From positions 1-48,895 of the forward strand of contig CANFLL010000024.1 of the NCBI GenBank assembly GCA_947447825.1: DNA of 48,895 bases, written 5' to 3'. Position 1 is the first letter of the stretch, and every line of letters starts with the position of its first letter. This document shows positions 1 through 48,895 of the stretch, in pieces. The DNA comes from Chitinophagaceae bacterium. GTDB taxonomy: Bacteria > Bacteroidota > Bacteroidia > Chitinophagales > Chitinophagaceae. The position numbers and the translations under genes are program-made. Under the pieces are notes generated by a model that saw only the letters and a program-made list of their open reading frames with translations, searched no databases and had not been told where the DNA came from.

Positions 1-116
1 CCATCAATTTCTATTTGCTTGAAGGCAGGCGTGTAGGTGATTGGGGCAAATTGCTGTGCAGAAACACCCAACAACAGACCACTAAGCAACAAGACTAAAA
101 AACTTCTTTTATTCAT
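1..116 (-). CDS. N-terminal fragment of a secreted protein (cut by window edge)
   Basis: Only the first 38 codons are present; the gene runs off the left edge. The start is the ATG at 116-114, followed by Asn-Lys-Arg-Ser and a Leu-rich hydrophobic stretch ending in ...GVSAQ, a typical Bacteroidota Sec signal peptide. The mature part begins QFAPITYTPAFKQIEID, which I do not recognise. It has the same orientation as the enzyme cluster to its right and is probably another exported enzyme or binding protein of that locus. A 127-bp inverted-repeat element separates it from the GH95-like gene. Presence of a gene is fairly sure; its function cannot be told. Confidence 0.7.
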   Translation of the reverse strand, partial: MNKRSFLVLLLSGLLLGVSAQQFAPITYTPAFKQIEID

Positions 117-170
117 ATTATTCTCCATTTAAAAGTTCAACAATTGATTCTATGTTACTACTGAAGAGCA

Positions 171-297
171 TTACCACTAAGTTCACGAAGAAAAAACAAA
201 GGACACAAAGATTTAGGGTTTGCTTATATCAGTTCTTAACAAGCTATTTACCAATCCTTGTGTTCATCGTGAATCCATTGTGATCTTTGTGGTTAAC
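171..297. repeat. Long inverted-repeat intergenic element, copy 1 (ACCACAAAG family)
   Basis: The left arm begins TTACCACTAAGTTCACGAAG and includes ACAAAGGACACAAAG. The right arm includes CCTTGTGTTCATCGTGAA and ends CTTTGTGGTTAA; its reverse complement matches the left arm imperfectly over about 45 nt. It starts 55 nt upstream of one start codon and ends 28 nt from the next stop codon, filling the gap. The same family recurs at 27628, 33317, 38720 and 42947. The RNA could fold into one long hairpin. Confidence 0.75.
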
Positions 298-324
298 CCT
301 TTTTTAACCAAAAACTTTATTATT

Positions 325-2649
325 CTACTTCAGTCCCCAACTATTACATTCTTCTTTCTTAAGTTGCAAGGGTGCTACTTCAAACGAAGCGGGCTTTGTT
401 CCCGAATATAATATTGCCTCCTCCCCCTTGGGTAACGTAAGCGTTACTTGTCCGTCTTGTTGCATCATCTTAACTTTCTTTGATGCTACCAGTTTTACCG
501 TTCCCTTCATATCTGTTTTGATGATGCAGGGTTCTCCAGCCAAACTTTTGATGTTGATAAATTTGGTGATGCCGCCCTTTTTCACAGCACTAACCACAAA
601 TCCTCCTTCTGCTCTTAGGTTATAGAAACTTGCGTCTTTCCATTCTGAGGGAAAAGCAGGGAACACCCTTATTTTACCGCCCCAACTTTGCAATAACATA
701 TCCAATTCTGAACGTGAAGAAGCTATGGGCGACTCGAAGGTTGGCCATCCATTTTCGCTATACAATGTATTGGGTGTAACGGTAGGGCCAGTACGTGGAT
801 TTAATATTATTAAGGAACGATTAAGGTATTTTAAAGCTGAATCTCCATTGCCAATAGCTGCCCAAATAGAAGATGCACCATTGAATTTAAACATACAATC
901 GTCGCCATTAAAGCTAGTGAAATGCTCAATAGACTGTTTCATTAATGGGAGTCGTTCTGGTTGCTCATCAATATTCAATTCATATAAAGGGAAGATGCCA
1001 AAAAGGTGACTATAATGCCGGTGTGGCTTCGCAAACGGAACATCTTTACCCAACATTATGCCCGTAGAATCGATAGGATAATCTGCCATCTTATCCAAGA
1101 TATTCTCCCATTCCGCCACTTGGGGCTTATCAATTTGCAGTCTGTTTGCAGTTGCTATTAATGTCTTGTACCCCCACTTTGCCAAGGCAATATTTAGGCT
1201 AGTTTCGTTGGCATTGCCATATTCATCGGAGTAGGTATAAGGAATATGATACTTACCATCATCACCCAATTTCATAATTCGGGTATAAACAGTGAAAGTC
1301 TTTTTCAGTAAAGGATAAACAGAATTGCGCAGCCTATTATCATCCATAGACAGTTGATTATAGATATAAAACAACTGCATCAGCCAAGGCAAAGCAATGA
1401 GGTGCATAGGGCTTTTATTGTTTGTGTTTAGTCCCACGGTAGCATTCAAATCATCATAACCAACAGGATTACCCAAAGCAGCGCAATCATTTCTAAATTC
1501 TGGCGGCACATTATTTATTAATTGGTCGGTATGCTTTTCTATTAGTTTATATAACGCATCTGCAATATCTAAATGATTAGTAGTTCCTAAGGTATAGTAA
1601 GCCAATTGTATATTTAGGTTCGTCCAATACGCCGCCCAAACAGAAGGTTTATACCATGGTCCCATCAAATCGACCACTGGGCGATTGGCACGAGTGGCAC
1701 TTGCTAGTTTATATAACTGAATCCAATAGAAACTCTCCAAACGTGCATCAGGCAGCGTAACAAAACTTGCGGGATAGTAGTTATGCCACCAATTACGATG
1801 GGCTTTTTCTATGGCATTCATGTCCTTTTTCTCAGCAGCTTTGATAATTGCGATGGCATCAGCCGCTGAACCAGAGGACGGAATTAGCTTGTTAGCCCAA
1901 CGGTTGGCAACGGTAATAAATATAGTTTTTGATTGATTGGCATTTGTATGGCTTCTCCAAGCGGTTGCATAATCGTCACCCTCCAATAAGGGTTGGGTAG
2001 TTACTTCAATGCCCTCCTTTGTTTCTGTTACAAAAGGTGGATTTGGAATATAGATTCCCTTATCGCGATTGGGCTGCACAGTAGGGCGAGGATGATTGCC
2101 TTGTTCGGGACGGAAAGAACAGTTCAAGTTGCTTTCCTCGCCTGTACTTTTTACATTTAGAACAATAAATTCTTCTTCCGAAGGAACATAACAACGTATA
2201 GAAACAGTACCCTTTGTAGTAGTAACAGTACCGGTAATCTCTGCATTCCACAAGTCTGTACGGAAAGTTGATGCCGTTATAGTGCCTACAGGGGTGAGCA
2301 ATAAACGCCCTATTGGAAGCCGTCCAAAAGCGTTGGTACTCTTAATATTTTTAGAACGATGGTCATATACATCAGTTCTACCAATCTCTAAACCAACAGT
2401 GTTTTCTTTTTTATTATCCTTGAAAAGAATAGCTCCAAGAAGACCATTACCCACAAAAGGTCCTTCGTAATAATCGGCAGGCATCTTGTTCCAAACAATG
2501 TCGTGCTTTGCCAAGAACTGCTGCCAATCGACGTTTAAATTAGTAACCGGTTGAGCTTGTACGAGTATTGTAGTAAGAACAGATACAATTATTGACAAGT
2601 AGTATCTGTTCCTAACGCGACTTTTTAAATACTTTAAACCTACAATCAT
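325..2649 (-). CDS. Secreted GH95-like glycoside hydrolase
   Basis: 774 aa, close to the usual GH95 length. After a signal peptide (about residues 15-32, ending LVQAQ) comes an N-terminal beta-sandwich with the family pattern WNKMPADYYEGPFVGNGLLG and a downstream GRTDVYDHR. An (alpha/alpha)6 catalytic barrel follows, with HRHYSHLFGIFP near residue 543 and SRSELDMLLQSWGGKIRVFP near 643, then a C-terminal beta domain. GH95 enzymes cleave alpha-L-fucosyl or alpha-L-galactosyl residues by inversion in plant glycans such as xyloglucan and rhamnogalacturonan. The exact substrate cannot be read here. Family identity rests on recalled motifs; a related unclassified family is possible. It lies 75 bp downstream of the esterase gene and may share its transcript. 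Lacks a T9SS tail, so it is probably periplasmic. Confidence 0.75.
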   Translation of the reverse strand: MIVGLKYLKSRVRNRYYLSIIVSVLTTILVQAQPVTNLNVDWQQFLAKHDIVWNKMPADYYEGPFVGNGLLGAILFKDNKKENTVGLEIGRTDVYDHRSKNIKSTNAFGRLPIGRLLLTPVGTITASTFRTDLWNAEITGTVTTTKGTVSIRCYVPSEEEFIVLNVKSTGEESNLNCSFRPEQGNHPRPTVQPNRDKGIYIPNPPFVTETKEGIEVTTQPLLEGDDYATAWRSHTNANQSKTIFITVANRWANKLIPSSGSAADAIAIIKAAEKKDMNAIEKAHRNWWHNYYPASFVTLPDARLESFYWIQLYKLASATRANRPVVDLMGPWYKPSVWAAYWTNLNIQLAYYTLGTTNHLDIADALYKLIEKHTDQLINNVPPEFRNDCAALGNPVGYDDLNATVGLNTNNKSPMHLIALPWLMQLFYIYNQLSMDDNRLRNSVYPLLKKTFTVYTRIMKLGDDGKYHIPYTYSDEYGNANETSLNIALAKWGYKTLIATANRLQIDKPQVAEWENILDKMADYPIDSTGIMLGKDVPFAKPHRHYSHLFGIFPLYELNIDEQPERLPLMKQSIEHFTSFNGDDCMFKFNGASSIWAAIGNGDSALKYLNRSLIILNPRTGPTVTPNTLYSENGWPTFESPIASSRSELDMLLQSWGGKIRVFPAFPSEWKDASFYNLRAEGGFVVSAVKKGGITKFINIKSLAGEPCIIKTDMKGTVKLVASKKVKMMQQDGQVTLTLPKGEEAILYSGTKPASFEVAPLQLKKEECNSWGLK

Positions 2650-2724
2650 AATTAAATTTGAATTCGTTTAATAAAGTTTCTCTAAATAAATTAAATGCTT
2701 TTTACTGCCAATTAATATTGTACT

Positions 2725-4074
2725 CTATTGAAAATAATACTTACTCGAAACCAACATCCCTTTTGAATCCTTAATATCAATCATCCACATAACTACACCG
2801 TCAGGCAATTGGGCAGTTACTTTTTTCCCATCAACATTTGCGGGCAATGTTTCCCAAACCCTTTTCTCAAAAGGCAGTGTTTTATCCTTTGTAAAACAGA
2901 GTGTTGCTTCTACAATTTCCTCACTCGTGTTGACCAATGCCGTAATACTAGTTGAATTGTTATTGACCGATTCAAAATATGGTAATTGGTAAGGATCATT
3001 CTTTAAATAATGATTCATGAATGCGGCTATTTCTGTTGGAGTTGCTCCTTCATAATGTCCGTGTGGCATATCGGGTATCAACCTAAAAATGGATTGGGAG
3101 ACCACTTCATTGTAAGTTCGAGAAAACATTGATGGATTAAAGTGCTGATCCTTTGCCCCGGTAATCCATAAAAACTTAGCTTTAGATTGCCCAATAAAAT
3201 TTGAAGGATCATATTGTTTAATCCATCTTTCGGATGAGGATTTACTGAGTTTATTCAAGTTTGCCCAGTAGTTTACTCCCGCAGTATCAAAATAAAAACC
3301 GCAACCATAAACAGGTACGGCAGCATTATATCGATTATCCAATCCTGCAGAAATACTAGTGAGAAAGCCGCCCCAACTGATGCCTGTTATGCCTGTATTA
3401 TTTTTATCAACCTCCTTGAAACTTAAAATTAGCGAGTGGGCAAGTGCCACATTATAAACGGCATGATACACCCATTGCTGATTGAGTGCACTATCTATGT
3501 TGGTAAATTTCTTTCGAGGATCTTGGTCAGGACCGCCCAAAGGCAGACGCTTTCCATCTTTTCCATTTCCTGCCAAATCCATGGCAATTACCGCATATCC
3601 ACGTTGCGCCCACAAGAAGGCAAACTCACGAAACGCCTTGCCGCCACCACCATGTACAAAAACGATGGCGGGTAAATTCTTATCTGGTGAAGCATTGTGA
3701 TTGATGGTGCCAGGGGTAGCATAATAAGCAAACACTTCTGTTTTGGGAAGATTACCATACCCAGCACCCTCGTAAATAAGCTCCTTAACACCTGCAGTAT
3801 CATCTGAAATAATCCTGTATTTAGGGATAGTAGTCAATAATTTACTGCCCCAAACATTGTTAGGTTCATTTGCTTTTGGTATTACCTGCTGCGCTGACAA
3901 ACTAGAAAGTGAAGTAATTAGGGCAAATAAAACGAAGAGGAAAGACTGTATAACTGAAGCAATAAAGTCATTTTCAATTGCAAACCGCTTAGTGCGTATA
4001 TAACTCAATTGGCAAGTATTTAACTGAATAACACCCTCGTTGGGTAAACTATTATTTTGTAATTGGTGTATCAT
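2725..4074 (-). CDS. Secreted alpha/beta-hydrolase esterase (acetyl-esterase/dienelactone-hydrolase type)
   Basis: 449 aa. The alpha/beta-hydrolase core spans about residues 95-360: oxyanion-type HGGGG at 141-145, nucleophile elbow GISWGG with Ser233, likely acid Asp309 (GAKDQHF), and catalytic His338 or His340 in MPHGHYEGA. A C-terminal beta domain of about 80 aa follows. The family includes acetyl-xylan and pectin acetylesterases, so de-acetylation of the locus substrate is the likely role. The start is odd: the only Met gives a charged leader of about 40 residues before the hydrophobic segment ending SLSAQQ. That ATG lies 3 bp after the stop of the upstream lyase-like gene, suggesting translational coupling. 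The true start could be a non-ATG codon nearer the signal peptide. Confidence 0.8.
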   Translation of the reverse strand: MIHQLQNNSLPNEGVIQLNTCQLSYIRTKRFAIENDFIASVIQSFLFVLFALITSLSSLSAQQVIPKANEPNNVWGSKLLTTIPKYRIISDDTAGVKELIYEGAGYGNLPKTEVFAYYATPGTINHNASPDKNLPAIVFVHGGGGKAFREFAFLWAQRGYAVIAMDLAGNGKDGKRLPLGGPDQDPRKKFTNIDSALNQQWVYHAVYNVALAHSLILSFKEVDKNNTGITGISWGGFLTSISAGLDNRYNAAVPVYGCGFYFDTAGVNYWANLNKLSKSSSERWIKQYDPSNFIGQSKAKFLWITGAKDQHFNPSMFSRTYNEVVSQSIFRLIPDMPHGHYEGATPTEIAAFMNHYLKNDPYQLPYFESVNNNSTSITALVNTSEEIVEATLCFTKDKTLPFEKRVWETLPANVDGKKVTAQLPDGVVMWMIDIKDSKGMLVSSKYYFQ

Positions 4075-4077
4075 GGG

Positions 4078-6732
4078 CTACCTAATAATGTTGGTTTGTT
4101 TCGTAATTATCTTTCCATTATTCAAGAGCAACTGCACATAATACTGTCCAATAGGAAGGTTATTTGCAGGAATAGAAAAGTGATTTTTTCCTGCCAATAT
4201 TCCTATTTCCTTTTTCCAAACAATATTGCCTGCCGTATTAATTAACCTGAGTATTCCTTTTGATGATACACTAGCGTTGCCATATTCCAATTGTATTGAA
4301 CCTCCTTTTGTAGGGTTGGGATAAATGGTTAAATAGTCTGTTTGGTTACAGTTACTCTCCACATAAATCACTTTACTAAAGTTGCTATTACCATCGTGGT
4401 CAATTGTTTTTATTCGATAAAAAGAGTAGTTATTTAAAGAGGGATTCACTTCAAAAGAATATCTTTTCACAGAACCTGAACTATTATGACGCGCTGGTAA
4501 GGTAGAATTATTGGCAAAATTGCTTCCATCAGTACTAGCCTGTAATTGATAATTAACAGCATTTATTTCATTGGTTACGGTTAGATTGATGGTTGTTTTG
4601 CAATCTTTCAGACTCCCCTCTATTGACAAATTATTGATAGGCAGCACTGCACTTCCCACAAATACAGAGTCGAAAGTATTAAAACCATGGACTGTATCAG
4701 CAGCAAGAGAACTATTGATGATTAAGATATGCGAATAAGCAGGAATATTTACATTCACATAAACTAAACTATTCGCCCTTGCTTCCCCAAAACTTGTATC
4801 GGCATTATCCCAACTTTTAATGATTCTTGTTTTATTGAAGTTGCAATAAAAGGTATCAGTATAAGCAACCGGATTTGCAGAAGTATTATGAACAATCCTC
4901 AGCTTTCTGTTATTATTTTCTGTAAACTGAAATCCGTACAAAGGGTAAGGAACATTTAAAACTGCCGCATCAGAAGCAAAAGAATTTGTACTCTTGGTCA
5001 CTTCCACCAACACTTTTTTGCGATACCCCTTTGCAATGTTTATCCTTTTATCAGTTATAGAATCTAGTTGATCGTGCAAAGTCAATTGATTGGACAATGT
5101 ATCATTTGCAGCCCCCTGTATTCCGTAATAAACACTATCCGTCCTTCCTTTGAAATCTTGATTGATTACTTTTAAATTCAACAACCCATATTGATAGGTA
5201 GAATCATTAAGCCTAACCAGCTTTTTATATTTTCCAGACACCCCCAATCTACCTCCAACAAAACAAAACCTAGTGCCTAGTCCATAACAAGTTGTATTAG
5301 CAATTGCCTCTAATTCTATCATCCCAACAATACGATCCTCTGTAAACAACCATTGTTGCATGCCATCGAAACTTGATTTATTTAGGATTCTATCAACCAC
5401 TTTATAGCGTGTTGCCATTCCGTAGATTGCCCTAGTTTTGGTGATACTATTATTTTCAAACCCACTCAAAAAGCTATTTACACTACCTCGGTTATAATCA
5501 GTTTCCTTACCCGTTTTGGTTTTAACGATTATTGCCGCCGCCTGAAACACGGAGTTCATAGGGTAGGTTGTAGAAGATGCATTAGGCGTTAAAGCATAAG
5601 CACCCGCAAAAGTTTGTTTACCCGCCATCAAGGTAGCCATTGGCAAATTGGTTTCTTTAAGTTCAGGCAATGCAGAGGTAACATCCCTCAATGTTCCTAC
5701 AGCACCCCAATTGCCAACCCGGTAACGTGGCCCCATACTATTTTTATCATATAAAACAAAGTTGGTTGGCACAGGCAAAGAATTAAGTCCGCTCTTCCAT
5801 ATAAAAGCCAATTCAAACGCTTTTGCAATCTTTCCCATTGTATAACTATACGGATCATCGGTTAAATAAGCAGAAATAGCTGCAGCATATTCAAGCATAT
5901 TCGAATTGTAATAGGGTTTCCAAGCAGGTATGGCTATATATTCTCCAAACCCCTTCCCAACAGGATGTTGCATCAGCAAAGGGTAGTGATTCATTCCTTT
6001 CAATACATTCAATACCGTTTGGTTTTGGCTAAATAACCAATAAATAAAGAAGTACTTTTTAGTGGGTGTATGATAAGTAAAGTTCTCATTTTGATAGGCA
6101 TAATAATGAGTACCACCATCGGGCAGCAGGCATTTGGTCATTACATTCTCAATAACATTACGGGCTTTTGCTACAGAAACCGAATCCCCAAGCGCAGTTC
6201 CTCCTAATACCACTGCAATGGCAAACCTAATATCACCGTTCAGCCATACACTGCCAACCATCAAACTATCGTACATCAAAGGCTTTTTCAGGGTTGAAGA
6301 AATCAAGTTGGCAATTCCTTTTTCCCAAATTGGTTTTCTATTTGTTGGGATGCTATCGGGTAGATATGTCTTCAACAACAAATAAGCATAAGTGGCTTCA
6401 ACGGTATAATTAAATGAGGTAGTGTATAAGTTATTACTCCAATTGGTAAGCATACTATCCAATAAAGTCTGCGTTCTTTTTAAAGCCAACGGATTGTGAT
6501 AATAAGGGCTTTGCGGATGAAAATAGGCCATTGAAGCATACCAAACCTCATCGTATAGGCTTGGTGTTAGAATTGTTTTGAAAGTAGGATTAGACAATTG
6601 CACTCCTTTCCACATAACAGCAGCCTGTGGATTATTGGCATAATCGGGGATGGTGGGCAGCAGGTTTAGCGACTGTCCAAAACCCGATAGTGAACCCATA
6701 ATAAATGCTAGCAATACAATGTAAACTTTCAT
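4078..6732 (-). CDS. T9SS-secreted toroid protein, putative polysaccharide lyase
   Basis: 884 aa. Signal peptide at 1-19 (…LSGFGQ). Residues about 30-370 are helical and rich in aromatics (VWYASMAYFHPQSPYYHNP, GDIRFAIAVVLGG, PDGGTHYYAYQNENFTYH), as in alpha/alpha-toroid lyases. Residues about 370-700 are beta-rich (YNRGSVNSFLSGFENN; RAIYGMATRYK), as in lyase beta-sandwich domains of PL8/heparinase type. An Ig-like module follows, and the last 80 residues (IYPNPTKGGSIQLEYG…) are a Por/T9SS type A sorting domain, so it is exported across the outer membrane. The lyase assignment is an inference from fold-like features; I see no motif that settles the family. It is the first gene of a tight pair with the esterase 3 bp downstream. 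A 386-bp gap with a 21-bp repeat array lies upstream. Confidence 0.6.
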   Translation of the reverse strand: MKVYIVLLAFIMGSLSGFGQSLNLLPTIPDYANNPQAAVMWKGVQLSNPTFKTILTPSLYDEVWYASMAYFHPQSPYYHNPLALKRTQTLLDSMLTNWSNNLYTTSFNYTVEATYAYLLLKTYLPDSIPTNRKPIWEKGIANLISSTLKKPLMYDSLMVGSVWLNGDIRFAIAVVLGGTALGDSVSVAKARNVIENVMTKCLLPDGGTHYYAYQNENFTYHTPTKKYFFIYWLFSQNQTVLNVLKGMNHYPLLMQHPVGKGFGEYIAIPAWKPYYNSNMLEYAAAISAYLTDDPYSYTMGKIAKAFELAFIWKSGLNSLPVPTNFVLYDKNSMGPRYRVGNWGAVGTLRDVTSALPELKETNLPMATLMAGKQTFAGAYALTPNASSTTYPMNSVFQAAAIIVKTKTGKETDYNRGSVNSFLSGFENNSITKTRAIYGMATRYKVVDRILNKSSFDGMQQWLFTEDRIVGMIELEAIANTTCYGLGTRFCFVGGRLGVSGKYKKLVRLNDSTYQYGLLNLKVINQDFKGRTDSVYYGIQGAANDTLSNQLTLHDQLDSITDKRINIAKGYRKKVLVEVTKSTNSFASDAAVLNVPYPLYGFQFTENNNRKLRIVHNTSANPVAYTDTFYCNFNKTRIIKSWDNADTSFGEARANSLVYVNVNIPAYSHILIINSSLAADTVHGFNTFDSVFVGSAVLPINNLSIEGSLKDCKTTINLTVTNEINAVNYQLQASTDGSNFANNSTLPARHNSSGSVKRYSFEVNPSLNNYSFYRIKTIDHDGNSNFSKVIYVESNCNQTDYLTIYPNPTKGGSIQLEYGNASVSSKGILRLINTAGNIVWKKEIGILAGKNHFSIPANNLPIGQYYVQLLLNNGKIITKQTNIIR

Positions 6733-6880
6733 TTGATAAACAGTTTTAACCCAACTTTTCTTAATCTGTAATTTAATCCAATCAACATTTATTCTATTAG
6801 TACCCCTTTTTCCATCATTAAATACCCTAATTTGCTAACTATATACCTTTTGAAAAAAATCGATGCTTACACAAAGAACA

Positions 6881-7069
6881 TTGCTTCTTGAAGTATAAGT
6901 TTCGCGTCTTGAAGTAACTTTATCGTGTCTTGAAGTAACTTTATTGCATCTCAAATAGTAAGTATCGTATCTCAAATAGTAAATTCTGCATCTTAAACCG
7001 TATTTATTGAGTGTAAAAGTGTAATTCATGCATCTTGAACCTCAATTTCGCTATCTGAAATAGTTTTAG
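6881..7069. repeat. 21-bp tandem array A (9 units)
   Basis: Nine consecutive 21-bp units in perfect register without a single indel, although the sequence drifts. The core is roughly GCATCTTGAAGTAACTTTA in the left units and GTATCTCAAATAGTAA in the middle. It begins about 50 nt after the stop of the GH35-like gene and lies about 150 nt upstream of the start at 6732. The rest of this 386-bp gap (6733-6880 and 7070-7118) shows nothing I recognise. The translated heptads on the minus strand are a by-product of the 3x7 period. Confidence 0.9.
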
Positions 7070-7118
7070 GGTTTTTGACGACTAAAATTTACTTTTAAAC
7101 GTAAATATTAACTTTACG

Positions 7119-8786
7119 CTACAAGTCATACACCATCGCCTTCATTTTAAAGATGGCAGGTGGCGTAGGCAATGCAGGGGAAATTGTAGGATTAGATTTC
7201 ACCCTGTAAACAGGCGTCTTCTTACTCCACAAAAAGCCCGCTTCATCCCCATTCATCAAAGCATTTCTTTTCCATTTTCCATTAATAAAACTCCCTTCCC
7301 AAACATCTCTCAACCAAACTTCTTTGTTAGGATTGGTCGATTTAGCACTGACATAAATGTTTTTTCCAGCCACTATACATTCACTATCGCTTGTTTGAAT
7401 AAAGATTCCATAGGTGGAAGGAAACTTTCCTTTCTCTAGTAAATCTTCATCTTTTCTTGGGTAGGGTCTAGTAAGATGAATATTAACCAACACCTCATTA
7501 TTCAACTTAATAGAACCACCAACAGTATCATTTTCATTTCTGTAAAATGCTTTTATCTTTCCAGAACCTTGGTATTGCAGGATTAATGGACTTAATTGAT
7601 TCAACATATCATACTCATCTTTCATAGAATCGGTTTGATTGTCTATCCCAAAAGGCGAAAAACATAAGGCATTATGGTTAGCAAAAGCATAGGTTGCCCT
7701 ACCTGCAATGGCTTTCGTTTCTGGAATTAACAAGGGATTATCTGTTCGATGAAAGAATCCCGCTTGAAGGTCAAAATCGTTTCCATAAATATCAGGCGCA
7801 ATAATATCAATGGCAGGGGCAGCCGCTTTCCAGATGTCTGCTACCATTATTATTGGCCCACCGCTCGGATAAGTGCCAGGTTTTGTGTAGTTAGGGCGAG
7901 GATTAGGACTCGGTGTGGCGGGCATCCAACAGTTTACATAGGTTGGTAAAGCATAAATCTTTTTGCCTTCAGCGGCAATCTTATTTACATAACTCCCATA
8001 CTGCCAAGCCATAAAGAACAGGTCGGTAAAATCATTTTTACCAAATATTTCAGCCCAATTTCCACTCGTTTTAGTGCCATTATCCTTCCAAGCGGTTTTA
8101 ATTTCTATTTCTAAAGAGGCCTCATTCTTTACTAAATATTGTATCAATTGCTGAGGAACTTCATTATTAAATGCTTCATTAGCTTGCGGACTAAAATCGC
8201 GAGTTTGCCCGAAAACACCCACTTCGTTTTCTACTTGCATAGCTATAACCGTGTTTTCTTTTGCATCCACTTTGGCTATATGTTTCATCACTTGGCAGTA
8301 AGCATTTTTATCAGCCTCCATTGTTGCGGTGCAAAAGGCAGAAAGTGTTTGGGTATTTTTACCCTCTGCATTCTTAACGCGTCCATACTTTTCTGTGTTC
8401 TCCATTAACCAAATTGGGGCATAAGGTGAGATACCATTCTTCCAAGTGGCGAGCCATAGAAACACAAGTTTTAAATTATTCCTGCGAGCAATAGTTATCA
8501 TTTGATCGATGCTGGAATAATTGAACTGATGCTCAACAGGCTCAATCAACTCCCAAGAAAGCGGAACAAAAACACTATTAAAGTTGGCCTCTTTTAGTGT
8601 TTTCATCGTTTTTTCCATGTAGGCACTATCCGATGCAGAAGAATTATATACTTCGCCGGCAAGCATCAAAAAAGGCTTACCCTTCACCACCATTTGAGTA
8701 ACCCCGTACTCGTTCTTTTTCAGACATGGAATTTGTGCGCTTAGTGTAACCGCAACGAGAAGTATTATGACTAAGCAAAATTTCAT
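7119..8786 (-). CDS. Secreted GH35-like beta-galactosidase (DUF5597-type)
   Basis: 555 aa. Signal peptide at 1-18 (…AVTLSAQ). The TIM barrel begins with KPFLMLAGEVYNSSASD, followed by NFNSVFVPLSWELIEP, typical of GH35/GH42 clan A enzymes. The acid/base Glu188 is in IAMQVENEVG and the probable nucleophile Glu356 in LLIPETKA. The C-terminal about 150 aa form a beta domain resembling DUF5597. Family members remove terminal beta-galactosyl (or related) residues from side chains. A hairpin terminator at 8824-8856 separates it from the GH2 gene upstream, so it probably has its own promoter in the 75-bp gap or depends on read-through. No sorting tail is visible, so it is probably periplasmic. The fold is secure; substrate is inference. 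Confidence 0.82.
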   Translation of the reverse strand: MKFCLVIILLVAVTLSAQIPCLKKNEYGVTQMVVKGKPFLMLAGEVYNSSASDSAYMEKTMKTLKEANFNSVFVPLSWELIEPVEHQFNYSSIDQMITIARRNNLKLVFLWLATWKNGISPYAPIWLMENTEKYGRVKNAEGKNTQTLSAFCTATMEADKNAYCQVMKHIAKVDAKENTVIAMQVENEVGVFGQTRDFSPQANEAFNNEVPQQLIQYLVKNEASLEIEIKTAWKDNGTKTSGNWAEIFGKNDFTDLFFMAWQYGSYVNKIAAEGKKIYALPTYVNCWMPATPSPNPRPNYTKPGTYPSGGPIIMVADIWKAAAPAIDIIAPDIYGNDFDLQAGFFHRTDNPLLIPETKAIAGRATYAFANHNALCFSPFGIDNQTDSMKDEYDMLNQLSPLILQYQGSGKIKAFYRNENDTVGGSIKLNNEVLVNIHLTRPYPRKDEDLLEKGKFPSTYGIFIQTSDSECIVAGKNIYVSAKSTNPNKEVWLRDVWEGSFINGKWKRNALMNGDEAGFLWSKKTPVYRVKSNPTISPALPTPPAIFKMKAMVYDL

Positions 8787-8823
8787 AATTAAATAATTGT
8801 CTTTTTTACCGTCCTGAAATTTA

Positions 8824-8856
8824 AAGGAAGGCTTCGCTTAAAGCGAAACCTTCCTT
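8824..8856 (-). terminator. Rho-independent terminator after the GH2 gene
   Basis: AAGGAAGGCTTCGCTT and AGCGAAACCTTCCTT form a near-perfect 15-bp stem with a 2-nt loop. Read on the minus strand it follows the GH2 stop by 6 nt and is followed by TTTAAATTTC. The plus-strand side has no T-run. Confidence 0.75.
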
Positions 8857-8861
8857 GTGCG

Positions 8862-11800
8862 TTAATTCCCAAAAAACTTCAATGCCTCTACTATGGTTGT
8901 CACCAACTTGGGTGTAAATGCCTTGAAGAAATCTGAGTTTATCAATGTCAAATCCTTTTTATCCTGGTTGATGTATTCGGGCGTCTTGTCCATCATGAAC
9001 CCGTACGTATCATTGACCAATACACTATTTGCCTCCATTATTTTCTTCACGCGTTGATTGAGTAGGTTTATTTTATCGTTATTCAAGTCACCAAACCAAG
9101 CAGTAGGTAATGGTGCCTGTGTGCCCCACATTAGTTTTGCGCCAGTATTCTTTAGAGTAGTAACAAGGGTTGCAATCTCGCTTTCAAAATTCTTTAAACC
9201 AGCTTCAGAGAAATCTGTAACGCCATCATAACCGATGGATAAATAGATGACATCATACTTAGTGCCGCCCAATGCACTCTCCACATTACTATTAAATGCC
9301 TTGGGATTATTGACTGAAACACCAGAATAGGATACATTGCCGAAGCCCGTTAGCTTTTTAATAATTTCTGGGGCAACTGCCAACATCCTACTATCCGTTA
9401 ATAATAAAATCTTACGTTGTTTACCATCCGAACTTCCCCCCATATCATACAATACCGAAGGCAGACTATCCAATGGTTTCAAACGAGCCAATTGTTGTTC
9501 CACCTTTGCCAATCTTAGTTTTTGGTCTGCTGCTGCGGTGAAATCAAATACATCTTTTTTATCAGGGAAATATGTAGTCCCTCCAACTGAACACTCCCAG
9601 TTGGTGAGAATATGATTGGCAATGGTCAATCCTTTTTCGCCACCATTTATCAAATCCAATTGGCAAAGCAAATACTCGCCCTTGCCTTGTTTTACAGTTG
9701 CCAACACAGGGTCACGGTTCAAGTACCACATTGCTTGGCGCATGTCTTTTCCTTCATTAATATATTCTGCACCAAAAGGAGGCACGCTCCAATCATTTCG
9801 CCAATTGCTTACCAATATTTTAAAACTATCATTAACCGAAACAGGTGAAATGCCTTTCATCTTAACCCCATAATCAAACATTGACTTACCATTCCAATTA
9901 AGGGTGATGTTTGATAAGCCAGACAAGAATGGATCATAGTTAGGTTCAAATGGTTGAGGAATAACTACACTATCATAATATTCCACACCTTTTTTTGGAG
10001 TGCTTCTTAAAGTCCAACTTGTAGCGGCTTTTACACAACCCGCCTTTTCATTTAAGAAAGGTTTAGTGATAGTTAAGCTATCCCCAATTAGCTTTTTGTA
10101 GCTGTCAATCGTTTTATCAGTAATCTGATAAACTAACACCTTTCCTCCATTTGCTTGAAAAGATTTGAGTGCTTTTACTTCTTCATCAGTTAATGAATGT
10201 GTTCTTGCATCTAAGAAAAGAACTTGAGCTTTTTGAAGACTGCTTAAATTTAAAGTCAGAATTGTTTCCGCTTTATTTTTAGCTTTATTAATTAAGTCTA
10301 CATAGTCAGACTCTCCATAAATAACTGTTGCATTTAGTTTAATGGAAGGCTTGTAATTTGCGGCAGCCTCAATCAGATTATGTAATAACCAACCTGCAAC
10401 TGGTTCTTTATCTATTGATTCAACAATTCTTAAACTTGTTACCCACCAACAACCATTGCCTTTGTATCCTTCTAATAAGGCACTTGATTTTCCATCTTTA
10501 TCTCCAGAAATAAGTTCTCTTGTATTTACATTGCCAATTGGCTTTTTTAAGCCTCCAAATTCATTACCCCCATTCCAAAAAGTAAGTTCTTGTTGTCCTA
10601 TTCCTTTCAATAATTTATAATTCGCACCGTTTACAAATAAGCGGGCAGAACTTTTTTGAATACCTTCTTTTTTAAACTGAACTAATGTGTGACTATCTGC
10701 AATAAACTGATTGGCATTTTTAGGAAGTTCATTTCCATTAACCAATATCATATCTACATCTCTAACTTTTTTTAAGTCACTAGGTAGTTTTATAAATGGC
10801 AACTTAACTTTAGTTAGTAGATTTATCAATCCCCCTTCTTCATCAATTACTCCAATCTTCTTTCCATTCATACCCAATAACGAGGCTGATAGTCTTGGAT
10901 AGATATGTCCTTCCCGAACATCTTTATAACCTGCTTTGCCTTGATACCAAAATTCGCGAACTATATGAATTGGAGTCGCTGTATTTACCGAAGGAATAGT
11001 AAAACTCCACTCTACATCCCTCAACATCGTTCCAGGTTGTAGGCTTTGTTTTTTGATGGTTTCGGATAATACCTTGCCTTCGGGAGTTTCTATCTTGCAA
11101 TGAATTTCATCTACAAAACGCAAATCATCATACTGCAACAAAGGGGTTTTGATAATGGTATTCTCTCCTCCAAAGAAAGAAAAATTCTTACTATCATACG
11201 GAAAACGCACCCATTTCATATCCTCGGCAAAGATGTAATAGCCCGGATTAGGTTCATAAACAGGTAAGGTAGAATCCCAGATATTTACCGGCGTGGCACA
11301 AGGTAAAACTTGTCTTGGTTTTACACCGGGGCCTTCCAACGTTTTATAAACAGGGGCAATGCCACGATAGCGATTGTAGGGCTGCCAACGGAAAAACACA
11401 CAACCAAAATCCCAAGGACTCACGGCATTTACACGATGCAAACTGCCATCAAATGTTTTGCCTTCTCTTATTAAATCGAAAGCATATTTTATCTCATTAT
11501 TTCCATCGCGGTAGATGCCTGTTGCATAATCTTGCGCAATTACTTCGTAGCCAGCAGTACCATTACCTAATGGACGATTGGGTTGCCACACTTCGCCACA
11601 TTCATCCCATATCATTGGTTTCTTAGGCCCAAATTGTTCCCACTCCGTAAAAACAGAATCGGTGTTATAGTGGTGACCAATAATATCACCGTGGGTAGAA
11701 AACGCACTAAAGTCGGAGGCTAAAGCAGGACGGGTCTTATCAATAGAATGTGCTTTATTAATCAACCAAGGCTTTTCGCCGCCACCTTGCCAACGCAATT

Positions 11801-13028
11801 CATTCGATACACTCCATGTAAAAATGGAGGGATGATTGATGAGGTTCTTCATCATATCGCCCAAATGCTTTTCTGCAAACACCGTATCGGCAGCCACTTT
11901 AAAGTGAAAGGCAGGTTCAGCTTCTAACAAGAAACCTTCTTCGTCTGCTACTTCATATAAAATTTTATGTTTAGGATAAACGTGCAAACGCATAAAATTT
12001 ACACCCATCTTTTTCAACTCCCTAAACCATGTTTTAAAGTATTCTCTTGATGCTACTATATCCCCCAAGTAATGTTCGCCATGTCCACGCAAATACAATA
12101 ACCTTCCATTCATGTATAGTTTTGCATCGCCCCAAGTAATTTCTCTAAAGCCAAATCTTTCCTTCTGCCAATCAATCACCTTACCTTCTTTAGTAAATAA
12201 AACCGTGTTGAAATGATATAAATAAGGATCGTGCGGAAACCATAAATGTGGATTTTCCCAAGGAGCGTTTATGGTGATAGTCTGCGTAGTTTTAGCTTCG
12301 AGCGTTTGTGTGCCACCATCAATTGTTTTTACCACTTTACCTGCGGCATCGGTGATGAAATATTTAATAATGAAAGTCTGTTTGGTATCGGTTGTATTAT
12401 TAATGGGCACATCACATTCAATATTCTTATTAGCAAAGGAAGTCCTCACCACAACTCCTTGTTCTACAAATACATCGGGCAAAGCAAGTAAGGATATATC
12501 ATCCCAAATACCTTTACTACCCATACTTTCTCCACCACTCAATCTGGTAGCTTCGTCCTCTACTCTTACTTGTAGTTTATGATTCCCAATGGATAAGTTT
12601 TTACCTAAATCAAAGTTTCTAGCACTGTAACCATCATGAATGGTGTCGAAGGTCTTTCCTTCAAAGAGTACTGAATAGTTCTGAAAGCATCCATCAACAT
12701 GCAAGCGTAGATTCTTTGTTTTCAAAGCATCAGTCACCAATAAACTTCTTTCATACATCGCCCCCTTTGTCCACTTTCTTGGATAATTAAACGCATCCCA
12801 ATAAGGCTTTCCCCACTTGCCACCCCACACGTTGGTATAGCAACCAGGCACTTGAATTTGTGTTTGTTGATGGTCGTTATTACTGGTAAAATTCCACAAA
12901 CCATTCAGACATATTTCCTGTCTGGCAGGCTTAGTAGGGAAAGTATATTTTTCATTATTTGGCATAGATTGACTGAATGCCAACTGAAAAACGCAAGTAA
13001 CAAAGGCAGAGAGAAGAATTTTTTTCAT
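8862..13028 (-). CDS. Giant secreted GH2 hydrolase with GATase-like middle and degenerate SGNH tail
   Basis: About 1388 aa from the ATG at 13028-13026 (MKKILLSAF…, signal peptide ending FSQ). The open frame extends 6 codons further, but that leader spoils the signal peptide. Order: sugar-binding jelly roll (about 20-190), immunoglobulin-like domain (190-290), GH2 TIM barrel (290-600) with acid/base Glu410 in WSVSNELRW and nucleophile Glu476 in MIWDECGE. Then comes a long region with glutamine-amidotransferase/trimerisation-like beta-alpha segments (about 720-1170), and a final 180-aa SGNH-like domain. In the last domain the nucleophile block reads LLLTDSRM instead of GDS, and the DxxH block has become LINSDFF, so it is probably inactive. 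Typical GH2 enzymes are 600-1000 aa, so this one is unusually long. Likely a beta-galactosidase or beta-glucuronidase of the locus. Confidence 0.85.
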   Translation of the reverse strand: MKKILLSAFVTCVFQLAFSQSMPNNEKYTFPTKPARQEICLNGLWNFTSNNDHQQTQIQVPGCYTNVWGGKWGKPYWDAFNYPRKWTKGAMYERSLLVTDALKTKNLRLHVDGCFQNYSVLFEGKTFDTIHDGYSARNFDLGKNLSIGNHKLQVRVEDEATRLSGGESMGSKGIWDDISLLALPDVFVEQGVVVRTSFANKNIECDVPINNTTDTKQTFIIKYFITDAAGKVVKTIDGGTQTLEAKTTQTITINAPWENPHLWFPHDPYLYHFNTVLFTKEGKVIDWQKERFGFREITWGDAKLYMNGRLLYLRGHGEHYLGDIVASREYFKTWFRELKKMGVNFMRLHVYPKHKILYEVADEEGFLLEAEPAFHFKVAADTVFAEKHLGDMMKNLINHPSIFTWSVSNELRWQGGGEKPWLINKAHSIDKTRPALASDFSAFSTHGDIIGHHYNTDSVFTEWEQFGPKKPMIWDECGEVWQPNRPLGNGTAGYEVIAQDYATGIYRDGNNEIKYAFDLIREGKTFDGSLHRVNAVSPWDFGCVFFRWQPYNRYRGIAPVYKTLEGPGVKPRQVLPCATPVNIWDSTLPVYEPNPGYYIFAEDMKWVRFPYDSKNFSFFGGENTIIKTPLLQYDDLRFVDEIHCKIETPEGKVLSETIKKQSLQPGTMLRDVEWSFTIPSVNTATPIHIVREFWYQGKAGYKDVREGHIYPRLSASLLGMNGKKIGVIDEEGGLINLLTKVKLPFIKLPSDLKKVRDVDMILVNGNELPKNANQFIADSHTLVQFKKEGIQKSSARLFVNGANYKLLKGIGQQELTFWNGGNEFGGLKKPIGNVNTRELISGDKDGKSSALLEGYKGNGCWWVTSLRIVESIDKEPVAGWLLHNLIEAAANYKPSIKLNATVIYGESDYVDLINKAKNKAETILTLNLSSLQKAQVLFLDARTHSLTDEEVKALKSFQANGGKVLVYQITDKTIDSYKKLIGDSLTITKPFLNEKAGCVKAATSWTLRSTPKKGVEYYDSVVIPQPFEPNYDPFLSGLSNITLNWNGKSMFDYGVKMKGISPVSVNDSFKILVSNWRNDWSVPPFGAEYINEGKDMRQAMWYLNRDPVLATVKQGKGEYLLCQLDLINGGEKGLTIANHILTNWECSVGGTTYFPDKKDVFDFTAAADQKLRLAKVEQQLARLKPLDSLPSVLYDMGGSSDGKQRKILLLTDSRMLAVAPEIIKKLTGFGNVSYSGVSVNNPKAFNSNVESALGGTKYDVIYLSIGYDGVTDFSEAGLKNFESEIATLVTTLKNTGAKLMWGTQAPLPTAWFGDLNNDKINLLNQRVKKIMEANSVLVNDTYGFMMDKTPEYINQDKKDLTLINSDFFKAFTPKLVTTIVEALKFFGN

Positions 13029-13040
13029 AATTATAAAATT

Positions 13041-13080
13041 TGCCACAAAGGCACAAAGACAGAAAGAAAAACTAAGTGTA
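13041..13080. repeat. Solo arm of the ACCACAAAG inverted-repeat family
   Basis: TGCCACAAAGGCACAAAGAC, about 12 nt upstream of the GH2 start, resembles one arm of the long inverted-repeat elements seen elsewhere in the window. The opposite arm is absent, so it may be a decayed copy. Confidence 0.45.
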
Positions 13081-13144
13081 CTTTCAGTAGGAAAATCCGC
13101 TTTTCAATCAACGAACCATCATTTTTTTGTATAAGACCGCCAAA

Positions 13145-13354
13145 TACTTCATCAGGAAAACGAAAAATATCATCAAGTAATTCAATTACTTCATTAAGTA
13201 AATGGTAAACTTCATCAAAAAATCCGGTTACTTCATTAAGTAAATCAAAAAAGTAATCAAGAAATCCATTTACTTGATCAAGAAAATGAAAAAATTCATC
13301 AAGAAATTAAATTACTTGATGAATAAAATGAAAAAAGTCATCAAGAAAATGACC
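13145..13354. repeat. 21-bp tandem array B (10 units)
   Basis: Ten units of exactly 21 bp, no indels. Core TACTTCATCAAGAAAATG. Units 3 and 5 contain the dyad TTACTT-CATT-AAGTAA and unit 7 the palindrome CTTGATCAAG. The array ends 3 nt from the stop codon of the sialate-type esterase gene (13358) and lies 116 nt upstream of the GH2 start. Together with the solo arm it accounts for nearly all of the 329-bp gap. Confidence 0.92.
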
Positions 13355-13357
13355 TTT

Positions 13358-14881
13358 TTATTCTACATCAGTCTTAAAAGATGAAGCAGGCAAACCTTCT
13401 ACATTAAATAAATTACCCTTTGCCAGATTAGTAAATCCAAATCTAACTGCCACTGGCTTATCAATGGCTGGATTAGAAACGATTACTTTATTGCCCTTAA
13501 TAACAGCGGAAGCATCAACAAATTTTTTGTCATCTCCTGCGATAGTAAAGCCAATAAGATCGCCATCTTTTGATAGTAAACCCTTTCCTGTATGATCAAA
13601 ACTTAACTCTATTGTATTTCCTTTTATTTCAAATGATTTATACAAAGGACCCGAATATTCTATCTTTTCATTGTAGGCTAAAGCTCTCGCGGCAGTAAAT
13701 AAACGGTTACCAACTGGTTGTTTAAAGGTGGGATGAATATCGGCACTATCTCCACAGTCAGTTGTAACAGCCATCGCCACATTTGAAACTTTCTTCAAAG
13801 TTAGGAATTGAGCCTCCCTAATCATGGGATCAGCACCCCTGAAAGGGGCAATTTGCACATAGAGAAACGGAAAATCACCTTGATTCCAACGGCTTCTCCA
13901 ATCAGTAATCATTATAGGAAACAGCGTCTGGTATTGTTTTCCACGACCACCATTGCTCTCCCCTTGATACCAGATAACACCTTTGATTGCATAAGGAATC
14001 AATGGATTTATCATTGCATTATACAACCCTCCTGCACCACCTATTGGATTGCGAGGAGGAGCAGGTTTAGGCGGGAAAGGCTTTTTTGCAGCTAAAGCCG
14101 CAAGGGTGTCTGCAGCATATTTAAGCATCAAAGAAGGTAAATCGCTTTTATATTTAGCCAAAGCATCAGGATAAGCTAATCTGGCTTTATCATATTGTTC
14201 GACCAGCACTTTTAGTTCTGGGTTAGCTTCTAGTGCAGCCTTAGCTGTCCAGTTTTCAGCAGGTGTACCACCAACAGACGAAAACAATAAACCAACAGGC
14301 ACTTGGTATTTTTTATATAATTCCCGAGCAAAGAAGAAACCAACAGCACTAAAATCTTTTACTGCTGAAGTATCACAAACCACCCATTTGGATTTGGCGT
14401 CAGCAAACGTTGTATCTGCTAAATTGGTTTTTATAAAATAATTGCGGGGTACAGAGAATTGGCGAATTTCGGGATAATTAGCACTAGCAGCTTCTTCTTT
14501 CCAGTTTACAATAGGTTTTTGTCCGCTTCGTAAACCAAGCTGTCGCTCCATGTTGCTTTGTCCGCTACAAACCCAAACTTCACCAACCAAAATATTTTGA
14601 ATCGTGACATTGTTTTGTCCGCTGATAATCATTTTATATGGACCACCGGCTTTTAAAGGTTTCAATTTAAGCATCCACTTACCTTCTTTAGCTACAGTGG
14701 ATTCAGTTTGCCCATTAAATTCAACCGTCACTTTTTCACCATCCTCGGCTGTACCCCAAACAGGAACCGTAACACCTCGCTGTAACACCATATTGTCGGA
14801 GAATAAACTGTTGGGCTTCACAACAGCAAAACTTTTGGCAAACATCATCACAAGAAAACTAAATACAAGACTTTTTTTCAT
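13358..14881 (-). CDS. Secreted sialate-O-acetylesterase-type esterase (SGNH)
   Basis: 507 aa. Signal peptide about 1-20. An N-terminal beta domain carries the family signature KPNSLFSDNMVLQRGVTVPVWG (22-43). The SGNH/SASA catalytic domain has nucleophile Ser109 in CSGQSNM, the block WYQGESNG at 304-311, and the Asp381/His383 pair in DSADIHP. A small C-terminal beta domain follows. Despite the name, such proteins in glycan loci act on O-acetyl groups of various polysaccharides, and here plant polysaccharide de-acetylation is likely. It has a close paralogue at 37162-38688 of the same length with all catalytic motifs conserved. It is the first gene of the left minus-strand cluster, with a 728-bp divergent gap upstream. 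Confidence 0.87.
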   Translation of the reverse strand: MKKSLVFSFLVMMFAKSFAVVKPNSLFSDNMVLQRGVTVPVWGTAEDGEKVTVEFNGQTESTVAKEGKWMLKLKPLKAGGPYKMIISGQNNVTIQNILVGEVWVCSGQSNMERQLGLRSGQKPIVNWKEEAASANYPEIRQFSVPRNYFIKTNLADTTFADAKSKWVVCDTSAVKDFSAVGFFFARELYKKYQVPVGLLFSSVGGTPAENWTAKAALEANPELKVLVEQYDKARLAYPDALAKYKSDLPSLMLKYAADTLAALAAKKPFPPKPAPPRNPIGGAGGLYNAMINPLIPYAIKGVIWYQGESNGGRGKQYQTLFPIMITDWRSRWNQGDFPFLYVQIAPFRGADPMIREAQFLTLKKVSNVAMAVTTDCGDSADIHPTFKQPVGNRLFTAARALAYNEKIEYSGPLYKSFEIKGNTIELSFDHTGKGLLSKDGDLIGFTIAGDDKKFVDASAVIKGNKVIVSNPAIDKPVAVRFGFTNLAKGNLFNVEGLPASSFKTDVE

Positions 14882-15262
14882 ATCGCTTTATTTTAATCAA
14901 GGTACTTTATTTATGAGCAAATTGCGTTGATTTGATATTCAATTACCCTTGCCTGCTAACAATACTTTTCTTGAAAAAATCAGTGTAGTATGGCAAAACA
15001 TGATTGACAAAATCAGGAACTGATTACACTTTATTCTGAAATAATCGTTCTCCTTCAACAAATCAATATTCATTGCAGCAAACAAGACTACCAAACAAAA
15101 TCAATAGTTTAAAGTTAATCCCCTACTAAAAGCCTTTTTTTACTACAATTGAAGCATGGAAACAAGTGTTTGCAACGTTCAAACCTAAAAGAAGGCAATA
15201 GCATTTACTCTTGCGCTATATTAATTAACTAAAAAAACTACTCGGCTCTATTTTGTTGAAGT
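14882..15262. other. Divergent intergenic region, left part
   Basis: No gene, terminator or recognisable RNA. This stretch must hold the promoter of the sialate-type esterase (minus strand) and perhaps signals for the plus cluster, but I found no clear TTTG / TAnnTTTG pair. It is AT-rich, ending at the start of repeat array C. Confidence 0.5.
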
Positions 15263-15409
15263 GACTCAGCCGTGAAAATGATTTACCCAACTGAGGGAAT
15301 GATTAATCCAACTGAGGGAATGACTGACCCAGCTGAGGGAATGATTTACTCAGCTGAGGGAATGACTGACTCAACTGAGGGAATGATTGACTCAACTGAG
15401 GGAATGGTG
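15263..15409. repeat. 21-bp tandem array C (7 units)
   Basis: Seven 21-bp units, the last six nearly identical. Core CAACTGAGGGAATGATT, or CAGCTGAGGGAATGATT in units 3-4. Each unit has CTC-N4-GAG or a near version; CTCAGCTGAG is a perfect palindrome. This is the only array in a divergent gap. It lies 200 bp upstream of the beta-helix gene start and about 380 bp upstream of the minus-strand esterase start. The 15410-15609 remainder is open in frame with the beta-helix gene but does not look coding. Confidence 0.92.
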
Positions 15410-15609
15410 CTCTTCAAATCAATTTGATAGCTTTTATGTTCGGCTTCCTCTATCATCTACTTGTCACAGAAAGCATAGATTTTGAGCAATTAGGACAAGT
15501 AAATGCCATACTGCAACAACTTTTGATAATGAGTAACAGTTATTTTTACGCATCTACTCTAAAAGAAGATGGGATACTGTTGAAGTATTCTCAAAAAAAT
15601 TGCTATACG

Positions 15610-18609
15610 ATGAAAAAAATAAGCTTTCTACAAGCTATCTCTTTACTCTTTTTGAGTGTAAGTGTTCATGCACAATCGCTTAATATATATGTTTCGCCAA
15701 ACGGAGCTTCCACTGGAAATGGCTTGAGTACGTCTGCCCCCGTTTCTCTTGCGAGGGCTAGGACCATTTTGAAATCTAGGACTAACAAAACCATTCCCTG
15801 CCACGTTTGGTTGATGGATGGCATTTACACTTATCTGGCTTTAGACTCTACCGATACTAGAACTGCCACCGCCCCTGTTACTTACCATTCTATCAATAGA
15901 CACAAAGCCATTTTTGAACCTATTACCCCTATCAATCCCACTGATTTACAGCCTATTCCAGATTCGATAAAGAACAGGATTGTAGATACCGCTGCCCGAA
16001 ATAAAGTAAAACAAGTGAGTCTTGCTAGTTATAATTTGAGCAATATGAAAGCTTGGCCTAAAACCTTTGTTTACCCTGTAAACATTAGTACCACTAGCAA
16101 CAGTAGACAGCAATGGCCAATAATTTACCAAAACACAACGCCTTTGCCCATGGCAAAATACCCTAATAACGATGTGATGCGAATGAAAAGGGTACTTACA
16201 AATGGATCGGGTGGCGTTAGTCCGGGTGGATCTTTTGTGTACAGAGACGACAGGGTAAAATATTGGGGGCAAGCCATTAAGGAAGGTTTATGGCTAAGAG
16301 GTAATTGGCGCGTGGATTGGCAGATGGACTTTGTGAAAACTGATTCAGTTTCGCTCACGGATAGCATCATTTATCAGAGTATTGGGGTGCAAGGAGGTAT
16401 TGGAAATAAATATGCTCGCCCTGCGGGAAATGGAAAAGAGCCATACATTGCCGTAAACCTTGTGGAAGAGATAGATACGGTGGGAGAATGGTGCATAAAC
16501 TTTGACACAAAGATGCTTTACCTATATCCGCCTGATACCGGCTCACTGAACATAAGCAGCAATAGTACCACTCAAAGCATTAAACTTGTTGGCGTAAACT
16601 ACACCAATTTTGAAGGAATAAAACTGGATGGAGGCTCGTCTGACGGAGTACTTTTAAGCAATTGTAACTATGTAACCCTTGCAGGAATGGAAATAACGCA
16701 TGTGGCAGGTTATGGTGTATTTATTACCAATGGCACCAATTGCACGGTGAGAAGTAATGACATTCACGATGTAGGGCAAGGTGGGGTATTTATGATTAAC
16801 AGCAATTTTTCTGCTGATCAATTAACCCTTACACCTTGCAACCACAAAGTAATTAATAACCATATTTACGATTATGCCAAAGATGTTTTTTTGTACTCTG
16901 CGGCGGTTGATACACGAAGTGTGATTGGGTGCTATGTTGCCTTTAATAAGATTCATGGATGTGAGCATGTGGGTGTTTTGTATGGTGGTAACAATAGCAA
17001 ATTTGAGTATAATGACATCTCGGATGTGGTAAGAACTTATACCGACATGGGTGCTTTTTATGGTTCGGAAAACCAGACTGAAAGAGGAAATACTTTTTAC
17101 AATAACTACATCCATGATATGAACTTTAAAGGCAGTGGTCTATACACTGATAATGGAACATCTGGGCAGTTATTTATAAATAATATTACGACCAATTGTT
17201 TGTATGGCTCACAAAACAACTTTGGTTATTCAAACAATTTCTACAGCAATATTTATTTCAATAACAGTAAGGTACAACATACTAATTCAACATACTTTTT
17301 GCCAGATACCAATAGAAATAACCTGACCAATTACACTAATCTTAAGAAAGTTTATGACGCCAGCATCGTATATCAACAGGCTTATCCCGACTTGGCAGAT
17401 TTGTTTCCTACAAGCAATAGCGCTTATACTTCTTTAATATGGCCACAACTAAAGGGCAATGTATTTATAGGCACATCGGTAGGAAATGCTTGTTTAAATG
17501 GCACTACAGATAAAAATCTGTTCAATACCAATGGAACTACAAATGCCACTTATGCGCAAACAGGAAACCCTTTTAAGAATTATGGATTGGTATTTCAGCA
17601 GACCCTACTAGCTAAAACATCTTTGTTTAAAACAGGCAACTCTAATCTGCTTGATAGTATTAAATCTACGGGTGTATTTGCTAAAACAACGAGTACCAAT
17701 TGGCATATTAGTAGGATTGGTTTATTTAAAGATTCTGTTTACAGACCATCGGTTAGCAATACTCAAACACCTGGTGTGTCTCCTTCATTCTCATTGATTG
17801 TAACAAACCGACATGGATTGATAGTTGGCGACACCTTGGATATTACCCTAACAATCAAAAACCCAAATATCAACAACAGTTATTCCTCAATCATTTTAAA
17901 AGATAAGGATACTTTATTGGGGTTACCATTGGTGCTGAAAAAAGCCAGTTTCGATTCGATAGTATTTACTGCTCAATGGAAAAACCCAAACATAGGCAGC
18001 CACTCTTTAGCGGCTCATTTGTTGGATAGTACTATTTGGGATTTTGCATCAAACCCTGTTGATTTTTCCATCACTTCTCCCCTACCAATTGCCATTAAAA
18101 GTTTTATGGCTACTCCGAAAGGTTGTGGTGCGGTACTATCGTGGGAAGTAGTAACTGACAATAAAGTACAATCATTTCAAATTCAGCAAGGAAATACAGA
18201 GGGAACATTTGCTATCGTGAAAGAATGTTCAAACAATACTAACAAGATTTATTTACCTCAAACCGAAGCCGAAATTTACTACAGACTTGTTGTTTTAATG
18301 GTAGATGGAACTAAAATCTATAGTCAAATAGCCAAGGTTCATACAGACTGCTTTGGCGAGGATGCAGTTGTTTTGTCCCCAAATCCAACCCAAATTGGAA
18401 CCGAAGCAAGGATAAATTATAACAACACCTCCTCGACAACTATTAAATCATCAATAGTTATTTACGATGCTATTGGGAAGACTGTTTTTAGGCAAAATAT
18501 CACCTGTCTAAAAGGAGCAAACACTTACCAATTACCGCCATTGCCTTCTGGCATGTACACCATCAAACTGCAACACAATGGAAAAGCAATTAAATGGCAA
18601 GTGCTTTAA
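15610..18609 (+). CDS. T9SS-secreted right-handed beta-helix protein (GH141/polysaccharide-lyase-like)
   Basis: 999 aa from the ATG at 15610, chosen because it opens a clean signal peptide (KKISFLQAISLLFLSVSVHAQ after Met). The frame runs 62 codons further upstream without resemblance to anything. The N-terminus IYVSPNGASTGNGLSTSAPVSL is the entry strand typical of parallel beta-helix enzymes. Helix repeats span about 330-600 (NCTVRSNDIHDVGQGG, FEYNDISDV, NNYIHDMNFKGSGLYTDNG). A CARDB/Ig-like domain follows, then a T9SS sorting domain in the last 80 aa (LSPNPTQIGTEARINY…). Beta-helix proteins with this opening include GH141 fucosidase/xylanase relatives and pectate-lyase-like enzymes; I cannot choose. 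The gene at 24570 is a relative without the sorting tail. Confidence 0.75.
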   Translation: MKKISFLQAISLLFLSVSVHAQSLNIYVSPNGASTGNGLSTSAPVSLARARTILKSRTNKTIPCHVWLMDGIYTYLALDSTDTRTATAPVTYHSINRHKAIFEPITPINPTDLQPIPDSIKNRIVDTAARNKVKQVSLASYNLSNMKAWPKTFVYPVNISTTSNSRQQWPIIYQNTTPLPMAKYPNNDVMRMKRVLTNGSGGVSPGGSFVYRDDRVKYWGQAIKEGLWLRGNWRVDWQMDFVKTDSVSLTDSIIYQSIGVQGGIGNKYARPAGNGKEPYIAVNLVEEIDTVGEWCINFDTKMLYLYPPDTGSLNISSNSTTQSIKLVGVNYTNFEGIKLDGGSSDGVLLSNCNYVTLAGMEITHVAGYGVFITNGTNCTVRSNDIHDVGQGGVFMINSNFSADQLTLTPCNHKVINNHIYDYAKDVFLYSAAVDTRSVIGCYVAFNKIHGCEHVGVLYGGNNSKFEYNDISDVVRTYTDMGAFYGSENQTERGNTFYNNYIHDMNFKGSGLYTDNGTSGQLFINNITTNCLYGSQNNFGYSNNFYSNIYFNNSKVQHTNSTYFLPDTNRNNLTNYTNLKKVYDASIVYQQAYPDLADLFPTSNSAYTSLIWPQLKGNVFIGTSVGNACLNGTTDKNLFNTNGTTNATYAQTGNPFKNYGLVFQQTLLAKTSLFKTGNSNLLDSIKSTGVFAKTTSTNWHISRIGLFKDSVYRPSVSNTQTPGVSPSFSLIVTNRHGLIVGDTLDITLTIKNPNINNSYSSIILKDKDTLLGLPLVLKKASFDSIVFTAQWKNPNIGSHSLAAHLLDSTIWDFASNPVDFSITSPLPIAIKSFMATPKGCGAVLSWEVVTDNKVQSFQIQQGNTEGTFAIVKECSNNTNKIYLPQTEAEIYYRLVVLMVDGTKIYSQIAKVHTDCFGEDAVVLSPNPTQIGTEARINYNNTSSTTIKSSIVIYDAIGKTVFRQNITCLKGANTYQLPPLPSGMYTIKLQHNGKAIKWQVL

Positions 18610-18783
18610 AATATTTTACAAAAGAATAATATCTAGTCTCTGCCTATTTATACATTTTTGTAGTTAGTGGCACATTGCAACAACCAACCAACCTTTTGGC
18701 TTACTGAAACTGATATGGAAATTTAAGTAGCATAATTTGCACGCTTTAGTTAAGATATCATTTCAAATTAAATTTTGCATGCC

Positions 18784-21700
18784 ATGAAAAAGAGTCTACG
18801 TTTCTACTCAATCCATTATTTATTACTATTCTTTGTTTTTTTTACCAATTACACATCAGGAAAAGCACAAACTACAATTGCTTTTAGTGACAGCTTCGAA
18901 ACATATAACATCAATAGCCTTCCACTAGGTTGGGAATTATTTGGTACAACCTCTTTGGCAACTGTTCAATTTGATTCTGGTACGACCAACAAAATCCTTC
19001 GCCTAAATGCAGGGCAAACTAAACCTTCAGGATATGCAGGACAAAAGATTCAAAAAACGTTGGCTTATGGATATGGAGATATCATAGTAAGCTATAAATT
19101 AAGAACAACAAGACTTGCATCTGCTGTTAATACTACTAATTGCCCCAACTTTAATAGGATTGGATTTGGCGGCATTGAAGGTGTGACCAATACGGATAAC
19201 AATACTTCAAGTGCAACTACAAGTATATCGCCAATGGGTTTGCAAGGAGTCCTACGTTTACCAACCGGATTGGCATTTACACCCAAAGGAAATTTGACAC
19301 CAGTAAACAACACGTGGTATCAGCTTACACTGAGAATAAGTCGGAAATCTGATACGGCAGTTAGTATTACAGGTACTATTAAAAAAGCCATTAACGATTC
19401 GTTGGTAAAGTCTGTTAGCGGAAGTATAACTACTAGCACTCCTACCCTATTGATGAACCAACTCATCTTCGATATTCAAGCATTGTATCAATTCAATTAT
19501 GTTGATTTGGATGACATTTCTGTTACACTGCCCGATGCAGCACCCGAAGCATCAAATGTTGCTATAACTGGTATTGCACAAACCTTACAAACACTTACGG
19601 CTACCTATACTCTTACAGGAACTGATACCAATGGAACGAAGATTCAATGGTTGTCATCCAAAAATGCTAATGGCCCTTTTACGGTTATTCCCGGTGCAAA
19701 TACTACTACATACAACATTACCAGAAATGATATTGGAAGTTATATCGCTTTTAGGGTTTATCCAGCAAGTGCTTCTGGCTTTTTAACTGGTCAGCCCGTT
19801 ACTGTAGTTACTACTACTCCTGTTTCCCAACATTCTGGTGCTAGTCTCATAAGCTCTATTAGGCAAACGGGAAATGTTGCGGCAACCTCTACTATTCAGG
19901 TAAATTATACCTATAATAGCCCCACAAACACTGCAGAACAAACTACTTTTTATACAATTTATGTATCAGATTCTTTCAATGTAGGCTATTATAAAAAGAT
20001 TGCTGCTGTTAGTACTACTGCTGCAAGTGGAGTATCTTATAAAATAGATACTTCATTAATAGGAAAATACTTGTACATAGAATTGTTGCCTAAAGATGTA
20101 AATGGCAATTATGGACAGTACAGTGGCTGGACTGCACAAACTGCGGTAAGCCCAGAACTGCAAGTTTTGAAGACCCAATATTGGCAAAATGGAAGTGTGG
20201 TAAATGACTTCGGATTAAACACTGGAGCAATTACCGTTACTGCCGATGTTAGAAACAATAACCCTAATCACGATACAACAGGAAGACTGATTGTTCAGTT
20301 GTTGGATGGTATGGGTAATGTGAAGGATTCTAGCATTAGTTCAGGGGTAATTATTGCTAAAGGAACAAAAGTTTCAATTACATCTGTTCCAGTTAACATC
20401 CCAGACTACCATCCTGGTTATTCAATCAGGGTACTTTTTGCTGATTCAGTTAATAGAACAAATATTATTGCAAAAGCAGAGAAGCTTGCGGAGCCAGAGG
20501 ATATTAATTCCGTTTACCAATACTATTTAAAAGATGTTGATAGTACAAATGGTGCGTACCTATGGATACCGCCGCATACAAAAGTGGTTAAAGGAATAAT
20601 GATTTGCATTAATAACAACATTGAGCGTCAAATACAAGAATACTCCGAAATAAGAAAAGTTGCAGAGAAATGGGGCTTGGCTTCGTTGGTATTAAACACC
20701 TTTAGAAATTCACTTTTAGCTCCACCCAATAATTTAAGTTTCGATTTTACACGCCCTTCTGCTGCTGCTAAAATGGACAGTATCATAGCTGCATTTGCTG
20801 CTATGAGCAATCATCCCGAGTTGGTTAATTCTCCATTCATTCCAATGGCTCACTCTGCCTACATGGATTTCCCTTTTCATGTAGCAATGAGAGATAACAC
20901 CAAATGTATTGCTGCTATACCTATCAAATCTGGGGTTCCTAACATCTATAAATATTACAAAGAAGGGGGTAGCTCTTTTGCACCCGCACCCAACAATACA
21001 ATGAAAGATGTTCCTATTCTGTTCTATGCCCAAGGAAATATGCCCGAAACCATTGATGCTATGTTTAAAAATGGAACAGGACGTATGCGCCCCAACACTC
21101 AGAGTCAGGGTGCTGGTTTTACGGGAATTTATAGAAACGACGATAGCACTGGTATTTACAAACCAGGAATGGAGTTTGGAGGTTGTTTAAAAGATATTTA
21201 TGAAGGGCATTTCAATGCCATGCCTCGTGCTTTAAATATAGTTGCCATGTTTTTAGATAAAGCATGTGCTGCAAGATTGCCTGATGTATATCCTATAGAT
21301 CCTAACGTGAAGCCAGTATTAAAATCATTGGACTTTACAAAAGGTTGGTTAGTAGATCAGAATTTCTTTAACGCAAAAACACCTGGCAAATACACACCAC
21401 CAGCACCTTACAACCAGTTTACAGGGAATAAAAAAGGAACAGAATGGTATTTAGACGAAGAAATGGCACGAGCCTGCGAACAAGTTGCACTGACTGAATA
21501 CTTTAAAAAGGTAGAACAATTCACCATCTTAAAGTTGGATGGAACACCTGACACTTTATATCAGGCGGTATATTCCTATCATGCAAAGGATGGAATTAAG
21601 TTTACAGATAGTACAAATATTATGCGCTTGAAAGTATCCTCATTTGATAAACCTTGGCCTATTGATACTGCATCAGTAAACAATAAAGATTCTCTAGTAA

Positions 21701-23103
21701 ACAACACGCTAATAGTGCCGATGAAGCTGAGTACTAAACAGCTTCTTGACCCAAGTGTTACCTCATTGCCAATTACGGATCTTCCTGTAAAGACACGTTG
21801 TAATGCTAGCTGTTATAAAGAGATAGGGTTAGATGCGAATGGATATATAAACTTCAAACTTAGGTTTACCCGATTCTCTCCCAATGCAGGAGGCTACACC
21901 CAGAGTTATGTTTCTCTGTACAAAGAAGGCAATGATAACGTTGCGGCTTCACTTAGAAATGTTAGATTAGACAGGGCTCAAAGTACTTTACCGGGATTAA
22001 AGAATCAGTTTATAACTTTCCCCAAGGTTAATAATATAGATGCTAGCACCCGCTTTGTTACGCTGAAGGCAACGGCTAGTTCTGGATTGCCTGTAGAGTA
22101 TTTTGTACGCAGTGGCCCTGCGGTAATAGTAGGCAATCAATTAGTAATTACACAAATGGTAGAGGGTACCAAGTTTCCTATTCCTATTGTAGTAGGTGCT
22201 TACCAAGTGGGTACTACAGGCCCTTCAACCGGCATCTATGCCGCCCCAACTGTGTATCAGACAATATGGATGGATGATATTGCCCCCGCAAAACCTGTTC
22301 TATTAACTGGAAATGCTTTGGAAAGTAAAAAAGTAAGCCTTAAATGGAATGCTTCTGCCGATACAATGGTGAATGGTTACAGCCTATTTAGGGGAGATAG
22401 CATCATTGCTACTATCACTGATACAAGTTATATAGATTCTACGGTGAAACCCAATAACAGCTACACTTACTATGTACGTTCGCTGAACAAATTGGGCAAC
22501 TACAGTGATACTACTAATAATTTATTCATTTCTACTCCAGTTCCATTGCCTATTAGAATTATCAATTTTACCGCTACATTGGCCAATAAAAATCAAGTTA
22601 AATGCAATTGGAATGTAACCAATGGGGTTACAGCTAGCACCTACCAAGTTCAGCGCAGCACAGATGGTTTGTCTTTTGTTTCCATTGCAACAATTGCTCC
22701 TACAGATAATGCTATTTTAAATAAATATGATTACACCGACTTGTTGCCAGAACTACCAAGTCAAGTTTATTATTATCGTTTAAAAACAATTGAAAAAGAT
22801 GGTTCTATTGTTTACAGTAAAACTGTGCAGGTTGTAATTACACCAAAAGACCTAGCGGTTTCTGTGTCTCCAAATCCGTTTAAATCTGTTTTATCCTTGG
22901 TAGTAAATACGCCTACTAATACTAATGCACAGATTAATGTTACTTCTGCAAACGGCAAAGTCCTTTTTAGTAATAAGTATTCTCTTTTTAGTGGCGTTAA
23001 TCAATTATACCTGCCTGAAGCAGCTCGTTTAACAAAAGGAATTTATATGGTAACTATCATTTATGGAGGCAATATTAAAACGCTCAAAGTGGAAAAGGAA
23101 TAA
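18784..23103 (+). CDS. Giant T9SS-secreted esterase-like protein with Ig/FN3 modules
   Basis: 1439 aa from the ATG at 18784 (MKKSLRFYS…, signal peptide ending GKAQ). Order: jelly-roll/concanavalin-like N-domain (about 30-255), two or more Ig-like domains (260-560), an alpha/beta-hydrolase-like domain (about 585-830), a linker domain containing GTEWYLDEEMARACEQVA, an Ig-like domain (VTLKATASSGLPVEYFVRSG), FN3 domains, and a T9SS sorting tail (VSPNPFKSVLSLVV…). In the hydrolase domain the nucleophile elbow reads MAHSAYMDF (Ser691), the probable His809 is in YEGHFNAMP, and the acid may be the Glu of GNMPET. The smaller protein at 33469-35091 has the same hydrolase plus Ig architecture with GHSG. 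I know no named family; likely a carbohydrate esterase, possibly with weak or altered activity. Confidence 0.75.
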   Translation: MKKSLRFYSIHYLLLFFVFFTNYTSGKAQTTIAFSDSFETYNINSLPLGWELFGTTSLATVQFDSGTTNKILRLNAGQTKPSGYAGQKIQKTLAYGYGDIIVSYKLRTTRLASAVNTTNCPNFNRIGFGGIEGVTNTDNNTSSATTSISPMGLQGVLRLPTGLAFTPKGNLTPVNNTWYQLTLRISRKSDTAVSITGTIKKAINDSLVKSVSGSITTSTPTLLMNQLIFDIQALYQFNYVDLDDISVTLPDAAPEASNVAITGIAQTLQTLTATYTLTGTDTNGTKIQWLSSKNANGPFTVIPGANTTTYNITRNDIGSYIAFRVYPASASGFLTGQPVTVVTTTPVSQHSGASLISSIRQTGNVAATSTIQVNYTYNSPTNTAEQTTFYTIYVSDSFNVGYYKKIAAVSTTAASGVSYKIDTSLIGKYLYIELLPKDVNGNYGQYSGWTAQTAVSPELQVLKTQYWQNGSVVNDFGLNTGAITVTADVRNNNPNHDTTGRLIVQLLDGMGNVKDSSISSGVIIAKGTKVSITSVPVNIPDYHPGYSIRVLFADSVNRTNIIAKAEKLAEPEDINSVYQYYLKDVDSTNGAYLWIPPHTKVVKGIMICINNNIERQIQEYSEIRKVAEKWGLASLVLNTFRNSLLAPPNNLSFDFTRPSAAAKMDSIIAAFAAMSNHPELVNSPFIPMAHSAYMDFPFHVAMRDNTKCIAAIPIKSGVPNIYKYYKEGGSSFAPAPNNTMKDVPILFYAQGNMPETIDAMFKNGTGRMRPNTQSQGAGFTGIYRNDDSTGIYKPGMEFGGCLKDIYEGHFNAMPRALNIVAMFLDKACAARLPDVYPIDPNVKPVLKSLDFTKGWLVDQNFFNAKTPGKYTPPAPYNQFTGNKKGTEWYLDEEMARACEQVALTEYFKKVEQFTILKLDGTPDTLYQAVYSYHAKDGIKFTDSTNIMRLKVSSFDKPWPIDTASVNNKDSLVNNTLIVPMKLSTKQLLDPSVTSLPITDLPVKTRCNASCYKEIGLDANGYINFKLRFTRFSPNAGGYTQSYVSLYKEGNDNVAASLRNVRLDRAQSTLPGLKNQFITFPKVNNIDASTRFVTLKATASSGLPVEYFVRSGPAVIVGNQLVITQMVEGTKFPIPIVVGAYQVGTTGPSTGIYAAPTVYQTIWMDDIAPAKPVLLTGNALESKKVSLKWNASADTMVNGYSLFRGDSIIATITDTSYIDSTVKPNNSYTYYVRSLNKLGNYSDTTNNLFISTPVPLPIRIINFTATLANKNQVKCNWNVTNGVTASTYQVQRSTDGLSFVSIATIAPTDNAILNKYDYTDLLPELPSQVYYYRLKTIEKDGSIVYSKTVQVVITPKDLAVSVSPNPFKSVLSLVVNTPTNTNAQINVTSANGKVLFSNKYSLFSGVNQLYLPEAARLTKGIYMVTIIYGGNIKTLKVEKE

Positions 23104-23274
23104 AGGCAAATAAAAAAGTGTAAAGTATTGCCATAAATGAATTGATAGGTATGTTTCAAAAAAAGAATACCTATTGGTGCATTTGTGGTAATTACTCATA
23201 AACCAAAATGCCCTATTTCTTTCAGTTATTAAAAGCATATCATAATCGACTGTTCATTTAATACTCTCATCATC

Positions 23275-24486
23275 ATGAAAAAATATTTTTTATCTTTTAT
23301 AATTACTGCTTCCTTTTTTAGTTGTCAGGTACTTTCTGCACAAATAAAAATAGAAGCTGCCAAGACTTTCCCTCAGTCGACTATTGATTCTATTAAGAAA
23401 TTATATGCTGGCTTTTCTGGCCCTGGAAAGCCTGTGGAAGGAACTTTCTTTGGTGGACATGTGGCTACATGGTTTACTGACCTAGATGTATCGGAGCAGA
23501 ATAAAAGCAAATACGCAACAGGTGATGTGGTAAAAAAAGGTTTGTTACCCAACATAAAACCTATTTGGGATGTAAGTATGCGAGATGCAGTAATCATAGT
23601 TGGTGGCGATGGTAACTATTATCTTACAGGTAGCACAGGCAGAAATATTTGGCGGTACAATGATGGGATAGAGATTTATCGTTCGAAGGATTTGAAGAGC
23701 TGGAGCTATCTTGGGGTTGTATGGAGTATTGAGAAAGAGGGTGGTTGGGAGAAGCTTTGGCGCGAAAGGCATTTCAATCCTGTGAGGGCAATATGGGCAC
23801 CGGAACTGCATTACATTAATCATAATTACTTTATTGCTTTTAGCATGCCTCCCGGTGGAATTGCCATTTTAAAAAGCACTACTGGTAAACCCGAAGGCCC
23901 TTATACGCATGCCACCAATCCCGAAAAGCCTCTAATTGGCGGCATTGGACCCATTGAAACTTCTTATTTGATAGACCCTACTCTTTTTCAGGATGATGAT
24001 GGCAAGGTATATTTTACACATGGGTCCGGCAAATACATCGCACGAATGAAAGATGATTTGAGCGATTTTGCAGAGCCTTTGCGTGAGGTGAAACTATTAA
24101 CCCCCGATGAAGATTCTAATCACCACATAAAGAGTTGCCAAAAAGGGTATCAATTAAAAGATATTGGCTTTGAAGGTGCTACTTTGTTTAAGCGGGCTGG
24201 CAAATATTATTTAGGTTCTACAGATAAATATGAGGGTCGCTATTCGATGATGATTTCCATGTCGGATAATATATATGGCCCCTATTCTGGCAGGTACGAA
24301 GTAGTGCCTTGCAATGGTGGAACTAACTTTTTTAAAGCTAAGAATGGTGATTGGTATAGTTGTTTTTTTGGCGATGACATACAAGCACCATGGAGAGAAA
24401 AGCCGGGTATCATTAAAGTTGAATTTGATAAGCAAGGCAAGATTTCTATCGCTCAGAAACAACCAGAATTTATATTGAATAAATAA
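23275..24486 (+). CDS. Secreted GH43 family hydrolase
   Basis: 403 aa, a single five-bladed propeller domain after a signal peptide (ends LSAQ, about residue 23; a Cys at 17 is not in a proper lipobox). The clan GH-F triad is visible: base Asp104 in SMRDAVIIVGGDGNYYL, pKa-modulating Asp234 in LIDPTLFQDDDG, acid Glu300 in GFEGATLFKRAGKYYL. GH43 enzymes remove arabinofuranose, xylose or galactose residues, or cut arabinan. No carbohydrate-binding module. Starts 171 bp after the giant esterase and is followed 83 bp later by a beta-helix gene, probably one plus-strand operon. Confidence 0.85.
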   Translation: MKKYFLSFIITASFFSCQVLSAQIKIEAAKTFPQSTIDSIKKLYAGFSGPGKPVEGTFFGGHVATWFTDLDVSEQNKSKYATGDVVKKGLLPNIKPIWDVSMRDAVIIVGGDGNYYLTGSTGRNIWRYNDGIEIYRSKDLKSWSYLGVVWSIEKEGGWEKLWRERHFNPVRAIWAPELHYINHNYFIAFSMPPGGIAILKSTTGKPEGPYTHATNPEKPLIGGIGPIETSYLIDPTLFQDDDGKVYFTHGSGKYIARMKDDLSDFAEPLREVKLLTPDEDSNHHIKSCQKGYQLKDIGFEGATLFKRAGKYYLGSTDKYEGRYSMMISMSDNIYGPYSGRYEVVPCNGGTNFFKAKNGDWYSCFFGDDIQAPWREKPGIIKVEFDKQGKISIAQKQPEFILNK

Positions 24487-24569
24487 AGCCATGGTAGGGA
24501 TCTACCAACAGAAAGAATAGTGTAAACTAGTTTGAGAAACCAGTAGTAAGTAATTTTTAATTTACATGT

Positions 24570-26831
24570 ATGAAACAACTGTCAATTTTAGTGTGTTTGC
24601 TTCTGTTAGCACAAATATCTTTTGCCCAAACATTTTATGTGGCCACCAATGGCAATGATAAAAACGCTGGTACGCTCGACAAACCTTTTGCAACTATAGA
24701 TAAAGCGAAGGAAGCTGTAAGACAGTTGAAGAAAAGCAACGCCATCAATGAAGGCGGTGTTACTGTTTTTATCCGTGGGGGTGATTACCAGATTAATTCC
24801 TCTATTGAGTTTGGCAGAGAAGATGGTGGCAATGAAGGCAAACCTATCATTTACAAAGCTTATGAAAATGAAACCCCGCACCTTGTAAATGCAACTATGA
24901 TAGCTGCAAATAAGTGGAAGCCTTTGCAGAAAGAAGCATTAAAAAGAGTTCATCCTAAAGTTAATGCTAGCAAACTAGTAGAACTTGATATTTCGGGAAT
25001 GGGTTTTAAGAACACTAAACAATTTGCGCCTACTAATCAGTTTACGACCGATTGGTTTATTATCGATTTGTTTGCTAATAACCAACGTCAGCCGATATCG
25101 CAATGGCCTAATTTGAATGAAAACATAAGAGGTAAAAATGATCCTGGTTGGACAACCTGCAATGGAAGCAAAGACAATCATACTTTTTATTACGGAGCCA
25201 ATGGTAAACCACAGGATAAAGACACTGTAAACGAACTAGACTTAGACGGCACCCATCGTAGTAACCGCTGGGCAAAAACTTTACAGTCTGGACATGAAAT
25301 ATGGCTTAAAGGACTTTGGCGTGTGCCTTGGGAGCCTCGTACCCATAAAATGAAAGAAATAGATACTACTGATAATTCAATTTCACTTTATGAAGCTCCC
25401 CCACAAGGTATGGGTTCTAAATATTCGGCTATTGCCAACGAAAAACCTCAATGGCGTACTGGCAATGGCAAGGAAAATTGGTTTGCGCTGAATTTGCTAG
25501 AAGAAATAGATCAGTCAGGAGAATGGGCATTGGATATTAAAGACCAAAAGATATACTACTATCCCCCAGCCCCTATCGGCAGCCTGAAGATGATGGTGAG
25601 CGATGCAAGAGAGCCTGTTATTAAACTAAGTGGTGCAGATAATGTGCAGATAATTGGTTTAACCATTGAAGGTGGCTTGGGTACAGGCATTGAAATGCAA
25701 AACAGTAGCCATGTATTGATAGCAGGTTGCAATATCCAAAACGTAGGCAACTCGGGCATCAGTATTAATGGCGGCAGCTTTAATACTATCCTATCAAACG
25801 AAATTTCTCAAACTGGTGGTTGGGGTATTGAATTAAAAAACATTGGTAATAGAAAAAACCTTTTATCTGGAAATGTAGCCATAACCAACAACCATATTCA
25901 CCACATAGGTAAGCTTGCTTTTAAAGAAGCCATTATTATAGTAAACGCTGTGGGAGTAATAGTTGCGCATAATCTGCTACACGATACTCCTAAAGGAACT
26001 ATACGCACTGACGACATTAATAATTGCGTTTTTGAATACAATGAGATACACAATATTGCCTTAAAAGAAGGAGATACCGGGGTGTTTTACAATTACGGCG
26101 GTTGGAGTACCTATGGCAATATTTTCCGCTACAATTTCTCTCATCATACCAACCGTGCCAATGGCTTTTATAGCGATGATGGCGACAGTGGCGATTTTTA
26201 TTATAACAACATTGTGCAAGGCTGCCTGAATGGGGTACTATTTGGTGGTGGACATGATGTAATTGCCGAAAACAACCTGTTTGTTCAGAGCAAAGGACAG
26301 TCAATTGATGATAGAGGAAAAGATCGTAATTATAGATTGGGAACAAGATATGAAACAAACCTTACTAAGTTTGATATTACTAAAAGCCCTTGGAAGGAAT
26401 ATGGCGAAAAGCTACAAGCAGATCAACATTTAACAACCAATTTGTGGGCAGACATACTAAACCCAGAGTTACACCCCGAATTGCCCAATGGCAGCCGAAT
26501 GAAAGATAATGTGGCGGTGGCTTCTGGTAAGTTTGTAAAGCGTACGGGCAATGTGGAGGTTAGCAACAACACCACAATCGCTACCATCACAGATGCTGCC
26601 TTTTACGATTATACCAATATGGATTTGCGCACCAACAACCAACAAATACTAGATAAATTCCCTACCCTGAATACTATATTCCCATTGATAGGCTTACAAG
26701 TAGATAGTTATAGAAAAACTATCCCCTCAAGAAAAGAAACAGGTGGACTAGGCAATGGAACCTCAGGAGAAAATGTAGACACTGAAGACAAAATGGTTGA
26801 TAAAATAAAGGCAACGCAAAAAAAGGGATAG
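24570..26831 (+). CDS. Secreted right-handed beta-helix protein (GH141-like)
   Basis: 753 aa. Signal peptide ends SFAQ (about 19). The mature start FYVATNGNDKNAGTLDKPFA, then KAKEAVRQLKK and GGVTVFIRGGDYQI, is the classic opening of glycan-active parallel beta-helix proteins. Helix coils follow from about 350 to 600 (VQIIGLTIEGG, VLIAGCNIQNVGNSGI, CVFEYNEIHNIALKEGDTGVFYNYGG, NGFYSDDGDSGDFYYNNIV). The acidic cluster SDDGDSGD matches the position of TDNGTSG in the neighbour at 15610, a likely active-site or metal-site strand. No T9SS tail; it ends in a charged segment, so probably periplasmic. Family assignment to GH141 versus a beta-helix lyase is uncertain. Last gene of the plus cluster. Confidence 0.75.
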   Translation: MKQLSILVCLLLLAQISFAQTFYVATNGNDKNAGTLDKPFATIDKAKEAVRQLKKSNAINEGGVTVFIRGGDYQINSSIEFGREDGGNEGKPIIYKAYENETPHLVNATMIAANKWKPLQKEALKRVHPKVNASKLVELDISGMGFKNTKQFAPTNQFTTDWFIIDLFANNQRQPISQWPNLNENIRGKNDPGWTTCNGSKDNHTFYYGANGKPQDKDTVNELDLDGTHRSNRWAKTLQSGHEIWLKGLWRVPWEPRTHKMKEIDTTDNSISLYEAPPQGMGSKYSAIANEKPQWRTGNGKENWFALNLLEEIDQSGEWALDIKDQKIYYYPPAPIGSLKMMVSDAREPVIKLSGADNVQIIGLTIEGGLGTGIEMQNSSHVLIAGCNIQNVGNSGISINGGSFNTILSNEISQTGGWGIELKNIGNRKNLLSGNVAITNNHIHHIGKLAFKEAIIIVNAVGVIVAHNLLHDTPKGTIRTDDINNCVFEYNEIHNIALKEGDTGVFYNYGGWSTYGNIFRYNFSHHTNRANGFYSDDGDSGDFYYNNIVQGCLNGVLFGGGHDVIAENNLFVQSKGQSIDDRGKDRNYRLGTRYETNLTKFDITKSPWKEYGEKLQADQHLTTNLWADILNPELHPELPNGSRMKDNVAVASGKFVKRTGNVEVSNNTTIATITDAAFYDYTNMDLRTNNQQILDKFPTLNTIFPLIGLQVDSYRKTIPSRKETGGLGNGTSGENVDTEDKMVDKIKATQKKG

Positions 26832-27107
26832 GAAATAGAATAGGAAATGTATGGGGATGAATATTAGTGTAATGCTGATGGGTTTACCTAAGCGAATTCC
26901 ATTTGCAAACTAGTTTAATTTATACGCAAGTGATGCTACGCAACACCTGCGCGGTTGGGAAACGATACTGCAAAAACATTAGCAAACCATCTAAGCAAAT
27001 GAACACGTGAAACACGTGCACTAGCCCTTGTAGATATTAGCGACTGACGCGGACTAGCTGGGAAATCTAACTGAAGACAGTAAGCAAAATCACAACAAAA
27101 AGAAAGA
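26832..27107. other. Gene-free gap between convergent genes
   Basis: No coding frame. It holds a moderately GC-rich stretch at about 26930-27060 with small dyads (for example ACACGTGAAACACGTG near 27003) and the string GCGGACTAGC. GGACTAGC also occurs near 48755. It could be a decayed repeat element or an untranslated tail; I cannot identify it. Confidence 0.4.
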
Positions 27108-27130
27108 GCAGAACGCTTTTGGCGTTCTGC
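27108..27130. terminator. Bidirectional terminator between convergent genes
   Basis: GCAGAACGC-TTTTG-GCGTTCTGC is a perfect 9-bp stem, 8 nt past the stop of the minus-strand PepSY-like gene and followed on that strand by TCTTTCTTTTTG. The plus-strand side, downstream of the beta-helix gene, has only a weak T-rich tail. Confidence 0.8.
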
Positions 27131-27138
27131 CCTATTAA

Positions 27139-27564
27139 TTATTCTTTTGTTTCTGAACCGTCAGCACTGTAAAAAAACTCAACTGTTTTCATTCCCTTCT
27201 TTATTTCCACCTCATATATTGTTCCTTTTTTTGAGGTTTCAATTTGCGCAACGGCCTTCACCTTTGCACCTTTGTGTGCTTGGTTAAAAGCTTGTTGTAC
27301 CTTTTCTGGAAGCTGATTAAAAGTTGTCGGACTTTCAGTTTCCAACCATTCACCAGTATCAGAGAAGTTAGCAGAATAGGTTATCCCTTTCAATTTAAAC
27401 TCCGCTTCGTAATTATGTTCGTTTTCTCTGCCCCACTTTACGTTTGTAGCTTCAGGAAACTTCTTGCTGAATGCTGCGGTTGCTGCTGCAGGCGTTTTTT
27501 CAGCTGCAAAACATGTTACATAGGCACATATTGCTGCCATAGCAACGAAAATTATTTTTTTCAT
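27139..27564 (-). CDS. Exported PepSY-like small protein (DUF2874-type)
   Basis: 141 aa. Signal peptide about 1-21 (…TCFAAEK). The mature part has two repeats of the beta-lactamase-inhibitor/PepSY-like fold: FPEATNVKWGRENEHNYEAEFKLKG with ANFSDTGEWLETE, then VQQAFNQAHKGAKVKAVAQIE with YEVEIKKG and FFYSADGSE. Such proteins are common and abundant in Bacteroidota periplasm; their role is unknown, perhaps inhibiting or binding proteins. No obvious link to glycan degradation. A strong terminator follows it and a 117-bp inverted-repeat element lies upstream. Confidence 0.8.
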   Translation of the reverse strand: MKKIIFVAMAAICAYVTCFAAEKTPAAATAAFSKKFPEATNVKWGRENEHNYEAEFKLKGITYSANFSDTGEWLETESPTTFNQLPEKVQQAFNQAHKGAKVKAVAQIETSKKGTIYEVEIKKGMKTVEFFYSADGSETKE

Positions 27565-27627
27565 TGTCTTATTTTATTAAATGAATACTATTAAAAATTT
27601 GATATAGATGTTGCGGTTACCGCTCAT

Positions 27628-27744
27628 TTTACCACAAGGAACACAATGTCTTCCACATAGAAACACAATTAATTGGGTGCATATCAGCACATAACAAAAA
27701 ACTTTTAGTTCTTTGTTTCTTTACTTGTGTACTTAGTGGTAAAA
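27628..27744. repeat. Long inverted-repeat intergenic element, copy 2
   Basis: The left arm starts TTTTACCACAAGGAACACAA and the right arm ends ACTTGTGTACTTAGTGGTAAAA. It fills the gap between a start codon (64 nt away) and the next stop codon (6 nt away). Confidence 0.72.
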
Positions 27745-27749
27745 TTCTT

Positions 27750-28145
27750 TTAAGACAGTATAGGAGGACGAAAAATTTTGGTAGTATAATTAGAAAGAGT
27801 AAAATCTGTTTTGTATAAAATAGGTTCTATTTTTCTTTCAATTATTTCCGTGTAGGTAATACTGTAGATGGTTATGAATGAACAAACAGTTTGTGTGGGA
27901 TGATTATGTTGTAATGGCTGGTGTGGTTTCTGCGCATCCCCGTTTTGATGACAGTCAAACATGCCATCAATGTTTAATAGATGGTCGGTTACAAACTCTA
28001 TTGGCGTCATGTCCTTATCTTCTACGGTCTTACAATGATGATACATTTGAGGAATATCTGCAAGCACAGAGAAATCCCCCAATGGTAAACAGATAGTACC
28101 AAAGGAATAAAACACTAAAAGAAAAAGGTAGATAGTTTTTTTCAC
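27750..28145 (-). CDS. Small exported His/Cys-rich protein of unknown function
   Basis: 131 aa. N-terminal hydrophobic segment (KKTIYLFLLVFYSFGTICLP) acts as signal or anchor. The rest has several potential metal ligands: MYHHCKTVEDKD, MFDCHQNGD, and HQPLQHNHPTQTVC. I recall similar small proteins encoded next to heavy-metal efflux (Cus/Czc-type) operons in Bacteroidota, which would suggest metal handling. No efflux gene is nearby here, so this copy looks orphaned. A TATATTTG box lies just upstream. Function not established. Confidence 0.65.
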   Translation of the reverse strand: MKKTIYLFLLVFYSFGTICLPLGDFSVLADIPQMYHHCKTVEDKDMTPIEFVTDHLLNIDGMFDCHQNGDAQKPHQPLQHNHPTQTVCSFITIYSITYTEIIERKIEPILYKTDFTLSNYTTKIFRPPILS

Positions 28146-28161
28146 TATTTATTTATCGGGT

Positions 28162-28169
28162 CAAATATA
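28162..28169 (-). promoter_or_regulatory. Candidate -7 box (TAnnTTTG) for the His-rich gene
   Basis: The minus strand reads TATATTTG, an exact match to the Bacteroidota -7 consensus, 17 nt before the start codon. The -33 element is poor (TTC instead of TTG at the right distance). It would give a very short leader. Confidence 0.4.
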
Positions 28170-28570
28170 ATGGTTTTAATTACTTTTGAAGGAGAATAAC
28201 ATTGTCTCCAAAATAATAATTCCCCCTTCCCAATATTTCTTTTTCCGCCCTTGTTAGTGTTACCCATTCGCCGTTGTTGTGTCTTTTGACCAACAACAAA
28301 TGAATAGGAAGCTTTAATTATTTCAATTATCAGGGCTTATGCTTTTTATAGTTTTTAGTCAAGAATACCAAACAACAGTAAGCAGTACAGTCAGTTTCCT
28401 CTTCAATCAAATAAATCACTTTGTTGTTCATAAATATCCACCCTATTCCACAACCAATCATCCCCTTCCAAAAATAAATCCTCCATTAATTTATCCAAAT
28501 TCAAGTCTCCCTTTTTTTTGCGGCATTCATTTTACTATAAATTATGCGTGCCAACTTTTCCAAACACCCC
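28170..28570. other. Gene-free region upstream of array D
   Basis: AT-rich, no credible reading frame, RNA or terminator. Contains runs such as CTTTTTTTTG and gives way to array D at 28571. Confidence 0.4.
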
Positions 28571-28890
28571 TAATTTGTACCAATTCATGTATATCTTTTT
28601 TCGGGGACACCCTAATTTGTGGCAATATATGAGTCCATCATTTCGGAGGGGCATTAAAGTGTACAAATTAATGTGTCTTTTTTTTCTGGGACTGACTAAT
28701 TTGCGCAAATTAGTGCACCCCAGTTTTTATGGAGACTATAATTTGTGTCAATTAACGTGTCCCCGAATTGGCTAGCCTCTCATTTGCACCAATTAACGTG
28801 TCCCAGTTTTTATGGTGCCTATAATTTGTACAAATTAAGGTGTCCCCAATTTTGGGGACTGACAAATTTGTACAAAATTGGGTATGTCCA
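28571..28890. repeat. 42-bp tandem array D (8 units, 2x21 period)
   Basis: The anchor TAATTTG (or variant) occurs at 28571, 28613, 28655, 28697, 28739, 28780, 28822 and 28864: steps of 42 bp with one of 41. Its best form is the 16-bp palindrome TAATTTGTACAAATTA, or TAATTTGCGCAAATTA. Half-way through the period lies a second motif, GTGTCCCC/AGTTTTTATGG, which also forms dyads (TCCCCAATTTTGGGGA). So there is one dyad about every 21 bp. The array lies in the 1420-bp gap between the His-rich gene and the heparinase-like gene. Confidence 0.88.
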
Positions 28891-28940
28891 AAACTTAGAG
28901 AGGAAGAATGGTATTGATTTTATTTTCTCCATAATCTCGC

Positions 28941-29020
28941 CGTCATTGCTAGGCACAATGCCGCAATCTTTAAAATAATGGAATTATGAAAAAGGTTGCT
29001 TCGTGCCTAGCAATGACGTG
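28941..29020. repeat. Palindromic element of the CGTCATTGC…GCACGAAGCAAT type
   Basis: Left arm CGTCATTGCTAGGCACAATG continues into CCGCAATCTT. Right arm AAGGTTGCTTCGTGCCTAGC continues into AATGACG. The arms pair over about 28 nt around a 21-nt loop. I recall very similar sequences as dispersed palindromes in many bacterial genomes. Confidence 0.7.
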
Positions 29021-29080
29021 GACTATTTACGGTTAGATATCTCCTTTCGTTACAATGACGTGGGTTTATACGTCCCTGAT

Positions 29081-29170
29081 TTGCCAACTTTTCAGAAGTT
29101 GGTAAATCTAAATATGGCAAGTCTCTGTCCGTTAGATTTGGCAACTTCCAAAAGTTACCAAATCATAGCC
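29081..29170. repeat. Twin inverted repeats (ATTTGGCAACTT…AAGTTGCCAAAT type)
   Basis: Two adjacent imperfect palindromes: GATTTGCCAACTTTTCAGAA leading into GTTGGTAAATC, then GATTTGGCAACTTCCAAAAG leading into TTACCAAATC. They are framed by further short inverted strings (ACAATGACGTGGG at about 29052 and CCCCACACGTCATT at about 29169), so the whole block is nested. Confidence 0.65.
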
Positions 29171-29339
29171 CCACACGTCATTCCCATTTTTTTCTGGTGT
29201 GCCAGATAATACATTCGCAATGACGGGTAGAATATGAAGAAGATTAAAGCGATTTCCAATTACAAACTGGTTCGACTAGTAGGAACAAGTGACCAGCTAT
29301 CGCTGAACATTTGCTCCAATGGAACCTACTAGCTTTATC

Positions 29340-29470
29340 TACAATCGATACCGATTGGTGTATATCCTTGCAAGTTTTACTCCCATCGAAACCGATTGGA
29401 GTATATTCTTGCAAGTTTTGCTCCCATCGACACCGATTGCTGAAAACCTAGCAAGTTTTGCTCTCAACGA
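29340..29470. repeat. About 41-bp tandem array E (3-4 units)
   Basis: The anchor ACCGATTG occurs at 29350, 29391 and 29432 (41-bp steps) and GCAAGTTTT at 29370, 29411 and 29451. A decayed fourth unit follows. Each unit holds the dyad ATCG-N4-CGAT (centres ATAC, AAAC, ACAC). The period is about twice 21. It lies about 100 nt past the stop of the heparinase-like gene. Confidence 0.85.
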
Positions 29471-29565
29471 AAAACTTCCTAAAACGCTGAGACATAACAT
29501 AAGCCTAGATAGTTAAAGGTTATGGTATCTGTGTTGAAATATGAATATTATTTATGATTTTTCGC

Positions 29566-32145
29566 TTACAAAGCAAACCCCTTCTCCCCTTCTTTTATTG
29601 ACAAATGTGTTCTGCCATCTGCAGTTGTGCTAAAGGTTATTTCTTGTTTTTCGCCATTACTCCATTTCACCGTCAACTTAGTGTGGCTATGGCTCCAAGA
29701 GGTTTTCGGAAGTTCATCGCCATTGCGGTATGGGTATAGCAACACCTTATAGTCAGGCGAAACTGCATCAGCAGGTATTACTAATTTCCGCACATTACTC
29801 TCTTTAGGCTTCGGCTCTTTGCTGCGCCATTCCTCTATGTTTACTGAGTTGGTAGCAACCGTATTATTCATATTCAACACTTTTATCAATAGCATCGGTT
29901 GTTTTTCAGGCACAGTTCCACTATACATAGCAGGCAATGAGTCTTTGTTCCAACCACTCTTTTGTTCTGGGTCATTTCCAGTAAGAATGATGTCCATTTC
30001 ATGGTCATTTATCTTGGTGATACTCACTATTTGTATATCATGTTCTAGCGTTAGTATCCAATCATAATGATGCACTTTATCATCTTTGGCAATATCATCA
30101 ACCACAATAGAGTATGGTTTTGTAGACCGAACCACTCCTGCTGTACGGAAAGCTTTCAATACCGGATAATTCACTTGTCTCAAAAAAGGTCGCACCGCAC
30201 CTGTTGGCAATATCCAATGCGGCGTTTCGCTGCGGGGAACATTCAGATAGGCATAAGGTAGTTTTAGGTAACTAAAATGATTCACCGTATTTGGTTCTAG
30301 TTCCCAATTGCCAGTCTTTGGCATTTCTACTTTTCCGGAACGCACGTCGGCAACAGTGTAATAGCCCTTCTTCCGTTCCTGTTCTTTATTGTTATAATCC
30401 CAAGCGTATTTGGCATCCCCAACGGCAAATGTGGCATAGGGTTCATCTTTAAAGTCCACCATCATGGCAGGGGAGTGTTCATCTTGCGAATGCTTGTCAA
30501 TCACAACAATGCTTTGCTTAAAATTATCGTACGCACGTCCTCCCTGAATCGGACTCCAAACCCTACCTGCACCCGCAACCATGATAGCGTTTCTATCAGC
30601 AGATGGATGTCCACCATTTGCCTGACGGGTATGTAGATTCAGCATTAAAGCATCTTTTGTCCAGCTACTTCTAGTCATCATCAGCGCACGCTCGCCACAA
30701 AAGAATGTATTACCGAGATTCAGTTTAGATGGATCATTATTATCCTTATCAAAGTCTCTTGCAAAGATGGCGAAGAACAACAACCCGTTGTAATAGCCGC
30801 CTTCACTTGGCTTATCAGGTATGTTACTATAGTCGTCTTTCACCAACTTATGGTATACCCAATCTATCTTTTCATCACTTGGAAACATATACTTCAATCC
30901 TAATAGATCACAGATAGTAAAGCCTGCACCCTTAGTGCGACTTCCTCCCAATAAATCATATTTTATAAATGCATCTTGAGTGGGAATAACGCTATGCGGC
31001 AAGAAGTTTCTGGCATAAGCCTGCAAATAGGGATGCCCAGAAATATCCTCAAAGCCATACATCTTAGTACGTTTTGCAAAGGTGATGATGCCATCCATAC
31101 CCAACTGATTCTTAGCTTCTCCTTCAAATGTAGCCCCCGATTGAAACCAACCGTAGGTCATCAAATTATGCCAGCCCCTGTACATTCCTTTCACTTTTAG
31201 ATCGTTAAAACCAGGCTCCCCCTCTATTGCCAACACTTCAAACAACCAATAACTAAAGGTAGCCCAGTTACTTCTGGATGCTTCTGCCGAATTGAATGTT
31301 CCATAGTTGTCGTGGCTCCAAGTGTTTTCGGCTAGTTCATCGTGCATGGCTTTCTTTTGTTCAGACGATAGCCAATTAAAGATAAAATCGTACGTAAATG
31401 CCAACTGAAACCTTCCAACAGGCTGGTCATTAGGCGTAGTAATATTCTTTGCTGCGCGAATAGAGTCCCGTTTAACAGCATCAATCTTTAAGGCAGTCAT
31501 AGCGGCTTTGGCCAACTTCTTTGCTCCTGCTTCATCATTCTCAACTAAACATCTAAAGGCTTCCAAAGAAAATGCGTCCCAATAAGCTTCTGGAAAAGAA
31601 GTAGCAGTTCCATTGGCCAATCCATCATAAATATCCCTTGCCAATGTATTGTGATTGTATGCCATTCCTTTCACTCTCGGAACGCTCAATCTAAATAACG
31701 GCACTCGCCCATGAAGTCCGCCAAATTCACCTTTCCAAACATCGGGTTTTGCATAATCTTTGGTATCATCATAATTGCCTTTCATCATCTCCGTCCAAGA
31801 CAATATATTCTTCCAGCAGGCTTGTCCACATTGTGTTTCCTTGAGGTTCTTTCTTATTTCTGGCAAATCATCCGGTCCAAAATAGATACGTGGATGTATT
31901 CCCGGAGCAGACACTTGGTTTACCTTCCGCACACCATCATAATTAAAGGTAACCGGGCGGCAACCAAAGTCTTTAGGGTTTCCTGCACCCCAAAGCAGTA
32001 CGCCGGGCTTACCATTCTCATCTTTATAATTACTGTAAGAATCACACGGTTTATCCGCAAAAGGAGATTGATTATTTACATATTGCGCTTCAATTGAAGC
32101 ACCAAACAAAAGAAAGGAACTAGCTAGCAAAACAGAGTTCATCAT
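29566..32145 (-). CDS. Secreted heparinase II/III-like polysaccharide lyase
   Basis: 859 aa. Signal peptide about 1-20 (…GASIEAQ). An N-terminal linker with HPRIYFGPDDLPEIRKNL is followed by an alpha/alpha toroid (about 90-480: RFQLAFTYDFIFNWLSSEQ, NYGTFNSAEASRSNWATFSYW, SGATFEGEAKNQLGMDG). The beta-sandwich domain of heparinase II/III type (about 500-830) has GERALMMTRSSWTKDALMLN and NGGHPSADRNAIMVAGAGR. Known members eliminate uronic-acid-containing polysaccharides. Candidate catalytic residues include the Tyr/Arg/His cluster in these motifs, but I cannot assign them. Same operon direction as the esterases upstream (117 bp). No T9SS tail, so probably periplasmic. Substrate unknown; acetylated uronate glycan fits the neighbours. 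Confidence 0.75.
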   Translation of the reverse strand: MMNSVLLASSFLLFGASIEAQYVNNQSPFADKPCDSYSNYKDENGKPGVLLWGAGNPKDFGCRPVTFNYDGVRKVNQVSAPGIHPRIYFGPDDLPEIRKNLKETQCGQACWKNILSWTEMMKGNYDDTKDYAKPDVWKGEFGGLHGRVPLFRLSVPRVKGMAYNHNTLARDIYDGLANGTATSFPEAYWDAFSLEAFRCLVENDEAGAKKLAKAAMTALKIDAVKRDSIRAAKNITTPNDQPVGRFQLAFTYDFIFNWLSSEQKKAMHDELAENTWSHDNYGTFNSAEASRSNWATFSYWLFEVLAIEGEPGFNDLKVKGMYRGWHNLMTYGWFQSGATFEGEAKNQLGMDGIITFAKRTKMYGFEDISGHPYLQAYARNFLPHSVIPTQDAFIKYDLLGGSRTKGAGFTICDLLGLKYMFPSDEKIDWVYHKLVKDDYSNIPDKPSEGGYYNGLLFFAIFARDFDKDNNDPSKLNLGNTFFCGERALMMTRSSWTKDALMLNLHTRQANGGHPSADRNAIMVAGAGRVWSPIQGGRAYDNFKQSIVVIDKHSQDEHSPAMMVDFKDEPYATFAVGDAKYAWDYNNKEQERKKGYYTVADVRSGKVEMPKTGNWELEPNTVNHFSYLKLPYAYLNVPRSETPHWILPTGAVRPFLRQVNYPVLKAFRTAGVVRSTKPYSIVVDDIAKDDKVHHYDWILTLEHDIQIVSITKINDHEMDIILTGNDPEQKSGWNKDSLPAMYSGTVPEKQPMLLIKVLNMNNTVATNSVNIEEWRSKEPKPKESNVRKLVIPADAVSPDYKVLLYPYRNGDELPKTSWSHSHTKLTVKWSNGEKQEITFSTTADGRTHLSIKEGEKGFAL

Positions 32146-32262
32146 GTGTAAGCACCATTAATTTTTAAAAAAGTAACGTATTGAGCTTTTGAGTTTAAAA
32201 AGGTTTATTGATGAATTGACCATTTACTATTCCAGAGGTTGCAACGAAAAGATTAAAACCCT

Positions 32263-33285
32263 TTATTTCTTTTGCCAGCTAGGCACAGAAGAAACTCTCA
32301 GAGTAGGTTCACCTTTCAGATAGCCTAGATTGGTTAGATATTTATCTGCTTCTGTAATGGCAGCCACTACTTGCGCCTCGGTAGCTGTGTATTTAGGCAC
32401 AACAAAAGCATGACGTGTTTTGGGCAATAGGATTATTTTACAATCATTTCCAGCCTTATTCATTGCATTTGTAAAACGAACAGATTGCTCGCTTGGAATC
32501 ACTTTGTCATCCAATCCGTGTAATATTAAACAATGGGGCTGACCTTTTTTTACATAACTGATGGGCGAAAAGCTTCTGGCTAGTTGCCATTGTTCGGGCG
32601 TAATGGAGGCAGAATCCAGTGTTTTAGTATTTTGAATGGTATTGCTAAAGATATTTTTTACTAATGGATAAACCGTCATATCCACACAAGGATTGTACAG
32701 AACCATGGCATTGGGTTTTGCGCTGATGTTTAAATTATCTGCTACATCATCAAAACCATCAATAGTTCCTAATGCCGCAGCTAGATGCCCGCCGGCAGAA
32801 TCTCCTAAAACAATTATTTTATCAGGATCAATGTTCAACTCTTTTGCATGCAACCGAATAAATCGTATGGCCGATTTACAATCTTCCAAACATTCGGCTA
32901 TGCCCGTTCCGCCATACTTCACTAACCTATATTCTATGCTAAAACCCACAGCATTGCGCAGCGCAAAGTAATTGGCATGAGGAAAAAAAGTATTTGCAGT
33001 ACCACTAGTCCATCCGCCACCATGAATCCAGATAATAGCTGGATATTTTTTTCCGGGTTTTGCATCGACAGGTTTTGAATAATAGATTTTAAGAAGGGTA
33101 TCTTTTGTTGCTTTATAAACCATCTCCTGCATGGGCGGTGTTTCCTCCAATAATGTCTTTAGGGTAACGGTGTCCGTTCCTTTTACTAGCAATGGAGTTC
33201 TTATTGCACTAGCATTTTGTGTGTTAAAAGCACATAAAACCACGACGAAACTAGAAATGAGTAAAGCACCAAAAAGTCTTTTCAT
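32263..33285 (-). CDS. Secreted HSL-like alpha/beta-hydrolase (carbohydrate esterase)
   Basis: 340 aa. Signal peptide about 1-27. Hormone-sensitive-lipase/BD-FAE-like core: oxyanion motif HGGGW at 88-92, nucleophile Ser163 in VLGDSAGGH, acid Asp259 or 260 in LHGLDDKVIP, His292 in PKTRHAFVVP. Close relatives in glycan loci are acetyl- or feruloyl-esterases on hemicellulose or pectin. Located 183 bp downstream of the 540-aa esterase; that gap is filled by a long inverted-repeat element. Assignment to the superfamily is firm, substrate is inference. Confidence 0.85.
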   Translation of the reverse strand: MKRLFGALLISSFVVVLCAFNTQNASAIRTPLLVKGTDTVTLKTLLEETPPMQEMVYKATKDTLLKIYYSKPVDAKPGKKYPAIIWIHGGGWTSGTANTFFPHANYFALRNAVGFSIEYRLVKYGGTGIAECLEDCKSAIRFIRLHAKELNIDPDKIIVLGDSAGGHLAAALGTIDGFDDVADNLNISAKPNAMVLYNPCVDMTVYPLVKNIFSNTIQNTKTLDSASITPEQWQLARSFSPISYVKKGQPHCLILHGLDDKVIPSEQSVRFTNAMNKAGNDCKIILLPKTRHAFVVPKYTATEAQVVAAITEADKYLTNLGYLKGEPTLRVSSVPSWQKK

Positions 33286-33316
33286 ATCAAAAGATTATTG
33301 TAACAGTTCAGGGGTA

Positions 33317-33447
33317 ATTTACCACGGAGTACACAAGGAAAAAACCAAGGACACTGATGCTTAGAGTCACCAATGGTAGTTCCAAAGAAATAACACCTCA
33401 CAATACTTGTGTTCTTGGTGAATACCTTAGTGCGCCTTGTGGTTAAA
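33317..33447. repeat. Long inverted-repeat intergenic element, copy 3
   Basis: Left arm TTTACCACGGAGTACACAAG, right arm TTGTGTTCTTGGTGAATACC then TTAGTGCGCCTTGTGGTTAA. Close to copy 4 in sequence (both contain ATGGTAGTTC in the loop and the same right arm). Lies 32 nt from the start at 33285 and 22 nt from the stop at 33469. Confidence 0.8.
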
Positions 33448-33468
33448 TGCCCCTTAATAAGTCACCGA

Positions 33469-35091
33469 TTATTTATAAATCAAAAAGCTACGTTCTACAA
33501 AAGGTGCAGTTTGCACTTCGGGGCTAACACTCCTCCCCCATTGATACGCCACAACTGTAACTTTTACGGGAAACTTTGATGACGGAGGAATGGAAGTAAA
33601 TACCAACTGATTGCCCTCTACACTCGCTGGCCCACTCTTTACAAAAAAAGAAACGGGCATTCCCGATGAAGCTGTTGCCTTTAGGGAAAGCTTTTTAGTA
33701 GTTACTGGCACATCCTTTATTTCAGTAAAATCTATCGTTTGCTTCTCTCCTTTTTCATTAGCAGTAACAACCAATTGTCCTGGTTCTATGCAAGTACGGT
33801 ATTCATTATTACCCTCCGTTTTAACGATAAAATAAGTAGAACCTGCCTTATAACTTCTCTCCGGACTAAGCTTGAAAGTATTGCCAGTAATATGCTTGGC
33901 ATTACCGCAAAGCAATATTACATTGGGCGTATTATTACTATGCCCTAATGGCGTTCCAGCAAACTTGAACGTATCTGGTATTGCCGACCAGAAGACTGGA
34001 TTTAAGGTAAAAGTTAGTCCATCGGCACCAGTAGTAAACGGTATTGGCCAAACAATCCCTCTATTAAAACCCGCTATGGTACCATCATTATTGACGAAAC
34101 CAGCTATTTGTGGCTTTCTTTTAAAATCTGCCGTAGCAAGTGTAATCGCATCCGCCGCTTGCTGTTTTGTAAAATACCAAGGGTAGTTTTTTTCATCGCC
34201 CACCGCATCTTTATACATTTTAGGTTGCATGAGTTTGCCGCCCGGCAATGGCAAACCTGCCACCCACCCTTTATTCAAATCAACGGGTATCAATGTAGTA
34301 TCATTACCCTTAACCAGCCTTGCTTTTACCGCAGCATCTATGTAATCTGCCACCAGTTTTGTCAACTCTTCGCTACATTCAAAATGCCCAGTATTGGGCG
34401 AAAAGAAATAAGATAGTGGTTGCTGCTTTCCTTTCCTATCATTCAAAATACCTTGGTAATTTTTAATGGTATCAAAAGGGTGAATTAGATCTTCCTTGTG
34501 TTGCGACCATTCAAAATATTCGCCAGCATTGCACATTACAGGTACACCCGTATTGTTCGCAAACCCTGGTCCCCCTTTCATTTTAAAAGCAGCTAAAAGT
34601 CTATTGGCATTGTTGCTAACCAATTCTCCAACCAAGTTATTAGTGCCAGAGTGTCCAATACTTATCCATGGCACTCTTGCCAACTCGGTATATCCAGAAA
34701 TAGCAGCTAGCGTATCCAGAATGGTTTGGATGTTTTTACCGTTTACCTGCTTTGCCTTTTCTTTTATGTCAATAAAAAAGCCGGGGCAAGACCACAATAT
34801 GGCAATATCATTTTCCCTACATGTTTTCCTTATCAATGGATGCTCATCTAGCCATTGCTCCAATACGTTTTGGCTGCTGATAATTACCGCTTTTACACGC
34901 TTGCATTGAGAAGGAATCCACAAATAGTTGGTACTGCTTTTTTCCTTTCCATTGGGTTGCAGAAATGGCAATGCCACGCTAAACTGATATTCGTTTTCGG
35001 GGGTATGCCATACAGGTTGCTTTCCTTGTGCCGAAGACTGAAATGCCCAAAACAATAGGGCAATGGGAAGGAGTATATTTTTCAGATTCAT
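33469..35091 (-). CDS. Secreted esterase-like alpha/beta-hydrolase with C-terminal Ig domain
   Basis: 540 aa. Signal peptide ends SSAQ (22). The alpha/beta-hydrolase domain (about 50-260) has YLWIPSQCKRVKAVIISSQN, nucleophile elbow WISIGHSGTNN (Ser148), a Glu at about 191 in NAGEYFEW as possible acid, and His236 in SPNTGHFECSEE. A middle domain with NKGWVAGLPLPGG and YPWYFTKQQAADAI is followed by an Ig-like C-terminus (LSLKATASSGMPVSFFVKSG). The same module order occurs inside the 1439-aa T9SS protein at 18784, so this is the compact form. I do not know a named carbohydrate-esterase family for it. It starts 15 bp after the stop of the GH43/CBM gene, so they are surely co-transcribed. Confidence 0.8.
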   Translation of the reverse strand: MNLKNILLPIALLFWAFQSSAQGKQPVWHTPENEYQFSVALPFLQPNGKEKSSTNYLWIPSQCKRVKAVIISSQNVLEQWLDEHPLIRKTCRENDIAILWSCPGFFIDIKEKAKQVNGKNIQTILDTLAAISGYTELARVPWISIGHSGTNNLVGELVSNNANRLLAAFKMKGGPGFANNTGVPVMCNAGEYFEWSQHKEDLIHPFDTIKNYQGILNDRKGKQQPLSYFFSPNTGHFECSEELTKLVADYIDAAVKARLVKGNDTTLIPVDLNKGWVAGLPLPGGKLMQPKMYKDAVGDEKNYPWYFTKQQAADAITLATADFKRKPQIAGFVNNDGTIAGFNRGIVWPIPFTTGADGLTFTLNPVFWSAIPDTFKFAGTPLGHSNNTPNVILLCGNAKHITGNTFKLSPERSYKAGSTYFIVKTEGNNEYRTCIEPGQLVVTANEKGEKQTIDFTEIKDVPVTTKKLSLKATASSGMPVSFFVKSGPASVEGNQLVFTSIPPSSKFPVKVTVVAYQWGRSVSPEVQTAPFVERSFLIYK

Positions 35092-35106
35092 ATCTATTCT
35101 TAAAAA

Positions 35107-36819
35107 TTATTGTTTGTGAATGCTTATTATTTTACCAGATTTAACTACCCCTGCCTCGTTGAATGCATCAACCGTAAACCAATAATTAACCCCTTTTATC
35201 AATGATCGGATGGTTGCTTCTGTTTTATCGTAAACAATATAGTTGAGGTATAATTTATTTGTAGCAATGCCATAACGGATGTTATATCCCGTAGCGCCTG
35301 CCACTTTTTTCCAAGAAAGCTTTACTATCCTTCCATCATTATCGTCTCTTTTTGCTTCAAAATCAGTCACTCCTTCAGTCTTAATTCCAGTTCCTTTTCC
35401 AAATATTCTTAATCCAGAAATGGCAAACTTTCCATCGGGTGTATTTACATTTAGTAACCTAATGTATCGAGCCTTAATCGGTTTTGCCAATTCAAAATAA
35501 GGATGTGGAAGGTCTTCAATACTGTTTGATTTATCTATAACCGTCTTCCAAGTCTTGTTGTCATCACTAGATTCAATCAAATATTGATACCCTTTTTGCT
35601 CCGTTGGTCTCCCCAAAGTCTTAGTTTCAACATCGGCAAAGTTTATTTGTATGGCATTGATGGTTGGCTTTCCTTGTAAATCAACCGTTATAAATTCACC
35701 TTTATCTCCTGTCTTTGCACTCCACCAATCTCTTATTTCTTCGTTAACTGCATACTCAGGCTTCGTCTTTGCAGCATCCAAAGTAGAGGAAACGATAACT
35801 GGCTTATTGTAAGAAAGTAGCATCCATCCCTTAAAATAGCTTTCTGGATTAGCTTCTTTTTTAGTTGGGAAGGAATAAGGATAATCGCCAAAACCAGTGT
35901 AAGCACGCATGGTTCCATCCACATCAAAAACCGTTGGAAACAAGCCAAGCTTTCTTTCGAACATGTGCTTTTTACTGATGGTCATGGTGGCAATATGCCA
36001 ATAGTTTCCAAACTTATCCTGAAATGTTCCGCTGTGTCCTGCACCCGCAATGAAGCCTTGCGGTTTGTAAGAAAAAGGATTGGCAGATTGAAACTTATAC
36101 GGCCCCAAGGGATTATCCGCCACATAAACTGCATCACAATAACTCTTAACTTCTGTTCCAGGGGCAGCATATTGTAAGTAATACTTACCGTTGTGCTTCG
36201 TCATCCAAGAGCCTTCAATCCAAGGATTTACATTCTTTGTGTTATCATCTCCTCCCATTTCAAATCCATTATTTTCTTTGTTTGGATAGATAAGAGGCAC
36301 GGAAGTTCCTTTATAATGAAACCGATTTAACCTATCCAATTCCACCGCTCTAGTCGGGGTTTTATTAGAGCAGCCATAATATAAGTACAACTTTTTATCC
36401 GTATCCAAAAACAAACAAGGATCGGTTACACTGCTGTCTATCTCCCCAACATGTTCCCAATTGCCTTTAATAGGGTCGGTAGTTTGATAAATTTTCTTTC
36501 CACCCGAAGCCAGAAAGTACAATGCATTATCTATTGCCACAACGGTGGGCGCATAATCTTCCCAAGGCAAAGTTTTATTGGTGATAAACTGCCATCCTTT
36601 CAAATCGTCCGAAACCCAATAACCGCCAGATTTAGAAGCAAACAAAAAGTATTTATCCTGAAATAAAACAATCATGGGGTCGGCAGCTTCCCTACGTGAT
36701 GGCGTATCTGGACGAAAGCGATAACTTAGGTTCATCGGGTTGCAAAACGTGGTTTGGGCAGATAGTTTTGCGCCAATAAGCAAGCAAACCACCATTAACA
36801 GCAAGAAATATTTTTTCAT
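35107..36819 (-). CDS. Secreted GH43-like hydrolase with F5/8-type CBM and FN3
   Basis: 570 aa. Signal peptide ends LSAQ (22). Five-bladed propeller (25-330) with triad Asp47 (REAADPMIV), Asp133 (SVTDPCLFLD) and Glu202 (WIEGSWMTKHNGKYYL). Then a discoidin/F5-8-type binding domain (about 350-480: ITVDLQGKPTINAIQINFAD, ARYIRLLNVNTPDGKFAISG), and a final FN3 domain (about 485-570: VKLSWKKVAGATGYNIRYG). This domain set is known for Bacteroidota GH43 enzymes on arabinan or galactan side chains. It opens a tight two-gene unit with the 540-aa esterase (15 bp). Upstream lies a gap filled by two repeat arrays. Confidence 0.85.
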   Translation of the reverse strand: MKKYFLLLMVVCLLIGAKLSAQTTFCNPMNLSYRFRPDTPSRREAADPMIVLFQDKYFLFASKSGGYWVSDDLKGWQFITNKTLPWEDYAPTVVAIDNALYFLASGGKKIYQTTDPIKGNWEHVGEIDSSVTDPCLFLDTDKKLYLYYGCSNKTPTRAVELDRLNRFHYKGTSVPLIYPNKENNGFEMGGDDNTKNVNPWIEGSWMTKHNGKYYLQYAAPGTEVKSYCDAVYVADNPLGPYKFQSANPFSYKPQGFIAGAGHSGTFQDKFGNYWHIATMTISKKHMFERKLGLFPTVFDVDGTMRAYTGFGDYPYSFPTKKEANPESYFKGWMLLSYNKPVIVSSTLDAAKTKPEYAVNEEIRDWWSAKTGDKGEFITVDLQGKPTINAIQINFADVETKTLGRPTEQKGYQYLIESSDDNKTWKTVIDKSNSIEDLPHPYFELAKPIKARYIRLLNVNTPDGKFAISGLRIFGKGTGIKTEGVTDFEAKRDDNDGRIVKLSWKKVAGATGYNIRYGIATNKLYLNYIVYDKTEATIRSLIKGVNYWFTVDAFNEAGVVKSGKIISIHKQ

Positions 36820-36873
36820 ATTGATGATTAAAAAAGCTTTATCCTAGGTTTTAATTGCTGCTACCAAGACCTT

Positions 36874-37062
36874 TTTTGTCGCATTCGAGGTAAGTTTTAC
36901 CGCATCCGAGGCATGTTTTGTCGTATCCGAGGTATCTTTTGTCGCATCCGAGACATGTTTTATCGCATCCGAGGTATCTTTTACCACATCCGAGGTATCT
37001 TTTATCGCATCCGAGGTATGTTTTATCGCATCCGAGACATGTTTTGTCGAATCCGAGGTATC
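36874..37062. repeat. 21-bp tandem array F (9 units)
   Basis: Nine exact 21-bp units, no indels. Core TTTTATCGCATCCGAGGTAT, alternating with a GAGACATG variant. Each unit has the dyad TCG-N4-CGA around CATC/TATC/CATT. It begins 55 nt upstream of the GH43 start at 36819. The open frame through it gives a 7-residue repeat (YRIRGIF-like), which I regard as a by-product. Confidence 0.93.
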
Positions 37063-37102
37063 GGAAATGAGACTGTAACCCTCATAATTCTATAAACCTA
37101 TT

Positions 37103-37165
37103 GACTTACAACTTTCGACTTTCAACTCTTGACTTTCAACTCTTGACTTTCGACTTACCACTTAT
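37103..37165. repeat. 7-bp tandem repeat array (9 units)
   Basis: Heptads GACTTAC, AACTTTC, GACTTTC, AACTCTT, GACTTTC, AACTCTT, GACTTTC, GACTTAC, CACTTAT in perfect register. The last unit overlaps the TAA stop of the sialate-type esterase gene (37164-37162). It lies 40 bp from array F. Confidence 0.85.
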
Positions 37166-38688
37166 TTCGCCACATCCGTTCTAAACGGACTCGCTGGTAA
37201 GCCTTCTTCATTGTACAAATTAACTTGAGGACAAAGTCTCCAACCCAATCTTACCGCTTCTGGCTTGTCGATGCCTTCAGCAGAAACAATTACTTTATTA
37301 CCCTTAATTACAGCCTTTGCAGGAACAAATTTCTTGTCGGAACCCGCAATTATAAAGTCTTTCAAGTCGCCATCTTTAGCTACCAAACCTTTGCCAGTAT
37401 GCGTAAAACTTAGCTCGATAGTATTACCCATCACTTTCATTGATTGATAAATGGGCCCCATAAATTCTATCTTTTCTTTATAAACCAAACCTCTTGCCGC
37501 CAAAGCCAAACGCTCGCCCACAGGTTGTTTATTGCCCGGATGAACATCTAAAGTATCATCGGCATCATTAATTACCGTCATGGTAGTGTTTGGCAAATGC
37601 TGATAAGTAAGCAATTGTGCTTCCCTCAATTCTGGTGTATGGGCTTTCCAACCAGGAATTTGAACAATCATAAAAGGGAAATCTCCAATGCTCCAAAGGC
37701 TTCTCCAATTGTTGATTAGGGTTGGCAACAAGGTGCGGTATTGCATACCCTGACCACCATTTGCTTCTCCCTGATACCACACCGCCCCCTTGATGGCATA
37801 AGGTGCCAACGGCAAAATCATGGTATTGTACAAACCACTAGGCCCACCTCTTTCGGCAGGAGTAATTGGCGCAGCAGGTTTGCGAGGAATTTCCTTGTGT
37901 GCTTCGGCTGCCTTAGCAGAATCGGCACTGTATTTTGCCATAATTTTAGCAATATCTTCATTGTGCTTTGCCAACTTACTCGGGAAATCAGCTAGTGCTT
38001 TATAATAATTTTCTAAGATTGGTTTAAGTAGAGGATTGGATTCTAAAGAATCTTTGCTGATCCAGTTTTGGGCAGCCGTTCCGCCATAAGAAGAATTGAT
38101 GATGCCAATAGGAATCTTGATTTTCTTTTGTAATTCTCTTGCAAATAAATAAGCCACCGCAGAGAAATCTTTAACGGTATTAGAATCGCAGACAAACCAT
38201 TTACCACCCGCATCTGTAACTGCCGCAGGAATATCTTCGCTCTTTTTTAAAGGAACTTTATACTGATGAATCATGGAATAATTAGCAGCATCGGTAATAA
38301 TTTCACTCACTTTTGGATAGTTGCCAATAGACCTGATAGACCTAACAGGAAACCCCATATTGCTTTGACCGCTACACAAAAACACATCGCCCACCAAGAT
38401 ATTCTTAATGGAAACCTTGTTGTTACCAGAAATAGTCATGGTAAAAGGACCACCTTCTTTTAGTGGGTTCAGTTTAGCCATCCACTTACCATTGCTTGCG
38501 GTAGCCGTAACTTTTTGTCCTTCAAACTCAACGGTTACCCTTTCTCCATCGCTGGCAGTACCCCAAACTGGCACTGCAACGCCACGCTGCAAAATCATAT
38601 TATCCGTGAAAAGACTATTAGGCTTCACGTTGGCAAAAACATGGTTGCCCGAAATAAGCACAACAACTGCGATTAGTATCTTTTTCAT
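37162..38688 (-). CDS. Secreted sialate-O-acetylesterase-type esterase, paralogue 2
   Basis: 508 aa. Signal peptide ends VFAN (about 20). Same architecture as 13358-14881: KPNSLFTDNMILQRGVAVPVWG, nucleophile Ser109 in CSGQSNM, WYQGEANG at about 305, and the Asp/His pair in DADDTLDVHP. The two differ only moderately throughout, so the duplication is not recent. The role is probably removal of O-acetyl groups at a different position or sugar. Gene order here is CE12, then this esterase, then GH43, consistent with de-acetylation before glycosidase action. Its stop codon lies within the 7-bp repeats. Confidence 0.87.
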   Translation of the reverse strand: MKKILIAVVVLISGNHVFANVKPNSLFTDNMILQRGVAVPVWGTASDGERVTVEFEGQKVTATASNGKWMAKLNPLKEGGPFTMTISGNNKVSIKNILVGDVFLCSGQSNMGFPVRSIRSIGNYPKVSEIITDAANYSMIHQYKVPLKKSEDIPAAVTDAGGKWFVCDSNTVKDFSAVAYLFARELQKKIKIPIGIINSSYGGTAAQNWISKDSLESNPLLKPILENYYKALADFPSKLAKHNEDIAKIMAKYSADSAKAAEAHKEIPRKPAAPITPAERGGPSGLYNTMILPLAPYAIKGAVWYQGEANGGQGMQYRTLLPTLINNWRSLWSIGDFPFMIVQIPGWKAHTPELREAQLLTYQHLPNTTMTVINDADDTLDVHPGNKQPVGERLALAARGLVYKEKIEFMGPIYQSMKVMGNTIELSFTHTGKGLVAKDGDLKDFIIAGSDKKFVPAKAVIKGNKVIVSAEGIDKPEAVRLGWRLCPQVNLYNEEGLPASPFRTDVAK

Positions 38689-38719
38689 AATTATTTCTAT
38701 TTGTAACTCTTCAGGAGTT

Positions 38720-38850
38720 TTTTACCGCTAAGCAAACTAAGTAAAAACAAAGAACACAAAAGTTTAGAGTCCTCAAATGGTAGTTCTGAACAAATAAAGC
38801 CAAACAATCCTTGTGTTCTTGGTGAATACCTTAGTGAGCCTTGTGGTTAA
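38720..38850. repeat. Long inverted-repeat intergenic element, copy 4
   Basis: Left arm TTTACCGCTAAGCAAACTAA, right arm TTGTGTTCTTGGTGAATACC then TTAGTGAGCCTTGTGGTTAA. Lies 32 nt upstream of the esterase start at 38688 and 8 nt after the CE12 stop at 38858. Confidence 0.82.
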
Positions 38851-38857
38851 ATTATTT

Positions 38858-39670
38858 TTATTTAAAAAAGTTTTTCAATTTACAATCCTTCAAGTTTTGG
38901 ATGCCTTTAGTTACCAAAGAAGCATTCAATGTAGCACCGGCAGTTGTAGTATGCACATGGTCTTTAACGGTGTGATACTTTTCAGTTACGGCAGCCTGAC
39001 CTTCGGCATCATATACATCTGCAATAAGGGTATTCAAATCAATAGATAATGCCTTTTCTTCTTTTGCCACCTGCAATGCCCAATCAGCAAAACCGAGTTC
39101 GCCTCTTAATAGTTTACCGTCTTTCCAATCGTTTTTAGGAATGGATGAACAAACAATAACCGTTACCCCCTTTGCTTTTGCCTGCCTAATAAACCGACGC
39201 ATATACCATCCAAAGCTGTGAACAGTTTCGTTTTGTTTGGTCACCACATTATAAATCTGCAAGCTATCTTCTCCAATTCCTTTCAATGTCCCTCTTGCCC
39301 TTGAAGAATCTGCCACTGGCCCTTGGTCATTCAATCCAAACTGAATAATTAAATAATCGCCTTTAGAAAGCCTAGCATAAACGGTATCCCACATACCCCG
39401 TTTGTTTATTTTCTTATCCCATATACCGCCCGTTTGAAAAGTTCTAGCACTTGTGCCGCCTTGTCCATAATTGCGGATGGCGACTTTAGACGTATCAAAA
39501 AAAGAAGGAAAGAACTTGCCCCAACCCCACAAGCCATTATTGCCAGAACCATCATCAACCGTGGAATCACCAATAAGCCAAACGGTGGGTTTCCTTTTTT
39601 CATTTTGTATGAAAGCCAATGCAGAAACTACTAAAAGCAAACAGAAGGTAATCTTGAAAGTATTTTTCAT
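38858..39670 (-). CDS. Rhamnogalacturonan acetylesterase (CE12, SGNH)
   Basis: 270 aa, typical CE12 length. Signal peptide about 1-20. SGNH blocks in order: GDSTV with Ser36, NYGQGGTSARTF at 68-78 (oxyanion Gly), FGLND with Asn114, and the catalytic DHVH with Asp237/His240 followed by TTTAGA. Relatives remove acetyl esters from rhamnogalacturonan I. This is the clearest pectin-specific signal in the window. The gene follows the unknown alpha/alpha-barrel gene by 62 bp and sits upstream of a second esterase. Confidence 0.9.
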   Translation of the reverse strand: MKNTFKITFCLLLVVSALAFIQNEKRKPTVWLIGDSTVDDGSGNNGLWGWGKFFPSFFDTSKVAIRNYGQGGTSARTFQTGGIWDKKINKRGMWDTVYARLSKGDYLIIQFGLNDQGPVADSSRARGTLKGIGEDSLQIYNVVTKQNETVHSFGWYMRRFIRQAKAKGVTVIVCSSIPKNDWKDGKLLRGELGFADWALQVAKEEKALSIDLNTLIADVYDAEGQAAVTEKYHTVKDHVHTTTAGATLNASLVTKGIQNLKDCKLKNFFK

Positions 39671-39732
39671 TATGTAACTTAATTTATATTAAACAACTAT
39701 AAACCTTCATAGGGTTCGAAACCCAATAAAGG

Positions 39733-42039
39733 TTACTTTTTAAACGTTAAGATGGTTGTCTCTCCCGATTTCAAACTTATTCTCTTTAGATCATGAACCT
39801 TATTTTCTCCCATCACCTGCTTTGCTGATGCACTCGTTTCTTCCATTATTGAAAGATTGGCATCTAAAGGCGTAGGATTAGTAATGGAGATAACCAATTC
39901 CGTTTTCGTATCTTTTATTGTTTTCGTAGTTACGTTATCAAAGGCAACTACCAATCCCTTGTCTTTCTGAATATATAATCCCGGCACTTCAATAGTGGTC
40001 AGCATAAGCGAAGTTTCTGCCCAAGTGGATAGCGGCAATACATACCCAATGCCTTCAACGCCTTCCCAATCCCCTAGGTTAATTCTTTCAGTTATATAGC
40101 CATAAGTTGCATTGCCCAATGGCTTCTTTGGATGCGGCAAATATTGGGTGATGTTATGGGCTATTTCCTGCAATAATTCAATATAAAATGGATTGCCCGT
40201 GTAGCGGAAAAGTTTTAATAACCCAACTCCAGAAGCAGTACACAATCCCGGCGACGCATGTTTATTTTGCGTATTTGCATACACCGTACCAACGGAATGG
40301 ATGCCTGCCTTGCCATAAGCGGAAGTATCTGGAAAATGATAATTGTACGATACCACCCATGTTGCCAATTGCTTTGCAGCATTTTCTGCAATAGGCAGCC
40401 ATTTACTATCGCCAGAAACTTCATAGATTGATACATAACTTTCTAACAAGCCAGCTATAGATTCAGAATCGAAGTTCTGCAAAGCATCTCCCGGACCACC
40501 ACAACTAATTCCTTTTTGGATGAAATTTATATTGTAATAATCACCTATAGCCTTTGCAGTTTCTAAGTACTTAGGATCGTGATAATATTGCGAAGCTAAA
40601 GCTAATGCGGCTGGCACAATACCTCCACTGCTAGACCCTCCCACCATAATATCACCAGTTTCGCTATTTACAAATTGCCCAATCTGATGGTATTTATCCC
40701 ATAATTTAACAAAGGCATCGCAGACTCTCTTATTTCCGTCGCTCCAAGATTGTTTTACAGGAATGCCCATTTTGTCCATCAGCATAAACTGCTTGGTAAT
40801 ATACCAAACTGCATCACCACTCTTACGGATGAGGTGCCAGTTTTTAGTCTGAGGTTTTCTTATGTCACCACCCAACCATTCTGTCCCATTTCTGCCAGCA
40901 TCATAATAGAAACCCGATGGACTAATTCCATTTGGAAAGAGCCAATCGAAATTGCGTAACACATTTTCCTGCGTTTGCTTATTACCTGCAAACAACAAAG
41001 GGTAAGTGCTAATCATGCCTCCCGTCCAACCAATTTGCCAGTCTTGCAAGAAATTTTCTCTAAAGCCAACTGAATAATATCCATGCTTGGTTTCAAAGTT
41101 CTTTTCATTAAACTTTTGTTCTAATACACCCATACAAGCCGAATAGGGCAATGCATTTGCCAACAGATTATCACCTGAAAAATCTTTTCTTATGGCTACA
41201 TATTTATCCAAGATGGCAGTTGTTTCGGGTGCTTTAAAGCTATACAGCCTAAACATGATGGTTACCTCATCACCAGCTTTAAAGTCTTTTGGTATGTCCC
41301 AGCTTGGGTAGTGCGCATCACATATTTTGTATAAATATTGTTCCCTTACAATGGGCGAAGTAATGGTTAATGTGGCTATATCCCTGTTTCTAGACTCCGC
41401 AATATCCATCCCATAATCACCCAAACTGTTACCCTGTTTGGTTAATAACCATATCCCTGTTTTTGAAGTATCGGATATAAAACCAATACTCGGCACTGCC
41501 ATATCCCCACTGCGTTCTTGTATTCTAGAAACTGCACCATTACTGTTTAGTTTTGGAATATCTGTCAAAATAATGGGCTTGTCTATGCCAATATCCTGCA
41601 CTTCATATAGCTTAGGAGAATAACGCAACCTTCTCCATTCATAACGATTACCATTGTAGGCAGCGGATGGAAGTAACACATAATTCTTCTCGCTCCATTT
41701 ATCAAAATCTATATCAACGGACACGCTTGCAGCTTCTACATGACCATTTGTACATTTAAAGGTAATGCTGTAATCTACTGCATCTTGTTTGCCAGCCACC
41801 CATCTTGCATCAGTACTTATCTCCCATTTTGATTGTAAGAAGACTTGCTGTTGATTTGCTTTTGCAAGACTGAATTTATTTTGATTAATCAATAAATTAT
41901 ATTGATCCTTGTTGTATTGGTTAATCCTTGCAGAGATATGTCCATTATTAGCCGTCAACCAATTGCTAATGGGCAACGAGATTTGCGCCATCAAGCATTG
42001 AGTAGAAAACATATAAAAAGCAAACAATAGTTTTTTCAT
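39733..42039 (-). CDS. Secreted alpha/alpha-barrel protein of unknown glycan activity
   Basis: 768 aa. Signal peptide ends LMAQ (19). The N-terminal about 290 aa are beta-rich (LLPSAAYNGNRYEWRRLRYSP, IGIDKPIILTDIPKLN). From about 300 a helical, aromatic-rich domain follows: GYYSVGFRENFLQDWQIGWTGG, WLFPNGISPSGFYYDAGRNG, HLIRKSGDAVWYITKQF, HASPGLCTASGVGLLKLFRYTGNP, GDWEGVEGIGYVLPLSTW. A small beta domain ends the protein. This layout fits a clan with (alpha/alpha)6-barrel hydrolases or lyases. I do not recognise the family; candidate acids are the Asp/Glu in RENFLQDWQ, YYDAGRNG and GDWEGVEG. Lies between the CE12 gene and the rhamnogalacturonyl-hydrolase-associated domain gene, with gaps of 62-63 bp. 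Confidence 0.75.
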   Translation of the reverse strand: MKKLLFAFYMFSTQCLMAQISLPISNWLTANNGHISARINQYNKDQYNLLINQNKFSLAKANQQQVFLQSKWEISTDARWVAGKQDAVDYSITFKCTNGHVEAASVSVDIDFDKWSEKNYVLLPSAAYNGNRYEWRRLRYSPKLYEVQDIGIDKPIILTDIPKLNSNGAVSRIQERSGDMAVPSIGFISDTSKTGIWLLTKQGNSLGDYGMDIAESRNRDIATLTITSPIVREQYLYKICDAHYPSWDIPKDFKAGDEVTIMFRLYSFKAPETTAILDKYVAIRKDFSGDNLLANALPYSACMGVLEQKFNEKNFETKHGYYSVGFRENFLQDWQIGWTGGMISTYPLLFAGNKQTQENVLRNFDWLFPNGISPSGFYYDAGRNGTEWLGGDIRKPQTKNWHLIRKSGDAVWYITKQFMLMDKMGIPVKQSWSDGNKRVCDAFVKLWDKYHQIGQFVNSETGDIMVGGSSSGGIVPAALALASQYYHDPKYLETAKAIGDYYNINFIQKGISCGGPGDALQNFDSESIAGLLESYVSIYEVSGDSKWLPIAENAAKQLATWVVSYNYHFPDTSAYGKAGIHSVGTVYANTQNKHASPGLCTASGVGLLKLFRYTGNPFYIELLQEIAHNITQYLPHPKKPLGNATYGYITERINLGDWEGVEGIGYVLPLSTWAETSLMLTTIEVPGLYIQKDKGLVVAFDNVTTKTIKDTKTELVISITNPTPLDANLSIMEETSASAKQVMGENKVHDLKRISLKSGETTILTFKK

Positions 42040-42102
42040 AATTAAATCTATAACCTGTAGAACCGAATTATTGCAAAGGCTTTACGTTAATGACAAGCAG
42101 TT

Positions 42103-42897
42103 TTATTTACTTTCTTTAAATAACCATTTTGTAAAATCGTCGGCGGCTTTAGTATTGTCCCAGCCATTCTTGTAGCCTAATCTACCATTTAGGTATTCAT
42201 TATAAAACCAAGGATCACCTATTACTACTACCATTCCCTTACCTACTTTAGCAGATGCCCCCACTGTATATTTCTCTGTTTGGTGAACTAAAATTGGCTT
42301 GGCAGTTTTAGATAAACTTAATGAGCTAACCTCTTTTAAATATACTTTCTTGGCAGTAGTGAATATGGGATCGTTTTGAGGGATAAAAAATGCTGCCATT
42401 TCGTATTTATCATTATACACTTTGCTTTTGCTATCCCCGTTTAGATGAATGCCAAAGGTTTCCGTAAGGTGATTCAAATGTTCAAACTCAACGTTTAATG
42501 AATCGTTTGCCATCACTACCAAAACACCACCTTTCTTCACCCAATCGGCAATTGCTTTAATGTGTTCTGCTTTTATATAATTCGGGTTTTCAGTTTCTTT
42601 ATATGTATCAGGATCTACCATTAAATAAACTGAAGTTCCTTTTAGATTGTATTTAGTTGGCGCGACCTCTAATGTTTTCAGTGCAAAACCATTCTGTGTA
42701 AAAACTGCCCCTAACTTACTGTAGCCACTTTGCGCGGTGTCTTCCCACATATAATGGAAACGCTCCAATTCGCCCTTACTATTCTTTCTGAATTCATGGT
42801 TGAAGAAGTAATCGAGGGTTACAGTTTTTGTTTGACTGTAAGTTGCGCCACCAATAAACAATGATAGTACTACGGCAATAAAATTTGTCTTTTTCAT
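42103..42897 (-). CDS. Secreted DUF4350-like domain, stand-alone form
   Basis: 264 aa. Signal peptide ends ATYSQ (21). The mature protein aligns from memory with the extra domain found attached to GH88/GH105 unsaturated rhamnogalacturonyl hydrolases in Bacteroidota: TVTLDYFFNHEFRK, RFHYMWEDTAQSGYSKLG, VYLMVDPDTYKETENPNYI, IADWVKKGGVLVVMANDS, GKGMVVVIGDPWFYNEYLNGR. The fold is class-I-amidotransferase-like (ThuA/DUF4350). Here it is encoded alone, with no hydrolase domain in frame. It may bind the same unsaturated oligosaccharide or partner with a hydrolase encoded elsewhere. Role unproven. Confidence 0.78.
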   Translation of the reverse strand: MKKTNFIAVVLSLFIGGATYSQTKTVTLDYFFNHEFRKNSKGELERFHYMWEDTAQSGYSKLGAVFTQNGFALKTLEVAPTKYNLKGTSVYLMVDPDTYKETENPNYIKAEHIKAIADWVKKGGVLVVMANDSLNVEFEHLNHLTETFGIHLNGDSKSKVYNDKYEMAAFFIPQNDPIFTTAKKVYLKEVSSLSLSKTAKPILVHQTEKYTVGASAKVGKGMVVVIGDPWFYNEYLNGRLGYKNGWDNTKAADDFTKWLFKESK

Positions 42898-42946
42898 ATT
42901 TGAGTTATAGTTATTTAATTAATCATTCAGTTTCAACAGAAGAGTT

Positions 42947-43076
42947 TAACCACAAAGAATACAAAGTTAAAGCACAAAGCACACGATGGTAAAATGTCCA
43001 TTTTAGTAATTCTTCACAAATAATACCACTCAATCTTAGTATTGTTTATGTTTTACTTTGAGTAATTAGTGGTAAA
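42947..43076. repeat. Long inverted-repeat intergenic element, copy 5
   Basis: Left arm TTAACCACAAAGAATACAAA, right arm TTTACTTTGAGTAATTAGTG then GTAAAA. More diverged than copies 3 and 4, but same size and same placement: 50 nt from one start codon, 44 nt from the next stop. Confidence 0.7.
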
Positions 43077-43119
43077 AACATACTCATTAGTGTGTTATTT
43101 TATCCCCCTGTTCCGCTTA

Positions 43120-44733
43120 TTAATACTTACCCAATGGTTCATATTTAAACCAATCGAAGAATGCATTAGTAGTAGATTTCTGCCCATTACCAGTGGCATA
43201 CAACCCTAATATCACCCCGTTATATCCACCCGAAACTTCTGTTCCCAGAAACCTTGTATTTATTTTCCCGACTTCCACCATTGCTCCATTGGCCTGTTTG
43301 TAAAAGAAGGTATATATCTTTTTATCACCTTTCACCATCAGTTCCACATCACCATTTGTAAGAGGTATCTGCTTCATTACCTGATTCAGGGAATCTAAAG
43401 TGTAGCGAAGGTTTAATTGCCTTTTGCCCTCTTTCGTGTTAATATAAAAATCGTAATGAAAACGGTTGTCCATCATCATCGTGATTCCTGCTTCTTCATT
43501 TGCTTTGTTTGGGTTGAAATCAATTTTAGTAGAAGCTGCAAAATCAAAATGCTGCTGCCTTCTTGCTATCATTGTTGGCGATTCCCAATCGTACAAACTA
43601 TATTCAGAACCTTTAAGGCACAGATAACCTTTGCGATCTGTCAATGAATAGTTGGCTGAATCTGGATTACGAAGATGCAACCATTCAAAACTCAATGGTT
43701 TATCAAACTCAGTAAGTACGGTTGCATTAAAAGGTTGAGGTGTTTCTGTTTGATAATTAGGCGGATTTTTCTTAATAATAATGTCTGATTGCCCATTTCC
43801 ATTAACCGTAGGCCATTCATCTGAAGGCCATTCTACGGGGGTTAGGCAAGTTTCTCTACCAATAAAATGTATGCCATCTACAGCGGGTCTGAAACCAAGA
43901 TGCACCATCCACCAACTACCATCGGTAGCCTGTATCATATCTGCATGGCCAGTGCCTTGTAGCTGACTATATGCCATTCTATTAGTCAATATCGGGTTGT
44001 GCGGACAACTCTCATAAGGTCCCCAAATGTTCTTACTTCTAGCGATAGCCACCGAGTGTCCGTAAGCCGTACCGCCCTCTGCTGTCTGCAAATAGTAGTA
44101 GTTATCTTTTTTGTACATGTGAGGGCTTTCTACATAGCTGCCCCCACTACCCTTCCATAGTTCTTTTATATCGCTAAGTCTTTTGCCTGTTTTTATATCA
44201 ATTTCCGATTGATAGATAGCACGTGGGTCACTAGATTTTGTTGCACGGTTTGATATAAAATACATTTTCCCATCTTCATCCCAAAACAATGAAGGGTCTA
44301 TGCCGCTTTGGTTTACATAAATAGGTTCGCTCCAAGGTCCTGCGGGGTTTGTAGCAGTAACATAAAAGTTTCCATAACTCATATTGCCCGAAACAAGCGT
44401 AACCACCATATAAAAAACACCATCGTGATAGCGTATTGTTGGGGCATAAATACCATTGGAAGGTTTACAGTTTTTAAGTGGCAACTGCGATGCCCTGTCC
44501 AGCACATTACCTATCTGATGCCAATGTACCATATCGGTACTATGCCAAACAGGGACGCCAGGAAAATATTCGAAACTGCTATTTACAAGATAATAATCGT
44601 TGCCCACACGGCATATACTTGGATCGGGATAAAAGCCTGGTATAACAGGATTTTTGTAGCCTTGCGCCAAACAAGCGGTTATAGTAGAGGCAAACAGCAG
44701 ACAAGCAACGAAAAAATTTTTAGTGAACCTCAC
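43120..44733 (-). CDS. Secreted GH43 beta-xylosidase/alpha-L-arabinofuranosidase
   Basis: 537 aa. Signal peptide ends CLAQ (24). Canonical GH43 propeller: KNPVIPGFYPDPSICRVGND with base Asp37, SGIDPSLFWDEDGK with Asp146, YVESPHMYKKDNYYYL with acid Glu202. A C-terminal beta-sandwich (about 340-530, DUF1349/GH43_C2-like) has FEWLHLRNPDS and AGITMMMDNRFHYDF. This two-domain form is the common Bacteroidota xylosidase/arabinofuranosidase type. It is the first glycosidase of the right minus cluster, with a TAGATTTG box 32 nt before its start. Confidence 0.9.
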   Translation of the reverse strand: MRFTKNFFVACLLFASTITACLAQGYKNPVIPGFYPDPSICRVGNDYYLVNSSFEYFPGVPVWHSTDMVHWHQIGNVLDRASQLPLKNCKPSNGIYAPTIRYHDGVFYMVVTLVSGNMSYGNFYVTATNPAGPWSEPIYVNQSGIDPSLFWDEDGKMYFISNRATKSSDPRAIYQSEIDIKTGKRLSDIKELWKGSGGSYVESPHMYKKDNYYYLQTAEGGTAYGHSVAIARSKNIWGPYESCPHNPILTNRMAYSQLQGTGHADMIQATDGSWWMVHLGFRPAVDGIHFIGRETCLTPVEWPSDEWPTVNGNGQSDIIIKKNPPNYQTETPQPFNATVLTEFDKPLSFEWLHLRNPDSANYSLTDRKGYLCLKGSEYSLYDWESPTMIARRQQHFDFAASTKIDFNPNKANEEAGITMMMDNRFHYDFYINTKEGKRQLNLRYTLDSLNQVMKQIPLTNGDVELMVKGDKKIYTFFYKQANGAMVEVGKINTRFLGTEVSGGYNGVILGLYATGNGQKSTTNAFFDWFKYEPLGKY

Positions 44734-45149
44734 TGTAATAATTTACAAGTAATATAAAGAATAGCAAATCTAATGGTCAACATCAGTGTAGGCTTGTTTG
44801 GATGTGTACTATACTATACCAGATGGGGCAAAAGAAGTTGAAAAAAGTGCATGAGGCTGTTTCTGTAAGCAGTAAATTAGTATTTATAATAATGGCAATC
44901 AGCCTTTTTTAAGTAGTTTCAATTTTGTACCTATTGGATTGAGATCTTTTTAATCTTTAATTATATTTTTCAATTTACTTTACTGCTCCATTATTTTAAG
45001 AGCTATATATTAGCTTTAGTTGGTGTATTTCAAACTTTTTAAAACTAAAAACTTTGCCCTTCACCAAACAAAATTTAGTTAGCAATTTACCTTTCGGCGC
45101 AATTGCTTTAGGTAATAAAAACAAGCGCATAAAACTCGTTTTTTGTCAG
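44734..45149. other. Gene-free upstream region of the GH43 gene
   Basis: AT-rich leader/promoter region without a reading frame. Apart from the candidate -7 box at 44765, I see no terminator, RNA or repeat before array G begins. Confidence 0.4.
44765..44772 (-). promoter_or_regulatory. Candidate -7 box (TAnnTTTG) for the GH43 gene
   Basis: The minus strand reads TAGATTTG, 31 nt upstream of the start codon. No convincing -33 TTTG at the proper spacing, so moderate to low confidence. Confidence 0.35.
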
Positions 45150-45254
45150 ATGCTCTACGACACGAGTTAAACCCTCTACGTTATGAGTTAAATGCTCTAC
45201 GACAAGTACAATATCCTCTACGTTACGAGTTAAATGCTCTACGACAAGTATTAA
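45150..45254. repeat. 21-bp tandem array G (5 units)
   Basis: Five exact 21-bp units with core CTCTACGACACGAGTTAA or CTCTACGTTACGAGTTAA; a sixth (45255-45275) is decayed. The dyad arms CTC/GAG are separated by 8 nt here. Located in the 717-bp gap between the GH43 gene and the amidohydrolase-like gene. Confidence 0.88.
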
Positions 45255-45400
45255 ATGGTTGCTTACAAAAAATGAGGGGAGCGTATAGAGGAGCGTAAAA
45301 AGTGGATTTACCACCCCGGCCTATCGGCCACCACCTCGTAAGGAGAATTACACCATTATACACTGCAAACCTTTCTTTTTCTGTTAAATTAATAACATTG

Positions 45401-45429
45401 CCCCGTTATGGCTAGAACCCATTACGGGG
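45401..45429 (-). terminator. Possible terminator hairpin after the amidohydrolase-like gene
   Basis: CCCCGTTATGG and CCATTACGGGG form an 11-bp near-perfect stem with a 7-nt loop, 20 nt past the stop at 45450. There is no U-run on the minus strand, so it may be a repeat hairpin rather than a true terminator. Confidence 0.4.
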
Positions 45430-45449
45430 TTAACTACTAGGCTATGTGG

Positions 45450-46367
45450 TTACTTACCAATTTTCTTTACGTCTATTGAGGTATAAGTACTTATAAAGCG
45501 CATGATATTCTTGGTAAAAGCCTCTGCAAATGCATAACATGAGGTCATATTATCCCTCACGCCTACATTATTACTTTCTATTTGCCAGCCAAATACATTC
45601 GGCTTACTCGTAAATCTTGCTTCATTAAATCCACCGGGAAAATACTTTTCTTTGGGCAACGGAAACGGATCTTGCATACTAGGAGTAGCAGGAAAACCCG
45701 ACTCTGCCATCCAAGTACCAAAAGAATTTGGCCCCGTAAGCAAGTCTTTAAGGTTCAGTTTTCCTTTACTAGCATTTATCAGGTTGTGCAACGACGACTG
45801 ACTAGTATACACTGTATCTGTACTGCTTTTATTAGATGTTTGCAACTGTTCATTATCGAGTAAATACCCCAATTCTAACCGTTTATTTGGATGCCCTTGT
45901 CCATGCAAATCGATGTACAGCGATTGTCCATACTTTTTTACAGCCGATGCCAGTGCGGTATCTATCATTTCATGCCAAAACCTCCAAGGCACTTTCATTT
46001 CTTCATTGCCACAGGTGGCTATTTCTATTTCGCGGTTCACATCTACTTTCAATCTCTTTAAATGACAGATAATAATGGATGGCTGACAACCATAATTCTT
46101 TTGGAATACATCAATAATGGCCCTTGCCAAATTGATTGTTCGTCCGTCTGTAGCATTTACAACGCCGGGGCACGATCTATCGGGTATTCCTTCGGGCATC
46201 ATATCACCTCCATGTGGCACACCTATTACTAATGGCATATTGCCCGGAATAAACTCCACCCATTTGTCTTTATCAAAGTAACTATTGCCTACTTTCCAGT
46301 TTTGGGCATTTACATTCAGCGCTAGTAGTAGCGTCATTAATCCAAAAAAGAGATTCTTTATCATCAT
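45450..46367 (-). CDS. Secreted N-formylglutamate-amidohydrolase-like protein
   Basis: 305 aa from the ATG at 46367 (MMIKNLFFGLMTLLLALNVNAQ in two steps, a clean signal peptide). The longer open frame to 46493 reads into the terminal inverted repeat of a neighbouring element and is rejected as coding. The zinc-peptidase-like fold shows the metal motif VPHGGDMMPEGIPDR (His about 52), a later RLKVDVNREIE, and DLHGQGH (His about 155), as in N-formylglutamate deformylases. Secreted versions near glycan loci have unknown substrates; an amide or ester hydrolase is possible. A 717-bp gap with array G separates it from the GH43 gene downstream, so it is probably transcribed separately. Confidence 0.75.
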   Translation of the reverse strand: MMIKNLFFGLMTLLLALNVNAQNWKVGNSYFDKDKWVEFIPGNMPLVIGVPHGGDMMPEGIPDRSCPGVVNATDGRTINLARAIIDVFQKNYGCQPSIIICHLKRLKVDVNREIEIATCGNEEMKVPWRFWHEMIDTALASAVKKYGQSLYIDLHGQGHPNKRLELGYLLDNEQLQTSNKSSTDTVYTSQSSLHNLINASKGKLNLKDLLTGPNSFGTWMAESGFPATPSMQDPFPLPKEKYFPGGFNEARFTSKPNVFGWQIESNNVGVRDNMTSCYAFAEAFTKNIMRFISTYTSIDVKKIGK

Positions 46368-46472
46368 AAAATTATTTTTCATTCGTGAAAACCCATCAAC
46401 GAATTCTGTTGAATACCGATGTAAAACATAGTTCCCAGATAGGGCAAATTGTAATAGCATTCTGTTTTTGAT

Positions 46473-46642
46473 TAGACCTCTTCGGAAATCCATTCTCTCT
46501 CTTTTTCTGTTACCTCAGTGCCTCAGTGGCAAAGAAATTCTACATAATTGTATAAAATGTTTGCCACAGAAGGCACAGAAAAAACAGAGAAATCAAATAG
46601 AAGACACTCTTTTTATCATAAAGCAATTGTCGAAGAGGTCTA
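46473..46642. mobile_element. MITE-like element with 12-bp terminal inverted repeats
   Basis: TAGACCTCTTCG at 46473-46484 and its exact reverse complement CGAAGAGGTCTA at 46631-46642 bound a 170-bp AT-rich block. Inside is a second inverted repeat, CTCAGTGCCTCAGTGGCAAA against TTTGCCACAGAAGGCACAGA, related to the ACCACAAAG elements. No transposase. I saw no clear target-site duplication. Confidence 0.6.
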
Positions 46643-46677
46643 TTGAACAAGAACCCATTTATTAAATCACAATAGCT

Positions 46678-46724
46678 AACAAATCTTACTTATCCTAAAA
46701 TTGTGTAAATCTTGATTCAGACAA
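46678..46724. repeat. Partial copy (right half) of the TA-flanking 97-bp repeat
   Basis: AACAAATCTTACTTATCCTA then AAATTGTGTAAATCTTGATT and CAGACAA match the right half of the full copies at 47407 and 48199. It ends 6 nt from the VapC-like stop codon. The left half is missing; the MITE-like element lies there instead. Confidence 0.75.
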
Positions 46725-46729
46725 TCCTT

Positions 46730-47128
46730 TTACCATACAATGGTAACAAGTTCGTTGTAGAGAGAAAATTTATTATCGGCAGATATGATGGCTAAGTTAT
46801 CGGTAAGTGCAGTAGCAATTATAAGTCTATCGAAAGGATCTTTATGATTCGGGAATAATGGAAGACTGCTCAGTGCTGTTAAATAAGTTGAGGAAACAGG
46901 CAAAACTTCAATTTGAGCAACAATAGTATGTTCGTAAAACGCTTCGATTGTTTTTCCGAGTTTCAATTTTCCAATATTCACTTTGATGGCAACTTCATAA
47001 AAGGAAACCATACTAACAAAAATATTGTTGTTTGGGTTATCTATCAGCAATAAGGCTTTTTCAGACAAGGCAGGATGATTTTATATGCACCAAAGCAAGG
47101 TATGCGTATCAAGTAGTAGGTTCATCAT
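46730..47128 (-). pseudogene. vapC: VapC-type PIN toxin interrupted by a nonsense codon
   Basis: From the ATG at 47128 the frame reads MMNLLLDTHTLLWCI, then TAA at 47083-47081, then continues in the same frame NHPALSEKALLLID… to the stop at 46730. Joined, it is a full 132-codon PIN-domain toxin: the first catalytic Asp in LLLDTHTLLW, Glu in VSFYEVAIKV, and Asp in HKDPFDRLIIATAL. A single base change (for example GAA or CAA to TAA) explains the stop. A restart at TTG 47068 would give 112 aa lacking the first Asp, hence probably inactive. The start overlaps the antitoxin gene by 20 bp. VapC toxins are tRNA/rRNA-cutting RNases. A sequencing error is also possible. Confidence 0.8.
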
Positions 47129-47363
47129 TAAATACATTAAAGTGGTCATCAATAGGGTCATCAAAATCAGGAGCCATATAAAGCACAGTACCCTTTCCAT
47201 ACCCAGACCTTCTAAAGGTTGTTGGTTCTGTCTGTTTTGGCATTGTAGCCACTTCTTTTGTAAAAGTAACCAATACCTCGGTAGGGGTGTCGACAGGAGG
47301 CTTTTCGTACAATATTATTTTCCCATTGTCATATAATCCCCTGATAGTTGTTTGCATACCCAA
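47109..47363 (-). CDS. DUF2281-type antitoxin of a VapBC module
   Basis: 84 aa. N-terminal small beta domain (QTTIRGLYDNGKIILYEKPP) followed by a C-terminal tail KGTVLYMAPDFDDPIDDHF, the pattern of DUF2281-type antitoxins that pair with PIN toxins. Overlaps the toxin start by 20 bp, showing translational coupling. It probably binds the toxin with its C-terminal tail. The partner toxin has a nonsense codon, so this antitoxin may now be an orphan. A TATCTTTG box 11 nt upstream is a possible -7 element. Confidence 0.8.
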   Translation of the reverse strand: MGMQTTIRGLYDNGKIILYEKPPVDTPTEVLVTFTKEVATMPKQTEPTTFRRSGYGKGTVLYMAPDFDDPIDDHFNVFNDEPTT

Positions 47364-47373
47364 ATAATTTCTT

Positions 47374-47381
47374 CAAAGATA
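47374..47381 (-). promoter_or_regulatory. Candidate -7 box for the DUF2281 antitoxin gene
   Basis: The minus strand reads TATCTTTG, matching TAnnTTTG, 11 nt before the start codon. No good -33 match is seen. Confidence 0.3.
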
Positions 47382-47406
47382 ACGGTTAAATGATGGAAAT
47401 GAAGTG

Positions 47407-47504
47407 TTGTCCGAACCAGAATTTTTAGGATGTAAGGATAGGTAGGATTAATGAGCGAACAAATCTTACTAATCCTAAAATCTGGTAAATCCTGATTCAG
47501 ACAA
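47407..47504. repeat. TA-flanking 97-bp inverted-repeat element, full copy
   Basis: Outer ends TTGTCCGAACCAGAATTTTT and, as reverse complement of the right end, TTGTCTGAATCAGGATTTAC. The centre carries GGATAGGTAGGATTAATGAG then CGAACAAATC. It sits between the two toxin-antitoxin modules, 44 nt from one start codon and 46 nt from the next stop. Confidence 0.82.
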
Positions 47505-47549
47505 GCTTCAACAAGAGGTAAAGGCAAATTAAATTAAGTAGTTATAAAA

Positions 47550-47969
47550 TTAATTATGAAAAGTGGTACGCTGAGGTACAACATCATGTTGTAGTAACTG
47601 TAAATTGGGTATGTATGCAAAGTGTTTTGTATTGCAGGTAGCCAATAAACAATTGTACTTGATAGCAGTTGCCGCCAATAGGCAATCATTAATGGCCGAG
47701 TTATGACTGAGGTGGTATTTTACAATAAGCTGTAGTGCCGCATCAGAAATTTCTTCATCCACATGCACAATATGAAATCCTTTGGTGCGCTTTGCCATTT
47801 TTTGCTGCTGCTGTTTGTTCAGTGTACCTTTTACAAGTTCAGCAATGGTGGTAAATCCGATGATAAAGAAAGAGGAAATATTTTGATTGATAATATTGGT
47901 GGCACTTTGATTATTGTAGAGGTACTCTATCAAAAAGTCGGTATCAAGCAGAATCAGTTCGTTCTCCAT
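47550..47969 (-). CDS. vapC: VapC-type PIN-domain toxin
   Basis: 139 aa, full length. PIN motifs in order: ILLDTDFLIEYL (Asp about 9 and 11), TTIAELVKG (Glu about 44), SAINDCLLAATAIKY (Asp about 93), LLATCNTKHFAYI (Asn in place of the usual fourth Asp, as in some subfamilies). Likely a sequence-specific RNase toxin held by the antitoxin encoded immediately upstream, whose 3' end overlaps this gene by 16 bp. Intact, unlike the neighbouring vapC-like pseudogene, and not a recent duplicate of it. Confidence 0.88.
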   Translation of the reverse strand: MENELILLDTDFLIEYLYNNQSATNIINQNISSFFIIGFTTIAELVKGTLNKQQQQKMAKRTKGFHIVHVDEEISDAALQLIVKYHLSHNSAINDCLLAATAIKYNCLLATCNTKHFAYIPNLQLLQHDVVPQRTTFHN

Positions 47970-48136
47970 GCTGTTTTTCTTATTTGTTCAACAGCGGGTT
48001 TGGGTATTTCTTTCAAAAAAAGTGTTTGTAAATCCCTCAAGGCTTTTCTATTGGCGGGCAATCCCCCTGCTTTGTTAAGCTCTGCCAACAACATTTCATG
48101 AGCATCTGTTTTTTTTATTAATGTACTTGTGGGCAT
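47954..48136 (-). CDS. Small antitoxin of the second VapBC module
   Basis: 60 aa from ATG 48136-48134. Chosen over the longer open frame, whose extra 66 codons are just the translation of a repeat element. Begins PTSTLIKKTDAHEMLLAELN and ends EIPKPAVEQIRKTAWRTN: highly charged, helical. No DNA-binding motif is evident. Overlap of 16 bp with the PIN toxin gene and the strong promoter upstream identify it as the antitoxin; family not recognised. Confidence 0.75.
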   Translation of the reverse strand: MPTSTLIKKTDAHEMLLAELNKAGGLPANRKALRDLQTLFLKEIPKPAVEQIRKTAWRTN

Positions 48137-48152
48137 TGTAAAGTTATTTGTA

Positions 48153-48185
48153 CAAATATAACAGGTAAATAATGGAAATGGCAAA
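48153..48185 (-). promoter_or_regulatory. Bacteroidota-type promoter of the second VapBC module
   Basis: The minus strand shows -33 TTTG (48185-48182), 21 nt spacing, then -7 TATATTTG (48160-48153), both exact consensus matches. The -7 box is 17 nt before the antitoxin start codon. Best promoter seen in the window. Confidence 0.65.
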
Positions 48186-48198
48186 AGAAACAAACTCT

Positions 48199-48295
48199 CT
48201 GTCTGCATCAGGATTATTATGATTAAAGGATAGGTAGGATTAATGAGCGAACTAATCTTGCTTATCCTAAAATTAGGTAAATCCTGATTCAGACT
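48199..48295. repeat. TA-flanking 97-bp inverted-repeat element, second full copy
   Basis: Ends CTGTCTGCATCAGGATTATT and TAAATCCTGATTCAGACTC. Shares the centre GGATAGGTAGGATTAATGAG with the copy at 47407, in the same orientation. Lies just upstream of the second module's promoter. Confidence 0.82.
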
Positions 48296-48350
48296 CACTA
48301 CAACCTCTATAAATTGAGATAAAATCTGTAGCATATAAATAGGGTAAGAA

Positions 48351-48482
48351 ATGACATTTAAAGAAACATTTTCAAATTACAATCTCACCAATTGTCAAAC
48401 TTTACTTGTTGACGAATTAGAAAAATTCTTTGCAGAAAATACTAATTACTTCATTTTAAAAGAATATGCTAGTTACCGCTAA
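48351..48482 (+). pseudogene. Remnant of a P-loop helicase/ATPase N-terminus
   Basis: A 43-codon frame starting ATG 48351 reads …LLVDELEKFFAENTNYFILKEYASYR and stops. The end resembles the Walker A lead-in FILKGYAGTGKT of RecD/PIF1-like helicases, but the glycines and GKT are lost and the frame ends. So it is either a decayed gene start or a chance small ORF. No continuation is visible downstream in other frames. Confidence 0.35.
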
Positions 48483-48680
48483 ATATATATTTCACTATTG
48501 CTTGATTTTTACAATAAAATGCTCCATATTTGCAATACTAAAAGCAAAAGAAGATTTCCATTGAAAATCTATCCAAAAGAACCTTCTTTTCCTGAAATTT
48601 TATTTGAGCGAGTTTTAGTTATAAATTAGGTTGACTAGTACGCAGTAAGTTCTACGGAATAGCTGTGTGAGTGGGGAGAA
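48483..48680. other. Gene-free stretch upstream of terminator-like hairpins
   Basis: No reading frame. From about 48630 to 48800 the sequence is less AT-rich and contains short dyads (for example GGATG…CATCC at 48713-48734), so it could be a structured RNA ending at the terminator at 48801-48833. I cannot match it to a known RNA. Confidence 0.3.
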
Positions 48681-48700
48681 GGGATTAAAAAATCCCTTTT
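48681..48700 (+). terminator. Short terminator-like hairpin
   Basis: GGGATT-AAAA-AATCCC followed by TTTT. Six base pairs only; weak. Confidence 0.35.
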
Positions 48701-48800
48701 ATTGGCAGTTCGGGATGCGCTTCGCTTAACATCCACGAATAGCCGCGAAGAAGTGGACTAGCAGGAGTTTTGGGTAAAATTCAAAACAACATTAGATAAA

Positions 48801-48833
48801 AGAGAGGCTACTTCCATTGGGGGTAGCCTCTCT
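48801..48833. terminator. Strong hairpin terminator, probably bidirectional
   Basis: AGAGAGGCTAC and GTAGCCTCTCT form a perfect 11-bp stem with an 11-nt loop. Followed by TATTTATTTTA on the plus strand and by TTTATCTAA on the minus strand. Confidence 0.7.
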
Positions 48834-48895
48834 TATTTATTTTAGAATTTAAAATTCAAAATTCAACATAACCTTAGTCGCTCGCCATCTTGTTC

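Follow-up and report, generated by a model that had tools for sequence, protein, structure and literature searches.

Intergenic tandem arrays of dissimilar sequence with a common 21-bp step in a genome of the family Chitinophagaceae

Arrays of the window and the period spectrum

What keeps the period of tandem arrays the same when their unit sequences differ? The question is raised by the window, i.e. the whole 48,895-nucleotide stretch of contig CANFLL010000024.1 analysed here, in which a preliminary description listed seven intergenic arrays built on one 21-bp step. All seven (A to G, none assigned to a strand) were recovered by lag scan and TRF at or near the positions given there. Array A (6883..7041; lag scan and TRF) lies between two minus-strand genes and follows a decayed 21-bp step with some indels (4% and 9% by TRF). 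Array B (13133..13352; lag scan and TRF) has a 42-bp unit composed of two related 21-bp halves, for which TRF gave 5.0 copies with 78% matches, versus 61% with a 21-bp unit. The 21-bp unit of array C (15264..15406) is AATGATTGACCCAACTGAGGG, and its counterpart in a congener (G004) adjoins the same gene, is 99% identical and is longer by 2 units (42 bp). Array D (about 28568..28891) has a 42/84-bp unit (detected as 42/83–84 bp), and G004 has an array related to it at the corresponding position, while array E (29334..29472, lag scan and TRF joined) contains 3.2 copies of a 41-bp unit (TRF 29344–29472; lag 41 with a score of 47 at 29334–29439); these agree with the 42-bp and about 41-bp units first described for D and E. 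Array F (36874..37062) has 9 copies of the 21-bp unit TTTTATCGCATCCGAGGTATG, whose family was also found at two further loci of the sample described below and in G004. Array G (45150..45257), with the 21/42-bp unit ATGCTCTACGACAAGAGTTAA, showed 6% indels as a 42-bp unit and none as a 21-bp unit. The description of A, B, C, F and G as exact 21-bp units without indels thus needs correction: B is better read at 42 bp, A carries indels and G is free of them only when read at 21 bp. In 21 pairwise comparisons of the unit profiles, the sole similarity was between C and F (p = 0.02), in line with a different unit in each array.

Within the window, five lag-matched segments were found at lag 21 (A, B, C, F and G) and none at lags 19, 20, 22 and 23. 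The scan was extended to 1.249 Mb of the 4.65 Mb Chitinophagaceae MAG that carries the window (G000), as a non-random sample made up of 60 pieces, each 20 kb long, of contigs C1–C20, the longest by number (the first 20 kb of each and more from C1–C14), together with the window, and to 0.836 Mb of G004. In the G000 sample, 155 periodic arrays of any period were detected, 92 of them at lags 21 (59), 42 (19), 41 (7), 62 (4) and 63 (3). The others were at lags 7 or 14 (38), at lag 22 (1) or at other lags (24), with none at 19, 20 and 23. Similarly, G004 had 67 step arrays, at lags 21 (36), 42 (20), 41 (10) and 63 (1), with 2 off-step arrays at lag 22 and none at 19, 20 and 23. The leading periods from TRF at standard settings agreed with the lag scan. 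A dominance of lag 21 over its neighbours, and hence one fixed step, was therefore seen genome-wide in the sampled G000 and also in G004. An ordinary minisatellite or VNTR with freely varying unit length does not fit this spectrum, with 92 of the 155 arrays at step lags, 38 at 7 or 14 and 25 elsewhere. The arrays had a median length of 204 bp with a peak near 200 bp, 38 of 81 measuring 175–225 bp.

Arrays of the same type are present in other assemblies of the genus, a group of uncultured lake bacteria, and none was found in the sampled parts of five sister genera. Within the genus, G000–G004, G006, G007 and G010 carry arrays, and the congeners G005, G008, G011 and G012 are apparently free of them. 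Within the sampled relatives, they are apparently restricted to one clade of one Chitinophagaceae genus. On the other hand, the 7-bp arrays which coexist in the same genome are widespread across the family.

Unit families, dyad symmetry and indels

Profile comparison of 78 arrays from the G000 sample gave 40 clusters. The families were scattered over the sample and had from 2 to 13 members, and some were common to more than one species. One family was expanded in G000, with 189 forward pattern matches compared to 6 in G001, 3 in G006, 9 in G010 and 0 in G004 (reversed-pattern controls, 0). Dyad-symmetric conserved columns (p < 0.05) were detected in more than half of the arrays, namely 77 of 134 (50/95 of the 21-bp and 27/39 of the 42-bp arrays), a count that does not use the 42-column permutation null, which overstates the symmetry of 21-bp arrays. 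The remaining 57 showed no significant symmetry, and none was detected in arrays A, F and G of the window; with one array per sequence cluster, 23 of 40 were symmetric. The half-sites around the dyad were conserved above the centre or spacer (p = 5e-5 for 21 bp and p = 0.075 for 42 bp), as in operators and iterons. Contrary to what had been proposed, the unit sequence is therefore not simply free, given both these half-sites and the families, some of them shared across species.

No excess of a 10.5-bp composition harmonic was found in GC, AA/TT/AT or AA/TT; thus intrinsic bending is not the basis of the arrays, and intrinsic curvature or gyrase-like 10.5-bp phasing was ruled out. For AA/TT, the signal at 5.25 bp was higher than expected (0.239 vs 0.188, se 0.013). 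Coding repeats were also rejected, in agreement with the non-coding status first proposed: the codon-periodicity z averaged −0.34, exceeding 1.645 in 2 of 59 arrays, and a stop-free frame was found in 63 of 81 versus 55 expected. Genes were defined by a plain ORF rule, ORFs below 250 aa over arrays being dropped (13 of the 81 arrays had earlier been marked as coding).

It had also been claimed that register is kept while sequence drifts. The indel:substitution ratio was 0.026 in 134 detected arrays versus 0.148 in 38 orthologous array-free gaps, about 5.6-fold fewer, which is an upper bound, since the lag scan favours indel-free arrays and the matches gained by a more permissive search are short, poor and rich in indels. 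Of simulated arrays with neutral indels, the lag scan recovered 58% and permissive TRF 99%. At periods 20–22 or 41–43, standard TRF gave 0–1% indels in 58 of 71 arrays (G000) and 43 of 61 (G004), and the permissive search added 23 and 11 short and poor period-21 matches, respectively, of which 18 and 4 had at least 7% indels; these matches may be chance hits, coding repeats, heptamer arrays or arrays in decay. Of the 7 alignments of orthologous arrays (40 bp flank included), 4 contained small indels. The apparent shortage of indels is tempered by detection bias and by these indel-bearing cases.

Among the 7 orthologous pairs, whole units differed as a 42-bp run in one pair and as 21-bp runs in two, i.e. 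copy number changes of the VNTR kind. Since whole units are gained or lost between orthologous arrays, slippage or unequal exchange is at work within the step. Conservation of orthologous arrays was not uniformly above that of their surroundings. Arrays beside the same orthologous gene in G000 and G004 made 11 pairs, 7 alike and 4 with different units (one of the latter being an AT-rich 62-bp array). The pair C24:13133/C2:75119 was excluded as false, the G004 array at C2:75119 matching array C. The PDH array was upstream in both genomes compared.

Placement and mutual avoidance

The arrays lay about 11 kb apart on average and avoided each other in both species, which is a new observation. Intervals below 4 kb numbered 6 of 72 (18.9 expected) in G000 and 1 of 52 (14.7 expected) in G004, and the coefficients of variation of the intervals were 0.59 (null 0.90 ± 0.10) and 0.54 (null 0.87 ± 0.09), respectively. 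When TCAnnTGA arrays and the 600-bp merging were left out, G004 gave a CV of 0.75 (p = 0.08), with 3 short intervals versus 14.2 expected. Spacing of the 7-bp arrays (19 intervals per genome) was no different from the null, and that of array-free gaps was slightly off it (p = 0.07 and 0.14). The window itself holds two exceptions, B–C at 2.1 kb and D–E at 0.7 kb.

Placement was intergenic and independent of orientation; the flanking genes were tandem, divergent or convergent in 40, 16 and 8 cases (n = 64), which equals the background of gaps (330, 122 and 70; n = 522), and the neighbours ranged from housekeeping genes to glycoside hydrolases. An enrichment of arrays at synteny breakpoints (G000–G004 block ends) was explained by gap length, the logit coefficient for arrays being 0.12 (bootstrap −0.54 to 0.73) over 332 gene-side rows in which many gaps are counted twice.

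Explanations and known systems

The step and the avoidance point to an unknown system that reads DNA spacing more than its letters. Our preferred reading, though not a firm one, is that the arrays are docking sites for dimeric DNA-binding proteins spaced by two turns of the helix and form one functional class of mutually spaced elements, perhaps chromosome-domain (topological) barriers. Each element would be an intergenic array of about 200 bp in which a weak dyad site recurs about ten times as a direct repeat; placed two helical turns apart, these sites would align the putative dimeric protein(s) on one helix face, and the aligned proteins would build a long nucleoprotein block. Selection would preserve the step and the half-sites and no particular sequence, and the blocks, held apart by a mean of about 11 kb and seldom by less than 4 kb, would be candidate topological insulators, BIME-like. 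As the blocks are kept apart, domain barriers fit better than gene-by-gene regulation. Rather doubtful is the bolder form of this proposal, in which a class of two-turn-phased, often dyad-bearing elements, recognised by step and internal self-similarity and not by sequence and replaceable in situ by unrelated arrays, would set the boundaries of supercoils or loops as a grid across the whole genome, about 11 kb apart, in this one clade. The ligand reading one DNA face that was initially suggested remains putative, and none was found for the arrays. Nor was a binding protein found; counts of Y1 transposases and HU/IHF do not track the arrays. An expansion of RAYT/Y1 transposases or of HU as the maker was rejected, since each of 17 genomes had between 1 and 7 matches to the former and between 1 and 4 to the latter, untied to the presence of arrays.

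It is also quite conceivable that the arrays are tandem repeats of a neutral or selfish kind, arising from a duplication or copying process that is specific to the clade and has the 21-bp step built in, spread as families by recombination or transposition and spaced by copying interference. This would account for the dispersed families and the one amplified in G000, for the gain and loss of whole units, and for edges which by eye are decayed around alike inner units, as well as for the decayed indel-bearing period-21 matches. However, it predicts neither avoidance across families nor retention beside the same gene, and the indel shortage, if it holds, demands selection or a very exact process. 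Moreover, terminal inverted repeats rose above the null in one family and one single array only, and we know of no enzyme producing a 21-bp step on unrelated sequences.

Operator arrays, each family bound by its own transcription factor and regulating the adjacent gene, would explain the operator-like dyad half-sites and two-turn phasing. Persistence beside the same gene also favours them: among broken-adjacency rows, the orthologous gap had an array in 9 of 20 cases when the G000 gap had one (one row being a false pair) versus 11 of 75 when it had none (Fisher p = 0.011), and in the reverse direction in 6 of 21 versus 6 of 61 (p = 0.067), the rows being non-independent in both. We nevertheless find them improbable, with no promoter-side or divergent preference, about 40 sequence groups within 27% of the genome, dissimilar units on the same side of one gene in 4 of the 11 pairs and neighbours of diverse function.

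Iterons of plasmid and phage origins, like tandem operators, carry dyads or direct repeats spaced by close to two turns of the helix and load aligned proteins, and Leng reportedly described in 2011 the division of supercoiled DNA into two domains. The present arrays share the two-turn spacing and the dyads; however, they are many and chromosomal and differ in sequence, whereas iterons mark origins. A 21-bp step would also leave scant room for the unique spacers of a CRISPR array. RNA-level hairpin arrays, acting as terminators or transcript stabilisers, are very unlikely: many units are palindromic and same-unit pairing exceeded cross-unit pairing (0.691 vs 0.679, Wilcoxon p = 0.036, in the 50 most symmetric of 79 arrays), but this excess is tiny, sense-strand mismatches were 113 G-T versus 104 A-C, there was no orientation preference, and Rfam gave no match within the window. 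With little covariation within the units of these 50 arrays and no G-U bias, symmetry at the double-strand level is preferred over RNA hairpins.

BIMEs are built from a single sequence family, REP. In Escherichia coli, these intergenic palindromic elements number about 600 per genome and are proposed barriers, one of which impedes supercoil diffusion, according to a review that lists the identity of bacterial supercoil-diffusion barriers as an open question (PMC6907758). The present arrays resemble them as intergenic palindromic repeats, many per genome, and differ by a fixed 21-bp tandem step and no common sequence, the 78 arrays compared among themselves falling into 40 unlike clusters. Should they be such barriers, a clade with many step-locked arrays that keep clear of one another would supply a dense and predictable set of candidate sites, with near relatives apparently free of arrays as natural controls; if not, the generation of exact 21-bp steps on unrelated sequences would be a new process in its own right. 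Heptamer tandem repeats (PMC6344855) are likewise intergenic and of fixed period in bacteria; the heptamers here differ from the step arrays in being 7 bp, widespread in the family and without mutual avoidance. As the preliminary description supposed, no described family sharing one 21-bp step across unrelated units was found in the literature searched.

A further close likeness is BrickBuilt of Porphyromonas gingivalis, a single 23-nt unit sequence repeated in tandem in 19 intergenic places (PMC4596501). Both belong to Bacteroidota and occur at many intergenic loci as imperfect tandem copies with a conserved and a variable part of the unit, and the GACTCAnnTGAGTC family (GACTCA) lies, like BrickBuilt, inside a MITE-like repeat of roughly 700 bp with terminal inverted repeats AATTCTACTTTGACA and TGTCAAAGTAGAATT. 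At one locus, the orthologous G004 gap without this element measures 184 versus 1131 bp (junction approximate). Unlike BrickBuilt, about 40 groups share a 21-bp step within 1.25 Mb and avoid each other. That all arrays are MITE-carried minisatellites has a very slim chance. A flanking inverted repeat scoring at least 13 accompanied 6 of 91 G000 arrays, against an expectation of 1.5, and four of these six belong to the GACTCA family; in G004 the count was 0 of 65 (0.7 expected). The other families mostly have only the array in common. Terminal inverted repeats thus mark the GACTCA family and possibly the array at C7:31077, around which an inverted repeat of 38 bp scored 26.

Period of the arrays in the window and in the genome

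An ungapped lag scan, with a single threshold for all periods, was run on 60 stretches of 20 kb from the 20 longest contigs of the source genome (G000, a Chitinophagaceae bacterium) together with the window, 1.249 Mb in all (27% of the genome), and identified 155 periodic arrays, all periods together. The fundamental lag was 21 bp in 59 of these, 42 in 19, 41 in 7, 62 in 4, 63 in 3 and 22 in one, with no array at lags 19, 20 or 23 in this sample. Likewise, 0.836 Mb of the array-bearing congener G004 gave 36 arrays at lag 21, 20 at 42, 10 at 41, one at 63 and 2 at 22, and none at 19, 20 or 23. Lag 21 stands far above its neighbours in both samples, as the preliminary description of a shared 21-bp period would have it. 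The leading periods were also recovered by TRF at standard settings, and arrays of the 21-bp step (21, 41, 42, 62 and 63 bp) amount to 92 in the G000 sample and 67 in that of G004. These counts come from large but partial contigs with crude gene calling; G004 is a MAG, and G000, at 4.65 Mb in 187 contigs, is fragmented and looks like one. A second cluster of periods comprised 38 heptamer arrays (7/14 bp) in the G000 sample, and 25 lag-7/14 arrays were found elsewhere in Chitinophagaceae (1.39 Mb, 80 loci). One heptamer array of the GACTTTC type, a family separate from the 21-bp-step arrays, lies at 37101-37156 of the window.

In the window contig (48.9 kb), lag scan and TRF recovered all seven intergenic arrays first described there (A-G), at the same positions or close to them. 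The 21-bp unit reported for five of them fits A, C, F and G, but B is better described by a 42-bp unit made of two 21-bp halves; D has a 42/84-bp unit and E a 41-bp unit. Their units differ from one another as had been claimed, with only one of 21 pairwise profile comparisons reaching p=0.02. Many of the genes around the arrays have carbohydrate-active or secreted products. A polysaccharide-degradation cluster (325-44733) includes GH95, three GH43, GH2, GH35/42-like, SASA esterases and T9SS-sorted proteins, and its two SASA esterase genes (13358-14881 and 37162-38688) have a stretch in common with 70% identity. A short gene cluster at 46730-48334 encodes two PIN-domain proteins, possibly of toxin-antitoxin modules. 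At ~28940-29225, an inverted repeat based on CCTAGCAATGACG is followed by a stretch (~29012-29225) which recurs at 6893-7107 of locus L022, with 95.8% identity over 215 bp, and is thus a dispersed repeat.

Dyad symmetry, sequence families and mobility

The 81 arrays at lags 21/42/63 had a median length of 204 bp, 38 of them falling within 175-225 bp. Sixty-eight were intergenic, and the other 13 overlapped ORFs of at least 100 aa that were judged spurious. Orientation of the flanking genes matched the background (tandem/divergent/convergent 40/16/8, n=64, against 330/122/70 in 522 gaps), and G+C content was higher in arrays than in other intergenic DNA (0.388 vs 0.303 in G000; 0.378 vs 0.310 in G004).

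Quasi-palindromic units were common. Against a null that retained per-column conservation, with bases sampled from actual intergenic DNA lacking arrays, dyad symmetry at p<0.05 was seen in 50 of 95 arrays of 21 bp and 27 of 39 of 42 bp (35 and 21, respectively, at p<0.01), and in 23 of 40 at p<0.05 when one array per sequence cluster was taken. Conservation at ~1.5-5.5 bp from the dyad exceeded that of the spacer and the centre (half-site vs spacer, p=5e-5 for 21 bp and p=0.075 for 42 bp), and hardly any RNA-type covariation was detected within units. In the window, an older permutation null applied to the six arrays other than E showed a clear dyad signal for B and C and a partial one for D; A, F and G gave none.

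The view that unit sequence is free holds only in part: profile clustering placed 78 arrays in 40 clusters, yet families recur (BLAST clusters of 13, 5, 5, 4 and then smaller among the 81 arrays) and half-sites near the dyad are more conserved than the spacer. The CTCGGATGCGACAAAAGA family of array F was found, among 59 genomes, in G000 and G004 only (37-mer, up to 3 mismatches), with more diverged kin seen by eye in the congeners G001 and G010. The GACTCAnnTGAGTC (GACTCA) array sits within a MITE-like element of ~700 bp that has terminal inverted repeats of 15 bp (AATTCTACTTTGACA), ends in TTAA and was seen at nine G000 loci (L027, L033, L037, L038, L053, L058, L061, L063 and L067), of which L027 and L061 have mainly one flank in common. 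At L037 (C1:211593-212725), the orthologous G004 gap lacks the element and measures 184 bp vs 1131 bp in G000. Flanking inverted repeats with a score of at least 13 were detected at 6 of 91 G000 arrays (1.5 expected), namely four of the GACTCA family, C7:31077 (score 26) and C9:30908 (score 14), and at none of 65 in G004. The 42-bp array at C7:31077-31289 (L054 11080-11289) lies between the arms of a 38-bp inverted repeat unlike the GACTCA element, and may represent a second mobile carrier.

Register and orthologous arrays

Aligning each of 134 arrays to its own tiled consensus gave 5110 substitutions and 135 indel events (ratio 0.026), against 1112 and 165 (0.148) in 38 array-free orthologous gaps. 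This 5.6-fold indel deficit is an upper bound, since the lag scan prefers indel-free arrays (it recovers 58% of simulated neutral-indel arrays, permissive TRF 99%) and permissive TRF adds indel-rich hits. With standard TRF, 58 of 71 arrays in G000 and 43 of 61 in G004 with periods of 20-22 or 41-43 showed 0-1% indels. The extra period-21 hits of permissive TRF (23 in G000, 11 in G004) were short, poor matches, 18 and 4 of which, respectively, had at least 7% indels; some are heptamer arrays, and others could reflect array decay, coding repeats or chance.

The 171 reciprocal best hits linking G000 with G004 (median protein identity 90.6%) yielded 11 comparable array pairs beside orthologous genes, after removal of one false pair. 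Seven pairs were of a common family and four had unrelated units. Array C was 99% identical in the two genomes, the G004 copy being longer by exactly two units (42 bp); the other six same-family pairs showed 94, 93, 92, 87, 71 and 68% identity over the aligned part. Two of the seven contained 21-bp indel runs and four contained small indels, 40-bp flanks included. Arrays were more alike than their flanks in some pairs and less alike in others, thus uniform sequence constraint is not demonstrated. At the PDH E1-beta locus, G000 and G004 carry arrays (loci L050 and L099), whereas the congener G003 (L100) has at that place no more than TTTTAGCCCCCT...AGGAGGCTAAAA, a short inverted repeat sharing the half-site of the arrays; perhaps it is an array seed or remnant. 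In one syntenic block, the array at G004 C2:8045-8259 corresponds to ~1.15 kb of other sequence in G000 (C6:5211-6362).

Spacing, proposed role and distribution

Compared with random placement into intergenic gaps, distances between arrays were more even, with a CV of 0.59 vs 0.90+-0.10 in G000 (72 intervals; 0 of 400 shuffles as low) and 0.54 vs 0.87+-0.09 in G004 (52 intervals; 0 of 500). Intervals below 4 kb were scarce (6 of 72 vs 18.9 expected, and 1 of 52 vs 14.7), two of the six in G000 being B-C and D-E of the window. Heptamer arrays, with 19 intervals per genome, showed no avoidance (CV 1.16 and 1.11 vs nulls of 1.15 and 0.99), and array-free gaps of 300-900 bp were near their nulls (0.82 and 0.86 vs 0.93 and 0.96; p=0.07 and 0.14). 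After removal of TCAnnTGA arrays, avoidance persisted in G000 (CV 0.58); in G004 the CV was 0.75 (p=0.08), with 3 short intervals vs 14.2 expected.

The fixed two-turn step, half-site conservation with little RNA-type covariation, orientation independence, avoidance even between arrays of different families and the exchange of one array for an unrelated one together suggest that the arrays form a nucleoprotein block whose geometry outweighs its sequence. Proteins would bind the arrays, selection would keep the two-turn step, and the blocks could act as barriers; a role in chromosome domains seems likeliest. The best functional analogue is the BIMEs of E. coli (~600, intergenic, palindromic), one of which impedes supercoil diffusion (PMC6907758), and the best structural analogue is BrickBuilt (PMC4596501), although the arrays fall outside the definition of either. 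We know of no described family matching them, nor did searches of open-access literature aimed at such arrays and at neighbouring topics provide one, in agreement with the initial impression.

Small stretches of 11 same-genus genomes contained arrays of 21, 41, 42 or 63 bp in G001, G002 (a single weak 41-bp array), G003, G004, G007 and G010, and GACTCA units in tandem at a 21-bp step in G006. None was seen in ~83 kb of G005, G008, G011 and G012, where ~6 would be expected, nor in what was sampled from five further genera (G013-G017) of the family; among the 80 Chitinophagaceae loci, intergenic arrays of this type occurred in G004's own locus only. On these small samples, the trait thus looks confined to one clade of the genus. 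PDH identity is lowest in the same four congeners (91-93%; 94% in G007), and the best named match of G000 in GTDB-220 contigs is a Chitinophagaceae MAG, taken to be G004 (98% over a 328-aa PDH protein). The 80 loci gave further hits near the step in L133, where a lag-21 stretch, GC-rich and of low complexity, was judged coding by eye, and in the Chitinophaga locus L207, which has a 22-bp array.
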